Below, in pieces: positions 1 to 64,000 of a DNA stretch of 64,000 nucleotides (position 1 is its first letter; each line of letters starts with the position of its first letter). Both the position numbers and the translations under genes were made by a program. The DNA comes from Capnocytophaga bilenii (GTDB taxonomy: Bacteria; Bacteroidota; Bacteroidia; Flavobacteriales; Flavobacteriaceae), in contig NZ_JAGDYP010000001.1 in the NCBI RefSeq assembly GCF_017565765.1, positions 338,358-402,357 of the forward strand, in the 5' to 3' direction. Under the pieces are notes generated by a model. It searched no databases. It was given only the letters and a program-made list of their open reading frames with translations, and was not told the origin of the DNA.

Positions 1-499
1 GTTGGGCAGGTTTCTCTTCTATACTAAGCACATTTCCTTGAGCATCAAATTCAGCCACCCCATAGCGTTCAGGGTCTTTCACATAATAGCCAAAAACAGT
101 AGCCTTGCGCTCTTTCTCTACATTATCCACAGCTTGCACAAGCATTTTTGAAAAGCTTTGTCCGTAGAAGATATTATCACCTAATACTAAGCAAACATCA
201 TCATCACCTATAAAGTCCTTGCCGATAATAAAAGCTTGCGCAAGTCCATCAGGACTTGGTTGTTCGGCATAACTCAAGCGAATACCAAAATCAGTTCCAT
301 CTCCTAAAAGACGTTGAAACCCCGGTAAATCTTGAGGCGTAGAAATTACCAATACCTCACGAATACCTGCCAACATTAACACCGATAGCGGGTAGTAAAT
401 CATTGGTTTGTCGTAAATAGGGAGCAATTGTTTTGACACTCCTTTTGTAATAGGGTACAAGCGTGTGCCTGAACCGCCTGCTAAGATTATTCCTTTCAT
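1..499 (-). CDS. rmlA: Glucose-1-phosphate thymidylyltransferase (3' part outside window)
   Basis: The enzyme joins glucose-1-phosphate and dTTP to make dTDP-glucose, the first step of dTDP-L-rhamnose synthesis for surface polysaccharide, in the cytosol. The visible 166 residues start [16 protein letters not shown], the nucleotidyltransferase signature (GGSGTRL at residues 8-14), followed by [20 protein letters not shown] and [10 protein letters not shown], both typical of RmlA. The frame runs off the left edge at about EEKPAQ, so more than a third of the usual ~290 residues is missing. The ATG at 497-499 is the only sensible start because the signature begins at residue 3. The next gene upstream ends at 513, leaving 13 bases. 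Family assignment is secure; close relatives such as glucose-1-phosphate uridylyltransferases are less likely given the RmlA-type motifs. Confidence 0.93.
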
Positions 500-512
500 T
501 TTTTATTAGTTT

Positions 513-962
513 TTAGTTACGTATAGCATCAAGAGTATTCGTCTGTGCGTTATAGTCGCATTGTAATGATTTTACTTTTATATGAAGTTTTACTTTTTTC
601 TTCTTAGTCAAATCATTTATTTTTCTTTGTATAGCTGTGGTTGGTATCATTTTAGTAACCACTGCCATAGCATATTGATTGCTTGATTTAGCAAACATTT
701 GTATGCTACCTTCTAGTTGTTCTAATGCTTTAAGTACATCAATTCCCTTTAGTTCTACAAATATTTCTATCAATCTTTTTAAATTTTCTTCTTTAAATAA
801 AAGAAAATCACAACGGGTAGCTTTATCATTTAATGATAATACACCACCATCAATTTGTACTTTCACAAAACCTGTAGCATTATTAAGTGTGAATTTTTTC
901 TTATTTTCCTCACAAGTAGCTATTTTACCACATTGTTTTTTATATTTATCATCTATTTCCAT
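513..962 (-). CDS. Small PD-(D/E)XK nuclease-like protein, partner of the upstream ATPase
   Basis: A 149-residue protein I cannot place in a named family. What can be seen is the order CDFLL (D52), then FVELKG (E70, K72), then D75 and an ALEQL helix. A hydrophobic strand ending in Asp followed ~18 residues later by a hydrophobic strand with E-x-K is the classic core of PD-(D/E)XK nucleases. The basic C-terminal half (KKKKVKLHIKVK) could bind nucleic acid. Its ATG lies inside the 3' end of the ATPase gene (14-base overlap), so the two are probably co-translated. By analogy with two-gene ATPase/nuclease defence modules it may be the effector of such a system. The nuclease reading is inference from one motif set. 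Confidence 0.55.
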   Translation of the reverse strand: MEIDDKYKKQCGKIATCEENKKKFTLNNATGFVKVQIDGGVLSLNDKATRCDFLLFKEENLKRLIEIFVELKGIDVLKALEQLEGSIQMFAKSSNQYAMAVVTKMIPTTAIQRKINDLTKKKKVKLHIKVKSLQCDYNAQTNTLDAIRN

Positions 963-2154
963 ACTGAATATCTAATAAATTAGAAAACTCTGTTACAATA
1001 TCTTCTGAAACACTATCTAAATATTCAGCATTAATGAGATTATCCTCATCAATAATATATTTTACTTTTCCATTTTCTATCGCATAAGCTCCTACCTGTG
1101 TTGTTGTTAGCCAATATTCTTTAGGAACAATATTGTGTACAACATCTTTTTTATCAGAGTCCTTCCCTATTTCTCCTGCTAATAGTAGGTTATTGAGTGA
1201 AGTGAGTATATATGGACTATGTGTTGCAAAAGCCAAGTTTGTAATACAATTTTCTTGCTTATTTTTAGCAAAGCAATCTCTCACTAAGCTATTTAACAAT
1301 CGTCTTTGTGCTGATGGAAAAAGCGATAATTCTGGTTCTTCTATAAAAATAGAAAGGTTTCTACTCGAGAAATTAGCTAAATTGATATTAGGAGCTTCTA
1401 TTTTCCCTAACTGTTGCATTTGTTGAATTTTACTCATCAAAAAATCATTAAAACCTCCTGCTAATACATCTTTAAAATTATATTTCTGAGTAAGGTAAGA
1501 AACTATTATTTCAGGAAAAACAGCTGTTTTTGTTCCACTTGAGCTATTCTCGAGCTTCATTTCAAAAGTATTACCTTTATCTTTTATAAAAAATTGTGGT
1601 AATATTCCTTTCTTTTGAAAAAGTATCAAATTAGTACTTTCTATAGAGAACTCTTTTTTATCTAATTGCTCAAAAGCTATTAAAAAGTTGTCATAAGTAT
1701 CTTGTAAATAATAAGGGAGTTTAAAGTTACGAGGAATTTTATTGGCATAAATATCAGGTAACACTCCTCTGTTTTCACTGATAAAAGCTATTTTATCTAA
1801 AGTTAGCTCCCCATTTAGCTTAGTATCAGTAAGAATTTTCCCTTTAGTTTCATATAAAGTATCTCCTATCTGAAAACTAATTTCAGTATCTTTGCGTATT
1901 AATTCATCTAAACCGCTAATTTTTAATAACGAATTTGAGTTTAAACGATTATAATCACTCTTTTTCTTAGCAATAGATGATTTTACAAAATAAGTTCTTA
2001 AATTATTCTGCTTATGCACCCACCGAAGTAGCGATAAAAGCTTAAGAATCGCGCTCTTACCACTGCCAGACTCACCTATAAACACCATTAGGGGTTTTAG
2101 GTCTATATCCATCTCTTTAATAGGTCCGAAATTCTTAAGATATAAATGTTCCAT
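949..2154 (-). CDS. AAA/ABC-type ATPase (AAA_15/AAA_21-like), possible defence ATPase
   Basis: A 401-residue cytosolic ATPase of the SMC/OLD-like group. Walker A is GESGSGKS (residues 27-34), an ABC-signature-like SSSGTKT lies near 204, Walker B with catalytic acid is SIFIEEPELSLFP (about 268-280), and the switch histidine is in FATHSPYIL (about 310). It has no C-terminal TOPRIM domain, unlike OLD nucleases, and its downstream neighbour looks like a separate nuclease. I chose the ATG at 2154 because MEHLYLKNFGPIKEM is the normal N-terminus of this family and lies 10 bases after the preceding gene; an upstream start at 2193 would overlap that gene. It probably shares the promoter at 3378-3408. 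A defence role is inference from architecture only. Confidence 0.8.
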   Translation of the reverse strand: MEHLYLKNFGPIKEMDIDLKPLMVFIGESGSGKSAILKLLSLLRWVHKQNNLRTYFVKSSIAKKKSDYNRLNSNSLLKISGLDELIRKDTEISFQIGDTLYETKGKILTDTKLNGELTLDKIAFISENRGVLPDIYANKIPRNFKLPYYLQDTYDNFLIAFEQLDKKEFSIESTNLILFQKKGILPQFFIKDKGNTFEMKLENSSSGTKTAVFPEIIVSYLTQKYNFKDVLAGGFNDFLMSKIQQMQQLGKIEAPNINLANFSSRNLSIFIEEPELSLFPSAQRRLLNSLVRDCFAKNKQENCITNLAFATHSPYILTSLNNLLLAGEIGKDSDKKDVVHNIVPKEYWLTTTQVGAYAIENGKVKYIIDEDNLINAEYLDSVSEDIVTEFSNLLDIQYGNR

Positions 2155-2164
2155 CTTAGTTTTT

Positions 2165-3346
2165 TTAATCATCATCTTCGGGGATAGAAGCATTCTCCAC
2201 TATAGTAGTTTTTTCTCCTTTGTTATCCACTTTATATTCATTGTTCCCCTCTATCAGTAAGCCCTGTATTACCCCTTTAGCGTGCTGTACATCAAGGTCT
2301 ATCACACGTTTATTCATCAGGTAAGTTACCTCGCTATGAAGGCTATGACCTATAACAAACTTGCCTACGTTCCATCGCCCCATTATCTCATGAGCTTCTT
2401 CAGGGGTAATAGTTTGTTTGCCCCAACCCCTGTACCACATCGGGCTTACACCAAACTTATAAATAGTGCTACATACATTATCTTGTAGTTTTTGAGCTTT
2501 CTTATTTTCAAAATAATAGCGGCGTGCATTGTTATTCAGCTCCTGCACGGATAAGTTGAGGTCAGAAACCTCTTTAGAAATACCCGCGTGTACAAACACA
2601 TAATCACCTATTTTTTCCACAATATTTTTAGTGCTCAGCCAGCGACCCAATTCAGTATAAGGCTTATAAAAATCTATATAAGGAAAGTTCATCAGTTCAG
2701 CATTAGCAAGGTATTTTTTGCGCACATAGCGGAAGTCGTTATTCATATTCATCAAGTCGTGGTTACCAAGTATAAAATGCACCTTACCTCCTGCTTTTTC
2801 AGCTTGGTTTTCCAAGTGATAGATAAGCCAAAGAGTTTGTGTAACCATCAGTCCGCGGTCGAAGAAGTCACCTACAGTTACCAAATGCCCTTTGCCAAAT
2901 GTCCATTTATATTTTTTGTTCATCACCCCATTAGCAATAAGAAAAGAACGAAAAGCCTCAAATTCCCCTTCTATATCCGAAATAGCAATCAGTTTTTCAG
3001 GCATAGGATATACAGCAGACTCATTGGTGAGCTTTTCTTTTAGTCTCAAACTAAAATACTGATTTTTATCTACTTGCACTTTTAGTTTTTTAGCACGTTT
3101 TCTCTTGCCTTCGTACAGCTTAGTAGTTACCTCTATTTTTCCATTTTTCTCGGTAACAGCTTTTATTTCCTGCTGTTCACCGTGTTTTCTGTAGTATACA
3201 TAAGGTCCATCTATACCCGCAGTAGAAGTATCCTTACTCAATCGCTTTTCGCTAAATATAGGCTTAAGCTCTTGTCCTTGAGCTTTTTCAGCTACCAAAA
3301 TACCAAAAGACAAGCACAAACCTATTATGTAATGTTTTATTTTCAT
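2165..3346 (-). CDS. Secreted calcineurin-like metallophosphoesterase
   Basis: A phosphoesterase of the calcineurin-like fold with a two-metal centre. Motifs are SDIEGE (about residue 123), GDFFDRG (159), GNHDLM (194), VFVHAGIS (about 253) and GHS (about 336). The N-terminus MKIKHYIIGLCLSFGILVAEKAQGQ is a signal peptide, so the enzyme acts in the periplasm or is exported, although the domain resembles Ser/Thr-type phosphatases. The C-terminus is acidic (PEDDD). The ATG at 3346 is preferred over the TTG two codons upstream. It is the first gene after a good promoter and is followed after 10 bases by the ATPase, so the three genes form a likely operon. The substrate is unknown. Whether it works with the ATPase is unclear, since it is exported and the ATPase is not. 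Confidence 0.85.
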   Translation of the reverse strand: MKIKHYIIGLCLSFGILVAEKAQGQELKPIFSEKRLSKDTSTAGIDGPYVYYRKHGEQQEIKAVTEKNGKIEVTTKLYEGKRKRAKKLKVQVDKNQYFSLRLKEKLTNESAVYPMPEKLIAISDIEGEFEAFRSFLIANGVMNKKYKWTFGKGHLVTVGDFFDRGLMVTQTLWLIYHLENQAEKAGGKVHFILGNHDLMNMNNDFRYVRKKYLANAELMNFPYIDFYKPYTELGRWLSTKNIVEKIGDYVFVHAGISKEVSDLNLSVQELNNNARRYYFENKKAQKLQDNVCSTIYKFGVSPMWYRGWGKQTITPEEAHEIMGRWNVGKFVIGHSLHSEVTYLMNKRVIDLDVQHAKGVIQGLLIEGNNEYKVDNKGEKTTIVENASIPEDDD

Positions 3347-3377
3347 AATCAAAAAATATATTTAATGACTGATGTCG

Positions 3378-3408
3378 CAAAGATACAATATAATTACAGA
3401 ATTAGCAA
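3378..3408 (-). promoter_or_regulatory. Bacteroidota-type promoter for the phosphoesterase-ATPase-nuclease operon
   Basis: On the minus strand TTG, 20 bases, TATCTTTG matches the Bacteroidota primary sigma factor consensus (TTG, N17-23, TAnnTTTG). The -7 box is the plus-strand CAAAGATA at 3378-3385, about 32 bases before the ATG at 3346. It sits just after the dipeptidase stop codon (3411), giving the three downstream genes their own promoter. Confidence 0.7.
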
Positions 3409-3410
3409 GC

Positions 3411-4019
3411 CTAATTACATTGCCACTGAAAATTCTCTACTTTCGATTGCATCTCGGGGCGATACTCATAATGCCACCATTCAGAGTAGATTGATTTAAA
3501 GTTATATTTATTAAGTGTTTCTTTCAGCAGTTTACGATTCTCAAGCACCTCCTTAGAGTGCTGAGTATAAGTGTGATGCGCCTCTTTCCCAAAAAAATCA
3601 AAAGGCGTACCCATATTCAGTTCCTTGCCTTTTGCATCTACAAGTGTAAGGTCTACAGCAGCTCCACGATTGTGTTTAGAGCCTTTGGCAGGGTTAGCCA
3701 CATAGTGCGTACCGGGAAGTATTTTCCACATCTTTTTCTGCACATCAAGCGGTCGATAACAATCGTACAGCTTAATGCGATAGCCCAATTGCTTAAACTC
3801 TTCATTAGCTTTCACTAGTGCTTCAGCCGTATTTTTTCGCAAATAACACTCACCACATTCATACACCGCCTGTTTCAAAAAATTATCTGCTGTAGCATAT
3901 TTCAAGTCAAATACAAAATCAGGCGAAAGGTCTTTTAGCCGCACAAAATCTGCTTGTTGTGCTATCCCCAAAAAAGGAAGCAAGCACAATAAATAGCTTA
4001 AAAGTTTGTCAGTTATCAT
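3411..4019 (-). CDS. D-alanyl-D-alanine dipeptidase (VanX/DdpX family, M15D)
   Basis: A zinc peptidase that hydrolyses D-Ala-D-Ala, here with an N-terminal signal peptide (LLSYLLCLLPFLGIAQQ), so it should act on muropeptide-derived D-Ala-D-Ala in the periplasm rather than confer resistance from the cytosol. The family motifs are present: S-K-H-N-R-G-A-A-V-D with zinc ligands H116 and D123, SEWWHYE with catalytic E180 and zinc ligand H183, and YDCYRP with R89. At 202 residues it is the usual family length including the signal. It starts 18 bases after lptD, which suggests one transcript. A role in wall recycling is an inference; there is no vanR/vanS/vanH/vanA nearby. Confidence 0.88.
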   Translation of the reverse strand: MITDKLLSYLLCLLPFLGIAQQADFVRLKDLSPDFVFDLKYATADNFLKQAVYECGECYLRKNTAEALVKANEEFKQLGYRIKLYDCYRPLDVQKKMWKILPGTHYVANPAKGSKHNRGAAVDLTLVDAKGKELNMGTPFDFFGKEAHHTYTQHSKEVLENRKLLKETLNKYNFKSIYSEWWHYEYRPEMQSKVENFQWQCN

Positions 4020-4037
4020 TTGTTATTAAATATGTTG

Positions 4038-6770
4038 TTACCTCAGCACTCTATCAGGCTGTTTGTTTTTCTCCCATTTCAAGTCCGAAAGCATAGAAGC
4101 TTTGATACCAATAAAGAAATACCACGAAGTGCGATAGCCAAAAGGCGTAAACTGAAAACTCATACGGAAGCTATCCAAGTCGCGCTCAAAACGCAATTGA
4201 GTGTAAGTAAACCCCTTGTTTACAAAGTCATAACCACTCGATACCCCCACCTGCCATTTCGGCGTAAGCGATACATTACCCGAGAACATCAATGAGTTAT
4301 TAGCAATACGCCCTTCCCGTGCCATATTGGAGTAGGTAAGCGAGTGCGCCAACGTCAAATCCCACGGAATTACAGCTTGATAAAACTTAGGTTTTTTATC
4401 GTCTCCCTCGCCCTCTTCCCCCTCTTTGTGCTTTCTATTTGGTTCCTCATTTAGCGGTCTTGAAGAGCCAAAGAGGTCATCAGTACGCCCTCCTGTAGCA
4501 TTACCTGTGGGTTTTTCGCGTTTGTTTTTATCCCCTTTTTTATCTTGCTTATCTTTGTTAGAAAACGAATAGTTGGTTGAAATATTCGCATTGGTAAGTC
4601 TAAAAAGGCTACCCCCATTGTCAATATTCCATTTTTCCATTTGTCGCCCATTATTATCAATAGCATAAGGATTGAGCGTTGCCCCAAAGTTGATACCCAA
4701 TTTACCATTGAAAATAGCCGTACCCCCTGTAACATTTAGCGGACTAAATTGCTTAGTAATCACATTGTAATTAGAACTGAAGTTCAGGCTATTGAGTAGC
4801 ATCACTTTTTTGGGTTGCGTTTCGGTGCTGTCTTTTTGCTTCATTTTAGCCTCAAAAGTATTGGCTAACGAAAAGCCTATAGACTGTGCCTCACTCAAAC
4901 CTGGTGTACCGTAAATTCCCCCCTCAAAGCGAGTGTATTGAGCCTCACGCCCATAAGCGTCAGCTATATAATAATCGTAGTACCTATCAAACGAAGGCGT
5001 ATAACCATAATTTACCGAAGGGCGCATCACGTGTCGTATAGCTTGTATAGGAAAGCCCTTTTTAAATCTAAAAGTACCATAGATAGTTGTACCCAAGCTC
5101 GTTCCCGCATTGTAAGTCATAAAACGATCAAAACCTCTAATAGTATCAATAGCAGTTTTTCCCGTAGTAGCGTTAAAATCGCGGCGGCGTATCGTCCTAA
5201 ACTGCCAAGTTTCGTTTAGTGATGAGTTGATACCCCAAGTAATATACTTCATCAATTTTGCAGTAGTACTTATAGGAATAGAGTGCTGTACCCCATTGCG
5301 CGCCTCATTAAACATCTTTTTGCTGAAAAACAAGCTATCATAAGTAGAAAAACGATTATCAGCCTGCATACTATACTGAAAGTTCAAACTCTTGATAAGT
5401 CCTTTTTTAGTTTCCCCCTCTTTAGCAAAAGGATAGATACGTTCCACACTCCCACGAAGCGAAGGCAAAGTCATTTCTATATTTTTAGTATTGGTATTTT
5501 GTGAATGCGATGCCGAAATTGATATGTTCACAGCAGGCGAAGCCGGAAATGTCTTAGAATAAGATACTGACGACATCATCGTATTGTTCAAAAAGTTAGA
5601 AGTGTTCACCTGATTGTACGATTCTTGGTAATACCTACTATTACTCGATAAATTCACCGATGCCGAAAAGTTAGAATTTGGATTCGATTTAGAATCTTTG
5701 CTGTGTGTCCATTGAATACTATACATTTGGCTACCCGAATAATCAGGTAAGCCCCTCATACTGTAGATGTTATTTTCAAAAGTTAAATTGAAGTTCCCCG
5801 TATATCGGTAACGTTTCACATAAGCCGACTGCGAGCGCAACCCATAGCTACCATTAGTATAATAATCAGCCGAAAGAGCAAGGTCAAAATTATCACTAAT
5901 AACAAAATAGTACCCCAAGTTCTGCAAAAAATAACCACGATTATTTACCTCACCAAAAGTAGGAAATATAAGCCCCGAAGTGCGCCCCGTAACCATAGGG
6001 TAATAAGCAAAAGGAATAGCTATAGGAGTAGGAATATCAGCAATATACATATTGCTAAACCCCGCAATAATCTTCTTTTTAGGCACAAACTTCGCCTTCC
6101 TCACCTTGATGTAATAATCAGGGTCGTCTAAATCCTCAGCCGTAGTAATAATAGCGTTGTGCATAAAGTAAGTAGAGTCATTCTCCTTCTTTATCACCTC
6201 GCCCTTTACATTATTTTCGTCCTGCTTGGTATAAGCATTGCGAATAATAGCCTTTTGGTTGCGATAGTTAAAGCGGATAGAATCAGGCTCAATTACATCT
6301 TTTCCCTGCTTAAATACAGGGTGCTGAGTATATTCACCCACACTATCTTTAAGCCTACCAGCATACACCTCACCCTTTTTATAGTCAATCACATCCACAC
6401 CCGCAGTAATGTCAATATCAGTATATTTCACATTTGTTTGGTTATGAAGTGCTATTTGTTGCTTTTTTACATCAAAAATAATACTATCTTTAGCTTTGTA
6501 AGCTACTACATCCTCAAGCGCACCATCTGCACGCTTAATAGTATCTTTAGCAACCACACTATCCTTTTTCTTTTTAGGCTTTACAGGTTTTTCTCGCCTG
6601 CCACGCAACTGTTTCTTGATACTATCGTTTTTAACGGTATCGCCCATTGCCAATGGCAAACCATAAGATGACCCCTCTCTTAAAAAAGGAAAACTATGCG
6701 CATACCAAAAGCATAATGCTATTAGTAATATACTGATAATAAATGTTATAGTACGTTTATGATGTAACAA
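4038..6770 (-). CDS. lptD: LPS-assembly protein LptD
   Basis: The outer-membrane beta-barrel that inserts lipopolysaccharide into the outer leaflet. The 910-residue protein has a signal-anchor-like N-terminus (FIISILLIALCFWYAHS), a Lys-rich linker, then an OstA-like beta-jellyroll region (about 85-260, with KDSIIFDV and repeated YTDIDITAGVDVIDYKKGEVYA-type strands), then IADIPTPIAIPFAYYPMVTGRTSGLIFP, which is a very characteristic LptD segment at the start of the barrel, followed by alternating aromatic strands to the C-terminus. A low-complexity charged insert (KDKQDKKGDKNKREKP, about 740-800) looks like an extracellular loop. It begins 8 bases after the sprE-like gene. The coupling of LPS export with type IX secretion in one operon makes sense because many type IX cargo proteins are anchored to LPS. 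Confidence 0.9.
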   Translation of the reverse strand: MLHHKRTITFIISILLIALCFWYAHSFPFLREGSSYGLPLAMGDTVKNDSIKKQLRGRREKPVKPKKKKDSVVAKDTIKRADGALEDVVAYKAKDSIIFDVKKQQIALHNQTNVKYTDIDITAGVDVIDYKKGEVYAGRLKDSVGEYTQHPVFKQGKDVIEPDSIRFNYRNQKAIIRNAYTKQDENNVKGEVIKKENDSTYFMHNAIITTAEDLDDPDYYIKVRKAKFVPKKKIIAGFSNMYIADIPTPIAIPFAYYPMVTGRTSGLIFPTFGEVNNRGYFLQNLGYYFVISDNFDLALSADYYTNGSYGLRSQSAYVKRYRYTGNFNLTFENNIYSMRGLPDYSGSQMYSIQWTHSKDSKSNPNSNFSASVNLSSNSRYYQESYNQVNTSNFLNNTMMSSVSYSKTFPASPAVNISISASHSQNTNTKNIEMTLPSLRGSVERIYPFAKEGETKKGLIKSLNFQYSMQADNRFSTYDSLFFSKKMFNEARNGVQHSIPISTTAKLMKYITWGINSSLNETWQFRTIRRRDFNATTGKTAIDTIRGFDRFMTYNAGTSLGTTIYGTFRFKKGFPIQAIRHVMRPSVNYGYTPSFDRYYDYYIADAYGREAQYTRFEGGIYGTPGLSEAQSIGFSLANTFEAKMKQKDSTETQPKKVMLLNSLNFSSNYNVITKQFSPLNVTGGTAIFNGKLGINFGATLNPYAIDNNGRQMEKWNIDNGGSLFRLTNANISTNYSFSNKDKQDKKGDKNKREKPTGNATGGRTDDLFGSSRPLNEEPNRKHKEGEEGEGDDKKPKFYQAVIPWDLTLAHSLTYSNMAREGRIANNSLMFSGNVSLTPKWQVGVSSGYDFVNKGFTYTQLRFERDLDSFRMSFQFTPFGYRTSWYFFIGIKASMLSDLKWEKNKQPDRVLR

Positions 6771-6778
6771 AACAAATG

Positions 6779-9289
6779 CTATTTTACGTTAGTTTGACGG
6801 CTCAAATACTTTTCTTTGTCTTTTCGGAGTTGTACCAAGCGATAATTCTCGGTAGCGATGATAAAAGTAGTCAATTTATACTTTTGTAGCAAGCTATTAA
6901 GCTCATTTACTACACTCTGTGCCGAATATTCATCGCGCAGATGATGTATTACCAACCACGTTTCTCCTGCCTTATACACATCCGTTGAAAGTGTTAGCAC
7001 TTCCGAAATCGTATTTATTTTTTCTAATATCTCTTTCTTTACCTCTTCACGTGTTGCCAAAGTAGTACCCATAATGACTACTTTCCATTTTGTAGCTTTT
7101 TCATCATCTACAAAAGGCTCGTTATCCACCTCTTTCAGTTCTTCCAACAACTGCTGTGCTTCCTCACTTTCGGCAGTAGCAGGATAGTTGGTTACTATTT
7201 GTTGTAACTCCTCTCTGTAGTGCGCTACTCCCTCCAGCCTACCTATTGTTTGCGCTTGCAACAAAGCTATTGCGGGGGCTGCATCTGTCTCGTGGTAACG
7301 CATAGCTTCGGTTTGCAATTGTTGTGCTACCTCTTCTATCTCGCCACGCTTGTATTGTGCCGTGAGCGTATCGGCAAATTGTTGTGCCATTTTGTTGCGT
7401 TCCTGTTGTGAAGTTTCCCCTCCTTGTAACAATTTCGCATAATCTGTCCCATCGTAATTAGCCAATAATTGTGCTTTAATAGCGGCAGCTTTAGGGTTTT
7501 GTGTATCTAAGTGATTTTTATAAAGCTCATAAAGGCTCACCACCTCTATATCAGGTGCAGGTTTTAGAGCCAATACCCGTTCCAAACGTTGTATTGCCAA
7601 TTCGTTCTCGTTGAATTTTGCACGGTATAGCAATCCCAACTGGTACAATGCCTCATTTCTTTGAATGGTAAGTGCTGTAATTTCGGCTTCTGTTTTAGGC
7701 AGTTTAGCAAGATAGCTATCTGGCGTATCAGCCACTACGGTAGGTTTTTCCTCTTGCTTTTGATCTTCTTGCAGCTTAGGTACAGCACTATGGCTTAATG
7801 ATTGCCAGCGCCAATTGTCTTCCAATTTTCTATCGCCCCAATACTGTTGAAATTGTTGTTTACCATAAGCCACTGTTATAGGATTGTAAAAATAAAAATT
7901 ACCACTTTTATCCTCATTACCAGCTACTTCCAAGCCTGTTCCTCCATTAGTATTGCGTTTTTTCTCTTGTTTTTTAGCTTTTAGTTCAGCTACCTGTTGC
8001 AACGAATCTATATGTTTTTGATAAAAAGCACGCCTTTGTTCTTCAGGCATTTGCAGTACATTTAGTATGCTGTCATTCTTTTTTACCACAAACTCCAATT
8101 CGGTTATTTTAGCCAAATTATCCTTTTTGCGCCTTGTATACAAGTGTTCAAAAGTGTTTTCAGGTATATAGGTAAGCGTACTATCCAAGTGTTGATAAGC
8201 CCCCACGTAATTTTTTTGAGCAAAAAACAACTCCGATAAGCGCATATGTGCCTTTGCCTTCAGAGGATCATTATCTTTATTGTTGAGCAAGGACTCGCGG
8301 TAGTAGTTGATAGCCGTTTTTTTATCATTGTCTTTTAGCATCTCGGCGTGAGTATAGAAAAGCACATCCAACAAGTTTTTATGCTCATAGCGATTTTCCA
8401 ATTTAGTAAGGTATGCTAAAAAATCAGCTTTTTCCTGCCCTGTAAATACCTTGTTACGTGCCTTGCCTGCTTGTGCTTCCACCCACAAGCGGCGCGGTAT
8501 TTTCCAATTTTGTTTAATCACTTTTTCAAAAGCCACCGCAGCCGAATCTTTTTGCAGCTGTTTTTCGTACAATTGCGCAGCAATAAAGTAATACCTACCG
8601 CGCAAAGCCTTATTGCGCGTGTATTTTCCCGCATCGTAAAGCGCATCGGCAGCAATCCTATATTGCTCCTGATTGATGTATGCCTGTCCCAGTGTGGCAT
8701 AAGCCTCTGCCTTATCGTTACGGCGCATCTTGGGGTTCTCTTTTAGCAACTCAGTAAGTTTGTCTATCGCTACCTTGTCTTTCCCTAAGCGCAAATTTGT
8801 TTTTTGTGCCCACACGGCAGCCTCAGGAATACGCTCACTGAAACCATAATTGGTAAGCAAATGATTAAACGCCTCCAAAGCAGGAAAAAAACGCTCATTG
8901 TAATAACGCGACTGCCCCAAAAGCATATAAGCATCGTCAATCTTATAATTGCGTTGAATGCCGTTAAATACCATTGAGTGCCGCTGAATTGTTTTAATAG
9001 CCTTCTCTTCAGCACGCTCAAAATTAGGATTTTCTACCCCATCTAACTGCACTTTGCCTGTCATTCCAATAGGTTCTACAGGTAATATCTTGCCAAAGTC
9101 GTCTTGGTATTTATTGCGCAGTTCGGTAAGCCCCTTAGCATAAGCTTCTTCGCCGTTGTAAAGCACGTTATATTTGGTTACTATAGGCTGTAGCTGCCTG
9201 TTGTAGTACGTATTAGCATTGGGGGTACAAGCTATAATATATAGCAAGACCCCAATGATAAAACTACCATATAATAAGCCTCTTCTCAT
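6779..9289 (-). CDS. sprE: TPR lipoprotein of the type IX secretion system (SprE/PorW-like)
   Basis: An 836-residue lipoprotein: GSFIIGVLLYIIACTPN has a lipobox with Cys at residue 21. Many tetratricopeptide-like helices follow (for example DDAYMLLGQSRYYNERFFPALEAFNHLLTNY, AEAYATLGQAYINQEQYRIAADALYDAGKY). The first region NRQLQPIVTKYNVLYNGEEAYAKGLTEL matches the start of SprE/PorW proteins, which work with the PorK/GldK-N rings and are needed for type IX secretion and gliding in flavobacteria. The C-terminal 100 residues (KWKVVIMGTTLATREEVKKEILEKI...) form a separate domain. It sits between der and lptD with gaps of 42 and 8 bases, so it is very likely co-transcribed. Assignment is by remembered family features, not by search. 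Confidence 0.8.
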   Translation of the reverse strand: MRRGLLYGSFIIGVLLYIIACTPNANTYYNRQLQPIVTKYNVLYNGEEAYAKGLTELRNKYQDDFGKILPVEPIGMTGKVQLDGVENPNFERAEEKAIKTIQRHSMVFNGIQRNYKIDDAYMLLGQSRYYNERFFPALEAFNHLLTNYGFSERIPEAAVWAQKTNLRLGKDKVAIDKLTELLKENPKMRRNDKAEAYATLGQAYINQEQYRIAADALYDAGKYTRNKALRGRYYFIAAQLYEKQLQKDSAAVAFEKVIKQNWKIPRRLWVEAQAGKARNKVFTGQEKADFLAYLTKLENRYEHKNLLDVLFYTHAEMLKDNDKKTAINYYRESLLNNKDNDPLKAKAHMRLSELFFAQKNYVGAYQHLDSTLTYIPENTFEHLYTRRKKDNLAKITELEFVVKKNDSILNVLQMPEEQRRAFYQKHIDSLQQVAELKAKKQEKKRNTNGGTGLEVAGNEDKSGNFYFYNPITVAYGKQQFQQYWGDRKLEDNWRWQSLSHSAVPKLQEDQKQEEKPTVVADTPDSYLAKLPKTEAEITALTIQRNEALYQLGLLYRAKFNENELAIQRLERVLALKPAPDIEVVSLYELYKNHLDTQNPKAAAIKAQLLANYDGTDYAKLLQGGETSQQERNKMAQQFADTLTAQYKRGEIEEVAQQLQTEAMRYHETDAAPAIALLQAQTIGRLEGVAHYREELQQIVTNYPATAESEEAQQLLEELKEVDNEPFVDDEKATKWKVVIMGTTLATREEVKKEILEKINTISEVLTLSTDVYKAGETWLVIHHLRDEYSAQSVVNELNSLLQKYKLTTFIIATENYRLVQLRKDKEKYLSRQTNVK

Positions 9290-9331
9290 TCTTTTTTTAT
9301 TTTAATATGAGTGCTGTTTTTTCTATTCTGT

Positions 9332-10636
9332 TTATTTCTGCCTGAAATAAACATCTATAGGCACTCCTGTAAAATCAAAATGCTCACGCAGTTTATTTTC
9401 TATAAAACGCTTGTAAGGGTCTTTTACATATTGTGGCAGGTTTGCAAAAAAGGCAAACTGCGGCATAGGTGTAGGTAATTGTGTACAGAATTTTATTTTG
9501 ATATATTTCCCTTTAGTAGCTGGCGGTGGATAGTTCTCTATAATAGGAAGCATCACCTCGTTCAGCTGGCGTGTAGCGATACGCCTTGTGCGATTGTTGT
9601 ACACTGCCACTGCCGTTTCTATCGCCTTGTAAATACGCTGTTTGTTCAGTGCCGAAACAAACAAAATAGGCACATCTGTAAATGGTTCTATTTCTTTGCG
9701 GATAACGGCTTCAAACTCTTTGGCTGTATTATTTTCTTTTTCTATCAAATCCCATTTGTTCACCAAGATTACAATCCCCTTACGATTGCGTTGTGCCAAC
9801 CAAAAAATATTAGCATCTTGGCTTTCAAATCCACGTGTAGCATCAATCATCAGGATACATACATCAGAGTGTTCAATAGCACGTATAGAACGCATTACCG
9901 AGTAAAACTCAAGGTCTTCCTTTACCTTTGCTTTGCGCCTGATACCAGCCGTATCTACCAAATTAAATTCAAAACCAAAACGATTGTATTTAGTATCTAT
10001 AGCATCACGTGTAGTTCCTGCTATATCAGTAACGATATAGCGGTCTTCGCCAATAAGAGCATTGATAAATGAAGATTTTCCTGCATTGGGACGACCTACT
10101 ACTGCAAAACGAGGCAATACACTATCTTCACGTTCTTCTTTTTCGGGCAATAGAGCTACCAAGTCATCTAAAAGATCACCCGTACCACTACCGTTAATGC
10201 TTGATAGTGCATATAAGTGCTCAAAGCCCAAAGCGTAAAACTCGTGCATTTCGTTGCGCCTGTTATTACTATCCACTTTATTTACCACTACCAAGACAGG
10301 CTTTTGGCTACGGCGCAGCAGCATAGCTACTTGCTCGTCCATACCTGTAAGCCCATCTTCTACATTTACCATAAAAATAATCACATCGGCTTCATCAATT
10401 GCAAGTGCTACTTGTTTATCAATTTCTTTTTGGAAAGTATCGGCACTATTAGGCAAGTACCCTCCAGTATCAATCACCGAGAAAGCTACTCCATTCCAGT
10501 CGGTTTTGCCATAATGGCGGTCACGTGTAACACCACTCACGGCATCTACTATCGCCTCACGGCGTTTTATTAATCGATTAAAAAGTGTTGATTTTCCAAC
10601 ATTCGGGCGACCTACAATAGCTACTATAGCACTCAT
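9332..10636 (-). CDS. der: Ribosome biogenesis GTPase Der (EngA)
   Basis: A tandem-GTPase that assists 50S subunit maturation. Two complete G domains are visible: GRPNVGKST (G1), DTGGY and NKVD in the first 170 residues; [17 protein letters not shown] and NKWD in residues 175-350; then a KH-like C-terminal domain with [22 protein letters not shown] and the end [27 protein letters not shown], diagnostic of Der. The 434 residues are the normal length. The gene is first in a probable operon der-sprE-lptD-dipeptidase on the minus strand and has a strong promoter about 20 bases upstream of the ATG. Confidence 0.97.
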
Positions 10637-10655
10637 AATTAATTTTTTATTTTTG

Positions 10656-10685
10656 CAAAGATACGAAATAATGTTTAATTGTCAA
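10656..10685 (-). promoter_or_regulatory. Promoter for der operon
   Basis: On the minus strand TTG, 19 bases, TATCTTTG. The -7 box is at 10656-10663, about 20 bases before the der ATG. The stretch around the box (ACATTATTTCGTATCTTTG) is an extended motif that recurs before panB, feoA, the sigma-54 activator and the IPExxxVDY gene. Confidence 0.7.
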
Positions 10686-10702
10686 TGATTAATTATTAAT
10701 CA

Positions 10703-13162
10703 TCATTGTTTAAATAGTTTTTTCAAGTCTTGCAAGAGGATAATTTGTTTTTCTACAGAATTGGTAGGCGAAAGTGATTTTTTGATATTCACGCCTTCAT
10801 CTATAACATTTTTAAGAACCTGTTGTGCAAAAGGGTTTTCGGTATCTTCTACAATTTCCTTTAGTCCTTTGCACAGTTTTTCGGTCATAGGGGTATCGTC
10901 AAAATGCATAGCCCAGCGGTATGCTTTTTGGAAATTGGCAGCCATTTCGGGGTCTTTTACAAAGGGGTAATACACTATATAAGGCAACAAGGTATCCAAA
11001 TACTGTTGCATTTGGTTATCTACAATTACCCCTGCCAATCCCGATAGCTGGTCGGCTGTGAGTTTTTTAGGATTAGCTTTCTCTAAAAACTCTTTAGCAA
11101 GTGCAGGCTGTGTGTGAGCAAGTCCGTTAAGTGCGGCATTTTTTACTGCTGAAGAATGTGCTGATAGTGATTTTTGGAAAAGATTACTATATTTTTTATC
11201 TTTGGTTTTGCTCAGCACCCACATAGCTGCCGATTTGGCAAGGTTTTCAGGGTCTGAAGTTGCAATTTTCTCTACAATAAGCTGTTCTGAAGTGCTTAAA
11301 GGAAGGTCTTCAAGTTTATTAAGGGCTTTGATACGCACTTTGAAGAAAGGATCTTGTAGTGCCAAAAGCAGTATTTTCTTATCACTTACCATTTCTACCG
11401 CTTGCAATCTACTTTTTACCTGAGGGGCGTGTTGCAGCTGATAGCGGTATTCGTCATCGGTTTTGGCGAATGTTTCTTCCATTATGATAAGCCCATCGGG
11501 GTTGATATTTACTAATTGTGGCGTTTTTTCTACCGAAAAAGTAAAGGTATTTTCTTTTTTAGCATTTACCCATACGTTTTCGTGACGAACTTTACCGTCA
11601 ATGTAAATATCTATTACCAATGGGAATTGAAACAATAGGTCTTCTTTTTGAGTTTGAGCAATTTTGAGGGTTAGTTTTTTGGTTGCCACATCGTATTCTT
11701 TTGATACTTCCACCTGAGGGTTTCCGTTACCAAAAAACCATTGGTTGAAAAACCAGTTAAGGTCTTTTCCGCTTACTTTTTCTAATGATAAGCGTAGCTG
11801 GTGGGCTTCACCTGTGCTGTATTGGTTGTTTTTGAGGTAGTGAGTAATCCCTGCAAAGAAAGCTTCATCACCAAGGTAACGCCTAAGCATATGGAGGATA
11901 GCACCGCCTTTGTTATAAGAAACAAGGTCAAACATATCTTCACGGCTATCATAATCAAAACGCACTAAATTTTTAGCAAAGTCGTTGGGGCGTTCTTTGT
12001 ACTGTTGAGTATCGTTTAGGAGGTGCTCTTCGGCTACATCTTTATTGTATTTGTGTTCTAACCAAAGGTATTCGGAGTAGTTAGCAAAAGATTCGTTTAC
12101 AGTGAGGTTTGCCCAGCTTTCAGCAGTTACAAGGTCGCCAAACCAATGGTGCGCAAGCTCGTGAGCAATGATTCTCTCCCAGTGGTTTTGGTCGGCGAGG
12201 TCTTCAGCAGTTTGGTAAGCTGTTTCGGCGTGACTTACGGCAGTAGTATTTTCCATAGCCCCACTTACAAAGTCGCGCACTACTATTTGGGCATAGCGTT
12301 GCCAAGGAAATTCATAACCAAATCGCTCTGAAAAGAAAGTGAGCATTTCGGCAGTATTGCCAAAGATTTGTTTGGCTACGCTTTCGTATTCTTTTTCCAC
12401 ATAATATTCTATGGGTACTTTTCCTTTCCAAGGGGTATCTTTCACGATAGCAAACTCACCTGCTGCCATAAAGAAGAGGTAAGGGGCGTGAGGTTTATCC
12501 ATCACCCAATGGTCGGTACGATTGTTACCCGAAGTTTTGGAATTTTTTAATACTCCATTAGAAAGGGTAACAAAGTTATTGGGTACGGTAATTTCTATTT
12601 CTTGGGTAGTTTTTTGAGAATTATCGTCAATAGTAGGGAACCAGCAAGAAGAAGCTTCAGTTTCGCCTTGTGTCCATACTTGTTGCATAGGTTTGTCGGG
12701 CTCATTATTAGGATTGATAAAGTAGAGTCCTTTAGAAGAGAAGGCTGGTTCTCCATTAGAGTCGGTTACCTTTTCGGGCTGTGCAGTGTACTGTATATAG
12801 ACGGTGTATTTTTCGTCTTTTTGGTATGTTTTGTCAAGTTTTATTTTTAGCAGATTGTTTTTATAGGCAAATTTCAGGGGCGTTTGAGTTTTGTTTTTCT
12901 CTAAGGCTACTTTGTGAATGAGCATTGCTTTGGCATCTAATACCAAACTATCGGTAGGGTAAAAGTAAGGAGCAGCAGTAAGCCATTCCTCGCCATTAAG
13001 TGTTTGGTTTGAAAAATTAAAGTTCACTTTTAGGTGTGTGTGCTGCAAGGCAGTTTTTTTTTCACGAGTAGCACGGTATAGTGTTCTTCCAGAATAGTCG
13101 GTTTGGGCTGTAATGATATTGGCTAAAAGTAGCCCAATGGTTGTAATCAGTAATTTTTTCAT
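10703..13162 (-). CDS. Secreted M1 family zinc aminopeptidase
   Basis: An exported aminopeptidase (signal peptide LLITTIGLLLANIITAQ) that trims N-terminal residues from peptides in the periplasm or outside the cell. Hallmarks are GAMEN at residues 301-305 (exopeptidase motif) and HELAHHWFGD with zinc ligands H335 and H339, catalytic E336, and the third ligand E357 in NESFANYSEY, exactly the HExxHx18E spacing of the family. A HEAT-like C-terminal region (VKIRALNKLEDLPL..., residues ~590-760) follows. At 819 residues it is a full-length member. It lies just upstream of the der promoter but is a separate unit, with 66 bases between them. Its exact substrates cannot be told from sequence. Confidence 0.92.
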   Translation of the reverse strand: MKKLLITTIGLLLANIITAQTDYSGRTLYRATREKKTALQHTHLKVNFNFSNQTLNGEEWLTAAPYFYPTDSLVLDAKAMLIHKVALEKNKTQTPLKFAYKNNLLKIKLDKTYQKDEKYTVYIQYTAQPEKVTDSNGEPAFSSKGLYFINPNNEPDKPMQQVWTQGETEASSCWFPTIDDNSQKTTQEIEITVPNNFVTLSNGVLKNSKTSGNNRTDHWVMDKPHAPYLFFMAAGEFAIVKDTPWKGKVPIEYYVEKEYESVAKQIFGNTAEMLTFFSERFGYEFPWQRYAQIVVRDFVSGAMENTTAVSHAETAYQTAEDLADQNHWERIIAHELAHHWFGDLVTAESWANLTVNESFANYSEYLWLEHKYNKDVAEEHLLNDTQQYKERPNDFAKNLVRFDYDSREDMFDLVSYNKGGAILHMLRRYLGDEAFFAGITHYLKNNQYSTGEAHQLRLSLEKVSGKDLNWFFNQWFFGNGNPQVEVSKEYDVATKKLTLKIAQTQKEDLLFQFPLVIDIYIDGKVRHENVWVNAKKENTFTFSVEKTPQLVNINPDGLIIMEETFAKTDDEYRYQLQHAPQVKSRLQAVEMVSDKKILLLALQDPFFKVRIKALNKLEDLPLSTSEQLIVEKIATSDPENLAKSAAMWVLSKTKDKKYSNLFQKSLSAHSSAVKNAALNGLAHTQPALAKEFLEKANPKKLTADQLSGLAGVIVDNQMQQYLDTLLPYIVYYPFVKDPEMAANFQKAYRWAMHFDDTPMTEKLCKGLKEIVEDTENPFAQQVLKNVIDEGVNIKKSLSPTNSVEKQIILLQDLKKLFKQ

Positions 13163-13196
13163 TTCTTGTTTGTTTAGTTTTTAAAAGAGTAGTATT

Positions 13197-13679
13197 TTAT
13201 AGGAATCTATTATGCCAACTTTCTTGTAATGGCACTTCCCAATGCTCTTCGTATTCCCATTTGGTATTTACTAAGTTGTTAAACACGATTGTTTGTGCCG
13301 AAACCGCTTTATCTTTCACCATTTTTTTAAACTCAATGAGTGGTTTATAAGCTATGTATTCGCCCTGCCTGTAGCTCACATTCATACGGTCTAACAAAGT
13401 AACGTTATATGCCTGCTCTAACTGTTGGATAAAGCGCACCAAAGCATCGAGCGAGCAGCCTGATACCGCGTGTACATTTTGGTTTGCCCCTATAACGATA
13501 AACCTATTATAACGTATTTCAAATGAAGCCCATAACTCACTTCCGTGAGCTGTCCATTCTTCAAGATAAGCCTTTAGCTGCGTGGTGAGCTGTACTTGCT
13601 CTTCGGGAGTAAAGCTACGATTGCTTTGGTATATCCATACACGAGCATCTTCGGGAAGTTCTCTAAAATCTATATACAT
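13197..13679 (-). CDS. Conserved Bacteroidota protein of unknown function
   Basis: A 160-residue protein beginning MYIDFRELPEDARVWIYQSNR, with WTAHGSELWASFEIRYNRFIVIG in the middle. I recognise it as a protein widely kept in flavobacteria, often given the database label 'ABC transporter ATPase'. The sequence does not support that label: there is no Walker A (GxxxxGK[ST]), no signature motif and it is far too short. No signal peptide or membrane segment is seen, so it is probably cytosolic. It lies between the M1 peptidase and smpB on the same strand, 30 bases after smpB. Confidence 0.8.
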   Translation of the reverse strand: MYIDFRELPEDARVWIYQSNRSFTPEEQVQLTTQLKAYLEEWTAHGSELWASFEIRYNRFIVIGANQNVHAVSGCSLDALVRFIQQLEQAYNVTLLDRMNVSYRQGEYIAYKPLIEFKKMVKDKAVSAQTIVFNNLVNTKWEYEEHWEVPLQESWHNRFL

Positions 13680-13709
13680 ATTTTATAGTGTTTTTATTAT
13701 CTATTCGTT

Positions 13710-14165
13710 TTATCTTTTTGTCAATCGGTCAAGAGTGCGTTTGTTATCGCGGTCTTTTATAGTTTCGCGTTTGTCGTACAATTTTTTACCACGTACTAAG
13801 GCTATTTCCACCTTTGCCAGCCCCTTATCATTGATAAATAGGCGTAAAGGGACTATGGTAAGTCCGCTGTTTTTTACTTCTTTGTTCAGTTTGCGCAGTT
13901 CTTTTTTTTGTAATAAGAGTTTTCGTTCACTTTTAGGACGGTGGTTGTAATAAGTACCAAAAGCATAGGTTTCAATAGTCATATTGATAACGAAGAGCTC
14001 TCCCCGCTCATTAAACTCACAAAAACTCTCAGCAATAGAGGCTTTCCCAAGCCTAATAGACTTAATTTCGGTACCTACAAGCACTATACCTGCCTCGTAT
14101 TTATCAAGAATTTCATATTCAAACTTAGCGCGTTTGTTTAATATCTGTATCGTTTTCTGTATCAT
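13710..14165 (-). CDS. smpB: SsrA-binding protein SmpB
   Basis: The protein partner of tmRNA in trans-translation; it brings tmRNA to ribosomes stalled on broken mRNA. The 151 residues contain the family landmarks: [29 protein letters not shown] (start of the OB-fold), [61 protein letters not shown], and the basic tail RTLDRLTKR that inserts in the mRNA channel. Full length. It lies 11 bases after the Gcr-like gene, so the two are probably transcribed together. Confidence 0.97.
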
Positions 14166-14176
14166 AATCAGTTATT

Positions 14177-16192
14177 TTAAACAGGGAAAAAGAAAGCAGC
14201 AGGGCGTTCTTTAAATTTCAGTATTATTGAGTGCAACAGGTTGCGCAATTCTGAAAAAGGTACTTGGCGTGAGCGCAATGCTATCCACAATGATAGCGAA
14301 AAGCTCACTATAAAATTACCAAAGCCTACAATTCCTATCCCCAATATACACCATATAACATTCTCTAAGCTAATATTAAAATTAGCCCCAAACAGCCCAT
14401 AGGCAAAGTTACCACTCACAAAGGTAATGTGCCGTATATCAATATTCCATTTGAAGAATACACCCACTGTCCAAGCACTTCCCATAAAGACTCCAAACCA
14501 AATATTTGACACTACACTTGGCCATTTTTTTTGCATCCACGCTGCTACTCGTTGCATACGTTTTTTGCCAAACATACCTTTTAAAAATGGGTGTTCTGAA
14601 AGCCTGTAATAAAAGTTATTAAAGTTATTCACGCTTGCCACATTGCCCGCTATAATTCCCGATAAAAACAAAAATACCCCTGCTATACAAGCGTGCATAA
14701 ATACGGGTGTGTGCCATATATTCATATCTTCTAAAAGATGCAAACTCTTTGGGGTAGCAAAGTTATAGCCCACCAAGTAACTCACTATAAATGCTAACAA
14801 CATAGATACGGGGAAAGCCCCAAAGACATTGCCTACAAAGGCAATAAACTGTGAGCGAAACAAGCGGGAGAACAATACAGCAAACTCTGAATACACTTTT
14901 TGTTTGTTCTTGTTATCCTGCGGATTGATATTCTCTAAACTCTTGGCTATAGTGGAAGCCGTCATAGCGGGTTGCTTAGTAGCCAGTGTAGAGCCTGTTA
15001 AATAAATAAGCACAAAGCCTATTGCGTAATTTAAGCTATAATCAAAAGCACGCCCGAAATCACTTTTATCGGGGTTCATAGAGAGGTATAACTTTGTTAA
15101 GCACATAAAGCTAACAATTACCCCGCCCCATAGTGCTGTTTTTAACATTTTGAAATACTCTGATGAGGTGGAGGTAATATAATGTTCGCCTGTTTTGCCC
15201 GTATAATTGGTTATTTCATACGTAATATTATACACACTATCATTTATGAGCTTTCTGATATTGTTCTTTTTAGAATTGGTACGCACCAAATCTAAATAAA
15301 ATGCTATGGTTTTATCTTTTTTATCTTCTTCTTTTTCAATAAAAAGGTAGTTGTACAAGCGCTTGATACGCTTTACCTGCTGGCGTATGAGCAATAAAGT
15401 TTGATTTACACTAAAAGTAACCCCGTATTTTGAGGTATTGACATCGGCTTTGTTTAGAAAATCTTCGCATTGTCCTACTAATATGTTCAGATGCTTGTAA
15501 TCTAATTCGTGTTGTGAAAGGCTTAGATAGGAGCGTTTTTCATCGCGCATAGTACGGGCTAAATTGTTGAGCTCATCATCTAAGGCAATAAAAGGACTAT
15601 TCAGATTGGTATATTCGGGCACCATACGCAGCACATCTGTTTGCAAGGCAAAACCACCCATACGCTGCGAAAGTATCACTATGGCTAACAATATTTGGTT
15701 GGAGGTGGCAGTGGGCTCGGTTTCGCTGTAAAAAGTATCAAAACTTAATAGGCTAAAAAGCTCTTGCCAATTTTCAAAAGGAATACGCCCCAGCCATTTA
15801 GCATCTGAAGGTTTATAAAATATTTGGTTCAGCACATACTGAATGTTATCCTGCGAGGGCTGGTCGGGGATAAGCTGGCGGATAATACGCCTACGCAATT
15901 CTTTGAAAAACGACACACTCTTGAGCAAGCCTGCATCGGTGAGCAGTAGTACTTTTTTCTTATCAGAAAATACGTTTAACAGTTTTTCTTTGAAAAAAGC
16001 AATACTATTGGCATCTCTCTTTAGCTCGGCGATAAGTTCGTTGATATTAAGAGCTGCTTTTTTATTACAACTTTTGTGCCTAAAGTAATCTACGATATTG
16101 AAAATAAAATCGATATCCTCATAATCGGTACTATGGGAAAAAGTCTCGAATATTTCGTATATAGAATTATAGTTTTTTCGGAATAACAACAT
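14177..16192 (-). CDS. Gcr-type membrane protein ('site-specific recombinase' family, PF10136-like)
   Basis: A 671-residue protein of the family first called gonococcal invertase-related (Gcr). The first ~320 residues are soluble and helical (NELIAELKRDANSIAFFKEKLLNVFSDKKKVLLLTDAGLL is typical). Residues ~340-660 hold about seven hydrophobic segments, for example YFKMLKTALWGGVIVSFMCLTKLYL and YAIGFVLIYLTGSTLATKQPAMTAS, so it is an inner-membrane protein. Despite the family name, no tyrosine or serine recombinase motif is present. I chose the ATG at 16192 over the upstream TTG (16210). It has its own promoter and probably leads smpB. Its function is unknown. Confidence 0.82.
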   Translation of the reverse strand: MLLFRKNYNSIYEIFETFSHSTDYEDIDFIFNIVDYFRHKSCNKKAALNINELIAELKRDANSIAFFKEKLLNVFSDKKKVLLLTDAGLLKSVSFFKELRRRIIRQLIPDQPSQDNIQYVLNQIFYKPSDAKWLGRIPFENWQELFSLLSFDTFYSETEPTATSNQILLAIVILSQRMGGFALQTDVLRMVPEYTNLNSPFIALDDELNNLARTMRDEKRSYLSLSQHELDYKHLNILVGQCEDFLNKADVNTSKYGVTFSVNQTLLLIRQQVKRIKRLYNYLFIEKEEDKKDKTIAFYLDLVRTNSKKNNIRKLINDSVYNITYEITNYTGKTGEHYITSTSSEYFKMLKTALWGGVIVSFMCLTKLYLSMNPDKSDFGRAFDYSLNYAIGFVLIYLTGSTLATKQPAMTASTIAKSLENINPQDNKNKQKVYSEFAVLFSRLFRSQFIAFVGNVFGAFPVSMLLAFIVSYLVGYNFATPKSLHLLEDMNIWHTPVFMHACIAGVFLFLSGIIAGNVASVNNFNNFYYRLSEHPFLKGMFGKKRMQRVAAWMQKKWPSVVSNIWFGVFMGSAWTVGVFFKWNIDIRHITFVSGNFAYGLFGANFNISLENVIWCILGIGIVGFGNFIVSFSLSLWIALRSRQVPFSELRNLLHSIILKFKERPAAFFFPV

Positions 16193-16222
16193 TTTAGGCA
16201 AATAAAACAATTAATAAGACTG

Positions 16223-16252
16223 CAAAGGTAATAAACTATCTTTAAATAGCAA
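16223..16252 (-). promoter_or_regulatory. Promoter for Gcr-like gene and smpB
   Basis: On the minus strand TTG, 19 bases, TACCTTTG; the -7 box is at 16223-16230, 30 bases before the chosen ATG. It supports the start at 16192. Confidence 0.65.
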
Positions 16253-16284
16253 AAAAGAGGCAAAAAAACATTTGCCTCTTTTTT
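16251..16284 (-). terminator. Rho-independent terminator after the TonB-dependent receptor
   Basis: A 14-base perfect inverted repeat (AAAAAAGAGGCAAA and TTTGCCTCTTTTTT) around a 6-base loop. It is A/T-flanked on both sides and could work in both directions, but only the receptor gene (ending at 16327, minus strand) runs into it. Confidence 0.75.
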
Positions 16285-16326
16285 ACTGTTTCCCAACAAA
16301 ATCCTTATTATCGTATAATTATTTAA

Positions 16327-19185
16327 TTAAAAGTTATAACGTACGCCAAAGCTAAAGGTACGACCTGGACCAAAATATACATTGTTTTTCACATTGATAC
16401 CTTGGTAAGTTTTAACGCCATTGGTAGCGTGCTTGCTTGTATAAGATTCTTCTATGTAGTAAGTATCTAACAAGTTATAAGCGTGTGCTGAGAAAGTGAG
16501 GCGTTGCTTATCGGTTAATGACAATTTATAAGATGCTCCTAAATCAAACAAATTATAGCTTGGCAATTTCAAAGCACCTAATTCAGCATTAGCTTTTGAG
16601 TTGAAATCGGCAACATTGAGGTTGGCATAAAGGTTATCTACATAACGCCAGTCGATATCTACTTTTAAGCCTTTTACAGGAGGGAGGATAGTAGCTCCTA
16701 TAGCAGCAGTTGTTTGAGCGGTTTCACCTACTTTCACTTTATCTAAATAAGTGGTAGTGGGAACTACATCGCCTGTAAGTACATTTCCTTGTGTATCTAG
16801 ATTCTGGTTGTCGTTGTTGATAAGATAGCTTTTAGCATTACCATTATAGAACCAATCACCCAATGAAATAGCAGCATTCAGTTTCAAATATTGTGTAATA
16901 TTGGCTATTGCCTCTAACTCTATTCCTTGGTGGACTTCTTCTATACCAAAAATATTGGCATAAGCGGTAAGACTACTACCTGAAGGGAGTATTATATCAT
17001 TTCGTTTTGTTTCGTAGCGGTCTTTCCAAGTGGTGCGGTAAACGTTTAGATTGGCATTAAAGCGTTCTGATTTAAAACCATAGCCTACTTCTAAGCCCAA
17101 AATCTTTTCGTTAGTCAGTTCTTGGTTTAGGAAGTTTCTATTATTAGGGTATACGGCATTGAAGAAAGGTTGTTTAGAATAATAGCCTGCATTGGCAAAC
17201 ACGTTGTGATGCTCGTTGATATTATAATTTACCCCTCCTTTGATGTTATAGCCTATGATGTTTTTAAATCCTGTTTTTGTATTCATTGCCGTAGTAGGAT
17301 CTCTGCGGATAGCCCTAGTACCTGGTTTCATAAAATTATCTACCCTTTGATAGCCTTGCATAGAGGTAGAACCTTGCAAAAATGCAGAGAACTTATTATC
17401 GGAGTATTCAAATTGTGAGAACAAGCCTGCCCATTTTACTTCGCCATCGTTGCTCCAGCCTGTTTGGTTTTCAAGAGAAGTGATGCTTGTAAATGGATTA
17501 AAAGATATTTTATCGGAAACTGTGGTTCTTATCACATTAGGCACTGTGAGGTTTTTATTGCTGATAGTAGCGAAGCCAGAAGCACCCAATAGGTCGGTTA
17601 CTACGCGGTGGTGATAGCCGTGATAATAACGCCCATCAACTCCTAAATTCAAAGTAAAGTGATCGTCTATTTGGTGTTTTAAATTGGTAAGGAATCCGTA
17701 CCAATCGTGTGAGTTTACTGAAGCTATATTGGTAAACCCTTCTGTAATATAATGTTTATTGCCTAATGGGTCTATTAGTTGTATGCTATTTCCTGTAATA
17801 CCTGGGGTAGTTATACGCTGAAGACCTTGTACGTTTTCGCCTTTGTTATAACGAATAGCTGCTTCTACATCTATTAAACCATCTGGGGTACGTAACCCAC
17901 TAAAGTTAGTTTCTTTAGGTTTGTAATAAGTTACTCCGTTTTGTACTTTCCTATCAAATCCTCCTCTATAGGCTTTACCATCGCCTGAAACTCCCATACC
18001 ACGACCAAAAGATGCGTAGGCTACGGTACTAAGAGAGGTGCTTTCGGAGATATTCCAATCCCAATTGAGCATTGCTACAGGCTTGTGGTATATATTTTTT
18101 TTCAAAGAGAAGATTTCGCCATTTAAATAGCCCCAGTCGCTATTGTAACGTCTGTTAGGTTTATCGTCAGAGCCTCCGTATTTTTGAGCATCTTCAATAG
18201 ACGGACTATAATAACGCTGGTTGTGCGACTGAGTAGCACCTGTAAACATCAGCTGGAAGCTATGTTTTTTAGAAGGCTCATAGCCTAAGGCAAAATAATA
18301 GCTGTAAGCATCAAACTGTGTAGCATCTACGTATTTGCGACCTGCATTTTTGCTAAACAATACTGAAGCTGACCAGCCTGTGAGGCTTTTGCCAGTGTTG
18401 TAAGACACGGTACCTTTATACTCGCCGTTGCTACCATAGTTTAGAACAACGTTACCGCCTTGGTGCATATCGGCAGCGCGCAATATAAAGTTGAGCGTAC
18501 CTCCTACTGAGGCTATTGCCAATTTAGAAGCTCCGAGCCCGCGTTGTACTTGCATAGCTGAAGTAACATCGGATAAGCCCGTCCAATTACTAAAATAAAC
18601 GGTACCAGCCTCCATATCATTGACCGGCATACCGTTTACCATAACTGCTACGTTTTTAGAAGAGAAACCGCGCATATTGACCTTAGAATCTCCGAAGCCA
18701 CCACCGCCTTTGGTAGCGTAGATAGAAGGAGTGCGGTTGAGGATTTCGGGCAGCTCACGAGTGCCTAATTTTTCAACAATTTCGGCTGCCTGAATGGTTG
18801 ATACTGCTACAGGTGTTTTGCGTTCTTGCGCAACATCTATCACTGAGCTTTTGGCAGTTACCACCACTTCGCCTAAATTTTGTTGGTCACTTGCAAGCGT
18901 AACTTTTAAGTGAGCCTTACCATTTACTAATTTGTAAGGTATGGCTTTGGTAACGTAACCCAGATAGGTAAACTCTAAAATACCTGTAGGGTTATCTACT
19001 TTTAAGGAGTATTTACCGTCCATATCGGTTGATACTCCACGAGTAGTACCTTTCACTTGCACGCCTGCACCCATTAGTGGTGCATTATAATCACCGTCAA
19101 TTACTTCACCCGTAATTACTCCGCTTTGGGCAAAAATCACTGTTGTGAATAATAGGAATGCCAAATTTAAAAACCAGTTCTTCAT
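16327..19185 (-). CDS. TonB-dependent outer-membrane receptor with N-terminal carboxypeptidase-regulatory-like domain
   Basis: An outer-membrane transporter powered by TonB-ExbBD. Signal peptide NWFLNLAFLLFTTVIFAQ; residues ~20-110 are a CarboxypepD-regulatory-like Ig domain (GVITGEVIDGDYNAPLMGAGVQVKGTTRGVSTDMDGKYSL); then the plug (VDVAQERKTPVAVSTIQAAEIVEKLGTRELPEILNRTPSIYATKGGGGFGDSKVNMRGF type region, ~115-235) and a 22-strand-type barrel ending in GPGRTFSFGVRYNF. At 952 residues it is complete. There is no SusD-like lipoprotein next to it, so it is not an obvious glycan-uptake (SusCD) pair; ligand unknown, with iron complexes or small organics possible. Transcription probably starts near the TACCTTTG box (19302-19309, minus strand) and ends at the hairpin at 16251-16284. 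Confidence 0.9.
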   Translation of the reverse strand: MKNWFLNLAFLLFTTVIFAQSGVITGEVIDGDYNAPLMGAGVQVKGTTRGVSTDMDGKYSLKVDNPTGILEFTYLGYVTKAIPYKLVNGKAHLKVTLASDQQNLGEVVVTAKSSVIDVAQERKTPVAVSTIQAAEIVEKLGTRELPEILNRTPSIYATKGGGGFGDSKVNMRGFSSKNVAVMVNGMPVNDMEAGTVYFSNWTGLSDVTSAMQVQRGLGASKLAIASVGGTLNFILRAADMHQGGNVVLNYGSNGEYKGTVSYNTGKSLTGWSASVLFSKNAGRKYVDATQFDAYSYYFALGYEPSKKHSFQLMFTGATQSHNQRYYSPSIEDAQKYGGSDDKPNRRYNSDWGYLNGEIFSLKKNIYHKPVAMLNWDWNISESTSLSTVAYASFGRGMGVSGDGKAYRGGFDRKVQNGVTYYKPKETNFSGLRTPDGLIDVEAAIRYNKGENVQGLQRITTPGITGNSIQLIDPLGNKHYITEGFTNIASVNSHDWYGFLTNLKHQIDDHFTLNLGVDGRYYHGYHHRVVTDLLGASGFATISNKNLTVPNVIRTTVSDKISFNPFTSITSLENQTGWSNDGEVKWAGLFSQFEYSDNKFSAFLQGSTSMQGYQRVDNFMKPGTRAIRRDPTTAMNTKTGFKNIIGYNIKGGVNYNINEHHNVFANAGYYSKQPFFNAVYPNNRNFLNQELTNEKILGLEVGYGFKSERFNANLNVYRTTWKDRYETKRNDIILPSGSSLTAYANIFGIEEVHQGIELEAIANITQYLKLNAAISLGDWFYNGNAKSYLINNDNQNLDTQGNVLTGDVVPTTTYLDKVKVGETAQTTAAIGATILPPVKGLKVDIDWRYVDNLYANLNVADFNSKANAELGALKLPSYNLFDLGASYKLSLTDKQRLTFSAHAYNLLDTYYIEESYTSKHATNGVKTYQGINVKNNVYFGPGRTFSFGVRYNF

Positions 19186-19440
19186 TATATTTATTAATTA
19201 GTTAATTTAGTTTTTCTGCCCAATAAAAAATGTTAGTTAAGTTAGTTTTTTTCAGCTTATTAACGCTTATTTTTTCTTTTTATAGTTTTCTTTTTACGGT
19301 GCAAAGGTAGTATATTTTTCTGTATCTTAAAATAAAATACTAATTTTTTTATAATTTTTTTCAAAGAATTTTATATTGTTTTGATTTTCTGACTTTTAGT
19401 AGTTATGATAACGTTGTTTATTCTTCATTTTGATATATTG

Positions 19441-19587
19441 GTGCGAGCCGCACGGGCTTTTATCTTTCGCTCAACCTTCGTCACATACTCGGCTGCGCCA
19501 GCTCGGTGCGAGCCGCACAGGCTTTTATCCTTCGCTCAACCTTCGCTCAACCTTCGCTCATCCTTCGCTTATCCTTCGCTCAAGGTT
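19441..19587. repeat. Dispersed repeat with 11-base CCTTCGCTCAA array and CGAGCCGCAC palindrome
   Basis: In the 570-base gap between the TonB receptor and the sugar transporter. GTGCGAGCCGCAC appears twice, followed by GGCTTTTATC and then CCTTCGCTCA[A/T] in tandem (five near-copies ending at 19583). The same family, inverted, is at 57775-57861, with short pieces at 24891-24931 and 58354-58370. The rest of the gap is AT-rich and holds the two divergent promoters. Confidence 0.75.
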
Positions 19588-19719
19588 TGTGATGATGAAG
19601 TGATGGGGGATTGTAGGGTATTATACTTTTAACTTGTTAAGAAACAATAGCATAACATTATATGTTACATATATAACAAAATAAACTGTTAAATTTTAAC
19701 TATTTTTTAATTATTGATG

Positions 19720-19727
19720 TAATTTTG
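19720..19727 (+). promoter_or_regulatory. Putative -7 box for the sugar transporter
   Basis: TAATTTTG fits TAnnTTTG, 30 bases before the ATG at 19758. No clear TTG at -33, so the call is tentative. Confidence 0.4.
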
Positions 19728-19757
19728 CATACTTAAATTTTCAGTAATTATCTATTA

Positions 19758-21074
19758 ATGACTAAAACGAAACATTCCATAAAGGCTTTTATATTTATAG
19801 CAGTACTATTTTTTCTTTTCGGTGGACTGACAGTTATGGTTCAGCTGCTGCTGCCTCATTTGCGCAATATGTTTAAGCTTGACTACTTTCATTCGGCATT
19901 TATTCTTTTCTTTTTCTTTTTACCTAACTTGTTATTCTCTATTCCTACGAGCTTTGTGCTTACTAAAGTGGGCTACCAAAGGGGCATTATATTGGGACTT
20001 GTACTGATTGCCTTGGGTGCTTTGCTGTTTCACCCTGCTGCTGAGGAGCGTTCTTTTCGTATTTTTATGTTGGCTGTATTTGTACTGGGTACGGGAATTA
20101 CTTTTTTGCAGGTGGCTGCGAACCCATATGTGTCTATATTAGGAAGTGAGAGCACCTCCTCTACCCGACTTACGTTCTCGCAGGCTTTCAATGCTTTAGG
20201 AACGACTATAGCACCTATCTTAATGTCGGTATACTTATTGAAAGAAGAGGTAAAAACAAGTTCGGAACTGAATTTTTTAGATGATATTGATAGGGCTATT
20301 TACTTTCAGAATGAGGCTTTGTCTATCCAAATGCCTTCATTATTTATTGCTCTGGTTACTATTTTTTTAGCCTTGCTCTTTTCTGTAATTAAAATTCCTT
20401 GTACTGATAAAATAAGACATTTTGATAAGGAAGATTATATCAATTTACTAAAAAAAGATTCTTTACTATTGGCAGCTGTGGGGATATTTTTGTATGTGGG
20501 TGCTGAAGTGGTAATTGGTAGTTTTGCGGTGAATTATTTTGTAGAGATTAATATTGCTAAAGAGGTTTTGGAAAGTCCTTCTTTGCTTGGATTTGTGGAG
20601 GGAATAGGGCGTTTTTTTAATATCAACGATATTGCTATTGGAGACCCGCAGGGTATTGTGGCTATTTTTGTTGCTTTCTATTGGGGGGGTGCCTTAGTGG
20701 GGAGACTAGTGGGGGCTTACCTTACAAAGTTTTTTACTCCTTCTTATATGCTAATGGTGGCTTCATTTGCGGCTATTTGGGCTATTTTGATTTCTATCAA
20801 TAGCACTGGATTGCTTTCTATGTGCAGTTTGCTGAGTGTAGGGGTTTTTAATGCGATTATGTTTCCTACGATTTTTGCTTTGGGCAGCCAAGAGGTGAGT
20901 TTAAAGACACAGGCTTCTGGCATTCTATGTACTGCTATTGTGGGTGCTGGGCTTATTCCTTTGTTTTACGGTTACCTGACTGATGCTATTGGTTTTCGGT
21001 TGGCTTTCCTTACATTAGTGGTTTGCTATGGGTATATTATTTTCTTTGGTTACTACAAGCGTTTTGTGGGTTAG
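19758..21074 (+). CDS. Sugar/proton symporter of the major facilitator superfamily (FucP/GluP type)
   Basis: A 438-residue, 12-helix inner-membrane transporter. The FucP/GluP group is recognised by FFLFGGLTVMVQLLLPHLRNMF in helix 1, GTGITFLQVAANPYVSILG in helix 4 and the following LTFSQAFNALGTTIAPIL. Members take up L-fucose, glucose, galactose or N-acetylglucosamine with protons; the substrate here cannot be fixed from the sequence. A short central loop (KIPCTDKIRHFDKEDYINLLKKDS, ~210-235) separates the two six-helix halves. It is a single gene facing lysS, with a shared two-way terminator just downstream. Confidence 0.88.
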   Translation: MTKTKHSIKAFIFIAVLFFLFGGLTVMVQLLLPHLRNMFKLDYFHSAFILFFFFLPNLLFSIPTSFVLTKVGYQRGIILGLVLIALGALLFHPAAEERSFRIFMLAVFVLGTGITFLQVAANPYVSILGSESTSSTRLTFSQAFNALGTTIAPILMSVYLLKEEVKTSSELNFLDDIDRAIYFQNEALSIQMPSLFIALVTIFLALLFSVIKIPCTDKIRHFDKEDYINLLKKDSLLLAAVGIFLYVGAEVVIGSFAVNYFVEINIAKEVLESPSLLGFVEGIGRFFNINDIAIGDPQGIVAIFVAFYWGGALVGRLVGAYLTKFFTPSYMLMVASFAAIWAILISINSTGLLSMCSLLSVGVFNAIMFPTIFALGSQEVSLKTQASGILCTAIVGAGLIPLFYGYLTDAIGFRLAFLTLVVCYGYIIFFGYYKRFVG

Positions 21075-21090
21075 CCTATCGTTATAGCCT

Positions 21091-21139
21091 AAAAAAGACT
21101 TTGCCCAAAGTGAGCTACACTTTGGGCAAAGTCTTTTTT
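21091..21139. terminator. Bidirectional terminator between sugar transporter and lysS
   Basis: A perfect 22-base inverted repeat (AAAAAAGACTTTGCCCAAAGTG and its complement) with a 5-base loop, ending in six T on each strand. It lies exactly between two converging genes, so it serves both. Confidence 0.9.
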
Positions 21140-21155
21140 ATATTAATGATGGGTA

Positions 21156-22844
21156 CTAATTGAGTATTTCTACTAAGAGTGTTTCATCTTCTTTAATTAC
21201 TTTGGCTACTTTCTTACTGGTAAGTCCTTTAATAGTTTTATCCCATTTTTTATTAGAAAATCCGCTTTGTTCCTTAAGGGCGTCAAGGAGCAGTTTGCCT
21301 GATGTTTTTAGCAGTTCAAACACTACTTTTTCATCATCTGATAGTTCTACGCCTTTCTTTTCGGGGCGCATTTGTGGGAAGAAGAGTACTTCTTGTATGC
21401 TCTCGTTATTAGTAAGGAACATTATGAGCCTATCCATACCGATTCCTAACCCTGAAGTGGGTGGCATACCATATTCTAACGCTCGCAAGAAATCTTGGTC
21501 GATGAACATAGCTTCATCATCGCCTTTTTCTGAAAGGCGTAGCTGTTCTTCAAAACGTTCGCGTTGGTCTATAGGGTCATTGAGCTCTGAATAGGCATTG
21601 GCAATTTCTTTACCGCATACCATTAGTTCAAATCGCTCGGTAAGGGCGGGGTTGTCGCGGTGTTCTTTGGTAAGTGGCGACATTTCTTTGGGATAATCGG
21701 TAATGAAAGTGGGCTGAATGAAGTTGCCTTCGCATTTTTCGCCAAATATTTCATCTATCAGCTTACCTTTCCCCATAGTTTGGTCGACAGCTATGCCGAT
21801 AGACTGAGCAAAAGTTCTTAGTTCGTCTTCGGTTTTACCTGTGATATCAAAGCCTGTAAATTGTTTTATAGCCTCTGTCATTGTTATGCGAGGATAAGGT
21901 GCTTTGAAATCGACTTGGTGCTTTCCAAAGGTAGCTTTGGTGGTTCCATTTACGGCTTTGGCACAATGCTCAAGCAAACGCTCGGTAAAATCCATCATCC
22001 AATGGTAATCTTTGTAAGCTACGTAGATTTCCATTGCGGTAAACTCGGGGTTGTGGGTTCTGTCCATACCTTCATTGCGGAAGTTTTTAGAGAACTCATA
22101 CACGCCTTCAAAACCACCTACAATAAGGCGTTTTAGGTATAACTCGTTGGCAATACGCATATAAAGCGGTATATCCAACGCATTGTGATGGGTGATAAAT
22201 GGACGGGCACTTGCTCCGCCAGGTATGGCTTGTAGCACTGGGGTTTCTACCTCTAAATAGCCTGCATCATTAAAGAACTGACGCATTGCATTGAAGAGCT
22301 TAGTTCGTTTGATAAAGACTTCTTTTACTTGTGGGTTTACTACCAAATCGACATAGCGCATACGGTAACGCTGTTCGGGGTCGGTGAAGGCATCGTGGAC
22401 TTTGCCTTCGGCATCTACCTTGGGCATAGGCAAGGGGCGCAACACTTTTGACAATAAAGTAAAATTCTTAACTGCTATAGTTTTTTCGCCCATTTTGGTA
22501 ATAAACATATAGCCTTCTACGCCTATAAAGTCGCCTAAATCGAGGAGTTTTTTAAAGACTTCGTTGTAGAGGGTTTTGTCCTCATCGGGGCACATTTCAT
22601 CGCGGTTGAAGTAAAGCTGTACGGTGCCTACGCTATCTTGCAAAGTAGCAAATGAGGCTTTTCCTTGTACGCGTAGGGACATAAGGCGCCCTGCTACGAT
22701 TACTTCTTTGCCTTCTTCGTAGTGGTTTAGTACGTCATTGGAGGTTGTATTTACGGGATATAGAGGTGCAGGATAAGGATTTATCCCTAATTCTTTTAAT
22801 TTGGTTAGTTTTTCTCTACGAATGATTTCTTGTTCTGATAACAT
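21156..22844 (-). CDS. lysS: Lysyl-tRNA synthetase, class II
   Basis: Charges tRNA-Lys in the cytosol. The N-terminal OB-fold (VIVAGRLMSLRVQGKASFATLQD, ~48-70) is followed by the class II core: motif 2 FRNEGMDRTHNPEFTAMEIY and motif 3 PPTSGLGIGMDRLIMFLTN. The 562 residues exceed the ~500 of E. coli because of a ~65-residue C-terminal extension (GVELSDDEKVVFELLKTSGKLLLDALKEQ...), which is usual in Bacteroidota. It follows accA by 82 bases. Confidence 0.97.
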   Translation of the reverse strand: MLSEQEIIRREKLTKLKELGINPYPAPLYPVNTTSNDVLNHYEEGKEVIVAGRLMSLRVQGKASFATLQDSVGTVQLYFNRDEMCPDEDKTLYNEVFKKLLDLGDFIGVEGYMFITKMGEKTIAVKNFTLLSKVLRPLPMPKVDAEGKVHDAFTDPEQRYRMRYVDLVVNPQVKEVFIKRTKLFNAMRQFFNDAGYLEVETPVLQAIPGGASARPFITHHNALDIPLYMRIANELYLKRLIVGGFEGVYEFSKNFRNEGMDRTHNPEFTAMEIYVAYKDYHWMMDFTERLLEHCAKAVNGTTKATFGKHQVDFKAPYPRITMTEAIKQFTGFDITGKTEDELRTFAQSIGIAVDQTMGKGKLIDEIFGEKCEGNFIQPTFITDYPKEMSPLTKEHRDNPALTERFELMVCGKEIANAYSELNDPIDQRERFEEQLRLSEKGDDEAMFIDQDFLRALEYGMPPTSGLGIGMDRLIMFLTNNESIQEVLFFPQMRPEKKGVELSDDEKVVFELLKTSGKLLLDALKEQSGFSNKKWDKTIKGLTSKKVAKVIKEDETLLVEILN

Positions 22845-22926
22845 CTTTTTTAATGATTAATGCTTAATGATTAATTAAAGAAACGTTGTTTTTTAGTATA
22901 GGAATTGCCTATTCAATAAGACAGCA

Positions 22927-23880
22927 TTACTCTTTATACACTCCCATAGAGAGGTATTTATCCATTCGTTTTTCTACGAGTTTTTCGGGGGATAGTTTTT
23001 TAAGTTCTTTATAAGTTGATAGTATAATTTTGCGTATGGTAGTGTACATAAACTCGCGGTCGTGATGTGCTCCTCCAAGCGGTTCTTTTACGATTTCATC
23101 AACGAGTTTTAGTTTTTTCATATCGGGGGCGGTGAGTTTTAGTGCCTCGGCAGCTTCTTTTTTATACTCCCAGCTTCGCCATAAAATAGAAGAGCAAGAT
23201 TCGGGCGAAATGACTGAATACCAAGTGTTCTCAAGCATATATACTCTGTCGCCAACCCCTATGCCTAAAGCTCCTCCTGAAGCTCCTTCGCCTATGATAA
23301 ATACTAAGACAGGCACTTTTAGTCGGGACATTTCTAAGATATTGCGGGCGATGGCTTCGCCTTGTCCGCGTTCTTCGGCTTCTACACCTGGGAATGCCCC
23401 TGGTGTATCTACAAAACAAATAATAGGGATATTGAATTTTTCGGCTTGTTTCATCAAGCGGAGTGCTTTGCGGTAGCCTTCGGGGTTTGCCATACCGAAG
23501 TTGCGATATTGTCGCATTTTGGTATTAGAGCCTTTTTGCTGCCCTACAAATAGGAAGGTTTGATTGTCTATTTTTCCAAAGCCTCCTATCATAGCTTTGT
23601 CGTCTTTTACGGTGCGATCTCCGTGTAGTTCTAAAAAAGTATCCCCTGCGAGTGCTTTGATATAATCGAGGGTATAAGGGCGTTCTATATGTCGGGATAT
23701 TTGTACGCGTTGCCAAGCGGTAAGATTACTATAGATGTCTTTTTTTACTTGGTTGAGTTTTTTTTCTATCTTTTTGCAGGCATCAGTCATATCTACTTCA
23801 CTTTCAGCACCAATAGACTGACATTTGACCATTTGTTCTTCTAACTCCTTAATAGGCTGTTCAAAATCTAAATATTCCAT
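22927..23880 (-). CDS. accA: Acetyl-CoA carboxylase carboxyltransferase subunit alpha
   Basis: With AccD it moves the carboxyl group from carboxybiotin to acetyl-CoA, making malonyl-CoA for fatty-acid synthesis. Landmarks are [14 protein letters not shown] at the start, [64 protein letters not shown] and [31 protein letters not shown]. The 317 residues are the normal length. It has its own promoter (23947-23976) and probably reads on into lysS. Confidence 0.97.
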
Positions 23881-23946
23881 AATTGTTCAATTAATCATTG
23901 ATAAGGGAATGCATACAGCGAATTAGCGTTGTTTGCTTCTGAGGTG

Positions 23947-23976
23947 CAAAGGTATAAAATAATTCTTAATTAACAA
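23947..23976 (-). promoter_or_regulatory. Promoter for accA
   Basis: Minus strand TTG, 19 bases, TACCTTTG (-7 box at 23947-23954), about 67 bases before the accA ATG. Confidence 0.65.
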
Positions 23977-23985
23977 AATTAATTC

Positions 23986-24087
23986 AGAATTTTGAATTAT
24001 GAATTTTGAATTAGGCACAAGCTGCAAGCTTGCGCCAGCGGGGGGAAATGCAAAAAACTTTGGCAAACTTTGAAAGTTTGCCAAAGT
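23986..24087. repeat. Dispersed repeats: GAATTTT units, GCAAGCTTGC palindrome, CTTTGGCAAA palindrome
   Basis: Three repeat types sit side by side. First, GAATTTT-like heptamers (23987-24012). Second, GGCACAAGCTGCAAGCTTGC followed by GCCAGCGGGG (24014-24043), a palindromic element also found at 30228, 30300, 37740, 40416 and 40511. Third, a 31-base perfect palindrome (24057-24087, arms ACTTTGGCAAACTTT), placed where it could end transcription of the gene at 24115-24684. Confidence 0.7.
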
Positions 24088-24114
24088 GGGTGCGAAAGCG
24101 TACTTTTTAGTATG

Positions 24115-24684
24115 CTATAATGTCTGCTTTTTTTCGGTTACATTCTTGGGCAAGTCTGTAACTATAACAGTAAGTGTGCTACCTGTGATGCTGCTTTGGG
24201 CGGCTGTAGCTGTATAGATATATAACATCCCTTCTTTTACGGCTTCGCCTTGCTCGATAAGTGTGCCTCCGCTTTGGTGTAGGGCTACTTTTACGGCTTG
24301 GACTGAAAAATTGTCTAAGATGATAAAGTAGATCTTATCGCCTATGTTGCCGTGATAGTTGCTGGTATCTATACGATGTACCACTGGGGGATTTAGATAA
24401 TCGGCGATGGCGACATTGAAGGCTGTCATTAGCTTTCTTTTTACCTTGTGGTGTGCCTGATAGATTGCTTTTTGTGTAGGATTGGCAATCGCTGTTTTGG
24501 CATATAGCACGGCTTCTTGGAACTTGCTACGCTGCTTGAGTTGTTTTTGGGTAGCTTTGAGTTGGGGGTTTCGAGGACGCGGATAGCGTGCTACGAATGT
24601 TTTATCGCCACGTTGGCGGAATACGATGGTTTTACCTACCTCGCCACGGAGGTCTTGGGTAAGAATGTTAAAACTTTGTGCCAT
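24115..24684 (-). CDS. Conserved Bacteroidota hypothetical protein with C-terminal Ig-like domain
   Basis: I do not recognise a function. The 189-residue protein starts MAQSFNILTQDLRGEVGKTIVFRQRGDKTFVARYPRPRNPQLKATQKQL, then a helical, basic region (KFQEAVLYAKTAIANPTQKAIYQAHH), then a DYLNPPVVHRIDTSNYHGNIGDKIYF segment leading into a beta-rich domain. This layout (basic N-part with a short 'copy-number' start, phage-like AYAKxAxADP helix, C-terminal Ig-like sheet) occurs in many Bacteroidota proteins of unknown role. No signal peptide. The ATG at 24684 is used; an upstream start at 24807 would add unconserved residues. It is surrounded by dispersed repeats on both sides, suggesting a mobile or variable spot. 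Confidence 0.7.
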   Translation of the reverse strand: MAQSFNILTQDLRGEVGKTIVFRQRGDKTFVARYPRPRNPQLKATQKQLKQRSKFQEAVLYAKTAIANPTQKAIYQAHHKVKRKLMTAFNVAIADYLNPPVVHRIDTSNYHGNIGDKIYFIILDNFSVQAVKVALHQSGGTLIEQGEAVKEGMLYIYTATAAQSSITGSTLTVIVTDLPKNVTEKKQTL

Positions 24685-24890
24685 TTTTATTTTAATTTTG
24701 TAGGAATTGGTTTTTGGACTTTGTGGCAATGTTTTTAGATGCGCGCTTATCTGAAATCTGTTGCCTTCAAAGGTTTCAAAACTCATTTCCTTTGTTTGAC
24801 GGTGCAAAGTTGCGGCGATTTTGTTTGTTGCGCAAATAGTTGTTCCACTGTGGAACAGAGTTGTAAAGTTACATACTTGGCTGTGCCTTT

Positions 24891-24937
24891 TATCTTTCGC
24901 TCATCCTTCGCTCATCCTTCGCTGAAGGTTCGGGGGG
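24891..24937. repeat. CCTTCGCTCA tandem repeat, short copy
   Basis: CTTTTATCTTTCGCTCAT then CCTTCGCTCAT and CCTTCGCTGAAGG, followed by a run of ten G. Same family as 19441-19587. Confidence 0.6.
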
Positions 24938-24943
24938 GGGGAA

Positions 24944-25039
24944 GAATTTTGAATTTTGAATTTTGAATTTTGAATTTTGAATTTTGAATTTTGAATTTTG
25001 AATTTTGAATTTTGAATTTTGAATTTTGAATTTTGAATT
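24944..25039. repeat. Tandem GAATTTT heptamer array, about 13.7 copies
   Basis: An uninterrupted array of the 7-base unit GAATTTT, 96 bases long. It lies 42 bases upstream of the -33 element of the acyl-CoA ligase promoter. Seven-base units fall out of register easily during replication, so copy number is likely to differ among strains. Shorter, imperfect arrays of the same unit are at 23987, 29291, 29871, 29981, 30270 and 40490. Between 24685 and 25080 I see no gene. Confidence 0.9.
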
Positions 25040-25080
25040 GGGGGTGGAATTGGCAATTGGCTAAAAACTAATTTTAAATA

Positions 25081-25110
25081 TTGGCAATTGAAGTTTATTT
25101 TGTATCTTTG
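25081..25110 (+). promoter_or_regulatory. Promoter for acyl-CoA ligase
   Basis: TTG, 19 bases, TATCTTTG, about 65 bases before the ATG at 25175. It follows the heptamer array directly. Confidence 0.7.
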
Positions 25111-25174
25111 CCCTCAAAGAATAAGTGGCAGTTTTTTTTGCCTAATGTAAAACAACTAACTATCAGTTACTTAT

Positions 25175-26974
25175 ATGGATTTAATACCTTATCATTACGT
25201 TTCGTTATTCCGAGAGAATATTGCAAAATATCCAAAACGGGAAATTTTGATGGCTAAAAACGAAGATTCTAACCGATGGGAGGGGATTTCGTGGGAGGCT
25301 GTGGGTGATATTACTACGCGTTTATCGAGGGCTTTATTGGGTATGGGGATTTTGGCACAGGATACAGTGGGTATCTTATCGCAAAATATGCCGCAATGGA
25401 CACTTACTGACCTTGCTTGCTTGCAAATACGTGCTATTTCGGTGCCTATTTATACGACTAATACGGCTGAACAGGCTCTTTACGTGATGAATCACGCTGA
25501 AATAAAAGTTCTTTTTGTGAGTGATGAATTGCAGTATAACAAGGCTTTGGAGGTGGCTGAACGATGTGCTTCGCTGCAAAAAATTGTGGTTTTCAATGAA
25601 AAAGTAGCCTTGAAAGAAGCTAAATATTCTATCCATTGGGCTGACTTTTTGGCTTTGGGGGCTACTGATAAGCAAAATGCTGTGCTGGAAAAGCGATTGG
25701 CTGAAAGGAACTTAGACGACTTATTTACTATTATTTATACTTCGGGGACTACGGGACAGCCTAAGGGGGTGATGCTTACATACGAAAATTTAGCGTTCCA
25801 AATGGTGGGGCATAGTGAGCGTTTGGCTGTGGATGACAGTGATAGTTCGTTGTGCTTTTTGCCTTTATCGCATGTTTTTGAACGTGCTTGGACTTGCTTC
25901 TGCTTATACAAATGTGTATCTGTATATTATTTGAGTGATACTAACAAGGTGCGTGAGGCTCTTGCTGAAGTGCGCCCTACGCTGATGTGTGCTGTACCGC
26001 GTTTTTACGAAAAGATTTTTGCTACAGTGCACGATCGCGCTGATGCTTCTTCGTTTGTAAAGCGTGTTCTCTTTAAAGCTGCTGTAAAAACGGGTAAACG
26101 AATGATCGCCCTAAAGGAGGCGAACGAGAAGCCGTCTTTCTGGCTTCAACAAACGTATAATTTGTTTGACAAATTGGTTTATAAGAAGCTAAAAGAGGCT
26201 TTGGGCGGTAGGATAAAATTTATGCCTTGTGGGGGTGCTAATTTGGAACCGAGCATTGGTAGGTTTTTCCAATCGATAGGGATAAATGTGAAATTGGGTT
26301 ATGGAATGACTGAAACTACAGCTACGATTTCGTGCTGGGGTGATGATAAATTTGACTTGCAGTCGGTAGGGGAAGTGATGCCTAACGTACAAATACGTAT
26401 AGGTGAAGAGAATGAAATATTGGTGAAAGGTGGTATGGTGATGAAGGGATATTACAAAAATCCTGAAGAGACTGCTAAAGTATTTACCGAAGATGGCTAC
26501 CTTCGCACGGGTGATGCGGGTAATTTGGACGGTAATAACAATGTTTTTATTACGGAACGCATCAAGGAACTAATGAAGACTTCTAACGGGAAATATATTG
26601 CTCCGCAGCATATTGAGGGCAAGGTGGGCAAATATACACTTATAGAACAAATAGCTGTGATTGCTGATGGGAAGCGTTTTGTTTCGGCTCTTATTGTTCC
26701 TAACTTTGAGGCGCTGTCGCAGGTAATGAAGGAACTAAATATTAAATATAAAAATACGGCTGATTTGCTAAAACAGAGTCAGGTGATAGAATATATTAGC
26801 AAGCAATTGCAGAAATTCCAAAGTGATTTGCCTGATTACGAACAAATTAAGAAATTTACATTGCTCCCTACGGCTTTTACTATTGAACGTGATGAAATTA
26901 CCCCAACCTTGAAGCTGAAACGCAAAGTGATTTATGCGAATTACAGCCGCGAGATTGAGGCGATGTACAGATAG
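25175..26974 (+). CDS. Long-chain fatty-acid--CoA ligase (AMP-forming)
   Basis: Activates free fatty acids to acyl-CoA through an acyl-adenylate, at the cytosolic face of the inner membrane. The P-loop-like motif is YTSGTTGQPKGVMLTYENL (about residue 188), then the LPLSHVFER motif, GGANLEPSIGRFFQSIGI, LGYGMTETTA (A5), DGYLRTGDAG (A7) and the hinge/lysine region ERIKELMKTSNGKYIAPQHIE (A8-A10). The 599 residues match FAA1/FadD15-type ligases. It is a single gene between repeats; the upstream GAATTTT array may affect its expression, which is inference. Confidence 0.92.
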   Translation: MDLIPYHYVSLFRENIAKYPKREILMAKNEDSNRWEGISWEAVGDITTRLSRALLGMGILAQDTVGILSQNMPQWTLTDLACLQIRAISVPIYTTNTAEQALYVMNHAEIKVLFVSDELQYNKALEVAERCASLQKIVVFNEKVALKEAKYSIHWADFLALGATDKQNAVLEKRLAERNLDDLFTIIYTSGTTGQPKGVMLTYENLAFQMVGHSERLAVDDSDSSLCFLPLSHVFERAWTCFCLYKCVSVYYLSDTNKVREALAEVRPTLMCAVPRFYEKIFATVHDRADASSFVKRVLFKAAVKTGKRMIALKEANEKPSFWLQQTYNLFDKLVYKKLKEALGGRIKFMPCGGANLEPSIGRFFQSIGINVKLGYGMTETTATISCWGDDKFDLQSVGEVMPNVQIRIGEENEILVKGGMVMKGYYKNPEETAKVFTEDGYLRTGDAGNLDGNNNVFITERIKELMKTSNGKYIAPQHIEGKVGKYTLIEQIAVIADGKRFVSALIVPNFEALSQVMKELNIKYKNTADLLKQSQVIEYISKQLQKFQSDLPDYEQIKKFTLLPTAFTIERDEITPTLKLKRKVIYANYSREIEAMYR

Positions 26975-26999
26975 TGCGGTGCGAGCCGCATAGGCAATT

Positions 27000-27683
27000 T
27001 TAGGTTAGTTCTTTCCAATGGGGGGGATTGGTGAGGGTTATCAGTTCTTTTTTGACGGGATGGACAAAGGCTAACTGATAGGCGTGCAAGCTGATACCGC
27101 CATCGGGATTGGAGCGTTTAGCTCCGTACTTTAAGTCGCCTTTGATATGACAGCCTACAGCGGCGAATTGTGCTCTGATTTGATGATGACGCCCTGTAAC
27201 GAGTTTGATTTCTAACAAATAATAATGCTGGAGTGTTTTGAGTACAGTATAGTGCAGTACGGCTTTTTTGCTGTGCTGCACTTCTTTATTATGGGCTACT
27301 GACTTGTTTTGCTTCTCGTTGCGTACAAGCCAATGTGTAAGTGTGCCTTCTGCCTGAGGGGGTGGCGCATCTACTAATGCCCAATAGGTTTTTTGTACTT
27401 CTTCTTTATTGGCAAACATTGCGTTGAGACGAGCGAGTGCCTTAGAGGTTTTGGCAAATAGAACTATGCCTGTAGTGGGACGATCTAAACGATGTACAAC
27501 TCCTAAAAAGGCTTCATTAGGCTTGTTGTACTTATCTTTGAGGTAAGCCTTGAGGATGTCGCTCAGTGGGGTATCGCCTGTTTTGTCGCCTTGCACAATG
27601 TCGCCTACGCGCTTGCTAATAGCTATGAGGTGATTGTCTTCGTATAGTACGCTTATGTTTTCGGCGTGGGTGGTGATTTTCAT
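27000..27683 (-). CDS. RluA-family pseudouridine synthase
   Basis: Isomerises uridine to pseudouridine in rRNA or tRNA. The catalytic block is VVHRLDRPTTGIVLFAKTSKAL with the active Asp in HRLD, followed by VTGRHHQIRAQFAAVGCHIKGDLKYGA, both diagnostic of the RluA group. There is no N-terminal S4 domain, so this is the short form (227 residues) like RluA/RluC-short. The ATG at 27683 (MKITTHAENISVLYEDNHLIAISK) is the expected start; it lies inside the end of the preceding gene, with a 68-base overlap, which suggests translational coupling. Target base unknown. Confidence 0.9.
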   Translation of the reverse strand: MKITTHAENISVLYEDNHLIAISKRVGDIVQGDKTGDTPLSDILKAYLKDKYNKPNEAFLGVVHRLDRPTTGIVLFAKTSKALARLNAMFANKEEVQKTYWALVDAPPPQAEGTLTHWLVRNEKQNKSVAHNKEVQHSKKAVLHYTVLKTLQHYYLLEIKLVTGRHHQIRAQFAAVGCHIKGDLKYGAKRSNPDGGISLHAYQLAFVHPVKKELITLTNPPHWKELT

Positions 27684-28413
27684 AGTGTCGTTTGTTGCGG
27701 ATATAAAAAAATCGGAAAGCATCATAGAAAAGTCCTACGAGTAGTATAAGCACGGCAATAAGTAGGGTGTTTAACTCTAATTGCTGTGCTGCATAGCAAT
27801 AGCCTGCGACTAAACCTCCGAGAAAGAAGAAGGTAATGATGAAAAGGCGCAGGCGCACGCTGTTCTTTAATTGTGGTTTTTGGGTTTCGTAATGGTTGCG
27901 CTTGACGTAGAGCAATTGGGAAAGCTCGATACCTAAATCGGTAAATAAGCCTGTGAGGTGAGTGGTGCGGACTACTGAATTGGAAATTTTGGTAACAAAT
28001 GCATTTTGCAAGCCCATAGCAAAGAGGAGTATGCAAGCTGTAATATCTAAAGGGAGCATTCCGATAAAAAAGGTATTGGCTGCCCATACGCTAAGCAGCG
28101 CAATACATTCTAACAAGGTGGGGGCTAAATAGCGGTTGTGCTTTTGATAATAATTGGCAATTTCGATAAGCAGTCCTGAAGAAAAAGAGCCGAGCAGGAA
28201 GGCAAATAGATACAGGAAGTATATTAAACCTTTCCAAAACTCGGCTACCGATAAATCATACACGAAATAGGCGAAATGCCCTGTAACGTTGGTGGTAAGT
28301 TTGCCCATAAACAAGAAGCCTGTAACGTTCACCATTCCTGCTACGAATGAGAGCACTACGGCTATTTGTAGGTTGTGTTTAGCGGTTCGTTTCTTACCTT
28401 GATGTCGGAACAT
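27616..28413 (-). CDS. YoaK-family (DUF1275) membrane protein
   Basis: A 265-residue inner-membrane protein with about six hydrophobic segments. The DUF1275 hallmark is VVLSFVAGMVNVTGFLFMGKLTTNVTGHFAYF near the start and LLFAMGLQNAFVTKISNSVVRTTHLTGLFTDLG in the middle. Transport of a small anion has been proposed for the family but is not established. Its basic tail (RNKRHYENHHPRRKHKRTIRRQSPHSY) is coded in the stretch that overlaps the RluA gene. It follows panB by 6 bases, so panB, this gene and the RluA gene form an operon. Confidence 0.85.
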   Translation of the reverse strand: MFRHQGKKRTAKHNLQIAVVLSFVAGMVNVTGFLFMGKLTTNVTGHFAYFVYDLSVAEFWKGLIYFLYLFAFLLGSFSSGLLIEIANYYQKHNRYLAPTLLECIALLSVWAANTFFIGMLPLDITACILLFAMGLQNAFVTKISNSVVRTTHLTGLFTDLGIELSQLLYVKRNHYETQKPQLKNSVRLRLFIITFFFLGGLVAGYCYAAQQLELNTLLIAVLILLVGLFYDAFRFFYIRNKRHYENHHPRRKHKRTIRRQSPHSY

Positions 28414-28419
28414 TTGTTA

Positions 28420-29238
28420 TTAATATTGTTCTTTTTCGTTAGGAAAATCTAAAGATTTTACATCTTGAATGTAGTTGGCAACTGCTTGAGTGATAGTTTC
28501 GTGCAAATTGGCATATTTACGCAAGAACTTGGGGTGAAACTCGTTGCTCATACCTAATACATCTTGCATTACGAGCACTTGACCGTCTACGCCATTACCT
28601 GCACCGATACCTATAGTAGGGATTCGGACGCTTTGTGCTACTTCGGCAGCTAAAGCTGCGGGTATTTTTTCGAGTACAATGGCAAAACAGCCTAATTGCT
28701 CTAACAAGAGTGCGTCTTCTTTTAGTTTTTTGGCTTCGGCTTCTTCTTTGGCGCGCAAGCCGAAAGAGCCGAATTGATGGATGGACTGAGGTGTAAGCCC
28801 TAAGTGTCCCATTACAGGAATACCTGCACTGATGATGCGTTGTATCCCTTCGGCTTCTTCTTTACCTCCTTCGAGCTTAATGGCGTGGGCTCCTGTTTCT
28901 TTCATAATACGCACAGCTGAATGTAGTGCTTCTTGTGGATTTGACTGATATGTACCGAAAGGTAAATCGACCACAATAAGGGCGCGCTCAGCACCACGTA
29001 CTACTGAAGCTGCGTGGTAAATCATCTGATCTAAAGTGATAGGAAGGGTGGTGTCGTGCCCTGCCATTACATTGCTGGCAGAGTCGCCAACAAGGAGGAT
29101 TTCGATACCTGCACTATCGAGTAGTTTAGCAAAAGTATAGTCGTAGGCTGTGAGCATCGCTATCTTTTCGCCTTTGGCTTTCATCTCAATCACCGACTTG
29201 GTGGTTACGCGTTTTACTTCTTTTTTAATTGCCGACAT
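28420..29238 (-). CDS. panB: 3-methyl-2-oxobutanoate hydroxymethyltransferase
   Basis: First committed step of pantothenate (and so CoA) synthesis: adds a hydroxymethyl group from methylenetetrahydrofolate to ketoisovalerate. Landmarks are AMLTAYDYTFAKLLDSAGIEILLVGDSASNVMAGHDTTLPITLDQMIYH, VVDLPFGTYQ, HAIKLEGGKEE, VMGHLGLTPQSIHQFG and PTIGIGAGNGVDGQVLVMQDVLGM. Full length at 272 residues. A TATCTTTG box lies on the minus strand at 29264-29271, 26 bases upstream. No panC or panD is in the window. Confidence 0.97.
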   Translation of the reverse strand: MSAIKKEVKRVTTKSVIEMKAKGEKIAMLTAYDYTFAKLLDSAGIEILLVGDSASNVMAGHDTTLPITLDQMIYHAASVVRGAERALIVVDLPFGTYQSNPQEALHSAVRIMKETGAHAIKLEGGKEEAEGIQRIISAGIPVMGHLGLTPQSIHQFGSFGLRAKEEAEAKKLKEDALLLEQLGCFAIVLEKIPAALAAEVAQSVRIPTIGIGAGNGVDGQVLVMQDVLGMSNEFHPKFLRKYANLHETITQAVANYIQDVKSLDFPNEKEQY

Positions 29239-29263
29239 TTTGTAATGTTTTAAAATTATGGGG

Positions 29264-29271
29264 CAAAGATA
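29264..29271 (-). promoter_or_regulatory. -7 box for panB operon
   Basis: TATCTTTG on the minus strand, preceded by the recurrent ACATTATTTCA stretch; no TTG at the usual -33 place. Confidence 0.55.
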
Positions 29272-29290
29272 TGAAATAATGTTTAATTAT

Positions 29291-29350
29291 GAATTTTGAA
29301 TTTTGAATTGGGGGGAGAATTTTGAATTTTGAATTCTGAATTTTGAATTG
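29291..29350. repeat. Interrupted GAATTTT heptamers
   Basis: About seven copies of GAATTTT or GAATTCT, broken by GGGGGGAGAA. The gap 29239-29739 holds only this, a MITE and AT-rich DNA before the tRNA. Confidence 0.7.
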
Positions 29351-29404
29351 GTGGAGGGTGGTGGGACTTGTAAGACTTGGGGGGGAATGTTCCAGAAAAA
29401 CTTT

Positions 29405-29584
29405 GAGGCTGTCCGAAAAGTTTTGTTTTAGCTTAAAACAAGCTTATTAATAAATAAAATACTTTTGTAACTAATTGATTATTAACATCCCCCCTTAACA
29501 CATACTCCGCTGCGCCAGCTCGCGGACTTCCTTCAAAAGGGGGGATGCCGAAGTAGTACTATTAAAGACTTTTCGGACAACCTC
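29405..29584. mobile_element. MITE, copy A (GAGGCTGTCCGAAAAGT ends)
   Basis: A 180-base non-coding element with near-perfect terminal inverted repeats: GAGGCTGTCCGAAAAGTTTT at the left and the complement of GAGGTTGTCCGAAAAGTCTT at the right. Inside is a second inverted repeat (CATCCCCCCTT and AAGGGGGGATG) flanking CATACTCCGCTGCGCCAGCT. No clear target duplication. The ends resemble those of IS1182/IS5-like transposons, so mobilisation in trans is plausible. Related copies are at 37526, 49098, 58201 and 63200. Confidence 0.8.
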
Positions 29585-29739
29585 AAGCGTGTGGGGCAAA
29601 GAGGAATGGGGAAAATTTTGAATTGGTGGAGAACTATAATGACTATCAGTGATTTACAAATAATTATAAAAAATAATTGGTAAAAAATTTGGTGGTTTTA
29701 AAATTTATCTATACTTTTGCACCCGAAATGATAGAAATG

Positions 29740-29813
<74 letters not shown>

Positions 29814-29822
29814 CTTTAATAG

Positions 29823-29851
29823 AAAAGCACCCTTTTTGGGTGCTTTTTTTT
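29823..29851 (+). terminator. Terminator after tRNA-His
   Basis: AAAAGCACCC, loop TTTTT, GGGTGCTTTT followed by more T. Confidence 0.85.
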
Positions 29852-29870
29852 GTTATAAAAACTCAATTTT

Positions 29871-30056
29871 CAATTCTGAATTCTGAATTCTGAATTTTGA
29901 ATTTTGAATTTTGAATTTGTGAGACGGGTGGGACTTGTGAGACTTGTAGGACTTGTAAGACGGGTGAGACGGGTGGGGAATTTTGAATTTTGAATTTTGA
30001 ATTTTGAATTGTGAGACTTTTGGGACTTGTGAGACTTGTGGAACGGGGGGAGTGTG
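29871..30056. repeat. GAATTTT and GGACTTGTRA repeat tract
   Basis: Two blocks of GAATTCT/GAATTTT heptamers (29874-29918 and 29981-30010), each followed by a degenerate 9-10-base array around GGACTTGTGA, GACTTGTAG and GACGGGTGA. The same two-part arrangement is at 40341-40500. No gene is seen in 29852-30401. Confidence 0.7.
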
Positions 30057-30227
30057 AGCCAAAGCTAGCTTATCTTGTCCTGAAATAAATTTATAGTATA
30101 AGTCTTAAAAGTAAAGGCTAAAGGTATGCAAAAACAAAGAAAGTAGTTTCATACTTCTACCTTTTAAAAGAGTAGTGCGAAAAAAAAAGTTTTTTTAATC
30201 ACTTTGGGGTGGAATTGGCGTATTGGG

Positions 30228-30335
30228 GTACGAGCTGCAAGCTCGCACCAGCGGGGGCGAGGGGAATTATGAATTTTGAATTCTGAATTTTGAATTGGGC
30301 ACGAGCGACACGCTTGCGCCAGCGGGGGAACATAA
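30228..30335. repeat. Two palindromic GAGC...CGCGCCAGCGGGG elements around GAATTTT units
   Basis: GTACGAGCTGCAAGCTCGCACC-AGCGGGGG at 30228 and GGCACGAGCGACACGCTTGCGCC-AGCGGGGG at 30298, with GAATTTT heptamers between. They border the left end of the Rhs cassette array. Confidence 0.65.
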
Positions 30336-30401
30336 TTGTTTGGGGCAATTGGAAGATAAAGATATAAAAGTTGAGAAACATAATCATTAAAATTATCCTC
30401 T

Positions 30402-30995
30402 ATGGTATTTGAAGATATAAAAAAAGAGAAAATTGATGAAATGTCTTATAATGAATATACTTTATATTCTCTTTGGAACACAGAGAGAATGTTCTCTTTG
30501 TTTAATAAAAGCTTCTTTAGGTTAGAAACTATTAACATTTTATTCAGAATGAAAAACTATTTATGGAACTTCCTATATAATAATGTGAGAGACTTATCAA
30601 TAGAAAATAAATTAGAAAATTTAGAGAGTTTATTTCTGACTGAACAAGATAATGTTATTGCTCTAAATATGATTATCTGCTTAGATACTACTTATAATTG
30701 TGTAATTAATAGAAAGAATAAATCTTTTACTACTTTTTATTATGTTTATGATATAATTCAACAAATAATTCTAATTAAATCAAACAATATAAAAATAATA
30801 ACAGACGAAATAGAATATATTTTAGATAACAATATGTTTATCAAAGATGAAATTAATAGACAGTTATCTATAATCCAAAGAATTGAAACAAACAAAATTA
30901 ACAAAGATTTTATTCAAAAAGTAAAAAATGATGCTATTACAAATAAAATACCATTTGATGAGATTCTACCAATAGAACATTTAAAAGGCAGATAA
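30402..30995 (+). CDS. Hypothetical protein, possible immunity protein of a lost Rhs tip
   Basis: Not recognised. The 197 residues are AT-rich in coding (many Asn, Ile, Lys), without a signal peptide, and look mostly helical (SYNEYTLYSLWNTERMFSLFNKSFFRLETINILFRMKNYLWNFLYNN). Placement as the first plus-strand gene of the Rhs tip array, between a palindromic repeat and a broken Rhs core fragment, suggests an orphan immunity gene whose toxin partner has been deleted. This is position-based inference. It could also be an unrelated cargo gene. Confidence 0.6.
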   Translation: MVFEDIKKEKIDEMSYNEYTLYSLWNTERMFSLFNKSFFRLETINILFRMKNYLWNFLYNNVRDLSIENKLENLESLFLTEQDNVIALNMIICLDTTYNCVINRKNKSFTTFYYVYDIIQQIILIKSNNIKIITDEIEYILDNNMFIKDEINRQLSIIQRIETNKINKDFIQKVKNDAITNKIPFDEILPIEHLKGR

Positions 30996-31041
30996 CTATA
31001 CATATTAATAATTAAGAACTTGAAAAAAGAGAGAAATTACC

Positions 31042-31091
31042 TACAATGAAGCAGGCGAGCGTTATCGCCTTGAAAGAGATGCCAATGGTAA
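31042..31091 (+). pseudogene. Out-of-frame scrap of Rhs core
   Basis: Reads YNEAGERYRLERDANGKV, an Rhs-core-like stretch, then jumps directly to GDSSFIPF in another frame, with a TAA at 31089-31091. It shows a deletion junction in the core. Confidence 0.6.
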
Positions 31092-31700
31092 GGTGATAGT
31101 TCGTTTATTCCTTTCTTATATCAAGGACAGTATTATGATGAGGAGATTGGGTTAGCTTATAACCGTTTCCGTTATTACTCACCTGAAAGCGGTACTTATA
31201 TTAGCCAAGATCCGATAGGGCTAGCTGGGAATAATCCTAATTTCTATGGGTATACTTTTGATAGTAATACTGAGGTGGATGTTTTTGGACTTGCAGGTAC
31301 AGGAGGGGCATATATGATAAAACTTAGTGACGGTAAGATTTATGTTGGAAAAGGTGAAATTGGTCGTATGAATGAATCTATTGAGGAGAGAACAAATAAA
31401 GAAGTTGAAATAGATGGAAAAAAGCAAAAAAGAACTGTAGTGGGCAAGGCACATATGAGTACAAATGGAGATAATGAGTTAGGAAAAGCTGTTGAGTATA
31501 AAGCATTGGAAAATGAAGGAGCTTATGCTAAAAGTGGAAAAAATAAAGCTTATATACCAAAGGATAGATTAGAAAATTCTATTGTCACAGGTAGCACCGC
31601 ATACAAGAATTTAACAAAAGATAAAAGATTAGAAGCTGATAGATTAGCTAAAGAATTAAGAGAAGAGTTAGATAAAGATATAAAGAAGAAACATCATTAA
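31092..31700 (+). CDS. Displaced Rhs C-terminal tip with GIY-YIG-like nuclease domain, copy 1
   Basis: About 62 residues of Rhs core (SFIPFLYQGQYYDEEIGLAY..., YYSPESGTYISQDPIGLAGNNPNFYGY, EVDVFGL) followed by a ~140-residue toxin domain. The domain starts GGAYMIKLSDGKIYVGKGEIGRMNESIEER, which fits the GIY-YIG nuclease pattern: two short strands ending AYMI and IYVG, then a conserved Arg; a later EYKALENEGAY may supply the metal-binding Glu. So the toxin probably cuts DNA or RNA in the target cell. The frame has no good start codon (first ATG at 31308 lies in the domain; a GTG lies nearer the junction), so it is a silent cassette that needs recombination into a full Rhs gene. Followed after 5 bases by the LRR gene. 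Duplicated at 38459-39109. Confidence 0.75.
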   Translation, partial: GDSSFIPFLYQGQYYDEEIGLAYNRFRYYSPESGTYISQDPIGLAGNNPNFYGYTFDSNTEVDVFGLAGTGGAYMIKLSDGKIYVGKGEIGRMNESIEERTNKEVEIDGKKQKRTVVGKAHMSTNGDNELGKAVEYKALENEGAYAKSGKNKAYIPKDRLENSIVTGSTAYKNLTKDKRLEADRLAKELREELDKDIKKKHH

Positions 31701-31705
31701 ATTTT

Positions 31706-32554
31706 ATGAATTTTGAATTAGATTTTACAAATAGTCTTAATGTCCCTTATAACTTATTGTTAGAGGGAGTTGCTTATGCAAAAAATAAGAGAATAAAATC
31801 TATTACTCTTAGGCAAGAAGGATTTGAAATTCCTGATATTGATTTATCAGCTTTGTCTCTATATCCTGATATTGAAACCCTTAACTTCTCTGTACGCATA
31901 GGAAAAAACTCTAATATTGATGGAATTTATATTCTTAAGCATTTAAAGCGTCTTTCGTATGCGGGGTATGATAGCATACCTTTAGATCATACTCAATTAA
32001 CATCTATAACATATCTATACACTCATTTTTCTAAAAATCATTTAGAAGGAAATGCAAGGTTTCAAAATCTAAACAATCTTGAAACCTTGCATTTATGGCA
32101 TTTAAACCATACCGATTGTGTTTTTTTATCAGAAATAAATACATTAAAAAATTTAGAACTGACACACGGTTCACTTCCAACTATAGAGGGATTGCAATAT
32201 TTACCTAATTTGGAGCATCTCAAACTTGACTATCTGCCAAAGTTGAAAGACATCAATGCTATTAATCAATGCGATAAAATTAGCTCTTTAACAATTCTTA
32301 GGAGTAAGAACATTTACCTGGAGTCTTTAAAAGAAAGTAATATTAAAAATTTATTTATTGATAAGGTTGATAATTTAGAATTTATAAAAGATTTTAATAG
32401 TTTAGAAAACCTTTATATTTATGATGATATAAAAAACGGAGACTTAAACCCTATTTTTTATAATAATTCTCTAAAAAAGATTGAAATATATAGCTATAAA
32501 AAGAAATATAATCGTACTGAAGAGCAGATAAAAGAATTTCTAAATAAAAAATAG
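31706..32554 (+). CDS. Leucine-rich-repeat protein, probable immunity partner of the GIY-YIG tip, copy 1
   Basis: A 282-residue protein without signal peptide made of irregular leucine-rich repeats: LKHLKRLSYAG, LTSITYLYTHF, LNNLETLHLWHLN, INTLKNLELTHG, LQYLPNLEHLKLDYL, CDKISSLTILRS, SNIKNLFIDKV, FNSLENLYIY and NNSLKKIEIYSY. The curved LRR solenoid would be a good binding surface for the toxin. It starts 5 bases after the tip stop codon, and the pair is duplicated together, which supports a toxin/immunity relationship. That function is inferred. No known immunity family was recognised. Confidence 0.75.
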   Translation: MNFELDFTNSLNVPYNLLLEGVAYAKNKRIKSITLRQEGFEIPDIDLSALSLYPDIETLNFSVRIGKNSNIDGIYILKHLKRLSYAGYDSIPLDHTQLTSITYLYTHFSKNHLEGNARFQNLNNLETLHLWHLNHTDCVFLSEINTLKNLELTHGSLPTIEGLQYLPNLEHLKLDYLPKLKDINAINQCDKISSLTILRSKNIYLESLKESNIKNLFIDKVDNLEFIKDFNSLENLYIYDDIKNGDLNPIFYNNSLKKIEIYSYKKKYNRTEEQIKEFLNKK

Positions 32555-32617
32555 TTGATGAGTAGTCCTTCAATATATAAATACTTATCAAGCGTGATCC
32601 TAATGTAGAGCGAATGA

Positions 32618-32749
32618 TTTTTATCCGATACTTTAGGGCGGGATTGGGAAGATATTATCAGCAGTGGGGAGAACCTGCATCGCCACTATGCGCCGCTTCC
32701 TGATGAGAAAGAACTCACTGATATTCCTTTGGAAAGCACAGAAGGTTAG
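32618..32749 (+). pseudogene. Conserved tail module, copy 1 (43-codon 3' fragment of an unknown gene)
   Basis: In frame it reads FLSDTLGRDWEDIISSGE, NLHRHYAPLPDEKELTD, IPLESTEG and stop. No start codon. The same 132-base module is at 37373-37504 and 40027-40158, each time right after an immunity gene. It looks like the 3' end of one ancestral gene that once closed the cassette. Confidence 0.7.
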
Positions 32750-32886
32750 TGATTTTTGAAAAAATATATCAAAAATATTTCGAAGATTTAAGAATAATAA
32801 CTATTTTTGTAGCGAGTTACCCCAAAAGAAAATGGAGTTACTCACAAAATTTGAATTTTAAAATAAGAGATAACACCCGTTAGAAT

Positions 32887-33045
32887 ATGTCTACAGGTAT
32901 ATTAGGTTGGTTATTTGGTAAGGATCCTAATAAGGCGTTCAATAAAGGAGTGGAGAAGGTAGCTAATCACCATTCTCACAAGAGTTTTGGGCAGCTTTTT
33001 GAGGAAGCTACTGAGGAGTCGTATGTTTGCAAATTGAAATATTAA
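32887..33045 (+). CDS. Short ORF, probably 5' fragment of a larger gene
   Basis: 52 codons: MSTGILGWLFGKDPNKAF, NKGVEKVANHHSHKSF, GQLFEEATEES, then YVCKLKY and a stop. The ATG is preceded by a TATTTTTG box at about 32802. The sequence style (GC-richer codons than its neighbours) suggests a real N-terminus that was cut off by a rearrangement at about codon 45. It may be the start of the Rhs gene or another gene of the system; unproven. Confidence 0.45.
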   Translation: MSTGILGWLFGKDPNKAFNKGVEKVANHHSHKSFGQLFEEATEESYVCKLKY

Positions 33046-33079
33046 TTGTAATTTTACATTTAAAATAAGTACGGATTAA

Positions 33080-33277
33080 AACCGAGCAGTGGTCGTATGG
33101 CATCATGTAGCATATGATGAAAAAACAAATTCATGTATAATGCAATTAGTTTATACCTCAGAACACAAAGCAAAATTACCTCATGAAGGAGCTGTTAAAC
33201 AATTTGAAATTGGAGTTGAATATGATACTAAAGCTGCTAAAGATAAAGCAAAAGAATTGAATGAAAAATACCATTAG
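33080..33277 (+). CDS. Truncated Rhs tip with WHH-type HNH nuclease motif
   Basis: Open from 33080 after a TAA, without a normal start (first usable GTG at 33089). It reads VVWHHVAYDEKTNSCIMQLV and then H-x6-PHEG. The W-H-H ... M-Q-L-V ... H pattern is that of the WHH/AHH/LHH nucleases (treble-clef HNH, colicin-like) found as polymorphic toxin tips. The upstream core and the beginning of the domain are missing, so it is a 3' fragment. The next gene overlaps or abuts it and should be its immunity gene. Confidence 0.7.
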   Translation, partial: NRAVVVWHHVAYDEKTNSCIMQLVYTSEHKAKLPHEGAVKQFEIGVEYDTKAAKDKAKELNEKYH

Positions 33278-33281
33278 AAAA

Positions 33282-33698
33282 ATGAGAGAGACAAAAATTA
33301 AGTTTGATAAAGATCTTTCAAAAGAAATTTTTATTAGGAAAATAAATAAGAAAATTAGACTAATCTTATCTGATGATTTGGACGCTTCAGAAGAGAAATT
33401 AAGTGATAGTTATTGCAAAAAAATAGCTGATTTTATAGATAACTTTTCAAAATGGTACAATAAATGTATGGATGCTGTTAAGGAATGGGGTGAAAATATT
33501 TATCATATAAATATAGAATATGATGAGATAAAACTATTAAAAATTTTCATTCTGTTTGAACAAAATGAATGTGAATTATTCGGATTAGGATTTAGGACAG
33601 AGTTTGATATTGAACATGGTTGCGGCATTAAAATTAAAGTAGAAGATGGTAATTATAACATTGTAGAGATAGGTACAGCTGACATTGCTTTTTGCTAA
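33282..33698 (+). CDS. Putative immunity protein for the WHH tip
   Basis: 138 residues from the ATG at 33282 (an ATG at 33261 would overlap the tip by 17 bases). No signal peptide. The C-terminal strand pair FRTEFDIEHGCGIKIKVED and VEIGTADIAF resembles a domain seen in Rhs-linked immunity proteins (DUF6985-like), but I am not certain of the family. Position directly after the tip is the main support. A cytosolic partner fits a nuclease toxin. Confidence 0.65.
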   Translation: MRETKIKFDKDLSKEIFIRKINKKIRLILSDDLDASEEKLSDSYCKKIADFIDNFSKWYNKCMDAVKEWGENIYHINIEYDEIKLLKIFILFEQNECELFGLGFRTEFDIEHGCGIKIKVEDGNYNIVEIGTADIAFC

Positions 33699-33706
33699 AA
33701 TAATAT

Positions 33707-34528
33707 ATCATCTATGACCTAAGCGAGCGACCTAATCTCAGTAGAGATAAGGACAACTTGTTGGTTTACGACAAGGAAGAGCCTGTAACTGATAACCTTA
33801 TCACTTGGGTGTTTGATGAGAACTCCTTTGTGCCTGCGGCTAAACTTGTAGGGGATAAATCGTATAGCATCCTCACAGACCACTTAGGAACGCCGTATGA
33901 GGCGTATGATGAAAATGGAGAAAAGGTGTGGAGTGCTGAGTATGACCTCTATGGCAATATACATACCCTTGAGGGTGAGAAAGGATTTATACCATTCCGC
34001 TACCAAGGGCAGTATGAGGATGTTGAAACAGGGTTGTATTACAATCGTTTCCGTTATTACTCACCTGAAAGCGGTACGTATATTAGCCAAGACCCGATAA
34101 GGTTGGCAGGGAATAATCCTAATTTCTATGGGTATACTTTTGATTGTAATACTGAGGTGGATGTTTGGGGATTGGATTGTAGCAAGAAAAAGAAAAAATT
34201 TTATAGATATGTTGGAGAAGGAGAATATCAGGCAATAATAAAAAGTGGAAAAATTCCTAATACTGATATTGAGGGTAACTTAAAAAAAGTATACTATACA
34301 AATAGGAAATATATAACAGCAGGATGAGCAAAAACACATAATCAATTGCCTAACAAACCCAAGTATAGAGTAGAAATAGATCCTGATAATATTCCAGATA
34401 ATAAGGGATTTACAAGAGTTGATCCAAAAGATAATCCTGATTGGGGAATAGGAGGAGGAGTTGAAAGTACAACAGAAAATGCAATACCTGTTGATGTATC
34501 TAAAATAACAATATTAAAAGGAGGATAA
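33707..34528 (+). pseudogene. Displaced Rhs tip with ADP-ribosyltransferase-like (TreTu-like) domain, broken by an in-frame TGA
   Basis: The longest retained Rhs core here: IYDLSERPNLSRDKDN, FDENSFVPAAKLVGD, ILTDHLGTPYEAYDENG, RYQGQYEDVETGLYYNRF, YISQDPIRLAGNNPNFYGY. The tip follows: KKFYRYVGEGEYQAIIKSG, KVYYTNRKYITAG, stop, then AKTHNQLPNKPKYRVEID and NPDWGIGGGVEST. The TGA at 34325-34327 probably replaced TGG (Trp), because the frame is open again at once and stays open to 34528. The R-Y-V-G start, the central YYTNR and the late GIGGGVE fit ART toxins of the TreTu type that modify EF-Tu. No start codon, so it is a silent cassette and, with the stop, inactive. Confidence 0.7.
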
Positions 34529-34533
34529 TAAGA

Positions 34534-34959
34534 ATGGATAGAGTACTACCAGATAAGATAAATTTTATATTTATAAACAAAGAGCATCAAGTACAACCTA
34601 ATTTAATAGTTTTTTTTATTCTTATAGCTTCTTCTAAAAATAATTATTATATTAGGCTAAAAAGTGATGAAAATGGAAATATAAATCTTAGAAAAGATCT
34701 AATTATTTATAAAATATCTCAATGTATGAAAAACTTTCCTATGGATTACAATAGTTCTTTAGAAGAATGTATTGCTATAGATGTTAAGATTGAGACAAAA
34801 CTAGAGTTGGAAAAAAAGGCAATTGCTATAGAAAATTATTATATGGAAGAATATTTATTGTTTAAAAATGAAATTAATACTTGTACAAATAATAATTTTA
34901 GCTTTTGGAATAGATATATGTTTCCGATAAGGGATATTGAGTATATAATAGAAGTTTGA
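34534..34959 (+). CDS. Putative immunity protein for the ART-like tip
   Basis: A 141-residue cytosolic-looking protein, 5 bases after the tip frame ends. Not recognised. A hydrophobic strand near the N-terminus (LIVFFILIASSKNNYYIRL) and an acidic middle (LEECIAIDVKIETKLELEKKAIAIENYYMEEYLLF) are visible; acidity suits an inhibitor. Still intact although its toxin is broken, as expected if immunity is kept longer than the toxin. Confidence 0.6.
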   Translation: MDRVLPDKINFIFINKEHQVQPNLIVFFILIASSKNNYYIRLKSDENGNINLRKDLIIYKISQCMKNFPMDYNSSLEECIAIDVKIETKLELEKKAIAIENYYMEEYLLFKNEINTCTNNNFSFWNRYMFPIRDIEYIIEV

Positions 34960-35174
34960 TAGCAAATGACTATTAAAACAAAACGTTTCATCTACAATAA
35001 AAAAAACAAATTCAGAGTTGGCAACTTTTGTGTTTGATATAGTGTTGCATGGGCATACAGTGGCAGTATATGAGTCTTTTGTGCCTGCGGCTAAACTGTA
35101 GGGGATAAATCGTATTCTATCCTCACAGACCACTTAGGAACGCCGTATGAGGCGTATAATGAAGAGGGGAAAAG

Positions 35175-35753
35175 GTGTGGGCACGAGAATTAGACCTTTA
35201 TGGGAATGCTATTGCTGGTGATAGCTCGTTTATTCCTTTCTTATACCAAGGACAGTATTATGATGAGGAGATTGGGTTAGCTTATAATAGGTTTAGGTAT
35301 TACTCACCTGAAAGCGGTACTTATATTAGCCAAGACCCGATTGGATTAGCAGGGAATAATCCTAATTTCTATGGGTATACCTTTGATTGTAATACTGAGG
35401 TGGATGTTTGGGGGTTAACGATTGGAGATAGAACATTTAAATATGTAATTCAACAAGGGGATTCGAACGGAGGGTGGGTGCATATTGATCTAAGACATGT
35501 CAGTGGAGGGCACTCTAGAGGTGAAGGTGATTTATTTACGAGAGGTACAACAAGAGATCATTTGGAAAAAGCTGCAAATAAAATTGTAAAAAAAGGTAAA
35601 AGAATAACTAAGGATATAACTAAGAAAATGCAATCTTTTGAAATGAAAATCAAAATAAAAGGAAATAAGAAAGAGTTTGTCAGAGTTTATGTTGACACCA
35701 TTGAAAAGAAAATAATTACAATATTCCCTGCTAGAGGAAATGGAAATCACTAA
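35175..35753 (+). CDS. Displaced Rhs tip, possible RNase (BECR-fold-like) toxin
   Basis: Core part WARELDLYGNAIAGDSSF through YYSPESGTYISQDPIGLAGNNPNFYGY and VDVWGL, then a ~115-residue tip: TFKYVIQQGDSNGGWVHIDL, RHVSGGHSRGEGDLFTRGTTRDH, a Lys-rich helix, and VYVDTIEKKIITIFPARGNG. An early His cluster, a T-x-x-x-H helix and a final Asp-Thr... TIFP strand resemble the EndoU/colicin D/RelE-like RNase group; this is a guess from pattern. The frame begins at GTG 35175; just before it an extra core piece (35070-35174, with SFVPAAKL and TPYEAY codons) is out of frame by one base, so there is no continuous core. Immunity candidate follows after 9 bases. Confidence 0.65.
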   Translation: MWARELDLYGNAIAGDSSFIPFLYQGQYYDEEIGLAYNRFRYYSPESGTYISQDPIGLAGNNPNFYGYTFDCNTEVDVWGLTIGDRTFKYVIQQGDSNGGWVHIDLRHVSGGHSRGEGDLFTRGTTRDHLEKAANKIVKKGKRITKDITKKMQSFEMKIKIKGNKKEFVRVYVDTIEKKIITIFPARGNGNH

Positions 35754-35762
35754 AAATATTAT

Positions 35763-36191
35763 ATGACTATTAAATTTGATATTGCATCAACATACGATGA
35801 AAAAATTTCTGAATTTGAATTAGGAGATATAACTATTCAGCAATCGGAATTTATTATAACAAGCAAAAGGGACAAAGCCCCCTATCAAAATTTTATGCTT
35901 TTCCCTACACTGACTAATTTTCTGTATAGTCTGAGAGATAGCATTTCTAAAAATCAAAAGAATATTACGTTTACAGCGTTAGATTCTTCTTTTGAATTTC
36001 ATTTAGAAATTTATGAAAATATGATTATTTTAGATAAGAAAATAGAAGTCCCTCTCAATATTTTTTTGAATACTGTATATGGAGCTTCAATGAGTTTATA
36101 TTTAAATTATAAAGGAAAAGTAGATAATAGTAATGGTATTTTAGATGAATTTAAAACAGAATTAGGTAGTTTTAAAAGAATTTTATTCTAA
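35763..36191 (+). CDS. Putative immunity protein for the preceding tip
   Basis: 142 residues, no signal peptide, not recognised. Mostly predicted beta strands at the N-terminus (KISEFELGDITIQQSEFIITSK) and a helix-rich middle. Assigned by position only: it starts 9 bases after the tip. Confidence 0.6.
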   Translation: MTIKFDIASTYDEKISEFELGDITIQQSEFIITSKRDKAPYQNFMLFPTLTNFLYSLRDSISKNQKNITFTALDSSFEFHLEIYENMIILDKKIEVPLNIFLNTVYGASMSLYLNYKGKVDNSNGILDEFKTELGSFKRILF

Positions 36192-36238
36192 AAGTGAGTT
36201 TTTTATCAATAAGGGGCGTATGATGAAAATGGGAAAAG

Positions 36239-36883
36239 GTGTGGGCACGAGAATTAGACCTTTACGGGAATGCTATTGCTGGTGATAGCTCGTTTATTCC
36301 TTTCTTATACCAAGGACAGTATTATGATGAGGAAATAGGGTTAGCTTATAATAGGTTTAGGTATTACTCGCCTGAGAGCGGTACATATATTAGTCAAGAC
36401 CCGATAAGGCTGGCAGGGAATAATCCCAATTTCTATGGGTATACCTTTGATTGTAATACTGAGGTGGATGTTTTGGGGTTAAATATTCTTGATGATATTT
36501 TAGCTAATCCTGCTTCAGTGTGGGGAAAAAGTGCAAAAGAGTTAGAGGATGAAATAAATAAGACAGAAGGAATTAATGCTTCTACCAACAAAACGACTAA
36601 AGGTTCAAAAAAAGCAGATAAAGTTTCGATTAATGGGAAGTCCCAAATTTCTCAAATTCAGGTACATCCAGGAGGTGGTAGACATACTGAGGGACCATAT
36701 TATAAAATATCAACTAGTTCAAAAGGAACAATAAAAGTTATAGATCCAACAGATTATAAATATCAAGGAGACAATTGTCTTTTCTATGATTATAATGGTA
36801 ATAGAGGACATTTTATAGAAAATGGAATAGATGAAAAAGGTAAAACTACATATATTTGGCAGGAGTTAGAACACAATCATTAA
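36239..36883 (+). CDS. Displaced Rhs tip, unrecognised toxin domain
   Basis: Same core entry as the previous tip (WARELDLYGNAIAGD...), QDPIRLAGNNPNFYGY, then VLGLNILDDILANPASVWG and a domain with ISQIQVHPGGGRHTEGPYYKIS, IKVIDPTDYKYQ and FYDYNGNRGHFIENGIDEKG. The H-P-G-G-G-R-H-x-G-x-Y-Y-K stretch is distinctive and probably holds the active site, but I cannot name the family. The upstream out-of-frame core piece (GAYDENG, ~36215-36238) shows the same one-base break as at 35174 and 38458. Starts with GTG only. Confidence 0.65.
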   Translation: MWARELDLYGNAIAGDSSFIPFLYQGQYYDEEIGLAYNRFRYYSPESGTYISQDPIRLAGNNPNFYGYTFDCNTEVDVLGLNILDDILANPASVWGKSAKELEDEINKTEGINASTNKTTKGSKKADKVSINGKSQISQIQVHPGGGRHTEGPYYKISTSSKGTIKVIDPTDYKYQGDNCLFYDYNGNRGHFIENGIDEKGKTTYIWQELEHNH

Positions 36884-36888
36884 GAGTT

Positions 36889-37341
36889 ATGTCAAGAGAT
36901 TTTTTTTGTCAAGAAATAAATCCAAATTATATAGGAAATATATGTTTGGAACAACCATTAGAAAGCCTTCAAGATGTATGGAAATATGGCTATAAGAATG
37001 GTATTTTAGATATAGAGTTATCTAATAATTTTTTCTTAAGGTTTTCATTTGATGAAAATCTTATTGTAAATATCAATTTATTTAAAAATAAAATTGCACA
37101 AATATCTGTTTTAAATAATTATTTAGGTAAATTTAAAGGTATAGGAATAGGAAGTACACTTGGAGAATTATTGAAAAAATACCCCAATATTATATATGAT
37201 AATGATGAAAATTTTTTTATTATTCCTGAATATAAGAGTGTCTGTTTTTTCTTTGAAAATCCATATGAAAAGGAACAATTAGATAATAAAGTAGAGGAAA
37301 TAACTTTGAACTCTTACGAACTTATAAAATATCCTTTTTAA
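36889..37341 (+). CDS. Putative immunity protein for the preceding tip
   Basis: 150 residues from the ATG at 36889, 5 bases after the tip stop; a longer frame from 36856 would overlap it. No signal peptide. The stretch KIAQISVLNNYLGKFKGIGIGSTLGELLKKYP is like a recurrent motif in Rhs-linked immunity proteins (LGKF-x-G-I-x-I-G). Assignment is by position and that motif. Confidence 0.65.
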   Translation: MSRDFFCQEINPNYIGNICLEQPLESLQDVWKYGYKNGILDIELSNNFFLRFSFDENLIVNINLFKNKIAQISVLNNYLGKFKGIGIGSTLGELLKKYPNIIYDNDENFFIIPEYKSVCFFFENPYEKEQLDNKVEEITLNSYELIKYPF

Positions 37342-37372
37342 ATTTTATTAAAAACGTCCTATTTTATATGAA

Positions 37373-37504
37373 TTTTTATCCGATACTTTAGGGCGGGATT
37401 GGGAAGCGGTTATCAGCAGTGGGGAGAACCTGCATCGCCACTATGCACCACTTCCTGATGAGGAAGAACTCACTGATATTCCTTTAGAAAGCACAGAAGG
37501 TTAG
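37373..37504 (+). pseudogene. Conserved tail module, copy 2
   Basis: Reads FLSDTLGRDWEAVISSGE, NLHRHYAPLPDEEELTD, IPLESTEG, stop. See 32618-32749. Lies 31 bases after an immunity gene and 21 bases before a MITE. Confidence 0.7.
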
Positions 37505-37525
37505 TGATTTTTGAAAAAAATAAAA

Positions 37526-37690
37526 GAGGTTGTTTGAAAGGTTTTGTTTTGTGAGGGCGATTTGCCAATCGCCCCTACAATGTGAATAAACATCCCCTCT
37601 TAACACATACTCAGCTGCGCCAGCTTGCGGACTTCCTTCAAAAGAGGGGTATGCCGCAGTAGTTCTTTTAAAGACTTTTTGGACAGCCTC
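37526..37690. mobile_element. MITE, copy B (hybrid interior)
   Basis: Ends GAGGTTGTTTGAAAGGTTTT and, inverted, GAGGCTGTCCAAAAAGTCTT. The left interior (GGCGATTTGCCAATCGCC hairpin) matches copies D and E, while the right interior (CATACTCAGCTGCGCCAGC, AAAGAGGGG) matches copies A and C. It is therefore a recombinant between the two subtypes. Confidence 0.75.
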
Positions 37691-37739
37691 CAGCAGGGGA
37701 AGTAATTGATAAGGAATGAGCGACACGCTCTTATTATAG

Positions 37740-37772
37740 TAGGCACGAGCTACAAGCTCGCGCCAGCAGGGG
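37740..37772. repeat. Palindromic element GGCACGAGCTACAAGCTCGCG
   Basis: Inverted repeat CGAGC-TACAA-GCTCG followed by CGCCAGCAGGGGG. The downstream tip begins directly after it, so the element marks the point where the tip was cut. Confidence 0.65.
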
Positions 37773-37783
37773 GTGGACAATGG

Positions 37784-38029
37784 ATGATGCATGAATCTGC
37801 AATAAGAGGATTATCTCCTGAAGAGATTAAAGAAAAATTTAGTCTCCCTGAAGTGCCTACTCATAAAACAACAGTAGTTGTACCTGAAGGAACCAGAATC
37901 AGATCAGGAAAAATCAATCCTCTTTTAAGTTTTGGAGGAATAGACAAAAATGCAAAACAATTCCAATTATTAGAGCGTATCCCTGATGAGTGTTTCAAAA
38001 ATACAAAACCTTTAAAAAAAGAGCATTAA
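37784..38029 (+). CDS. Truncated Rhs or adhesin-type toxin tip (3' fragment)
   Basis: About 81 residues: QWMMHESAIRGLSPEEIKEKFSLPEVPTHKTTVVVPEGTRIRSG, then NPLLSFGGIDKNAKQF and LLERIPDECF. The pattern LSPEEI-x-x-x-F-x-LP-x-x-PT-H with a late GG-x4-QF-x-L is a tip seen in several polymorphic toxins, including MafB/CdiA-like proteins. I cannot give an activity. The N-terminal half and all core sequence were lost at the adjacent palindrome, so it is a silent 3' remnant. Confidence 0.6.
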   Translation: MMHESAIRGLSPEEIKEKFSLPEVPTHKTTVVVPEGTRIRSGKINPLLSFGGIDKNAKQFQLLERIPDECFKNTKPLKKEH

Positions 38030-38034
38030 TCTGA

Positions 38035-38340
38035 ATGGAAAAACAAAAAATAGATATTAGTAATCTTGAAGTACAGATACTTTTAAAGTGTAATGGTATT
38101 ATTGTTAAATTATATAAGGTTCCTGCGGGATATACATGTAATAGAAATATAACAGGAGAAGATATTAAAGGAAATTTAATTTGGCAAGTTGAAGATATAA
38201 ACCCACTTATAGATTCTCCCTTTACTAATATTAAGGTATATGATGGTAATTGGATAATAGCCTATAATTGGTCAGGTATCAACTATTATATTAATATAGA
38301 AACAGGAATTTGTGAAGTTATAAAAAGTAGACCTTGGTGA
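38035..38340 (+). CDS. Putative immunity protein for the truncated tip
   Basis: A 101-residue protein, 5 bases after the tip. It ends GNWIIAYNWSGINYYINIETG and RPW and contains NGIIVKLYKVPAGY and GNLIWQVEDI-x7-SPFTNIKV. This 'LIWQ ... spFt ... NWSG ... yyI ... TG ... RPW' set is familiar as a small partner gene beside such tips. No signal peptide. Function inferred from position and recall of the family. Confidence 0.7.
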   Translation: MEKQKIDISNLEVQILLKCNGIIVKLYKVPAGYTCNRNITGEDIKGNLIWQVEDINPLIDSPFTNIKVYDGNWIIAYNWSGINYYINIETGICEVIKSRPW

Positions 38341-38458
38341 TTATAAGAAACCAAGTTTTGTAATTCTTTTCACAAATTTAAAATTTTGTACCTTCAGTAA
38401 GATCAATTGTACAGTATGCAGGAACGCCGTATGAGGCGTATGATGAAGAGGGGAAAAG

Positions 38459-39109
38459 GTATGGGCGCGAGAATTAGATCTTTATGGAAATGCTATTGCT
38501 GGTGATAGCTCGTTTATTCCTTTCTTATACCAAGGACAGTATTATGATGAGGAGATTGGGTTAGCTTATAATAGGTTTAGGTATTACTCACCTGATTCAG
38601 GTACGTATATTAGCCAAGACCCGATAAGGTTGGCGGGGAATAATCCTAATTTCTATGGGTATACTTTTGATTGTAATACTGAGGTGGATGTTTTTGGACT
38701 TGCAGGTACAGGAGGGGCGTATATGATAAAACTTAGTGACGGTAAGATTTATGTTGGAAAAGGTGAAATTGGTCGTATGAATGAATCTATTGAGGAGAGA
38801 ACAAATAAAGAAGTTGAAATAGATGGAAAAAAGCAAAAAAGAACTGTAGTGGGCAAGGCACATATGAGTACAAATGGAGATAATGAGTTAGGAAAAGCTG
38901 TTGAGTATAAAGCATTGGAAAATGAAGGAGCTTATGCTAAAAGTGGAAAAAATAAAGCTTATATACCAAAGGATAGATTAGAAAATTCTATTGTCACAGG
39001 TAGCACCGCATACAAGAATTTAACAAAAGATAAAAGATTAGAAGCTGATAGATTAGCTAAAGAATTAAGAGAAGAGTTAGATAAAGATATAAAGAAGAAA
39101 CATCATTAA
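38459..39109 (+). CDS. Displaced Rhs tip with GIY-YIG-like nuclease domain, copy 2
   Basis: Longer core than copy 1 (WARELDLYGNAIAGD..., YYSPDSGTYISQDPIRLAGNNPNFYGY, EVDVFGL) joined to the same GIY-YIG-like domain (AYMIKLSDGKIYVGKG). From EVDVFGL onward it is identical in protein to the copy at 31092-31700. The core part differs (PDSG and IRLAG here; PESG and IGLAG there), so the repeat boundary lies inside the core end. Core codons before 38459 (GTPYEAYDEEG) are out of frame by one base. No ATG start; a TTG lies at 38630. Confidence 0.75.
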   Translation, partial: VWARELDLYGNAIAGDSSFIPFLYQGQYYDEEIGLAYNRFRYYSPDSGTYISQDPIRLAGNNPNFYGYTFDCNTEVDVFGLAGTGGAYMIKLSDGKIYVGKGEIGRMNESIEERTNKEVEIDGKKQKRTVVGKAHMSTNGDNELGKAVEYKALENEGAYAKSGKNKAYIPKDRLENSIVTGSTAYKNLTKDKRLEADRLAKELREELDKDIKKKHH

Positions 39110-39114
39110 ATTTT

Positions 39115-39963
39115 ATGAATTTTGAATTAGATTTTACAAATAGTCTTAATGTCCCTTATAACTTATTGTTAGAGGGAGTTGCTTATGCAAAAAATAAGAG
39201 AATAAAATCTATTACTCTTAGGCAAGAAGGATTTGAAATTCCTGATATTGATTTATCAGCTTTGTCTCTATATCCTGATATTGAAACCCTTAACTTCTCT
39301 GTACGCATAGGAAAAAACTCTAATATTGATGGAATTTATATTCTTAAGCATTTAAAGCGTCTTTCGTATGCGGGGTATGATAGCATACCTTTAGATCATA
39401 CTCAATTAACATCTATAACATATCTATACACTCATTTTTCTAAAAATCATTTAGAAGGAAATGCAAGGTTTCAAAATCTAAACGATCTTGAAACCTTGCA
39501 TTTATGGCATTTAAACCATACCGATTGTGTTTTTTTATCAGAAATAAATACATTAAAAAATTTAGAACTGACACACGGTTCACTTCCAACTATAGAGGGA
39601 TTGCAATATTTACCTAATTTGGAGCATCTCAAACTTGACTATCTGCCAAAGTTGAAAGACATCAATGCTATTAATCAATGCGATAAAATTAGCTCTTTAA
39701 CAATTCTTAGGAGTAAGAACATTTACCTGGAGTCTTTAAAAGAAAGTAATATTAAAAATTTATTTATTGATAAGGTTGATAATTTAGAATTTATAAAAGA
39801 TTTTAATAGTTTAGAAAACCTTTATATTTATGATGATATAAAAAACGGAGACTTAAACCCTATTTTTTATAATAATTCTCTAAAAAAGATTGAAATATAT
39901 AGCTATAAAAAGAAATATAATCGTACTGAAGAGCAGATAAAAGAATTTCTAAATAAAAAATAG
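39115..39963 (+). CDS. Leucine-rich-repeat protein, probable immunity partner, copy 2
   Basis: Identical to the 282-residue protein at 31706-32554 except for one residue (LNDLETL instead of LNNLETL). The near identity at base level shows a recent duplication or gene conversion, unlike the diverged tips around it. It keeps the 5-base spacing to the tip. Confidence 0.75.
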   Translation: MNFELDFTNSLNVPYNLLLEGVAYAKNKRIKSITLRQEGFEIPDIDLSALSLYPDIETLNFSVRIGKNSNIDGIYILKHLKRLSYAGYDSIPLDHTQLTSITYLYTHFSKNHLEGNARFQNLNDLETLHLWHLNHTDCVFLSEINTLKNLELTHGSLPTIEGLQYLPNLEHLKLDYLPKLKDINAINQCDKISSLTILRSKNIYLESLKESNIKNLFIDKVDNLEFIKDFNSLENLYIYDDIKNGDLNPIFYNNSLKKIEIYSYKKKYNRTEEQIKEFLNKK

Positions 39964-40026
39964 TTGATGAGTAGTCCTTCAATATATAAATACTTATCAA
40001 GCGTGATCCTAATGTAGAGCGAATGA

Positions 40027-40158
40027 TTTTTATCCGATACTTTAGGGCGGGATTGGGAAGATATTATCAGCAGTGGGGAGAACCTGCATCGCCACTATGC
40101 ACCACTTCCTGATGAGGAAGAACTCACTGATATTCCTTTGGAAAGCACAGAAGGTTAG
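40027..40158 (+). pseudogene. Conserved tail module, copy 3
   Basis: Same 43-codon fragment ending IPLESTEG, stop. At several bases (CACCACTTCC, GAGGAAGAA) it matches copy 2 rather than copy 1, although the rest of the duplicated segment matches copy 1. This points to gene conversion. Confidence 0.7.
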
Positions 40159-40340
40159 TGATTTTTGGAAAAAATTGAAACTACTTTTATAATCAGTTTT
40201 AAATAAAGAAGATACAGGAATTACAAGAAGATAAGATAATGATTTATTTTATTTGATTGTACCTATTTTCTGAGTAACTTCTAAATGCAAAGGTACAATA
40301 TCTTGACAATATAACCAAAAAAAATTACCTTTGCACCGGC

Positions 40341-40544
40341 TTCTGAATTATGAATTGTGGGACGGGTGGGACAAATGGGACAAGTAGGAGAGAGAGAATT
40401 GTGAATTGTGAATTGGGCACAAGCTGCAAGCTTGCGCCAGCAGGGGGTGTGAGCCACACGGGTGATTATGGGACTTGTAGGACGGGGAGAGAATTGTGAA
40501 TTTTGAATTTGGCACAAGCTGCAAGCTTGCGCCAGCGGGGGGGG
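40341..40544. repeat. Repeat tract: GGACGGGTGGGAC units, GAATTGT units and two GCAAGCTTGCGCC palindromes
   Basis: Palindromic elements at 40416-40447 (GGCACAAGCTGCAAGCTTGC then GCCAGCAGGGGG) and 40511-40544, with short GAATTGTG/GAATTTT units and GGACTTGTAGGACGG repeats. 40165-40340 shows no gene. The second palindrome touches the start of the next tip fragment. Confidence 0.7.
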
Positions 40545-40766
40545 ACACTTGTGTTCCGAATCATTGACCATTTTGGGTTGGATGTAGCTGATATAGAAAG
40601 CTATGGTAGTGCGAGTAAAATTATTAAAAAAAATTGGAAAGTAGCAGCATTAGCAAGTGATATGGCACGAGGCTTTTGTGCTTGGTTTATTTTACAACAT
40701 TTACGAGGTTATAAACCTTTCATTACAATAATGGAAAAAGAACAAATCTTAAAATTTAAGATATGA
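40545..40766 (+). CDS. Truncated Rhs-type tip (3' fragment), unrecognised
   Basis: Open frame entering from the palindromic repeat, with no own start. Reads TLVFRIIDHFGLDVADIESYG, SASKIIKKNWKVAALASDMARG, FCAWFILQHLRGYKPFIT, MEKEQILKFKI. The last four bases (ATGA) overlap the start of the lipoprotein gene. A second scrap with FCAWFILQHLRRYKPFIT is at 41277. Toxin activity is unknown; the exported partner suggests a periplasmic target. Confidence 0.6.
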   Translation, partial: TLVFRIIDHFGLDVADIESYGSASKIIKKNWKVAALASDMARGFCAWFILQHLRGYKPFITIMEKEQILKFKI

Positions 40767-41272
40767 GAGTATTGATATTAATGATTTTAGCGTTTGGATT
40801 TTTATCTTGTGATAGTTATGACCCAAGTAAGCCAACGACTTTTTGTAAAATTAAAGGAAAGGAAATTTCATATATTATTAACAATCCTCCTGATGATACA
40901 TTAGCTTTAAAAATAGAAGTTGAAAAATTTATTTATAGTAAATTTTCAGCTGACTCTATAAGAAAAGAAGATAGAACCTTTCATTTTTATAAAGCAGATA
41001 AATATTTAACTTGTGATTTTGAAGAAGGAAAACCTTACAAAATTGTACCTTGGCATATGACCTTGGATACCATTCAAGATTTGAGAAACCATATACAAAA
41101 TAAAATTATTAGGTTTGCTGTGTATTGTAGAGAAGATGGTACAGGTTTTTATCGTTACGATTTCGATTATACTATGAAAGGTGAAGAACTTTATACAGAA
41201 CATATATTCAGAGATTTTAACAATATAGATTCTTTATTTGAAGCAAAACAAAAAGAGTATGGTATTAAATAG
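40763..41272 (+). CDS. Lipoprotein, putative periplasmic immunity protein
   Basis: 169 residues with lipobox FGFLSC (Cys 16) after a short hydrophobic stretch, so it should be anchored to a membrane and face the periplasm. A Ser/Asp follows the Cys (CDSYDPS), no clear export signal to the surface. The rest is not recognised (CKIKGKEISYIINNPPDDTLALKIEVE...). It overlaps the tip fragment by 4 bases, the classical arrangement of toxin and immunity genes. Confidence 0.65.
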   Translation: MRVLILMILAFGFLSCDSYDPSKPTTFCKIKGKEISYIINNPPDDTLALKIEVEKFIYSKFSADSIRKEDRTFHFYKADKYLTCDFEEGKPYKIVPWHMTLDTIQDLRNHIQNKIIRFAVYCREDGTGFYRYDFDYTMKGEELYTEHIFRDFNNIDSLFEAKQKEYGIK

Positions 41273-41276
41273 TTCA

Positions 41277-41357
41277 GGTTTCTGTGCTTGGTTTATTTTA
41301 CAGCATTTAAGAAGGTATAAGCCATTTATAACAAAAAACGTGTTTAAACTTTTTTGA
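41277..41357 (+). pseudogene. Second scrap of the 40545-type tip
   Basis: Reads GFCAWFILQHLRRYKPFIT, then runs into the end of an IS5-like remnant and stops. Partly different at DNA level from the first copy, so it comes from an older or diverged cassette. Confidence 0.6.
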
Positions 41358-41685
41358 GGAACTTGGAGATAAACCCTAATAGGAGCATTCCAATTCAAGT
41401 TACATCAAGATACTCATATCTCATTATCAAACCTTTATATCCGTCAAGCCAACCATTTGCTTGTTCAATCTTAAACCTATTTTTGTACAATTCTTCATCA
41501 AAATAAACATCTGGTTGCTTTCCTTTATTAAAGCTAAACCTTCTTTTTTCTACACTTAAAAAGAGAATAATCCAATTATTTATTGTATCTTTGCCCAAAG
41601 TTCCTGAATTTTGGTGTTCTTTTTTTCTCAAACACAAAATTACTAATTTTCGGGAACTTTTATTATAAGAAAAAGTTTAAACAGC
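41339..41685 (-). mobile_element. Degenerate IS5-like element, copy 1
   Basis: Terminal inverted repeats built on TGTTTAAACTTTTT (left 41339, right ends 41685). The minus strand keeps a transposase C-terminal piece (41395-41637): DVYFDEELYKNRFKIEQANGWLDGYKGLIMRYEYLDVT-like, the E-x-x-x-x-W-L-D-x-x-x-x-L-x-x-R-Y-E motif of IS5-type DDE transposases. Most of the catalytic domain is deleted. It is wedged between two tip scraps. Confidence 0.7.
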
Positions 41686-41691
41686 TTCTAT

Positions 41692-41853
41692 AATTTAAAT
41701 TCAAATGATGAAAGTCTTTCTGAAGATAGTAAAATTAAACTAATAACAAAAAGAGTTAAAGGCACTGAGAAAGGGTATGAAAATAGAAAAAAACATTTTG
41801 ATTCAATAAAAAAAGCAATTAATTATGACAAAAATAAATGTCCTACTATTTAG
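41692..41853 (+). pseudogene. 3' fragment of another tip
   Basis: In frame NLNSNDESLSEDSKIKLITK, RVKGTEKGYENRKKHFDSIKKA, INYDKNKCPTI, stop. It begins right after the IS5-like end and overlaps the start of the next gene by 29 bases, as tip and partner often do. Domain not recognised. Confidence 0.55.
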
Positions 41854-42400
41854 TTTTTTTTCTTTGATATATTCTATCAGTGTTCACGCTCAAGAGAAAG
41901 ATGATGGTTCTTTTCGCTATTTGGCAAAACATCAACCTGAGTTGTTTAGGGATAAAGATTTTTCAATAACCTCAAAAAAACTGCATAAGACCATTCGTTT
42001 TAAGATTTCTCTTAAAGAGGCTAAGGGGGATGATTACGATATTCTGGTGCATTTTCCTAAGAAAGAGAACCCGTGGTTGGCAAAAGATGTACAAATTATA
42101 AATGACTGTACATCATGGAGTATAGGATATATTAGCGCAACTGTAACATTTAATAAAAGACATATCTATATTATCCTTACGTATGGTCAACCTAAACCAC
42201 TTGGTCACGTATTGGTATTTACAAAGAACCATAAAGGACTGTATTATTTAGAAAAAAAACAGTATTTTTATCACAATGATGGAGTTGATATATGGTATAC
42301 CACAAAAACAAGAGAGCAGCGGATGGAAAGAACCAGTAGAGATGAATATAAAGATGTGCCTATTCGCTGGTATAAACCTGTGAAAGATAAACAAAAATGA
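41825..42400 (+). CDS. Secreted protein, putative periplasmic immunity protein
   Basis: 191 residues with a signal peptide (INVLLFSFFSLIYSISVHAQ). The mature part is basic and not recognised; it contains VQIINDCTSWSIGYISATVTFNKRHIYIILTYGQPKPLGHVLVF and ends IRWYKPVKDKQK. Overlaps a tip fragment, which suggests it protected against that toxin in the periplasm. Position-based inference. Confidence 0.6.
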   Translation: MTKINVLLFSFFSLIYSISVHAQEKDDGSFRYLAKHQPELFRDKDFSITSKKLHKTIRFKISLKEAKGDDYDILVHFPKKENPWLAKDVQIINDCTSWSIGYISATVTFNKRHIYIILTYGQPKPLGHVLVFTKNHKGLYYLEKKQYFYHNDGVDIWYTTKTREQRMERTSRDEYKDVPIRWYKPVKDKQK

Positions 42401-42473
42401 CTAACTACATGACAAAAATTGATAAACATTGATTTTAAGATAGTTAATTCCCGAAATTAATATCCTTGATCAC

Positions 42474-42618
42474 TAGTGTCCCATTAAAAATATAAAATGT
42501 TTTTTTAAATATTTGATATATAGTTAGTTGCAAAGGTTTTTAAATAGAACGGATTTGATTTTATTTAATTTTTATCTTTGCAGATATTAAGAAATCAGTT
42601 CATGAATCAATCTAAAAA
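42474..42618 (+). mobile_element. 5' end of a decayed IS4-family-like element
   Basis: Begins TAGTGTCCCATTAAAAA (IS4-type end in Bacteroidota), contains a TATCTTTG promoter box, and the first codons MNQSKNV of a transposase at 42603. It is cut there by the IS5-like copy 2, so one IS landed inside the other. Assignment from memory of such ends; modest confidence. Confidence 0.45.
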
Positions 42619-42878
42619 CGTGTTTAAACTTTTTTGAGGAACTTGGAGATAAACCCTAATAGGAGCATTCCAATCTAAGTTATATCAAGAAAATAAACAT
42701 CTGGTTGCTCTCCATTATTAAAGCTAAACCTTCTTTTTTACACTTAAAAAGGGAATAATCCATTTATTTATTGTATCTTTGCCTAAAGTTCCTGAATTTT
42801 GGTGTTCTTTTTTTTTCAAACACAAAATTACTAATTTTCGGGAACTTTTATTTTATTATAAGAAAAAGTTTAAACAGC
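42619..42878 (-). mobile_element. Degenerate IS5-like element, copy 2
   Basis: Same ends and outline as 41339-41685 but 87 bases shorter because part of the transposase remnant is deleted. Its right end lies 4 bases before the next gene's ATG. Confidence 0.65.
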
Positions 42879-42882
42879 TTCA

Positions 42883-43470
42883 ATGAGAATAGTTTTAAAT
42901 ATAGTTTTATATTTGGGGATTTGTAATATCATTATATCAAAAGAATCTTTCTTTATAGAGAGCTATAAAGAAAATATTAAACAGACGAGAGATACTATAG
43001 ATCTGTCATGTATAAATTTTTTAGACGAAAGGAATAAAAAGGATAGTATTTCATTATCTGATTTGGGTCAGGGAGAGTTATTTCCAAGTTATAGTGGGGA
43101 AATTAAGCAAGGTTTTTTTTCTGTTAATTTTATAGGGAAAACAAAGAAAGAACGTTTTTTTTGGAGTATTTATAATAACAAAGGTTTTTTCAAAAATAAC
43201 AACCCCTATTTGAAAAACTCCAGAGACATTGAAAAAATTATTAATAAAAGAAGAGGTAATTACTATATTTTAGTTGTGTTTTTAAGTAATAAATATATAA
43301 AACATATAGATAAAAATACTGGAGATTTTGAATTATCTAAAAATGCTGTTAATGAAATATATTTATATGAAAATAATCAGTGGAAATTTATAAAAAAAGA
43401 AAAAATTAATTTTTTAATTATTCCCTCCTTAAATTATTATGTAAATATAATAAATGAGTATAAAAAGTAG
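42883..43470 (+). CDS. Exported protein of unknown function, putative immunity
   Basis: 195 residues. The N-terminus MRIVLNIVLYLGICNIIISKES is hydrophobic and may be a signal peptide or anchor. The remainder is Lys/Asn-rich with GELFPSYSGEIKQGFFSVNFIGKTKKERFFWSIYNNKG. Not recognised. It starts directly at the end of an IS5-like remnant; any promoter would have to lie in that remnant, where a TATCTTTG box is present at about 42774. Confidence 0.55.
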   Translation: MRIVLNIVLYLGICNIIISKESFFIESYKENIKQTRDTIDLSCINFLDERNKKDSISLSDLGQGELFPSYSGEIKQGFFSVNFIGKTKKERFFWSIYNNKGFFKNNNPYLKNSRDIEKIINKRRGNYYILVVFLSNKYIKHIDKNTGDFELSKNAVNEIYLYENNQWKFIKKEKINFLIIPSLNYYVNIINEYKK

Positions 43471-43471
43471 T

Positions 43472-43691
43472 TTGAGGTGTCAAAGTATTTTCATATATTT
43501 GCACTCTGAAAATTAATATATTATGGAATTATTCAAAGGACAAAGCCTCTTAGAGTTTACTGAACGCTTTAAAACAGACTTAGATTGCGAAGAATATCTA
43601 GCTTCAAGTCCGTGAAGCTATGAAATCCAGTGAATCGCATAAAATGAATGATAGCGTTTAGGTTGATGAATTTACCATAGGAGGAAAAGAG
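43472..43691 (+). mobile_element. IS1595-like remnant 1 (left end and two transposase scraps)
   Basis: Left end TTGAGGTGTCAAAGTATTTT, then MELFKGQSLLEFTERFKTD, LDCEEYLA, a deletion, then in another frame REAMKSSESHKMNDSV, stop, VDEFTIGGKE. These are parts of an IS1595-type transposase (zinc-ribbon start and VDE-x-x-x-GG DDE motif). Strongly decayed. Confidence 0.7.
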
Positions 43692-43846
43692 TAAGGAAAG
43701 GCAGTTTATACCAAAATTATGTACCTGCAAATGAGGCATATAAAGCAGCAATAAGATATATTCTAGGACAAGCAGAAGGGAGAGCTATACAAGTGGTTGT
43801 TGAGAAAAGAGATAAAGTAGAAGAATTAAGAACCTTAAAAAATTAA
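43692..43846 (+). pseudogene. 3' fragment of another tip
   Basis: Reads KGSLYQNYVPANEAYKAAIR, YILGQAEGRAIQVVVEKRDK, VEELRTLKN, stop; 4 bases before the lipoprotein gene. It has lost its 5' part to the IS1595-like remnant. Domain not recognised. Confidence 0.55.
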
Positions 43847-43850
43847 TAAG

Positions 43851-44306
43851 ATGAGTAAGATTATAAATTTAGTAACAATTGTTTTGTTATTTATTAGTTG
43901 CAACAACACTTCTAAGAAATTAGAGATGCTAAAAGAAGGCACATTTATTTATGAGAGAGAAAGAGTTTTTGAGAAAAAAAATATTACAGTTGAACAATCA
44001 CAAATAGAAACGATAAGAGAAACTAAATATATTGTTGAAGAAAAAGTTATTTACGATAGTTTAGGTATCTTAGAAATATATGCTGGTGCTGCAGAAGGTT
44101 TTATCGTTTATTCAAGAGATAATGATTTTGGAAAATCTGTTATCAAAGAAGAAGGATATAGTAATAAAGTTCTAATAGATAAGAAGCAGGATTGCCTTAT
44201 AGACGGAAAAGATACGATTAGGAACTTTGAAGTGTTTTTAAAAGATAGGCTTATAATGGTCTATCCTAAAGAAGGTAATAGAATTTATATATACAAATTT
44301 AAATAA
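43851..44306 (+). CDS. Lipoprotein, putative periplasmic immunity protein
   Basis: 151 residues with lipobox LLFISC (Cys 17) and a charged, beta-rich mature part (EGTFIYERERVFEKKNITVEQSQIETIRETKYIVEEKVIYDS). Not recognised. It follows a tip scrap by 4 bases, as the other partners do. Confidence 0.6.
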   Translation: MSKIINLVTIVLLFISCNNTSKKLEMLKEGTFIYERERVFEKKNITVEQSQIETIRETKYIVEEKVIYDSLGILEIYAGAAEGFIVYSRDNDFGKSVIKEEGYSNKVLIDKKQDCLIDGKDTIRNFEVFLKDRLIMVYPKEGNRIYIYKFK

Positions 44307-44314
44307 TTAATATA

Positions 44315-44516
44315 TTGAGGTATCAAAATAATTTCATATATTTACGCTCTGAAAATTAATGTATTATGGAATTATTTAAGGGACAAAGCCTCTTAGAGTT
44401 TACTGAACGCTTTAAAACAAACTTAGATTGCGAAGAATTTTCCTACATTACATAAGGTAATACATCAAGTAACGTTTCCCAAAGTCAATTAGTATGTAAC
44501 TAAATAGACGCCTCAA
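44315..44516. mobile_element. IS1595-like remnant 2, MITE-sized internal deletion
   Basis: Both ends are kept: TTGAGGTATC at the left and GACGCCTCAA at the right, 202 bases apart. Inside are only the first ~28 codons (MELFKGQSLLEFTERFKTN) and the last few codons of the transposase. It looks like a non-autonomous derivative. Confidence 0.7.
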
Positions 44517-44577
44517 AAAGTAGTTATTCCAATAGCAAAATATTAAGAAGAATTTCAAAATAAAACAAGATAGAACA

Positions 44578-44637
44578 ATGAACAATCTATTCACCCATTA
44601 TCCTGTGAATTGGATAGACGGAATGAAGCTAAGCAGC
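44578..44637 (+). pseudogene. N-terminal fragment resembling type VI secretion protein TssK
   Basis: Twenty codons: MNNLFTHYPVNWIDGMKLSS, then abruptly into a palindromic repeat. TssK proteins start with V-x-W-x-x-G-M-x-L-x-x-x-H-F; the V-N-W-x-D-G-M-K form is what I recall for Bacteroidota type VI (iii) TssK. If right, a type VI gene cluster once lay beside this array. Confidence 0.5.
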
Positions 44638-44640
44638 AGG

Positions 44641-44719
44641 AAACACTCTTATTATACTAGGCACGAGCTAAAGTCGCTGAATACTTGGAAGCGAGTATGT
44701 GACTCGCGCCAGCAGGGGA
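44641..44719. repeat. Degenerate palindromic element GGCACGAGCT...CTCGCGCCAGCAGGGG
   Basis: Resembles 37740-37772, including the upstream ACTCTTATTATA, but with an insertion of about 35 bases (GTCGCTGAATACTTGG...) in the loop. It cuts the TssK-like fragment. Confidence 0.55.
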
Positions 44720-44764
44720 AGTAGAGGAATCTAATTGGAATAACAAAAATATAGGAGAAACAAA

Positions 44765-45415
44765 ATGGACTGGAAAATTATAATACTTTTTTTAATAGTA
44801 ACTTTTAATAGCTATAGTCAGGAAGATAAAGAATTAATAACTTTTTTGTATCATAATGCAGAAAAAATAGACATTGAAGATGATGAGTTTGACAATATCT
44901 TATCAGAATGGGATTTTCGGAATTTATATTTGTCAAAAATGATAAAAATAACATTTGGAGATAATGATACAACAGCTCGTAAATTAAAAATATTAGAAAA
45001 GATCAGAGATAGTTTTTATAAACATGCTCTAAATGAAGTGAAAAATGAATATAGAACATATAATAATATTTCAGGACCCTATTTCGTTTATCTTGTAGAA
45101 AAAAAAGACAAAGAGGTCAAGGGAATATTAGAAAAGATTATAGCAGATACTACTATGAGACATGACAATAGGGAAGAGTTAAAATCTTTCCTAAAAGAAT
45201 ATGATACTCACTATTATATTAATGGAAAGAAAAGAAATATAGAAATAAAAAAAGAAGCAAATTCATCTTCCTATACTATAAGTAAGATAAGAAACGGAGA
45301 AGAAGTAAGAGTAGTTGAAGATGGAGACGAAGGCGATTGGTTATTAATTATAACAACAGATGGAATAAAAGGATATATTCATAAAAATAATATAAAAATA
45401 GAAATCATACAATGA
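44765..45415 (+). CDS. Exported protein with C-terminal SH3-like domain
   Basis: 216 residues with a signal peptide (IIILFLIVTFNSYSQ). The first ~150 mature residues are charged and helical; residues ~160-213 look like a bacterial SH3 domain (SYTISKIRNGEEVRVVEDGDEGDWLLIITTDGIKGYIHKNNIKI), which binds peptides or wall material. First of a tight gene row (4-base overlaps at 45412 and 45801). Its job is unknown; an immunity or wall-binding role in the periplasm is possible. Confidence 0.65.
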   Translation: MDWKIIILFLIVTFNSYSQEDKELITFLYHNAEKIDIEDDEFDNILSEWDFRNLYLSKMIKITFGDNDTTARKLKILEKIRDSFYKHALNEVKNEYRTYNNISGPYFVYLVEKKDKEVKGILEKIIADTTMRHDNREELKSFLKEYDTHYYINGKKRNIEIKKEANSSSYTISKIRNGEEVRVVEDGDEGDWLLIITTDGIKGYIHKNNIKIEIIQ

Positions 45416-45804
45416 GAAATATAACAAAAATAGATTTTGAAAAAAATGCTTTTAAAAGAAATGAAAATGATAAAATAAGATTAGCCGTTAAATCTACAAT
45501 AGATGCGTTAAATTATTTTGATAAAGGAAGTAATGAAAAAGAGGATATTTCAAAAAGAACAATAGGATGGCATGGTATAGACATTTTTATTAAAAGAAAA
45601 GATGGAAAACTAACGCTTTTTCAGGAAAAACTATTTATCGAAGATAAGCATATAGATAATTTTTCACATCCAAAATACGGAAAGTGGAAAAACAATAAAA
45701 CATTAGATAAGTCTATATTTGTTTCTGTATCAGTTCATAAAACTGAAAAAGGTTTGCCAACATTATTCTATAAAACAACAGAATTAGGTTATAAAGAATT
45801 ATGA
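45412..45804 (+). CDS. Hypothetical protein in a coupled gene row
   Basis: 130 residues, very basic and without signal peptide. It contains ISKRTIGWHGIDIFIKRKDGKLTLFQEKLF and NFSHPKYGKWKNN. Not recognised. It overlaps both neighbours by 4 bases (ATGA), so it is translated with them. It could be a detached toxin-like domain between two exported partners, but I cannot show this. Confidence 0.55.
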   Translation: MRNITKIDFEKNAFKRNENDKIRLAVKSTIDALNYFDKGSNEKEDISKRTIGWHGIDIFIKRKDGKLTLFQEKLFIEDKHIDNFSHPKYGKWKNNKTLDKSIFVSVSVHKTEKGLPTLFYKTTELGYKEL

Positions 45805-46334
45805 AGAAAAGTTTTATTATTTTATTACTATTAACTCAATGTATTATTTTTGCTCAGAATAAGAAGACATATTCCACAAAAGACATATACGAGTCTTGTT
45901 GTTGGAGTGAGTCAGATGATGGCGATAGCTATTATGTCGTTGATGAAGATATTATGGGTGATCATATTTATTTATGCATTAATACAGCAAATGGTTCATT
46001 AGGTACTCATAAATGTACTAATGTTATAAAAGAAAAATTAAAAAACAATCCTTTTTTAAAGATTAATAATCAAGTTATACAATTAGAGGAAATTGATAAA
46101 ATTTATAGTTGTATACCTATGGTGCTTTGGTCTAAAAAACAGAATAACAACACCTATATCGCAATTGAATTATACACAATGTGTTATAGTAAATATTGCC
46201 ACGATTATTATTATATCTTTGTATATATGGAAAAAGGAGTTGTTATGAATTCAAAAATAATTATGAGTGAGGGTACTTTTATTGATAGCTATACAAAAAT
46301 CAAGCATTATATGCGTAATGGATTAAAATATTAA
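45801..46334 (+). CDS. Exported Cys-containing protein, paralogue of the next gene
   Basis: 177 residues with a signal peptide (FIILLLLTQCIIFAQ). The mature part aligns by eye with the next protein: NNPFLKINNQVIQLEE, CIPMVLWSKKQNNNTYIAIELYTMCYSKYCHDYYYIFVY. Conserved Cys pairs suggest disulfides in the periplasm. Putative immunity protein by location; family not recognised. Confidence 0.6.
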   Translation: MKKSFIILLLLTQCIIFAQNKKTYSTKDIYESCCWSESDDGDSYYVVDEDIMGDHIYLCINTANGSLGTHKCTNVIKEKLKNNPFLKINNQVIQLEEIDKIYSCIPMVLWSKKQNNNTYIAIELYTMCYSKYCHDYYYIFVYMEKGVVMNSKIIMSEGTFIDSYTKIKHYMRNGLKY

Positions 46335-46351
46335 TCTTTAAAAATAAAAAA

Positions 46352-46891
46352 ATGAGATTTCTTTGTTTGTTTCTGTTTTTTAATATAGCATATTCACAGC
46401 AAAATGTGAGGTATGCTAAAATAGATTTGATTGATAATCCTCCCTATTGTTGGGGGCTTCTAAACGATTCTTTTGGCAGGTATGTGATAAATATCAAAGC
46501 ATTAGATAATGACATCTATATGCTTATTGATACGAAGAATGATAGAAGGAGAGAGCCAGAGTGTTCTATCCCCAAACACAGTATAGACAACGGATATTTT
46601 CTAACCATCAATAAGCAGCAAGTGAGGTTTGACAAAACTGAGGAACTTGCATTAGACTATTGTATTCCTCTTGCTATATATTGCTCAAAAAACAAGAAGG
46701 ATACTTATGTTGCTATTGAGATGGTTGTTGCTTGTTATATGAAGGATTGCGCGACTTGTAGCTATATTTTTGTGCATCTATATGACAATAAAGTTAAGGA
46801 AGTCAAAGCAATAGGAGAGCTAGACAACGAACTCACGGATAAGAAAATAAAGTCATATATGAGCAACAATGGTTTTAAGTTTTTAAAATAA
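46352..46891 (+). CDS. Exported Cys-containing protein, paralogue of the preceding gene
   Basis: 179 residues, signal peptide FLCLFLFFNIAYSQ. Shared blocks with its neighbour are NGYFLTINKQQVRF, YCIPLAIYCSKNKKDTYVAIEMVVACYMKDCATCSYIFVH. Base usage is less AT-biased than the neighbour, so the two probably arrived separately rather than by recent tandem duplication. Confidence 0.6.
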   Translation: MRFLCLFLFFNIAYSQQNVRYAKIDLIDNPPYCWGLLNDSFGRYVINIKALDNDIYMLIDTKNDRRREPECSIPKHSIDNGYFLTINKQQVRFDKTEELALDYCIPLAIYCSKNKKDTYVAIEMVVACYMKDCATCSYIFVHLYDNKVKEVKAIGELDNELTDKKIKSYMSNNGFKFLK

Positions 46892-46893
46892 TG

Positions 46894-47251
46894 AACTTAT
46901 TTATTTTATACGGATATAAATTCAGGAGGAACTAATGGAATTTCTTTTTTAAATGGAATGAATAATGTTTGGGAAAATTATTGAGTCATATTCAATTCTG
47001 GATTAAATAGTGAAAGAACTACAATTCATGAGTGTGGACATTCGTTATCTCTTCCTCATATTTTTCAAGAAGGTGGATTAAGTGAACATGTATTTTATCA
47101 AGGATATACAGATAATTATATGGACTATGATAGGAAGAAGGTAAATGCTCCTGATTCAAGCGATAATGATTTCAAAGGAAAGATGTATTCTTTTTTTAAA
47201 TGGCAATGGGAAATAATGAGAAGAGATAGAAGTTTAATTTTTAATTATTAG
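46894..47251 (+). pseudogene. Metzincin-like metalloprotease tip, 3' fragment with an in-frame stop
   Basis: In one frame: TYLFYTDINSGGTNGISF, LNGMNNVWENY, stop (TGA), VIFNSGLNSERTTIHECGHSLSLPHIF, then YTDNYMDYD. HECGHSLSLPH gives the HExxHxxxxxH zinc site of metzincins (Ser where the usual Gly stands), and N-Y-M-D-Y is a typical Met-turn. The tip is broken by the TGA at about 46983 and lacks its 5' part. It would have been a protein-cutting toxin; the lipoprotein gene 4 bases downstream should be its immunity gene. Confidence 0.65.
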
Positions 47252-47255
47252 TCTT

Positions 47256-47759
47256 ATGAAGTATTTATTTTTATCTTATTATTTTTTTCTTTTTTGTACT
47301 AATTCTTGTGGTGTAACAGATATATATTACAATAAGAAATTTATTAAATTTAAAACAACTAAACATCAGGTTTCTAAAATAGCCTTCTATCACATTCCCT
47401 CTGATCGGCCTTTTAGTATAAATGATACAATCAATGGTATTTTTCTGACTAGAGATAGTGTTTGTTTATTTGAAAATATATATAAGGATACTCTTGTTAT
47501 AGAATCAAATATTAAAAAAAGTATCACTAAAAATAATGAGTTTTTTTTTGAAAAGATACCTTACAAATATTTAGATAATAATAATTTTAATTTTTTAAAT
47601 TATATACCTATTTGTGATGAGGAGTTTTTTTATATTGCATTATTTTTTAACAAGAATAACACAAATCCAGATATACTATGGTCTATAGATCGCAACTCAC
47701 TTCCAGAAGACTTGAAGTTTGTGATGGAGTATTATGAGAAAATAAGAGGAAGTTTATAA
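47256..47759 (+). CDS. Lipoprotein, putative immunity protein for the metzincin-like tip
   Basis: 167 residues with a hydrophobic start and lipobox CTNSC (Cys 18). The mature part is Asn/Lys-rich: VTDIYYNKKFIKFKTTKHQVSKIAFYHIPSDRPFSINDT. Not recognised. Spacing of 4 bases to the protease fragment and periplasmic placement fit a protease inhibitor acting outside the cytosol. Confidence 0.65.
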   Translation: MKYLFLSYYFFLFCTNSCGVTDIYYNKKFIKFKTTKHQVSKIAFYHIPSDRPFSINDTINGIFLTRDSVCLFENIYKDTLVIESNIKKSITKNNEFFFEKIPYKYLDNNNFNFLNYIPICDEEFFYIALFFNKNNTNPDILWSIDRNSLPEDLKFVMEYYEKIRGSL

Positions 47760-47762
47760 ACT

Positions 47763-47932
47763 TTATTCCCCTTTCTTCTCTACCAAATGCCTCAGCTCAG
47801 GGTCGTTGGTGATACGTTCTTTTTCGCGTTCAATGATTTCAACGACATCTAACTTTATTTGGCGGTAGTTGGCTTCTACCTGTTCTTTGGTGGTGTCGTT
47901 GCCGTTGGCATCGGTGAAGGAGAGGATTTGAG
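47763..47932 (-). pseudogene. 3' fragment of an unrelated gene
   Basis: The only minus-strand coding piece in the array. It reads QILSFTDANGNDTTKEQVEA, NYRQIKLDVVEIIEREKERI, TNDPELRHLVEKKGE, stop. It is GC-richer than its surroundings, like backbone DNA. The rest was lost where the IS1595-like remnant begins. Not identified. Confidence 0.5.
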
Positions 47933-48106
47933 GTATATATTCTTGGGTATCAGAATTTAACTTAGACCGCTATTTAGCTGAGTATAGTTTTAGAATCAAT
48001 CGCTCACAGAGCAAAGATACTATCTTTAACAATCTAATAAAAAGATTGATTGAAAGAAAACCTATTTTCCAATCTCAGTTGGTGTGTAGCTAAATAGACA
48101 CCTCAA
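47933..48106 (+). mobile_element. IS1595-like remnant 3 (right end)
   Basis: Codes the transposase C-terminus (YSWVSEFNLDRYLAEYSF, RINRSQSKDTIFNNLIKR) up to its stop, then the end GACACCTCAA at 48097-48106. Confidence 0.7.
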
Positions 48107-48123
48107 TAAAATTGTAATAATAT

Positions 48124-48846
48124 ATGAGAAAAATAATAGTTATATTTATCATACTAACAGCAATGGTAATATCTATTTCTATTGCATTTGTTTTGTATTA
48201 TAATCAAAAGAAAGCTATCTATTATGCTGAACACAGTTTGCTATATAAATATTGTATTGATAACTATAATGCAAATAATAGGAATTTTTTATATAATAAA
48301 TTCTTAAGCACAGTAGCACAAAAAGATGATACTTTATATAATCTTCTCAAAAAAGAAAAAATAGTTTTTTTACCTTATCATGGGTTTATATGGAAACGTT
48401 CCCAAAACATTAAAAATTACATTGACAATAATGAGTATACCTTTTCTAAATTTTTATTTTCTGATAAGAATATTTATATACAAAAGGATGTAGAAGCGCC
48501 TATAACAAGTTATAAACCATCAGTAATCTATAAATACAAAAATAATATCTTTATTGAGGATACTCTATTTAATGATAAGTTATTAAGAAATAAATATGCA
48601 GAGATTATCAACTGTCCGTTACAAAATTTTAATGCTTATCTTAATAATAAAAAAATAGAAGATTTAAATGCATTAATTCTGATGCAGACTAATAAGATAT
48701 ACTTTATATATTCTGATTTTGACAAAGAAAGTGAGGAAATTATAGCACAGATTCTAAAAGATAATTACACTTCTACGAAAGATACATTTATAGTAAAAAT
48801 CAATTATTATAATCTTAAAGATGCAGAATGTGTGTATATAAAATAA
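48124..48846 (+). CDS. Membrane-anchored protein of unknown function
   Basis: 240 residues: one N-terminal transmembrane segment (IIVIFIILTAMVISISIAFVLYY, residues 4-26), then a long periplasmic part rich in Asn, Lys and Tyr. No family recognised. Last gene of the accessory array, 18 bases after an IS1595-like end; possibly another orphan immunity gene, since the other partners in this half are also exported. Confidence 0.55.
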   Translation: MRKIIVIFIILTAMVISISIAFVLYYNQKKAIYYAEHSLLYKYCIDNYNANNRNFLYNKFLSTVAQKDDTLYNLLKKEKIVFLPYHGFIWKRSQNIKNYIDNNEYTFSKFLFSDKNIYIQKDVEAPITSYKPSVIYKYKNNIFIEDTLFNDKLLRNKYAEIINCPLQNFNAYLNNKKIEDLNALILMQTNKIYFIYSDFDKESEEIIAQILKDNYTSTKDTFIVKINYYNLKDAECVYIK

Positions 48847-48882
48847 GCTCATTTTTATTCCTCTCAATCAATTATTCCCTAT

Positions 48883-48934
48883 ATAACTCCTATATACGCC
48901 CTATATAAATAAATTGCGTATATAGGGTAGTTAT
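48883..48934. repeat. Imperfect inverted repeat ATAACTCCTATATACGC
   Basis: Left arm ATAACT-CCTATATACGC, right arm GCGTATATAGGGTAGTTAT, loop CCTATATAAATAAATT. No T run follows, so it is not a clear terminator; no gene is seen in 48847-49731 apart from element remnants. Confidence 0.5.
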
Positions 48935-48982
48935 AGGATGTTAATAATTTATAATTATTCACAAATATTTGAAAAAAAATAT

Positions 48983-49653
48983 TTGAGGTGTCAAAGTATT
49001 TTCATGTATTTGCACTCTGAAAATTAATGTATTATGAGATTGTTTAATGGATAAAACCTCTTATAGTTTACTGAACGCTTTAAAAAAGACTTAGATTGAG
49101 GGTGTCCAAAAAGTTTTATTTTAGCTTAAAACAAGCTTATTAATGAACAGAATATTTTGTAACTAATTGATTATTAACATCCCCCCTTAACACATACTCC
49201 GCTGCGCCAGCTCGCGGACTTCCTTCAAAAGGGGGGAGATGCCGAAGTAGTACTTTTAAAGATTTTTTGGACAGCTTCTTCCATAAAATGGGAAAAAGGG
49301 TATTGTTGCCGTAAAGTTATGAAATTAGTCGTCAGACTGCACATTATTTTATGCAAAAAGTCCGTGAAACTATGAAATCCAGTGAATCGCACAAAATGAA
49401 TGATAGCGTTTAGGTTGATGAATTTACCATAGGAGAAAAAAGAGGAAGGAAATACACCAAGTAAAATCTTGGATACGAGGTATATATTCTTGGGTATCAG
49501 AGTTTAATATAGACCGATATTTAGCGGAATACAGTTTTAGAATTAATCGCTCACAAAATAAAGATACTATCTTTAACAAATTAATGAAAAGAATTGTAGA
49601 ACGTTCTCCCGTTTCCCAAAGTCAATTAGCATGTAACTAAATAGATACCTCAA
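48983..49653 (+). mobile_element. IS1595-like remnant 4, both ends kept, interrupted by a MITE
   Basis: Left end TTGAGGTGTCAAAGTATTTT, right end GATACCTCAA. Transposase scraps include TERFKKDLD, QTAHYFMQKVRETMKSSES, NDSV-stop-VDEFTIG and SWIRGIYSWVSEFNIDRYLAEY...SQLACN. A MITE (49098-49278) lies inside. The most complete copy, but dead. Confidence 0.75.
49098..49278. mobile_element. MITE, copy C, nested in the IS1595-like remnant
   Basis: 181 bases, GAGGGTGTCCAAAAAGTTTT at the left and, inverted, GAAGCTGTCCAAAAAATCTT at the right; interior nearly the same as copy A. Its insertion postdates the IS1595-like element. Confidence 0.8.
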
Positions 49654-49695
49654 TAATTTTACTTCATTAAACATCTATCATTAAACATTATTTTG

Positions 49696-49703
49696 TACCT
49701 TTG
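49696..49703 (+). promoter_or_regulatory. -7 box for feoAB
   Basis: TACCTTTG after the recurrent ACATTATTTTG stretch, 28 bases before the feoA ATG. No TTG at -33 and no obvious Fur box seen. Confidence 0.55.
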
Positions 49704-49731
49704 CGCTCAAATTAAGTCTAAATAAGGTGTT

Positions 49732-49974
49732 ATGACTACACAATCATCTAAAAATCATACGGTTGCCGATCTTAAGAAAGGCGAAAAAGGCGTTATAGTT
49801 TCATTTGATGTAGATAAAATTCCCCTGAAATTGATTGAATTAGGCTGCTTTGTGGGTAGCGAAGTGGAAGTTCTGCAACGCGCTACTATGGGCGACCCTA
49901 TCTATATCCGTATGAATGAGGCTTATTTATCTATACGAAAAGATATGGCTAAAGAGTTAGTCGTTAGTGATTAG
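49732..49974 (+). CDS. feoA: Ferrous iron transport protein A
   Basis: An 80-residue SH3-like cytosolic protein that assists FeoB. The typical order is seen: DLKKGEKGVIVSFDVDKIPLKLIELGCFVGSEVEVLQRATMGDPIYIRMNEAYLSIRKDMAKEL; the LIELG-x-x-x-G-x-x-V core and GDP-I-x-I-R are family marks. It precedes feoB by 49 bases, presumably in one transcript. Confidence 0.93.
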   Translation: MTTQSSKNHTVADLKKGEKGVIVSFDVDKIPLKLIELGCFVGSEVEVLQRATMGDPIYIRMNEAYLSIRKDMAKELVVSD

Positions 49975-50023
49975 TCGCTAATCGTTAGTGGTTGAAAAAA
50001 TAATCTAATTAAGTAATATACAA

Positions 50024-52141
50024 TTGGTGAACTCAATAAAAGTTGCGCTTATAGGGAATCCTAATACAGGAAAAACATCGTTATTTAATGCGCTCACGGG
50101 GCTGAACCAGAAGGTGGGAAACTACCCTGGTATAACAGTAGAAAAAAAAATAGGACAAACGAGCTTGTGCAGCCATTGCAAGGGCGTTATTATTGACTTG
50201 CCTGGTACTTATAGCTTGAACGCAAGCTCGGAAGATGAACGCGTGGCAGTGAATGTACTACTTGACCGCAAAGGGGAATATTTCCCTGATGTGGTAGTGG
50301 TGGTGTGCGATGTGAATAACCTGAAACGGAATTTGCTTATCTTTACGCAAATAAAGGACTTGCAACTGCCTACACTGCTGGTTGTAAATATGGCTGACCA
50401 GATGGAACGAAAGGGCATCAGCCTTGACATTGCTGCGCTAGAGGCTTCGCTGCAAACAAAAGTGGTGCTTACCAGTACCCGTACGGGAATGGGTATTGAG
50501 GCGCTAAAAAAAGCAATTATGGACTACCAATCGCTGCCTATAGCCCCTTGTGTGTCGGTAGAACGAATTGATAAAAGCTACTTTGACAGTTTAGCCACTC
50601 TTTTCCCCAATGAAAACACTTATAAGCTGTGGCTTATTGTGTCGCACAACACTTATATTATTGAAAATTACAAAGAAACTGACCTTACGAGGGTAAAACA
50701 TACCAAAACAGAGAGCGAAATACGGCGAATGAAGCAAAAAGAGACGATTATTCGCTACCAATGTATCAACGAAACGCTCAAAAAGGCTTATTCGGTAGAT
50801 TATCACAAGGCACAAACCCTGCGGGCGCGCCTCGACCGCTTGCTCATTCACCCTATATTGGGCTACGTGATTTTTACGTTGGTGCTTTTGGTGCTTTTTC
50901 AGGCGGTATTCAGCTGGTCAAGCTACCCAATGGACGGGATTGAGTGGCTTTTTGCTCAACTTACAGACTGGTGTGAGTCGGTTTTGCCTGAAGGAGCTCT
51001 TACCGATTTGCTCACTAAGGGAATACTGAGTGGTATTGCGGGTATTGTGGTATTTATACCGCAAATTGCTATTCTTTTCACTTTCATTTCGCTGTTGGAA
51101 GAAAGTGGCTATATGAGTAGGGCTGTTTTTTTGATGGATAACATTATGAGGCGCTTTGGGCTAAACGGCAAGAGTGTCGTACCACTGATGTCGGGCGTGG
51201 CGTGTGCAATTCCTGCTGTGATGATTGCTCGTAATATTGAAAATTGGAAAGAACGACTCATCACTATACTGGTAACGCCTTTTATGACTTGTTCGGCGCG
51301 ATTGCCTGTGTATCTTATCATTATAAACTTGGTGATTCCTGAGGGTGATTTCTTGTTTTTCAGTTATAAGGCTTGGGCGTTTTTCGGTATGTACTTTTTG
51401 GGGGTTGCAGCGGCTTTGGTTTCGGCTTTTATCTTAGATAAGGTGCTGAAAATGAAACAACACAAGAGCTTTTTTATAGCCGAAATGCCCGACTATAAAG
51501 TGCCTATGTGGCGCAACGTGGGGATTACGGTATACGAAAAAACAAAAGGCTTCGTAACAGGGGCTGGTAAAATTATCTTATCCATCTCGGTACTACTGTG
51601 GTTCTTAGGCTCGCACGGCGTGGGTGAACGCTATAACACCATAGAACAACGTGCCGACACTTTGGCAGCCGAACAACAATGGGACGAAGACCAGAAAAAC
51701 CATTATATAGAGGGCGAGCAGCTAGAATATTCATTTTTAGGGTATATAGGCAAGGCAATAGAGCCTGTATTTCGTCCGTTGGGATATGATTGGAAAATAA
51801 GCATAGGAGTAGTGGCTTCGTTTGCAGCGCGCGAGGTGTTTATCAGTACACTATCATCGGTATATAGCCTTGGCGGTGATTTAGATACTGAAGGTGAAGA
51901 GGGGGAACGTACTATATTGGCAAAAATGCGTAGCGAACTGCGTGCCGATGGTACACCTATATATACTTTGGGTACGGGTATTTCGCTTTTGCTATACTAT
52001 GCTTTTGCTATGCAATGCCTTAGTACAGTGGCGATAGTGCGCAAAGAAACCAATAGCTGGAAATGGACGGCTATACAATGGTTTTTTATGACGGGGGTAG
52101 CATATATCAGTGCAATGTTGGCGTTTTTATTGATTAAATAA
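50024..52141 (+). CDS. feoB: Ferrous iron transporter FeoB
   Basis: Inner-membrane Fe(II) transporter with an N-terminal GTPase. G1 is GNPNTGKTS (residues 11-19), switch G2 ...GNYPGITVEKK, G3 DLPGTYSL, G4 NMAD; membrane part with two Gate domains (GYMSRAVFLMDNIMRRFGLNGKSVVPLMSGVACAIPAVMIARNI and ITILVTPFMTCSARLPVYLIII). The 705 residues are complete. The start is unusual: the frame offers only TTG (50024) or GTG (50027) before NSIKVALIGNPN and no ATG, so translation probably starts at GTG. FeoC is absent, as usual in Bacteroidota. Confidence 0.95.
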   Translation: MVNSIKVALIGNPNTGKTSLFNALTGLNQKVGNYPGITVEKKIGQTSLCSHCKGVIIDLPGTYSLNASSEDERVAVNVLLDRKGEYFPDVVVVVCDVNNLKRNLLIFTQIKDLQLPTLLVVNMADQMERKGISLDIAALEASLQTKVVLTSTRTGMGIEALKKAIMDYQSLPIAPCVSVERIDKSYFDSLATLFPNENTYKLWLIVSHNTYIIENYKETDLTRVKHTKTESEIRRMKQKETIIRYQCINETLKKAYSVDYHKAQTLRARLDRLLIHPILGYVIFTLVLLVLFQAVFSWSSYPMDGIEWLFAQLTDWCESVLPEGALTDLLTKGILSGIAGIVVFIPQIAILFTFISLLEESGYMSRAVFLMDNIMRRFGLNGKSVVPLMSGVACAIPAVMIARNIENWKERLITILVTPFMTCSARLPVYLIIINLVIPEGDFLFFSYKAWAFFGMYFLGVAAALVSAFILDKVLKMKQHKSFFIAEMPDYKVPMWRNVGITVYEKTKGFVTGAGKIILSISVLLWFLGSHGVGERYNTIEQRADTLAAEQQWDEDQKNHYIEGEQLEYSFLGYIGKAIEPVFRPLGYDWKISIGVVASFAAREVFISTLSSVYSLGGDLDTEGEEGERTILAKMRSELRADGTPIYTLGTGISLLLYYAFAMQCLSTVAIVRKETNSWKWTAIQWFFMTGVAYISAMLAFLLIK

Positions 52142-52158
52142 GCTAGTAAATTGATTTT

Positions 52159-52923
52159 ATGAAAAAACTTGGTTTGGTATTTTCAGGAGGTGGTGTGCGT
52201 GCTTTGGCTCACGCCGGACTTCTGAAAGCACTGGAAGAACAAGGCATACGCCCCGCTGCTATCTCGGGTACCAGCGGTGGTGCTTTAGTGGGCGGCTTGT
52301 ACGCTTCTGGGGTTACCCCCGATGAAATGCTTGAGTTCTTTAGAAAAACGCCCGTCTTTAAATGGTCGATGGTAACATTTAAAAAAATAGGGCTGATGGA
52401 TAGTGCTAAATATACCAAGTTCTTTGAAAAACACTTCAAATATCGTACTTTTGAAGAGCTGAATATACCTCTTGCAGTAGCTGCTACTAATTTGCTCACG
52501 GGCAAGGTGCAGTATTTCAATAAAGGAGAACTAATACAACCCCTGATTGCTTCCTCGGCATTGCCGCCTTACTTTTCGCCCGTGCGGATAGATAAAGGGC
52601 TTTACTCAGACGGTGGTATATTAGACAATTTCCCAATAGAACCTATCAAAAATTTGTGTGAAGTGGTCATAGGTAGCTTTATCAATCCGTTAGAGCCTAT
52701 TGGCGAAGACGAACTGAAAAACTCTTTACAGCTTTTACAGCGCATTTACAACATTGCTATGGACGGCAACTACACCCGCAAGTTTAAAAAGAGTGATTAT
52801 GTATTTTTTCACAACCTGAGTAATATCAACGTACTCGATACTAAGATGTTAGAAAATGCTTTCCAATACGGCTACGAACAGGGAATTGAGAAAATTGAAA
52901 CGATTAAACAATTAGTAAATTAA
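52159..52923 (+). CDS. Patatin-like phospholipase (RssA type)
   Basis: A serine lipid acyl hydrolase with a Ser-Asp dyad. FSGGGVRALAHAG (oxyanion hole, residues 8-20), GTSGG with catalytic Ser 39, and SDGGILDNFP with the catalytic Asp (about residue 153). The 254 residues contain a single domain and no signal peptide, so it is cytosolic and may act at the membrane. It follows feoB by 17 bases. Confidence 0.88.
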   Translation: MKKLGLVFSGGGVRALAHAGLLKALEEQGIRPAAISGTSGGALVGGLYASGVTPDEMLEFFRKTPVFKWSMVTFKKIGLMDSAKYTKFFEKHFKYRTFEELNIPLAVAATNLLTGKVQYFNKGELIQPLIASSALPPYFSPVRIDKGLYSDGGILDNFPIEPIKNLCEVVIGSFINPLEPIGEDELKNSLQLLQRIYNIAMDGNYTRKFKKSDYVFFHNLSNINVLDTKMLENAFQYGYEQGIEKIETIKQLVN

Positions 52924-52957
52924 CCCATAAATATATTGATAAATTAATTAAAAAACG

Positions 52958-53557
52958 ATGAAAGAGATTTCTGAAATTCTATTTTTGGTATCGGATAGCT
53001 TATTGATACCTGACATAGTGGTGCTATTAGTACTTTTTGGGCGTGCGTTGCTACTGGTGGGCAGCTTCTACAACCGCTTTATTACGAAGTACAAAAACGA
53101 TAAACAACTAAATGCAGCTATAGGGGCACTCACCCCTGACGGAGCGCAGCAGCTAAAGGCATTGCTGCCCGAACGCGACAACTCGCTCTACATACAGTAT
53201 TTGCGCGACTTGCTTAGTCACGAACCCGATGCTGACTACTACGACTATATGATTGCTAACTTTGAAAACGAAGGCGAAAAAGACATCGCGACCTCTAAAC
53301 TATTGGCAAAAGTAGGTCCGGTATTGGGGCTTATAGGTACGCTTATCGCTATGAGTCCTGCACTTACGGGGCTTTCAACAGGCGACATTTCAAAAATGGC
53401 AAGCAATATGCAGGTAGTATTTGCTACCACCGTAGTGGGGTTAGTAATTAGCTTGGTGGGCTTGGTAACCTTGCAGTTCAAACAACGCTGGTATGCTAAG
53501 GAAACCAACAACTTAGATTACGTAGCACGTGTATTAACTAAAAACAACACCAAATGA
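52958..53557 (+). CDS. MotA/TolQ/ExbB proton channel family protein
   Basis: A 199-residue inner-membrane protein: one hydrophobic segment near the start (LIPDIVVLLVLFGRALLLVGSF) and two near the end, with KVGPVLGLIGTLIAMSPALTGLSTGD and MQVVFATTVVGLVISLVGLVTLQ, the conserved TolQ/ExbB/MotA channel pair. It overlaps the DUF2149 gene by 4 bases. Together they probably form an ExbBD-like motor, in which DUF2149 takes the place of ExbD. Confidence 0.85.
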   Translation: MKEISEILFLVSDSLLIPDIVVLLVLFGRALLLVGSFYNRFITKYKNDKQLNAAIGALTPDGAQQLKALLPERDNSLYIQYLRDLLSHEPDADYYDYMIANFENEGEKDIATSKLLAKVGPVLGLIGTLIAMSPALTGLSTGDISKMASNMQVVFATTVVGLVISLVGLVTLQFKQRWYAKETNNLDYVARVLTKNNTK

Positions 53558-53892
53558 GAAATAACAGACGTTCCCTTGCTTTCAAAGATGACGATGCCGA
53601 CCCGCTAAGCGTAGTTGTAAACCTCTTTGATGTGGCTATGGTTTTTGCCGTAGCTTTGATGGTATCTATGGTGATGAACCTCAATATGCAAGATTTCTTT
53701 TCGGGCGAAGACTTCACCATAGTAAAGAAAAAAGGCGATGATATGGAAATCATACGCCGCGAAGGGCAAAAAGTTACTAAATACAAAACAGTAGAAGGTG
53801 CTGCTGCCCCCGATGCAAGTCAAAAACGCGGTAAACGACTCGGAATAATGTACGAAACCGATACCGGTGAAACAATTTTGGTAAATGATTAA
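53554..53892 (+). CDS. DUF2149 protein, ExbD-like partner of the MotA/TolQ-like channel
   Basis: 112 residues with one transmembrane segment (VVVNLFDVAMVFAVALMVSMVMNL, about 19-42) preceded by DDDADPLS; the D in the segment could carry protons as in ExbD/TolR. The periplasmic part is short (KKKGDDMEIIRREGQKVTKYK...). DUF2149/MotA pairs are often next to cobN-like chelatase genes in Bacteroidota and methanogens; no such gene is seen here. Confidence 0.75.
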   Translation: MRNNRRSLAFKDDDADPLSVVVNLFDVAMVFAVALMVSMVMNLNMQDFFSGEDFTIVKKKGDDMEIIRREGQKVTKYKTVEGAAAPDASQKRGKRLGIMYETDTGETILVND

Positions 53893-53911
53893 TAAGTAAG
53901 CTAAAACAACA

Positions 53912-54304
53912 ATGGAAAATAATAGGCAAAAGAAAATAGCAGGAATTATACAAGAAGAGCTGGCAAAAGTGTTGCAACAAGCCATACGCGATGCTGGGCA
54001 AAGCAACCTGATTATCTCGGTTACAAAAGTAAACGTAGCAGTTGATTTATCAACGGCTAAAGTATACGTAAGCGTATTTCCCGAAACGCAGGCTGCCGAA
54101 ACACTCAAAGGGCTTAGCAGCAATGCGCCTCTCATCAAGCACGAATTGTCGCAAATCACTAAAAACCAATTTAGGCGTATGCCCGAATTGTTCTTCTATA
54201 TAGACGACTCTTTGCAATATATTGAAGGTATTGAACAATCACTCAAAGAAGAAGAAAACCCTATAGAGAACCGCACCTTGCTCTACAAACGCAAAATGAC
54301 CTAA
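53912..54304 (+). CDS. rbfA: Ribosome-binding factor A
   Basis: Helps 30S subunit maturation and cold adaptation. The 130 residues contain RQKKIAGIIQEELAKVLQQ, LIISVTKVNVAVDLSTAKVYVSVFP and the KH-like end ITKNQFRRMPELFFYIDDSLQYIEGIEQSLKEEE, all normal for RbfA. Usually found beside an FtsX/LolE-type permease in flavobacteria, as here. Confidence 0.93.
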   Translation: MENNRQKKIAGIIQEELAKVLQQAIRDAGQSNLIISVTKVNVAVDLSTAKVYVSVFPETQAAETLKGLSSNAPLIKHELSQITKNQFRRMPELFFYIDDSLQYIEGIEQSLKEEENPIENRTLLYKRKMT

Positions 54305-54311
54305 TAAAACG

Positions 54312-55508
54312 ATGAAAACTAACGCCGTTCTGTACATTGCCAAGCGTTATAGCTTTGCCAAAAGCTCGCAAAACGTTATCAATATTATCAATAAAGTAAC
54401 AGCCGTAGTAGTAGTGCTAGGGGCGGCGGCGTTATTCATTGTATTAGCAGGATTTGCAGGACTGAAAGACTTTACGTTATCATTTTCAACCACCTTCGAC
54501 CCCGACTTGAAAATCTTCCCCAAAACGGGCAAATACTTGGCATTAGCAGCTACCGATACTCTCAAATTGCAACAAGTAGAAGGCATAGCTCATTTTACTA
54601 AAGTGTTGGAAGAGCAAGTATTCCTCACGCACAACCAGAAGAACCACATTGCTTACATCAAAGGAGTAGATGCTCAATACCCCTTAGTGAATGCTGTAGA
54701 TAGCATTATCTCTTTGGGGCAATGGAACACAACGCCGCCAAGTGTAGTAGTAGGGGGGATTATCTTCAACAAATTAGGGCTCAATCTCGCCGATGGCAAT
54801 TCGCCACTGCAAATAGTAGTGCCCAAAGCAGGCAAAGGGAGTATCCTCAATGACCCGATGCCCTACCGACAAGCTTTCACCGTAGTAGGCGGCATCTACC
54901 AGCTCACCGAAGATTTAGATAAAAAATACGTATTCTCAAGCCTTCCACAAGCACAATTTATATTAGGGTTACAACCCAACCAAGTCTCTGCCATAGAGCT
55001 AAAACTAACCCCAACAGCCAACGAGCGCAACGTTATAACGCAAATAGAGCACAGTTTTTCACAACCCGTAGTAGTAAAAAACCGTGCCCAACTAAACGAT
55101 GCACTTTATCGTATGCTCAATACCGAAAATATAGCCGTTTATCTCATTTTTATCTTAGTACTCATCATAGCACTATTCAACCTTGTAGGAGCTATTATAA
55201 TGATGATATTAGACAAGAAAGACGACCTATACACCCTCTATGCCTTAGGCTTCAGCCAGCAGCAATTACGCCGCATTTTCTTTTGGCAAGGAGTTATCGC
55301 CTCTGTAACAGGAGCCCTGATAGGCATAGCGATAGGCTTTGCAATAATAGTGAGCCAGCAACAATTTTCCTTCGTAAAGATAGCACCCACACTGCCTTAT
55401 CCTGTAAGTATCACTTTGCTCAATACAATAGTCGTTTTTGCCACTATAGTAGTATTAGGCGTATTAGCCTCGTGGATAGCCTCCTCACGCGTGCCGCTTC
55501 GCAGGTGA
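54312..55508 (+). CDS. ABC transporter permease, FtsX/LolC-E type
   Basis: 398 residues: an N-terminal transmembrane segment (VTAVVVVLGAAALFIVLAGFAGL), a ~230-residue periplasmic MacB-like domain, then three C-terminal segments (NIAVYLIFILVLIIALFNLVGAIIMMILDKKDDLYTLYALGFSQQQLRRIFFWQGVIAS...). The ILDKKDDLYTLYALG coupling stretch is typical of lipoprotein-releasing (LolE) permeases, so it probably extracts lipoproteins from the inner membrane with an ATPase coded elsewhere. 8 bases after rbfA. Its end overlaps brnQ (opposite strand) by 24 bases. Confidence 0.85.
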   Translation: MKTNAVLYIAKRYSFAKSSQNVINIINKVTAVVVVLGAAALFIVLAGFAGLKDFTLSFSTTFDPDLKIFPKTGKYLALAATDTLKLQQVEGIAHFTKVLEEQVFLTHNQKNHIAYIKGVDAQYPLVNAVDSIISLGQWNTTPPSVVVGGIIFNKLGLNLADGNSPLQIVVPKAGKGSILNDPMPYRQAFTVVGGIYQLTEDLDKKYVFSSLPQAQFILGLQPNQVSAIELKLTPTANERNVITQIEHSFSQPVVVKNRAQLNDALYRMLNTENIAVYLIFILVLIIALFNLVGAIIMMILDKKDDLYTLYALGFSQQQLRRIFFWQGVIASVTGALIGIAIGFAIIVSQQQFSFVKIAPTLPYPVSITLLNTIVVFATIVVLGVLASWIASSRVPLRR

Positions 55509-56888
55509 TGAGCGTGTAACTACTGCCACTACTACAAAAGCTACTAATGAGGGCAACAACCATTCCAGCTTAAAGCTACCCAGTGGCAGCCACTGTTTTA
55601 CAACAAATATCCAATCGCGTAACATATATGCTAACCACCAAGGCATATCGAGGAGGGCAATACCAGCTACATCAATAGCCGAAACAATAGCTGTAACTAC
55701 TACTGCCGTAACATAAGGTGCAGGGCGTTGTACCCATTTGCCAAAAACAAGCACATATAAAATAATCGTGAATACAATAGGATATACAAACAATAGTATA
55801 TATACCGCATAAGCAATAATACTATCTACCGAATTTACAGATATAACTATAGAAACAACTGTAGTAATCACAGCCCATACCTTGTAAGATACACGCCCGC
55901 GAGTAAGTCCCTCAAAAAAAGAACTCACCGATGAAATCAGCGCAATAGCGGTAGTAAGACACGCCAGCCCAATAGCCAGCGCTACCCCTATCGTACCCCA
56001 TTTGCCTAACGTGTTGTGCGAAATATACAACAGCAAATCAGTGCGCAGTATCACACCTTCTTTGCCTTCATACCCCGAATGAGCCCCCAAATAAATCAGT
56101 CCCCCATAAATAAACAACAAGCAAAGCGTAGAAACTACCCCTCCCATTATCGTAACTCGTGTACATTCTGAAGGCTCGTTGTAGCCCTTATTTACGATTG
56201 CAGCAATAATAATACCCGCAAAAATCACCGAAGCCATAACGTCCATTGTCTGATATCCCTCTGTAAAGCCCAATACAAAGCTTTGCGAAGCCCCTAAATT
56301 TGTAGGCATCGCCTCTGCTTCAGGATATACCACCCCCAAGAAGATAAGCAAGATGAGCACTATCAGCAAGAAAGGCGTGAGAAACTTCCCAATAACATCT
56401 ACAATACGTGATTTAGAGATAGAAAGTACCAATGCTACGCCAAAAAAGAAGATAGAAAAACACAGTGATTTAGAGATAGAAAGTACCAACGCTACCTTAA
56501 AAAAGGAGATAGAAAAACACAAAGGCGAAAGGTTAGGCAGTAGCGGCTGGATACCAATCTCATAGGTAGTAGCCCCCGTACGAGGTAAAGCCAAAAGAGG
56601 TCCTATAAAAAGAATAATCACAAAGGTAAGAGCACTTATCAGTTTAGGGTGGATAAGCCAACCCAAGTCGGTGAAATGTTTGCCTACACGCGCCACCATC
56701 AGCACTCCCAAAAAAGGCGCTATAATAGCCGTAATAAAAAAACCAGCCAAAGCCCAATACCAGTGGCTACCCGTGTTTAAACCAATAAAAGGCGGCAATA
56801 TAAGATTGCCCGCACCAAAAAACATCGCAAAAAGCGCAAAACCCACAGTAAGCGCCGTAAGCCATTGATTTAGTTTCAACCCTCTCAT
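55485..56888 (-). CDS. brnQ: Branched-chain amino acid carrier BrnQ (LIVCS family) with internal 19-residue duplication
   Basis: A sodium- or proton-coupled importer of Leu, Ile and Val with about 12 membrane segments. The start ALFAMFFGAGNLILPPFIG is the LIVCS hallmark, followed by GFFITAIIAPFLGVLMVARVGKHF and LGFTEGYQTMDVMASVIFAGII. The 467 residues include a tandem repeat of LCFSI-x-F-F-x-VALVLSISKS at residues ~123-160. One copy alone fits the normal length better. The duplication is in frame but lengthens a membrane helix region, so function may be changed. Confidence 0.9.
   Translation of the reverse strand: MRGLKLNQWLTALTVGFALFAMFFGAGNLILPPFIGLNTGSHWYWALAGFFITAIIAPFLGVLMVARVGKHFTDLGWLIHPKLISALTFVIILFIGPLLALPRTGATTYEIGIQPLLPNLSPLCFSISFFKVALVLSISKSLCFSIFFFGVALVLSISKSRIVDVIGKFLTPFLLIVLILLIFLGVVYPEAEAMPTNLGASQSFVLGFTEGYQTMDVMASVIFAGIIIAAIVNKGYNEPSECTRVTIMGGVVSTLCLLFIYGGLIYLGAHSGYEGKEGVILRTDLLLYISHNTLGKWGTIGVALAIGLACLTTAIALISSVSSFFEGLTRGRVSYKVWAVITTVVSIVISVNSVDSIIAYAVYILLFVYPIVFTIILYVLVFGKWVQRPAPYVTAVVVTAIVSAIDVAGIALLDMPWWLAYMLRDWIFVVKQWLPLGSFKLEWLLPSLVAFVVVAVVTRSSPAKRHA
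56408..56521. repeat. 57-base tandem duplication inside brnQ
   Basis: Unit 1 is 56408-56464 and unit 2 is 56465-56521, both starting GTGATTTAGAGATAGAAAGT. They differ at about nine positions, so the event is not brand new. Confidence 0.9.
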
Positions 56889-56975
56889 AATAATCGGTAT
56901 TATAAATAAAGTTGCAAATAAAAGAAAAATAACACAATTATCAAAATCTAAAACCTACAATTAACAATTTTTTAT

Positions 56976-56983
56976 TATCTTTG
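56976..56983 (+). promoter_or_regulatory. -7 box for the metallophosphatase gene
   Basis: TATCTTTG, 37 bases before the ATG at 57021. Confidence 0.5.
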
Positions 56984-57020
56984 CACTGAAAATCAATAAT
57001 TCTTTTTATAAATTTACAGT

Positions 57021-57746
57021 ATGCGTACCCTTGTAATTGGCGATATTCACGGCGCTCTCATAGCCCTACAGCAAGTACTCCAGCGAGCACAAATCACCCC
57101 CAAAGACCATCTTATCTTCCTTGGTGACTATGCCGATGGCTGGAGCCAAACCCCTCAAGTGTTAGACTTCCTTATTGAATACCAGCAGCAACACCACTGC
57201 ACCTTCTTGCGCGGCAACCACGATGCCCTATGCTACGACTTCCTTTGTGGCAAAACAAACGACACTATGTGGTACCAACACGGCGGTAAGGCTACCGTAA
57301 AAGCCTATGAAAACATCAGTGAAAACACAAAAGAAGTCCATCGCAACTTCCTTTTCGCGCTGGAAGACTATTATTTAGACGATGACAATCGTTTGTTTTT
57401 GCACGCAGGCTTCACCAACCTGCGCGGGGTAGCATACGAATATTTTACTGAAATGCTCTATTGGGACAGAACCCTTTGGGAAACCGCCTGCAGCACCACC
57501 CTTGCACCTACCCATCCCCAGTATCCCACCCGCTTACGCCTTTACAAGCAAATATACATAGGGCACACCCCCACCACCCGTTTGGGCAGCACCCATCCGC
57601 TCACCTTTCACAACGTAACCAATGTAGATACAGGCGCAGCCTTTAAAGGCGTCATTACAATTCTCGACATCGATAACAATACCTATTGGCAAAGCGATCC
57701 CGTTTACACCCTATACCCCCAAGAACAAGGGCGAAACACAAAATAA
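57021..57746 (+). CDS. Cytosolic metallophosphoesterase (Ser/Thr phosphatase/ApaH-like)
   Basis: 241 residues without signal peptide. Two-metal motifs: GDIHG (residues 7-11), GDYADG (36-41), RGNHD (about 65-69), and HAGF plus GHTP further on. This set fits bis(5'-nucleosyl)-tetraphosphatase or protein phosphatase of the PPP group. It is unrelated in origin to the exported phosphoesterase at 2165-3346. Single gene with its own promoter. Confidence 0.85.
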   Translation: MRTLVIGDIHGALIALQQVLQRAQITPKDHLIFLGDYADGWSQTPQVLDFLIEYQQQHHCTFLRGNHDALCYDFLCGKTNDTMWYQHGGKATVKAYENISENTKEVHRNFLFALEDYYLDDDNRLFLHAGFTNLRGVAYEYFTEMLYWDRTLWETACSTTLAPTHPQYPTRLRLYKQIYIGHTPTTRLGSTHPLTFHNVTNVDTGAAFKGVITILDIDNNTYWQSDPVYTLYPQEQGRNTK

Positions 57747-57774
57747 TAGTTAAGTTTTAGCCCACAGTCCCACC

Positions 57775-57861
57775 GAACCTTGAGCGAAGGATAAGCGAAG
57801 GTTGAGCGAAGGATAAAAGCCTGTGCGGCTCGCACCGAGCTGGTGCAGCGGAGTATGTGAC
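57775..57861. repeat. CCTTCGCTCA repeat family, inverted copy
   Basis: Reverse complement of 19441-19587: GAGCGAAGGAT units, GCCTGTGCGGCTCGCACC, and GCTGGTGCAGCGGAGTATG. It separates the phosphatase gene from the rhuM remnant. Confidence 0.7.
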
Positions 57862-57901
57862 GAATATATACCCTAATCATTAAACATTAAACATTATTTT
57901 G

Positions 57902-57909
57902 TATTTTTG
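57902..57909 (+). promoter_or_regulatory. -7 box for the rhuM remnant
   Basis: TATTTTTG after ACATTATTTTG, 27 bases before the ATG. The promoter is intact although the gene is not. Confidence 0.5.
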
Positions 57910-57935
57910 CGGACTGACACTAACAACACCATACT

Positions 57936-58200
57936 ATGGAAGAAACATCACAAGGAGAGTTGCTCCTCTATCAAGATGAAAAGGGGGCAACCCAAATAGA
58001 AGTACGCCTTGAAAACGAAAACGTTTGGCTTACACAAGCACAGTTGGTAACCCTTTATCAATCTAGTAAAGCTAATATAAGCGAGCATATTAAGCATATT
58101 TTTGAAGAAGGAGAATTAGAGGAAAAAGCAGTTGTTCGGAAATTCCGAACAACTGCCGCTGATGGCAAAAATTATAACACAGCTTACTACAATGTTACTC
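57936..58200 (+). pseudogene. rhuM: RhuM-family protein, truncated by a MITE
   Basis: The first ~88 residues fit RhuM (virulence RhuM/Fic-associated family): GELLLYQDEKGATQIEVRLENENVWLTQAQLVTLYQSSKANISEHIKHIFEEGELEEKAVVRKF and YYN. RhuM proteins go on with D-x-I-I-x-V-G-Y-R-V and are about 330 residues; here the frame changes at about 58200 into MITE sequence and stops at 58397. RhuM genes are often found near restriction or toxin modules, but none is here. Confidence 0.75.
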
Positions 58201-58329
58201 GTGCGCCACACACTTTGTCAAACTTTCAGAGTTTGACAAAGTTAATTACTCTGATAATCAATCGATTTTATTCACATTGTAGGGGCGATTGGCAAATCGC
58301 CCTCACGAAACAAAACTTTTCGGACAGCC
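58201..58329. mobile_element. MITE, copy E (inverted, one end worn)
   Basis: Reverse complement of copy D: right end CAAAACTTTTCGGACAGCC, the GGGGCGATTGGCAAATCGCC hairpin, and the palindrome TTTGTCAAACTTTCAGAG. The far end stops at GTGCGCCACAC without the usual terminal repeat, so it is truncated at the rhuM junction. Confidence 0.75.
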
Positions 58330-58422
58330 ACTACCCTTCACCAGTCCCACCGAACCTTGAGCGAAGGATAAACCTATATACCCTACTTCTAAAATAATCA
58401 TTAAACATTAAACATTATTTCG

Positions 58423-58430
58423 TATCTTTG
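58423..58430 (+). promoter_or_regulatory. -7 box for the sigma-54 activator
   Basis: TATCTTTG preceded by ACATTATTTCG, 29 bases before the ATG at 58460. Confidence 0.6.
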
Positions 58431-58459
58431 CACACCACAATTTTGATACCTACAGAAAA

Positions 58460-59734
58460 ATGGAAAATATCCAAGCTATAAAACAACGATTTAGCATCAT
58501 TGGCAACGACCCCATGCTGAACCGCGCCATAGAAAAAGCTATACAAGTAGCCCCTACCGACATTTCCGTTCTCGTAACGGGCGAAAGTGGTGTAGGAAAA
58601 GAAAGTATCCCCCGCATCATACATACCCTATCCAACCGAAAACACGGAAGATATATCGCTGTAAACTGCGGTGCTATCCCCGAAGGAACGATCGATTCCG
58701 AACTCTTTGGGCACGAAAAAGGAGCTTTCACAGGAGCTACTGCCACCCGTAATGGCTATTTTGAAGAAGCTGATGGAGGCACTATCTTCCTCGATGAAGT
58801 AGGCGAACTACCCCTCACCACCCAAGTACGCCTCTTGCGCATCCTCGAAAATGGCGAATTTATGAAAGTAGGCTCTTCAGTAGTACAGAAAACCAACGTA
58901 CGCATCGTAGCGGCTACCAACGTAAAAATGCAAGATGCTATCAAAAAAGGACAATTCCGCGAAGACCTCTATTACCGTCTCAGTACGGTTGAAATACACC
59001 TACCCCCCTTGCGCGAACGAAAAGACGATATTCACCTGCTGTTCCGCAAATTTGCTTCCGATTTTGCCAGCAAATACAAAATGCCCGCCATCAAGCTCAC
59101 CCCCGATGCTGTATCCCTCCTCACCAACTACCGATGGAGCGGTAACATACGCCAGCTGCGCAACGTAGCCGAACAAATATCTGTATTAGAACAGCAACGA
59201 GACATCACAGCCCCCGTACTGCAAACCTACCTGCCCACCCCCACCAGCACCCTCCCCACCGTAATACCCCAAAATAATCGTAACGAAAACGACTTTAGCA
59301 ACGAGCGAGAACTCCTCTATAAAGTCCTTTTTGATATGAAAAACGACCTCAACGACCTGAAAAAACTCACCCTTGAGCTCCTCAAAAACGGAAATTCAAC
59401 CAAAGTGCAGGAAGATAACCAAACGCTTATACACCGCATCTATGGTAAAACCCCAGAAACCCCAGTCCCCACACATTATCCCGAAAATACCACACCCTAT
59501 ACCCTTATCCCTGTGAAAACCAATGAAAATACCACTATCCACCCCGTAGAAGACACTTATACTTACGAAGAAGCTACCGAAGAAGAACGCTTTTCGTTAC
59601 AACAACAAGAAAAAGAAATGATTAAAAAAGCCTTAGAGCACAACGAAGGCAAAAGACGCGAAACTGCCAAAGAACTCGGCATCTCCGAGCGCACACTCTA
59701 TCGCAAAATAAAACAATACAATTTAGACAATTAG
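58460..59734 (+). CDS. Sigma-54-dependent transcriptional activator without receiver domain
   Basis: 424 residues. The AAA+ domain has Walker A GESGVGKES (41-49), the sigma-54 contact loop GAFTGA (88-93), Walker B GGTIFLDEVGEL (106-117) and an arginine-finger region (ATNVKMQDAIKKGQFREDLYYRL). A 130-residue linker follows and then a Fis-type helix-turn-helix (KKALEHNEGKRRETAKELGISERTLYRKIKQY, ~392-423). No response-regulator domain, so it must be controlled by a partner, by level, or through the linker. Target genes unknown; no -24/-12 promoter was noticed nearby. Confidence 0.9.
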   Translation: MENIQAIKQRFSIIGNDPMLNRAIEKAIQVAPTDISVLVTGESGVGKESIPRIIHTLSNRKHGRYIAVNCGAIPEGTIDSELFGHEKGAFTGATATRNGYFEEADGGTIFLDEVGELPLTTQVRLLRILENGEFMKVGSSVVQKTNVRIVAATNVKMQDAIKKGQFREDLYYRLSTVEIHLPPLRERKDDIHLLFRKFASDFASKYKMPAIKLTPDAVSLLTNYRWSGNIRQLRNVAEQISVLEQQRDITAPVLQTYLPTPTSTLPTVIPQNNRNENDFSNERELLYKVLFDMKNDLNDLKKLTLELLKNGNSTKVQEDNQTLIHRIYGKTPETPVPTHYPENTTPYTLIPVKTNENTTIHPVEDTYTYEEATEEERFSLQQQEKEMIKKALEHNEGKRRETAKELGISERTLYRKIKQYNLDN

Positions 59735-59767
59735 CCTATTTGCTAATTGATTTATCAGCAAATTATT

Positions 59768-61039
59768 ATGAAATCATACAAAATAGGCATCATAGGGCTT
59801 GGTTATGTAGGATTCCCCTTAGCCTGCCTCTTTGCCAAAAAATACCCCACCATAGGTTACGACCCACAAGAAAAACGCATAGCGCAGCTGCGCGAGGGAA
59901 TAGATATCACCAATGAAATCGATACAGAGGTGATACAAGCACGCCTAAATACATACCTGCAATGCACTAATGACCCCAATGCGCTGAAAGACTGCAATGT
60001 ATATATCGTAGCAGTCCCCACACCCATAGACCTTTATCAGCAACCCGACCTTACAGCACTGCGCAAAGCAAGCAAAACCGTAGGCACACTGCTCAAGCAA
60101 GGTGATATTGTTATCTATGAATCTACCGTCTACCCTGGCGTTACCGAAGAGGTATGCGTACCTATATTAGAACAGACGGCAAAACTTACCTTCAATAGCG
60201 ATTTTTTTGTAGGCTATTCACCCGAACGCGTAAACCCGTCCGACAAGCAGCACACAGTAGAAAACATCAAAAAAATAACCTCTGGCTCTACTCCCACTAT
60301 TGCTTCCGAAATAGATGCCCTCTACAACAGCGTTCTCACAGGAGGTACCTACCCTGCCGAGAGCATCAAAGTAGCCGAAGCAGCCAAAGTAATAGAAAAC
60401 GCCCAACGCGATGTGAATATCGCCTTTATGAACGAAATTGCACAAATATGTAACCTCTTGAATATCGACACCCAATCGGTTATCAATGCCGCTGCCAGCA
60501 AATGGAACTTCCTGCCCTTTTGCCCAGGATTAGTAGGAGGGCACTGCATAGGCGTAGACCCCTACTACCTCATACAAAAAGCCAAACTACACGGCTTATC
60601 ACCACGCCTGATGATGGAAGCCCGAAAAACCAACGATAGTATGGGAGGGTATATAGTACATCAAATTGTGAATAAATTATGCACTCTTGGTATTAAAGTG
60701 AAAGACAGCAGGATACTTCTCTTAGGATTTACTTTTAAAGAAAATTGTCCCGATATTCGCAATACCAAAGTAATAGACTTATATCATAGTCTGGAAAGTT
60801 TTACACACAACATTACTATCTACGACCCTCACGCCAATGCAGAAACTGTACAAGAAGAATACGGCATCACCCTCATTACCGATATGAATAAGCTGCCCAA
60901 AAACAACGATGTTGCAGTACTATGCGTTGCCCATAACGAGATGTTATCTATAGATATTAATCAGTATATCAAGCCCGAAGGTATTATTTATGACGTAAAA
61001 GGAATACTACCCCTTAGCCCAAAAACTTATAGGCTATAA
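59768..61039 (+). CDS. UDP-sugar (UDP-GlcNAc/GalNAc type) 6-dehydrogenase
   Basis: Oxidises a UDP-sugar to its uronic acid for capsule or O-antigen. NAD-binding GIIGLGYVGFPLA at the start, the catalytic Cys in GGHCIGVDPYYL (about residue 265) and the C-terminal GFTFKENCPDIRNTKV. The 423 residues are close to WbpO/TviB (UDP-N-acetylgalactosamine or -glucosamine dehydrogenase). I use the ATG at 59768 rather than the TTG at 59747. It comes 33 bases after the activator gene, so co-transcription is possible. Confidence 0.9.
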   Translation: MKSYKIGIIGLGYVGFPLACLFAKKYPTIGYDPQEKRIAQLREGIDITNEIDTEVIQARLNTYLQCTNDPNALKDCNVYIVAVPTPIDLYQQPDLTALRKASKTVGTLLKQGDIVIYESTVYPGVTEEVCVPILEQTAKLTFNSDFFVGYSPERVNPSDKQHTVENIKKITSGSTPTIASEIDALYNSVLTGGTYPAESIKVAEAAKVIENAQRDVNIAFMNEIAQICNLLNIDTQSVINAAASKWNFLPFCPGLVGGHCIGVDPYYLIQKAKLHGLSPRLMMEARKTNDSMGGYIVHQIVNKLCTLGIKVKDSRILLLGFTFKENCPDIRNTKVIDLYHSLESFTHNITIYDPHANAETVQEEYGITLITDMNKLPKNNDVAVLCVAHNEMLSIDINQYIKPEGIIYDVKGILPLSPKTYRL

Positions 61040-61045
61040 AACGAC

Positions 61046-61080
61046 GAGGCGTGCAGTTTCACAACTACACGCCTCTTTTA
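61046..61080 (+). terminator. Terminator after the UDP-sugar dehydrogenase
   Basis: GAGGCGTGCAGTT, TCAC loop, AACTACACGCCTC and TTTT; one C-A mismatch in the stem. Confidence 0.8.
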
Positions 61081-61225
61081 GTATATAAATAATAGCGATT
61101 TCTGAAGAAATATTCCTCCTATTTTATTTAGAAAGATATTACATTCTTCAAGTAGAATCTCAAAAACCGTGCCAATCTTTTTTTTAATCATTAACATTAA
61201 TCATTGATATTTAAACATTATTTCG

Positions 61226-61233
61226 TATCTTTG
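61226..61233 (+). promoter_or_regulatory. -7 box for the IPExxxVDY gene and pyk
   Basis: TATCTTTG after ACATTATTTCG, 22 bases before the ATG at 61256. Confidence 0.6.
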
Positions 61234-61255
61234 CCCCCGAAAACAACTACACACT

Positions 61256-61699
61256 ATGGCTCTGCTAAAATTGAATAAAAACGAACTTATCAACTATCAG
61301 CTCATCGGGATAGAAACCCCCTTGCCCGACTATAAGCTCGCCTATAAACTAAACCAAAAACTACATATTCAATTAGCAAAACATAATGACTATGAACCTC
61401 TAATAGCTACAAACCAGCAATACCACTCTTATTACACTTGGCAAGACCCTGCTACCGACCTAAAATGGCACTGTATAAGCAATAAAATGCTCATAGAAGG
61501 TACTCCCAATCAGCTATTCGGCATAGAATACCTCATAGATAAGTATAAAACAATAGATTATTTCTTAAAAATAGACACCCTCGATACCGACTTATGCAAT
61601 GCTAATACCATAATGCAGCAACTAATACCCCTAAAATGCAAAATTATAGACCCTAATAAACTGAATTTAAAACATAATTACATATTTCAAGAATGCTAA
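61256..61699 (+). CDS. IPExxxVDY family protein
   Basis: A 147-residue cytosolic protein seen almost only in Bacteroidota and almost always just before pyk. Typical parts are LIGIETPLPDYKLAYKLNQKL, a YHSYYTWQDPATDLKWHCISNK middle and the family-name region near YKTIDYFLKI. The gene overlaps pyk by 7 bases, so translation is coupled. Function is unknown. Confidence 0.85.
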   Translation: MALLKLNKNELINYQLIGIETPLPDYKLAYKLNQKLHIQLAKHNDYEPLIATNQQYHSYYTWQDPATDLKWHCISNKMLIEGTPNQLFGIEYLIDKYKTIDYFLKIDTLDTDLCNANTIMQQLIPLKCKIIDPNKLNLKHNYIFQEC

Positions 61700-63156
61700 A
61701 TAGTAAAAAAACCAAAATAGTAGCTACCTTAGGTCCTGCTACCGCTGACCCCGAAGTTATCAAAAATATGATGATTGCGGGAGTAAATGTGTTCCGTATC
61801 AACTTCTCTCACGCCGACTATGACGATGTGCGAGAACGCATTGAGATGATACGCCGTATCAACCAAGAAAACGGTTTCCATACCGCTATCCTTGCCGACC
61901 TGCAAGGTCCTAAATTACGCGTAGGCGTAATGGAAGAAGGTACCGTAGTAACACCAGGAGATAAAGTTACTTTTGTAACAGGTGAACCTTTTGTAGGCAA
62001 CAAAGAGCGTGCTTATATGAACTACGAAAAATTCCCTGCCGATGTACGCTCAGGAGAACGCATCTTGTTAGATGACGGTAAACTTATCTTCGAGGTATTA
62101 TCATCAAACGGAGAAAACGAAGTAGAAGCTGTCGTAATACAAGGAGGTCCTTTCAGCTCTAAAAAAGGGGTAAACCTCCCCAATACTAAAGTATCACTAC
62201 CTGCCCTTACCGAAAAAGATATACGCGATGCCCTATTTGCTATCACTCAAGAAGTAGATTGGTTTGCCCTCTCATTTGTACGCCACCCCGAAGATATTCA
62301 AGACCTTAAAGACCTTATCGAGGAAAACGCAGGGCACAAAATACCTATTATTGCCAAAATTGAAAAACCAGAAGCTCTAAAAAATATAGATAAAATTATG
62401 GCAGCCTGCGATGGTATAATGGTAGCTCGTGGCGACCTTGGTGTAGAAATCCCTGCCGAAGAAGTACCTCTTATCCAAAAAGAGTTAGTACACAAAGCCA
62501 AAGCACACCATATACCTGTAATTATCGCTACCCAGATGATGGAATCGATGATAAATAGCCTAACCCCCACCCGTGCCGAAGTGAATGACGTAGGGAACTC
62601 TGTCCTTGACGGTGCCGATGCGGTAATGCTTTCGGGCGAAACTTCTGTGGGTAAATACCCTGTACAAGTAATAGAGCAAATGAGCCGCATTATTCGTAGT
62701 GTAGAAGATTCTGATATTATCAAAGTACCACTCGTTACCCCTTTTATACGCTCTTTGCGCTATATTACCAACACCATTTGCTTTCACGCAGCCAAGATGG
62801 CTAACGATACCAATGCCAAAGTGATAACCTCACTCACCAATAGTGGCTATGCAGCATTCCGCATTTCGTCATATCGCCCCAGCTCACATATTTTGATATT
62901 TACCTCTAATAAGCGATTACTCACCCAGCTAAACCTATTGTGGGGTGTAACCACTTTCTATTATGACCGCTTTGTCTCTACCGATGAAGTTATAGAAGAT
63001 ATCAACCACGTAGCCAATGAAGAAGGCTATGTAGATATGGGCGACATAATGATCAACCTCGTATCGATGCCAATGCAAGGCAAAGGAATGGTAAATACCC
63101 TACGCGTTACCGAAATCGACTCTTGCGCCGTAAGTTTTGACAAGAAAAAACGATAA
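61693..63156 (+). CDS. pyk: Pyruvate kinase
   Basis: Last step of glycolysis: phosphoenolpyruvate and ADP to pyruvate and ATP. TKIVATLGPAT at the start, GVNVFRINFSHA, PIIAKIEKPEALKNIDKIMAACDGIMVARGDLGVEIP (catalytic Lys and metal-binding Glu/Asp), IATQMMESMI and ADAVMLSGETSVGKYP. The 487 residues include a C-terminal regulatory domain of normal size. Coupled to the preceding IPExxxVDY gene. Confidence 0.97.
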   Translation: MLNSKKTKIVATLGPATADPEVIKNMMIAGVNVFRINFSHADYDDVRERIEMIRRINQENGFHTAILADLQGPKLRVGVMEEGTVVTPGDKVTFVTGEPFVGNKERAYMNYEKFPADVRSGERILLDDGKLIFEVLSSNGENEVEAVVIQGGPFSSKKGVNLPNTKVSLPALTEKDIRDALFAITQEVDWFALSFVRHPEDIQDLKDLIEENAGHKIPIIAKIEKPEALKNIDKIMAACDGIMVARGDLGVEIPAEEVPLIQKELVHKAKAHHIPVIIATQMMESMINSLTPTRAEVNDVGNSVLDGADAVMLSGETSVGKYPVQVIEQMSRIIRSVEDSDIIKVPLVTPFIRSLRYITNTICFHAAKMANDTNAKVITSLTNSGYAAFRISSYRPSSHILIFTSNKRLLTQLNLLWGVTTFYYDRFVSTDEVIEDINHVANEEGYVDMGDIMINLVSMPMQGKGMVNTLRVTEIDSCAVSFDKKKR

Positions 63157-63199
63157 AGGTAATTATAAATTAATCAATAAGATAATAAATTAACACACA

Positions 63200-63361
63200 G
63201 AGGCTGTCCGAAAAGTTTTGTTTTGTGAAGGCGATTTGCCAATCGCCCCTACAATGTGAATAAAAGTGATTGATTATCAGAGCAATTAACTTTGTCAAAC
63301 TTTCAAAGTTTGACAAAGAGTGTGGCGCAATCATACTTTTTAAAACTTTTCGGACAGTCCC
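63200..63361. mobile_element. MITE, copy D
   Basis: Left end GAGGCTGTCCGAAAAGTTTT; right end, inverted, GGGACTGTCCGAAAAGTTTT. Interior has GGCGATTTGCCAATCGCC and the 29-base palindrome with arms CTTTGTCAAACTTT. It fills most of the pyk-DoxX gap. Confidence 0.8.
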
Positions 63362-63450
63362 TTTTAATGAATAAACTGTAAAAATGCAGTAGCATCACAC
63401 TCCATTAGTAGCCAATTACCATTCACTCTCATAAAATAAAAATTAAAAGT

Positions 63451-63855
63451 ATGAAAAACAGAGATTTAGGATTACTTATTTTGCGACTTACTATAGGCTT
63501 ATTAATGATTCCACACGGGATTAACAAGGTTATACATCCTGTCGCCTTTCGTTTTATAAAAGAGACTGTAGAAGCCAAAGGGTTACCTATATTTATTGCT
63601 TATGGTGTATTTATAGGTGAGATTGTAGCCCCTTTATTAGTAGTATTAGGATATAGAGCACGTATTGCAGCCTTTGTGATGTTCCTCAATGGGTTAGCAA
63701 CTCTTTATTTAGCCTATAGCAATAAGCTTATAGCACTCACTGAGTACGGTGATTGGTCACCAGAACTATCCGCCCTTTTCTTTTTAGGTGCATTGGCTCT
63801 ATTCTTTACAGGAGCAGGCAAATACAGCCTTTCACATCGCAACACTTGGGACTAA
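63451..63855 (+). CDS. DoxX family membrane protein
   Basis: 134 residues with four hydrophobic segments. LGLLILRLTIGLLMIPHGINKV at the start and GEIVAPLLVVLGYRARIAAFVMFLNGLATLYLAY are typical of DoxX/DoxD-like proteins, some of which work in thiol or sulfur redox. Function here is not known. Single gene after a MITE. Confidence 0.85.
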   Translation: MKNRDLGLLILRLTIGLLMIPHGINKVIHPVAFRFIKETVEAKGLPIFIAYGVFIGEIVAPLLVVLGYRARIAAFVMFLNGLATLYLAYSNKLIALTEYGDWSPELSALFFLGALALFFTGAGKYSLSHRNTWD

Positions 63856-63986
63856 AGCACTGCACTACACCCAAAACTCAAAAACAGCTGGTAGCAAAAA
63901 AATGCTATTGGTAGATTTAAATCATAAATAAAAAGTGTTACTTCCGTAATTTTCTCATCTACATTAGCTAATTAGCAAATTATTAT

Positions 63987-63994
63987 TATCTTTG
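63987..63994 (+). promoter_or_regulatory. -7 box of a gene beyond the window
   Basis: TATCTTTG six bases from the right edge. No ORF can be seen after it. Confidence 0.4.
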
Positions 63995-64000
63995 CCTGAG

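Follow-up and report, generated by a model that had tools for sequence, protein, structure and literature searches.

An array of Rhs toxin tips and immunity-like genes in Capnocytophaga bilenii as a probable remnant of collapsed Rhs operons

What is a long row of Rhs toxin tips and small partner genes for when it contains no full-length Rhs gene? Such a locus lies in Capnocytophaga bilenii (GCF_017565765.1, NZ_JAGDYP010000001.1), where we analyzed the 64,000 nt from 338,358..402,357 of the forward strand (hereafter the window; coordinates are window positions unless a contig is named). The original prediction regarded the locus as a silent store that supplies new tips, by recombination, to an expressed Rhs gene elsewhere in the genome. 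The genome is assembled in 20 contigs, and labels such as C4 or C10 denote its other parts.

Organization of the array

The array runs in one direction, as had been predicted: between 30001 and 49000, 20 ATG-started open reading frames of at least 100 aa lie on the + strand and one on the - strand, while 100 Markov-shuffled sequences gave a mean of 0.13 and a maximum of 2. We counted 11 tip segments on the + strand, which are different tips and not pieces of one decayed gene. The predicted number of at least ten different tips holds as a count (10 are distinct), but two segments belong to one cassette that is present twice (31092-32764 and 38501-40173, 98.5% DNA identity). Each tip is closely followed by an ATG-started small gene, again as predicted (11 junctions, gaps of -29 to +9 nt); we call these genes immunity-like by position only. 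Including the tip-or-immunity gene at 45412..45804, there are 18 co-oriented genes of this kind, two of which are copies, and they run on to 48846, past the right border of the extent originally given (30402..47759).

The Rhs core end is retained in 5 of the 11 tip segments (4 distinct), within open frames at 31092, 33704, 35163, 36227 and 38447; it was recognized by TIGR03696 in the three frames submitted to NCBIfam, by PF03527 at 33704 and as a near copy of 31092 at 38447. The claim that many tips keep the core end thus stands for five of them, but not with a single motif, which reads DPIG in two and DPIR in three. The other six segments are C-terminal stubs of 51-88 aa without core. None of the five core-end frames has an ATG ahead of the core end (three have GTG or TTG there), and no complete Rhs core occurs in the array. 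This agrees with the original description, except for one surviving rhs start codon, at 32887. An unbroken frame from the core end to the stop is present in just three distinct tips, namely those at 35421 and 36479 and one that we take, from its motif, to be GIY-YIG-like and that has no family match (31092..31700). The GIY-YIG-like and 35421 tips were each found in 1 of 20 genus genomes, namely their own, so attackers carrying either tip are not seen.

Full-length Rhs queries (tblastn, E up to 0.01) revealed no core pieces beyond ~38.9 kb. From ~40.5 kb onward, IS remnants are abundant and the starts of many immunity-like proteins look signal- or lipoprotein-like by eye. This half may therefore be derived from other effectors.

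Features of the array in window coordinates, with the evidence for each
Feature	Position	Strand	Evidence or remark
Possible last codons of a lost tip (VEKHNH stop)	30370..30390	+	By eye; suggested by analogy with one copy in C4 of the 231-aa immunity gene, which seems to have only the last tip codons left before it
Immunity-like gene, DUF416	30402..30995	+	E 1.2e-4, just under family cut-off
Rhs core end and GIY-YIG-like tip	31092..31700	+	Core end TIGR03696 E 1.3e-15
Leucine-rich-repeat (LRR) immunity-like gene	31706..32554	+	LRR_14 E 2.9e-6, under family cut-off
Adaptor-like gene 3' end, copy 1	32618..32746	+	93% over 43 aa to copy 2
rhs N-terminal stub, start codon kept, core deleted	32887..33045	+	Likeness to L052 Rhs N-terminus
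WHH nuclease tip stub	33080..33277	+	PF14414 E 9.4e-5, under family cut-off
DUF6985 immunity-like gene	33261..33698	+	PF22481 E 3.4e-4, under family cut-off; 0/435 nt differences from C4 copy and likewise from C10 copy
Longest Rhs core end of the array and stop-interrupted tip	33704..34528	+	PF03527 E 2.8e-12; in-frame stop 34325-34327
Immunity-like gene, no family	34534..34959	+	Family scan
Rhs core end (frame broken upstream) and tip of unknown class	35075..35753	+	TIGR03696 E 1.3e-16; tip 99.7% DNA identity to C10 copy
Immunity-like gene	35763..36191	+	99.5% DNA identity to C10 copy
Rhs core end and tip of unknown class	36215..36883	+	TIGR03696 E 3.6e-16; 46% homologue of tip within a 214-aa frame in G054
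Immunity-like gene	36889..37341	+	98.7% aa to C4 copy, which sits behind a truncated tip
Adaptor-like gene 3' end, copy 2	37367..37501	+	68% over 28 aa to Cellulophaga L052 gene
Tip stub without core, behind dispersed repeat	37775..38029	+	No family match
Immunity-like gene	38035..38340	+	Position
Rhs core end and second GIY-YIG-like tip copy	38420..39109	+	Near copy of 31092 cassette
LRR immunity-like gene, second copy	39115..39963	+	1/846 nt differs from copy 1
Adaptor-like gene 3' end, copy 3	40027..40155	+	Sequence comparison
DUF3289 tip stub	40545..40766	+	PF11692 E 2.5e-7, over family cut-off; a 62-nt piece recurs at 41276-41337
Immunity-like gene, lipoprotein-like start (by eye)	40763..41272	+	
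Tip stub	41671..41853	+	No family match
Immunity-like gene, signal-like start (by eye)	41825..42400	+	
Immunity-like gene, IS remnant upstream	42883..43470	+	
Tip stub	43691..43846	+	No convincing family
Immunity-like gene, lipoprotein-like start (by eye)	43851..44306	+	
Immunity-like gene with SH3 domain	44765..45415	+	PF08239 E 3.7e-7, over family cut-off
Small gene, tip or immunity	45412..45804	+	4-nt overlap with each neighbor; no convincing family
Immunity-like gene, signal-like start (by eye)	45801..46334	+	
Immunity-like gene, resembles 45801..46334 gene (by eye)	46352..46891	+	
Metalloprotease-like tip stub, HExxH-type motif	46985..47251	+	PF05572 E 0.0038, under family cut-off
Immunity-like gene, lipoprotein-like start (by eye)	47256..47759	+	
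Immunity-like gene, last of array	48124..48846	+	

Parent-operon remnants and exchange of cassettes

In addition to tips and immunity-like genes, the array contains two kinds of remnant that the original prediction overlooked. An adaptor-like gene, of the kind found in front of rhs, has left its 3' end in three places, and the rhs start codon at 32887 opens a frame that breaks off after 52 aa, ahead of a tip stub. Copy 2 of the adaptor-like tail resembles the C-terminal part of a 469-aa gene directly upstream of the Cellulophaga L052 rhs. Matches of the tail to the corresponding genes of its own genome and of genome G013 are weak (E 0.083 and 0.25), so the link of the tails to an rhs adaptor rests on Cellulophaga; a gene with weak TPR likeness precedes the full-length rhs of the C. 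bilenii genome at C11:154344. The rhs N-terminal stub aligned with the L052 Rhs N-terminus over 25 residues (score 60, 0/500 shuffles), the best match in a comparison with 33 full-length Rhs entries (runner-up: score 34, 4/500 shuffles). Contig C10 carries the stretch 32839-34111 with the same deletion (1267 vs 1273 bp, 94.7%), and both stubs are present there.

The two copies of the GIY-YIG/LRR cassette differ at 19/204 core positions vs 2/1248 tip and immunity positions. If their 25 differences were evenly spread, finding at most 2 within the inner 1428 of 1673 bp would have P ~1e-17, a value for borders that were chosen after the differences were seen. Near-identical tip-immunity modules are also carried on core ends that differ by 5-9%. 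Conversely, one upstream part (immunity gene and core) has a different tip behind it in each of the window, C4 and C10, with the match stopping at ~34111 within the core end and the tips compared by eye. Within the genus, a full-length rhs of G013 has a tip and immunity gene that recur in G012 as an orphan cassette (94.0% DNA over 2.5 kb; 99.7% aa for the immunity protein). The mosaic copies in the array, C4 and C10, together with the G013/G012 pair, bear out the predicted recombination through the core end and, at the level of sequence, indicate that tip-immunity modules move.

Origin and upkeep of the array

We consider it probable that the array consists of collapsed T6SS-type Rhs operons and is now mostly a defensive orphan-immunity array. 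The starting state would have been an adaptor-like gene, rhs, tip and immunity gene with displaced tip cassettes behind, and recombination through the conserved core end would have displaced or exchanged tips, an exchange visible in the mosaic copies. Deletions, as the remnants show, then took away the rhs bodies and reduced most tips to the C-terminal stubs now present, and the T6SS sheath gene TssC is missing from the genome as assembled. TssC (PF17541), the one machinery gene sought as a sign of a working T6SS-iii Rhs effector locus, had 0 matches in this genome, also with the G013 TssC protein as query; 10/20 genus genomes and 0/14 named control genomes were positive. Because TssC was the sole T6SS gene sought and a full-length rhs is present in C11, some delivery route may remain. 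The recognized immunity genes stayed open, probably because they protect against T6SS-armed relatives. The locus would thereby act as a passive orphan-immunity array with putative protection, and the remaining whole tips would be passengers, reusable at most after transfer to a strain with a matching rhs.

A broader version of this reading is doubtful: that a polymorphic-toxin locus has been caught turning into a polyimmunity locus in a TssC-less genome. Homology handles would be provided on the left by the core ends and on the right by the adaptor-like 3' ends (the right-arm role being suggested by a single copy pair), and near-identical modules would still be gained, copied and exchanged between arrays and Capnocytophaga species, making an integrase-free cassette system selected for immunity alone.

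The array could also be the cargo of a decayed integrative or mobilizable element, i.e., a conjugative T6SS-Rhs carrier whose transfer genes were lost. This reading, which concerns origin and is compatible with collapsed operons, is possible, if somewhat unlikely. It is favored by a YWFCY/TraG-type coupling protein remnant at 47766-47963 on the - strand (68 aa, 81% identical), by the coupling-protein gene and relaxase that lie near TssC and full-length rhs in G013, and by core ends with up to 97% DNA identity to C. gingivalis although PanB shares only 68% protein identity. However, no repeat of at least 13 bp of the tRNA-His 3' part occurs within the window, and the 30 array frames scanned included no integrase family or tyrosine recombinase; three scanned neighbors of the array are PanB, DUF1275 and FeoA.

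Neutral decay of a lost T6SS/Rhs region would leave a plain graveyard in which immunity genes look intact for no other reason than being short or recent. The 20 open reading frames, where 0.13 were expected, make this unlikely, as does the state of compared copies: in the five families with at least two readable copies, the immunity gene is open in 11/11 and the tip whole in 6/11 (Fisher 0.035). In this small sample, partner genes stay open while tips decay, as predicted; the test is weak, with a Fisher value of 0.087 when the WHH deletion common to the window and C10 is counted once, and the asymmetry is partly ascertainment because broken immunity genes would be overlooked. The 231-aa immunity gene has a dN/dS of ~0.21-0.37 among three copies, two of which sit behind a broken or lost tip; this may reflect selection in past hosts. 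In keeping with neutral decay, IS and dispersed-repeat remnants occur throughout the array, several copies are nearly identical, which leaves little time for decay, and promoter-like TANNTTTG sites are near chance (26 vs 18.4, s.d. 4.5, not clearly enriched).

That the cassettes are kept as tip donors for an expressed rhs of the same cell is quite unlikely: five tips keep core ends, exchanges there are visible and the tip of a G013 full-length rhs recurs as a G012 orphan, but the only full-length rhs found in the genome (C11:154344-159002, 1553 aa) belongs to a different type, TssC had no match and 6 of the 10 distinct tips lack any core arm. The C11 core end shares 67% protein identity with that of the array, and the longest exact same-strand match of this rhs to 30001-40200 is 14 bp. 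In Koskiniemi 2014 (PMC3967940), an orphan tip was shown to fuse to the main rhs in Salmonella, and the recombination used 522 bp at 95%. Orphans closer to the C11 rhs lie in C9 and C14 (85-87% protein; longest exact matches 23 and 77 bp). A full-length rhs with the array's core, into which the predicted store would feed, was found neither upstream nor elsewhere in the 20-contig assembly. As far as full-length genes go, this is the outcome that the original prediction itself named as its refutation. Given an rhs of other type and no TssC match, a store for an expressed rhs is not supported in this strain, and orphan Rhs tips are not necessarily a store for the same cell.

Relation to known arrays

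The array is a further example of a known orphan-immunity kind. Rhs orphan arrays formed by C-terminal displacement (Jackson 2009, PMC2935791; Koskiniemi 2014, PMC3967940; bee-gut Snodgrassella, PMC5727410) likewise combine a core-end fragment, an unrelated tip and an immunity gene, mostly without a start codon and some with stops or frameshifts, and orphan immunity genes with a pseudogenized toxin are reported in Snodgrassella. Those arrays come after a full-length rhs whose core is (nearly) identical, whereas here the parent is ruined inside the array, the only full-length rhs found belongs to another type, TssC had no match and 6/11 tip segments lack a core end.

In V. cholerae, sequential displacement has likewise left arrays of orphan T6SS immunity genes (Kirchberger 2017, PMC5361080), which stay in tandem after their effector was replaced or cut and are exchanged by homologous recombination. 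Those arrays lie behind a T6SS cluster, whereas here Rhs tips make up part of the effectors and the genome gave no TssC match. The many unrelated co-oriented immunity genes are a feature shared with heterogeneous polyimmunity loci (Zhang 2012, PMC3482391). Such loci are described as never toxin-interrupted, whereas here 11 whole or stub tip segments lie between immunity genes. Collapsed Rhs operons would make this array of an oral commensal a readable intermediate between a weapon locus and a pure immunity array, with parent-operon fragments in place, and would allow testing whether selection makes immunity genes outlive toxins. Zhang et al. list C. gingivalis with the oral bacteria in which toxins are few and immunity proteins many, a pattern for which the array may offer a sequence-level basis. 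Finally, rAID/AID clusters of Bacteroidales (PMC12247911) are similar as co-oriented orphan immunity genes in Bacteroidota against T6SS effectors. The rAID definition given there comprises a tyrosine recombinase, short co-oriented genes and conserved intergenic motifs; the 30 array frames scanned gave no recombinase match, and the array carries toxin remnants.

Layout of the array and remains of its parent operons

The array spans ~18.4 kb of largely low-GC DNA between tRNA-His and feoA (see table); the window itself occupies positions 338358-402357 of contig C11 in a 2.73-Mb genome assembled as 20 contigs. Of the ORFs that start with ATG and reach 100 aa or more, 20 lie on the + strand and 1 on the - strand, with 0.13 expected from shuffled sequences. 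We counted 11 tip segments and 18 small genes that look like immunity genes (one is undecided and one duplicates another), spaced -29 to +9 nt from tip to immunity-like gene; five tips retain the Rhs core end. A short tip-tail-like piece can also be read just before the window's first immunity-like gene. HMM searches placed a DUF3289 tip stub above its family cut-off (E 2.5e-7) and the WHH (E 9.4e-5) and metalloprotease M43 (E 0.0038) tip stubs below theirs. A motif resembling GIY-YIG gives one tip its label. An SH3 match among the immunity-like genes exceeded its family cut-off, and LRR, DUF6985 and DUF416 matches all fell below theirs. None of the 10 immunity-like proteins submitted, of 18, matched anti-phage families, and comparison with solved structures left one tip without a match and gave another only a chance-level match (E 0.32).

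A peptide of 43-45 residues occurs three times in the window, each time behind an immunity gene. It matches a 469-aa gene of Cellulophaga sp. 20_2_10 (stretch L052) in its C-terminal part (68% over 28 aa); that gene stops a few bp upstream of a full-length rhs. Matches to pre-rhs genes in the window's own genome (E 0.083) and in the Capnocytophaga genome G013 (E 0.25) are weak. The G013 gene carries TPR repeats (E 7e-10) and adjoins the sheath gene TssC, TssD and a VgrG-like gene; a search for TPR repeats in the 469-aa gene gave no match. We infer that the repeated peptide is the 3' end of an "adaptor-like" gene. Behind its first copy, a 52-aa frame aligns to the L052 Rhs N-terminus with a score of 60, reached by 0 of 500 shuffles; the L052 protein was the best of 33 Rhs entries, and the next best score was reached by 4 of 500 shuffles. 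The core is absent after this frame; next come the WHH tip stub and the immunity gene that belongs to it. The undamaged order in L052 is an adaptor-like gene, a full rhs and an immunity-like gene, followed by six core-end/tip frames, most of which have a small gene downstream. Because adaptor-like 3' ends and an rhs N-terminus are both present and the undamaged layout is known from L052, the window holds the ruins of such operons, beyond displaced tips alone.

Coordinates of features in and around the array (window positions)
Feature	Position	Strand	Remark
tRNA-His	29740-29814		flanks the array
feoA	49732-49974		flanks the array
Repeated peptide	32618; 37367; 40027		
Frame aligning to Rhs N-terminus	32887		
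Promoter-type site TANNTTTG within core-end codons	31253; 34135; 35378; 36442; 38662		~385-455 bp upstream of immunity genes
Dispersed repeat (GAATTTTGAATT runs and GGCACGAGC...CGCGCCAGC-like stretch)	29896-30044; 30274-30329; 37718-37773; 40392-40447; 40487-40542		
IS-remnant-like repeated pieces, internally deleted	41334-41691; 42614-42884; 43460-43595; 44303-44438; 47924-48109; 48971-49106; 49358-49656		between immunity genes
DDE transposase-like match	41395	-	E 0.0083, below family cut-off
IS1595-like match	49422		E 0.0015, below family cut-off
YWFCY/TraG-type conjugation coupling protein remnant	47766-47963	-	81% over 68 aa to a G013 gene near rhs and TssC

Probable unequal decay of tips and immunity genes

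Five hand-picked families, each with at least two readable copies, had open immunity genes in 11 of 11 copies and whole tips in 6 of 11 (Fisher 0.035). A WHH copy on C4 (the stretch before it reads N) and a GIY-YIG copy on C10 (the contig ends in it), both contigs of the same genome, were left out of the count. The sample is small, broken immunity genes are hard to see, and the Fisher value becomes 0.087 when the WHH deletion common to the window and C10 is counted once; the pattern supports, and does not prove, that immunity is kept while tips decay. The best case is a 231-aa immunity gene with three open copies (dN/dS 0.21-0.37), found behind a whole AHH tip, behind a tip that is shortened and carries an in-frame stop (in C. 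gingivalis) and behind the last tip codons only (by eye).

On sequence grounds, we predict with moderate confidence that the locus is a passive orphan-immunity array. Neutral decay of the island into a plain graveyard gains from the weakness of the asymmetry test when the deletion common to two copies is treated as a single event, which slightly raises our confidence in that explanation and slightly lowers it in the passive array; we regard a graveyard as unlikely. Kirchberger 2017 (PMC5361080) reports arrays of orphan immunity genes that remain after effectors are displaced, and Zhang 2012 (PMC3482391) characterizes C. gingivalis as having many immunity proteins but few toxins and suggests protection in oral biofilms. 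A literature search on Rhs orphan-immunity remnants with type VI secretion in flavobacteria found no paper, and one on Rhs and type VI secretion in Capnocytophaga found three; this does not show that no such paper exists. The locus adds an instructive case to the known orphan-immunity arrays.

Full-length rhs and movement of modules

The original prediction cast the array as a silent store feeding an expressed rhs of the same cell. The sole full-length rhs found in the genome (C11:154344-159002, 1553 aa) lends no support to that role: its core end shares 67% identity with the window core end, and its longest exact same-strand DNA match to window 30001-40200 is 14 bp. Orphan stretches elsewhere share longer exact matches with that rhs, 77 bp (C14) and 23 bp (C9). 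The genome's 17 core-end matches comprise 5 in the window, 3 each on C4 and C10, and 6 of a more distant type; among named genomes the closest match is in C. gingivalis ATCC 33624 (98% protein). This places the window in Capnocytophaga, the genus to which G006, with ORFs the same as those of the ATCC 33624 record, also belongs. TssC, the only T6SS machinery gene sought in the window's genome, was not found there. It is present in 10 of 20 genus genomes (9 of 18 high-quality) and 0 of 14 named controls; G006 and G015 have core ends and lack TssC. Because the parent rhs is ruined, TssC was not found, toxins are mostly cut and immunity is kept, a passive orphan-immunity array fits the state of the locus better than a same-cell donor store. 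The same four features distinguish it from the Rhs orphan arrays of Jackson 2009 (PMC2935791) and Koskiniemi 2014 (PMC3967940), where tip displacement or exchange through the core end is a known mechanism.

In the stretch L126:1518-10516, the genome's full-length rhs is preceded by a gene that weakly resembles TPR genes and has its own immunity-like gene behind it; an integrase-like gene (by eye) lies ~1.1 kb past the immunity-like gene, and no T6SS genes were noticed within the stretch. A clean operon example is L052:473-14475, in which the six orphan core-end/tip frames have a nearly constant start.

Window 32839-34111 matches part of C10 (94.7%) and, from 33109, also C4 (93.4%), and each of the three continues with a different tip (tips compared by eye). 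Window 35075-36477 matches C10 at 97.2%, after which C10 continues with the GIY-YIG-like tip and the window with another. Between the window's two GIY-YIG/LRR copies, 2 of 1248 tip and immunity positions differ, versus 19 of 204 in the core end (P about 1e-17, with borders chosen after the fact); the tip-immunity pair at 35421-36188 and its C10 copy differ at 3 of 756 positions, and their core ends at 10 of 204. These recurring core ends with unrelated tips rule out fragments of one decayed gene, and the predicted distinctness of the tips stands.

In relatives (L203 and L201), a full-length rhs of G013 carries a deaminase tip and immunity gene that recur as an orphan cassette in G012, at 94.0% DNA identity over 2.5 kb (core end and tip 86.6% aa, immunity 99.7% aa); 0 of 12 core-end matches in G012, an assembly of ~100 contigs, are full-length. 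Core ends of the window's genome are up to 97% identical to those of C. gingivalis while PanB is only 68% identical, which points to putative transfer of core ends between species. Whole-genome searches covered three of the ten distinct tips (GIY-YIG-like and those labelled 35421 and 36479). For the GIY-YIG-like tip, the one hit among 397 family genomes, and again among 20 genus genomes, was the window's own genome. The 36479 tip had two hits among the 397 family genomes, the window's own and, as a 214-aa frame, G054, and the 35421 tip had one among the 20 genus genomes, again the window's own; three Capnocytophaga are among the family genomes listed. Carriage of these three tips on full-length rhs genes of other species was not borne out.

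Insertion site, repeats and promoter-type sites

Integration at tRNA-His was rejected, as its 3' part has no repeat of at least 13 bp elsewhere in the window. A conserved insertion site was likewise rejected: no empty site is definable, because PanB and FeoA are far apart in G009 and G013 and no tRNA was found near either in 11 short loci of relatives. The coupling protein remnant suggests that the region may once have been part of a mobile element.

The dispersed repeat adjoins truncated tips, both within the window and in the extracted stretches L050, L123, L125, L127, L129 and L130. Finally, a scan for the immunity genes' own promoters with TANNTTTG, which we assume to be a Bacteroidota-like promoter motif, revealed a weak overall excess of such sites (26 versus 18.4 expected).
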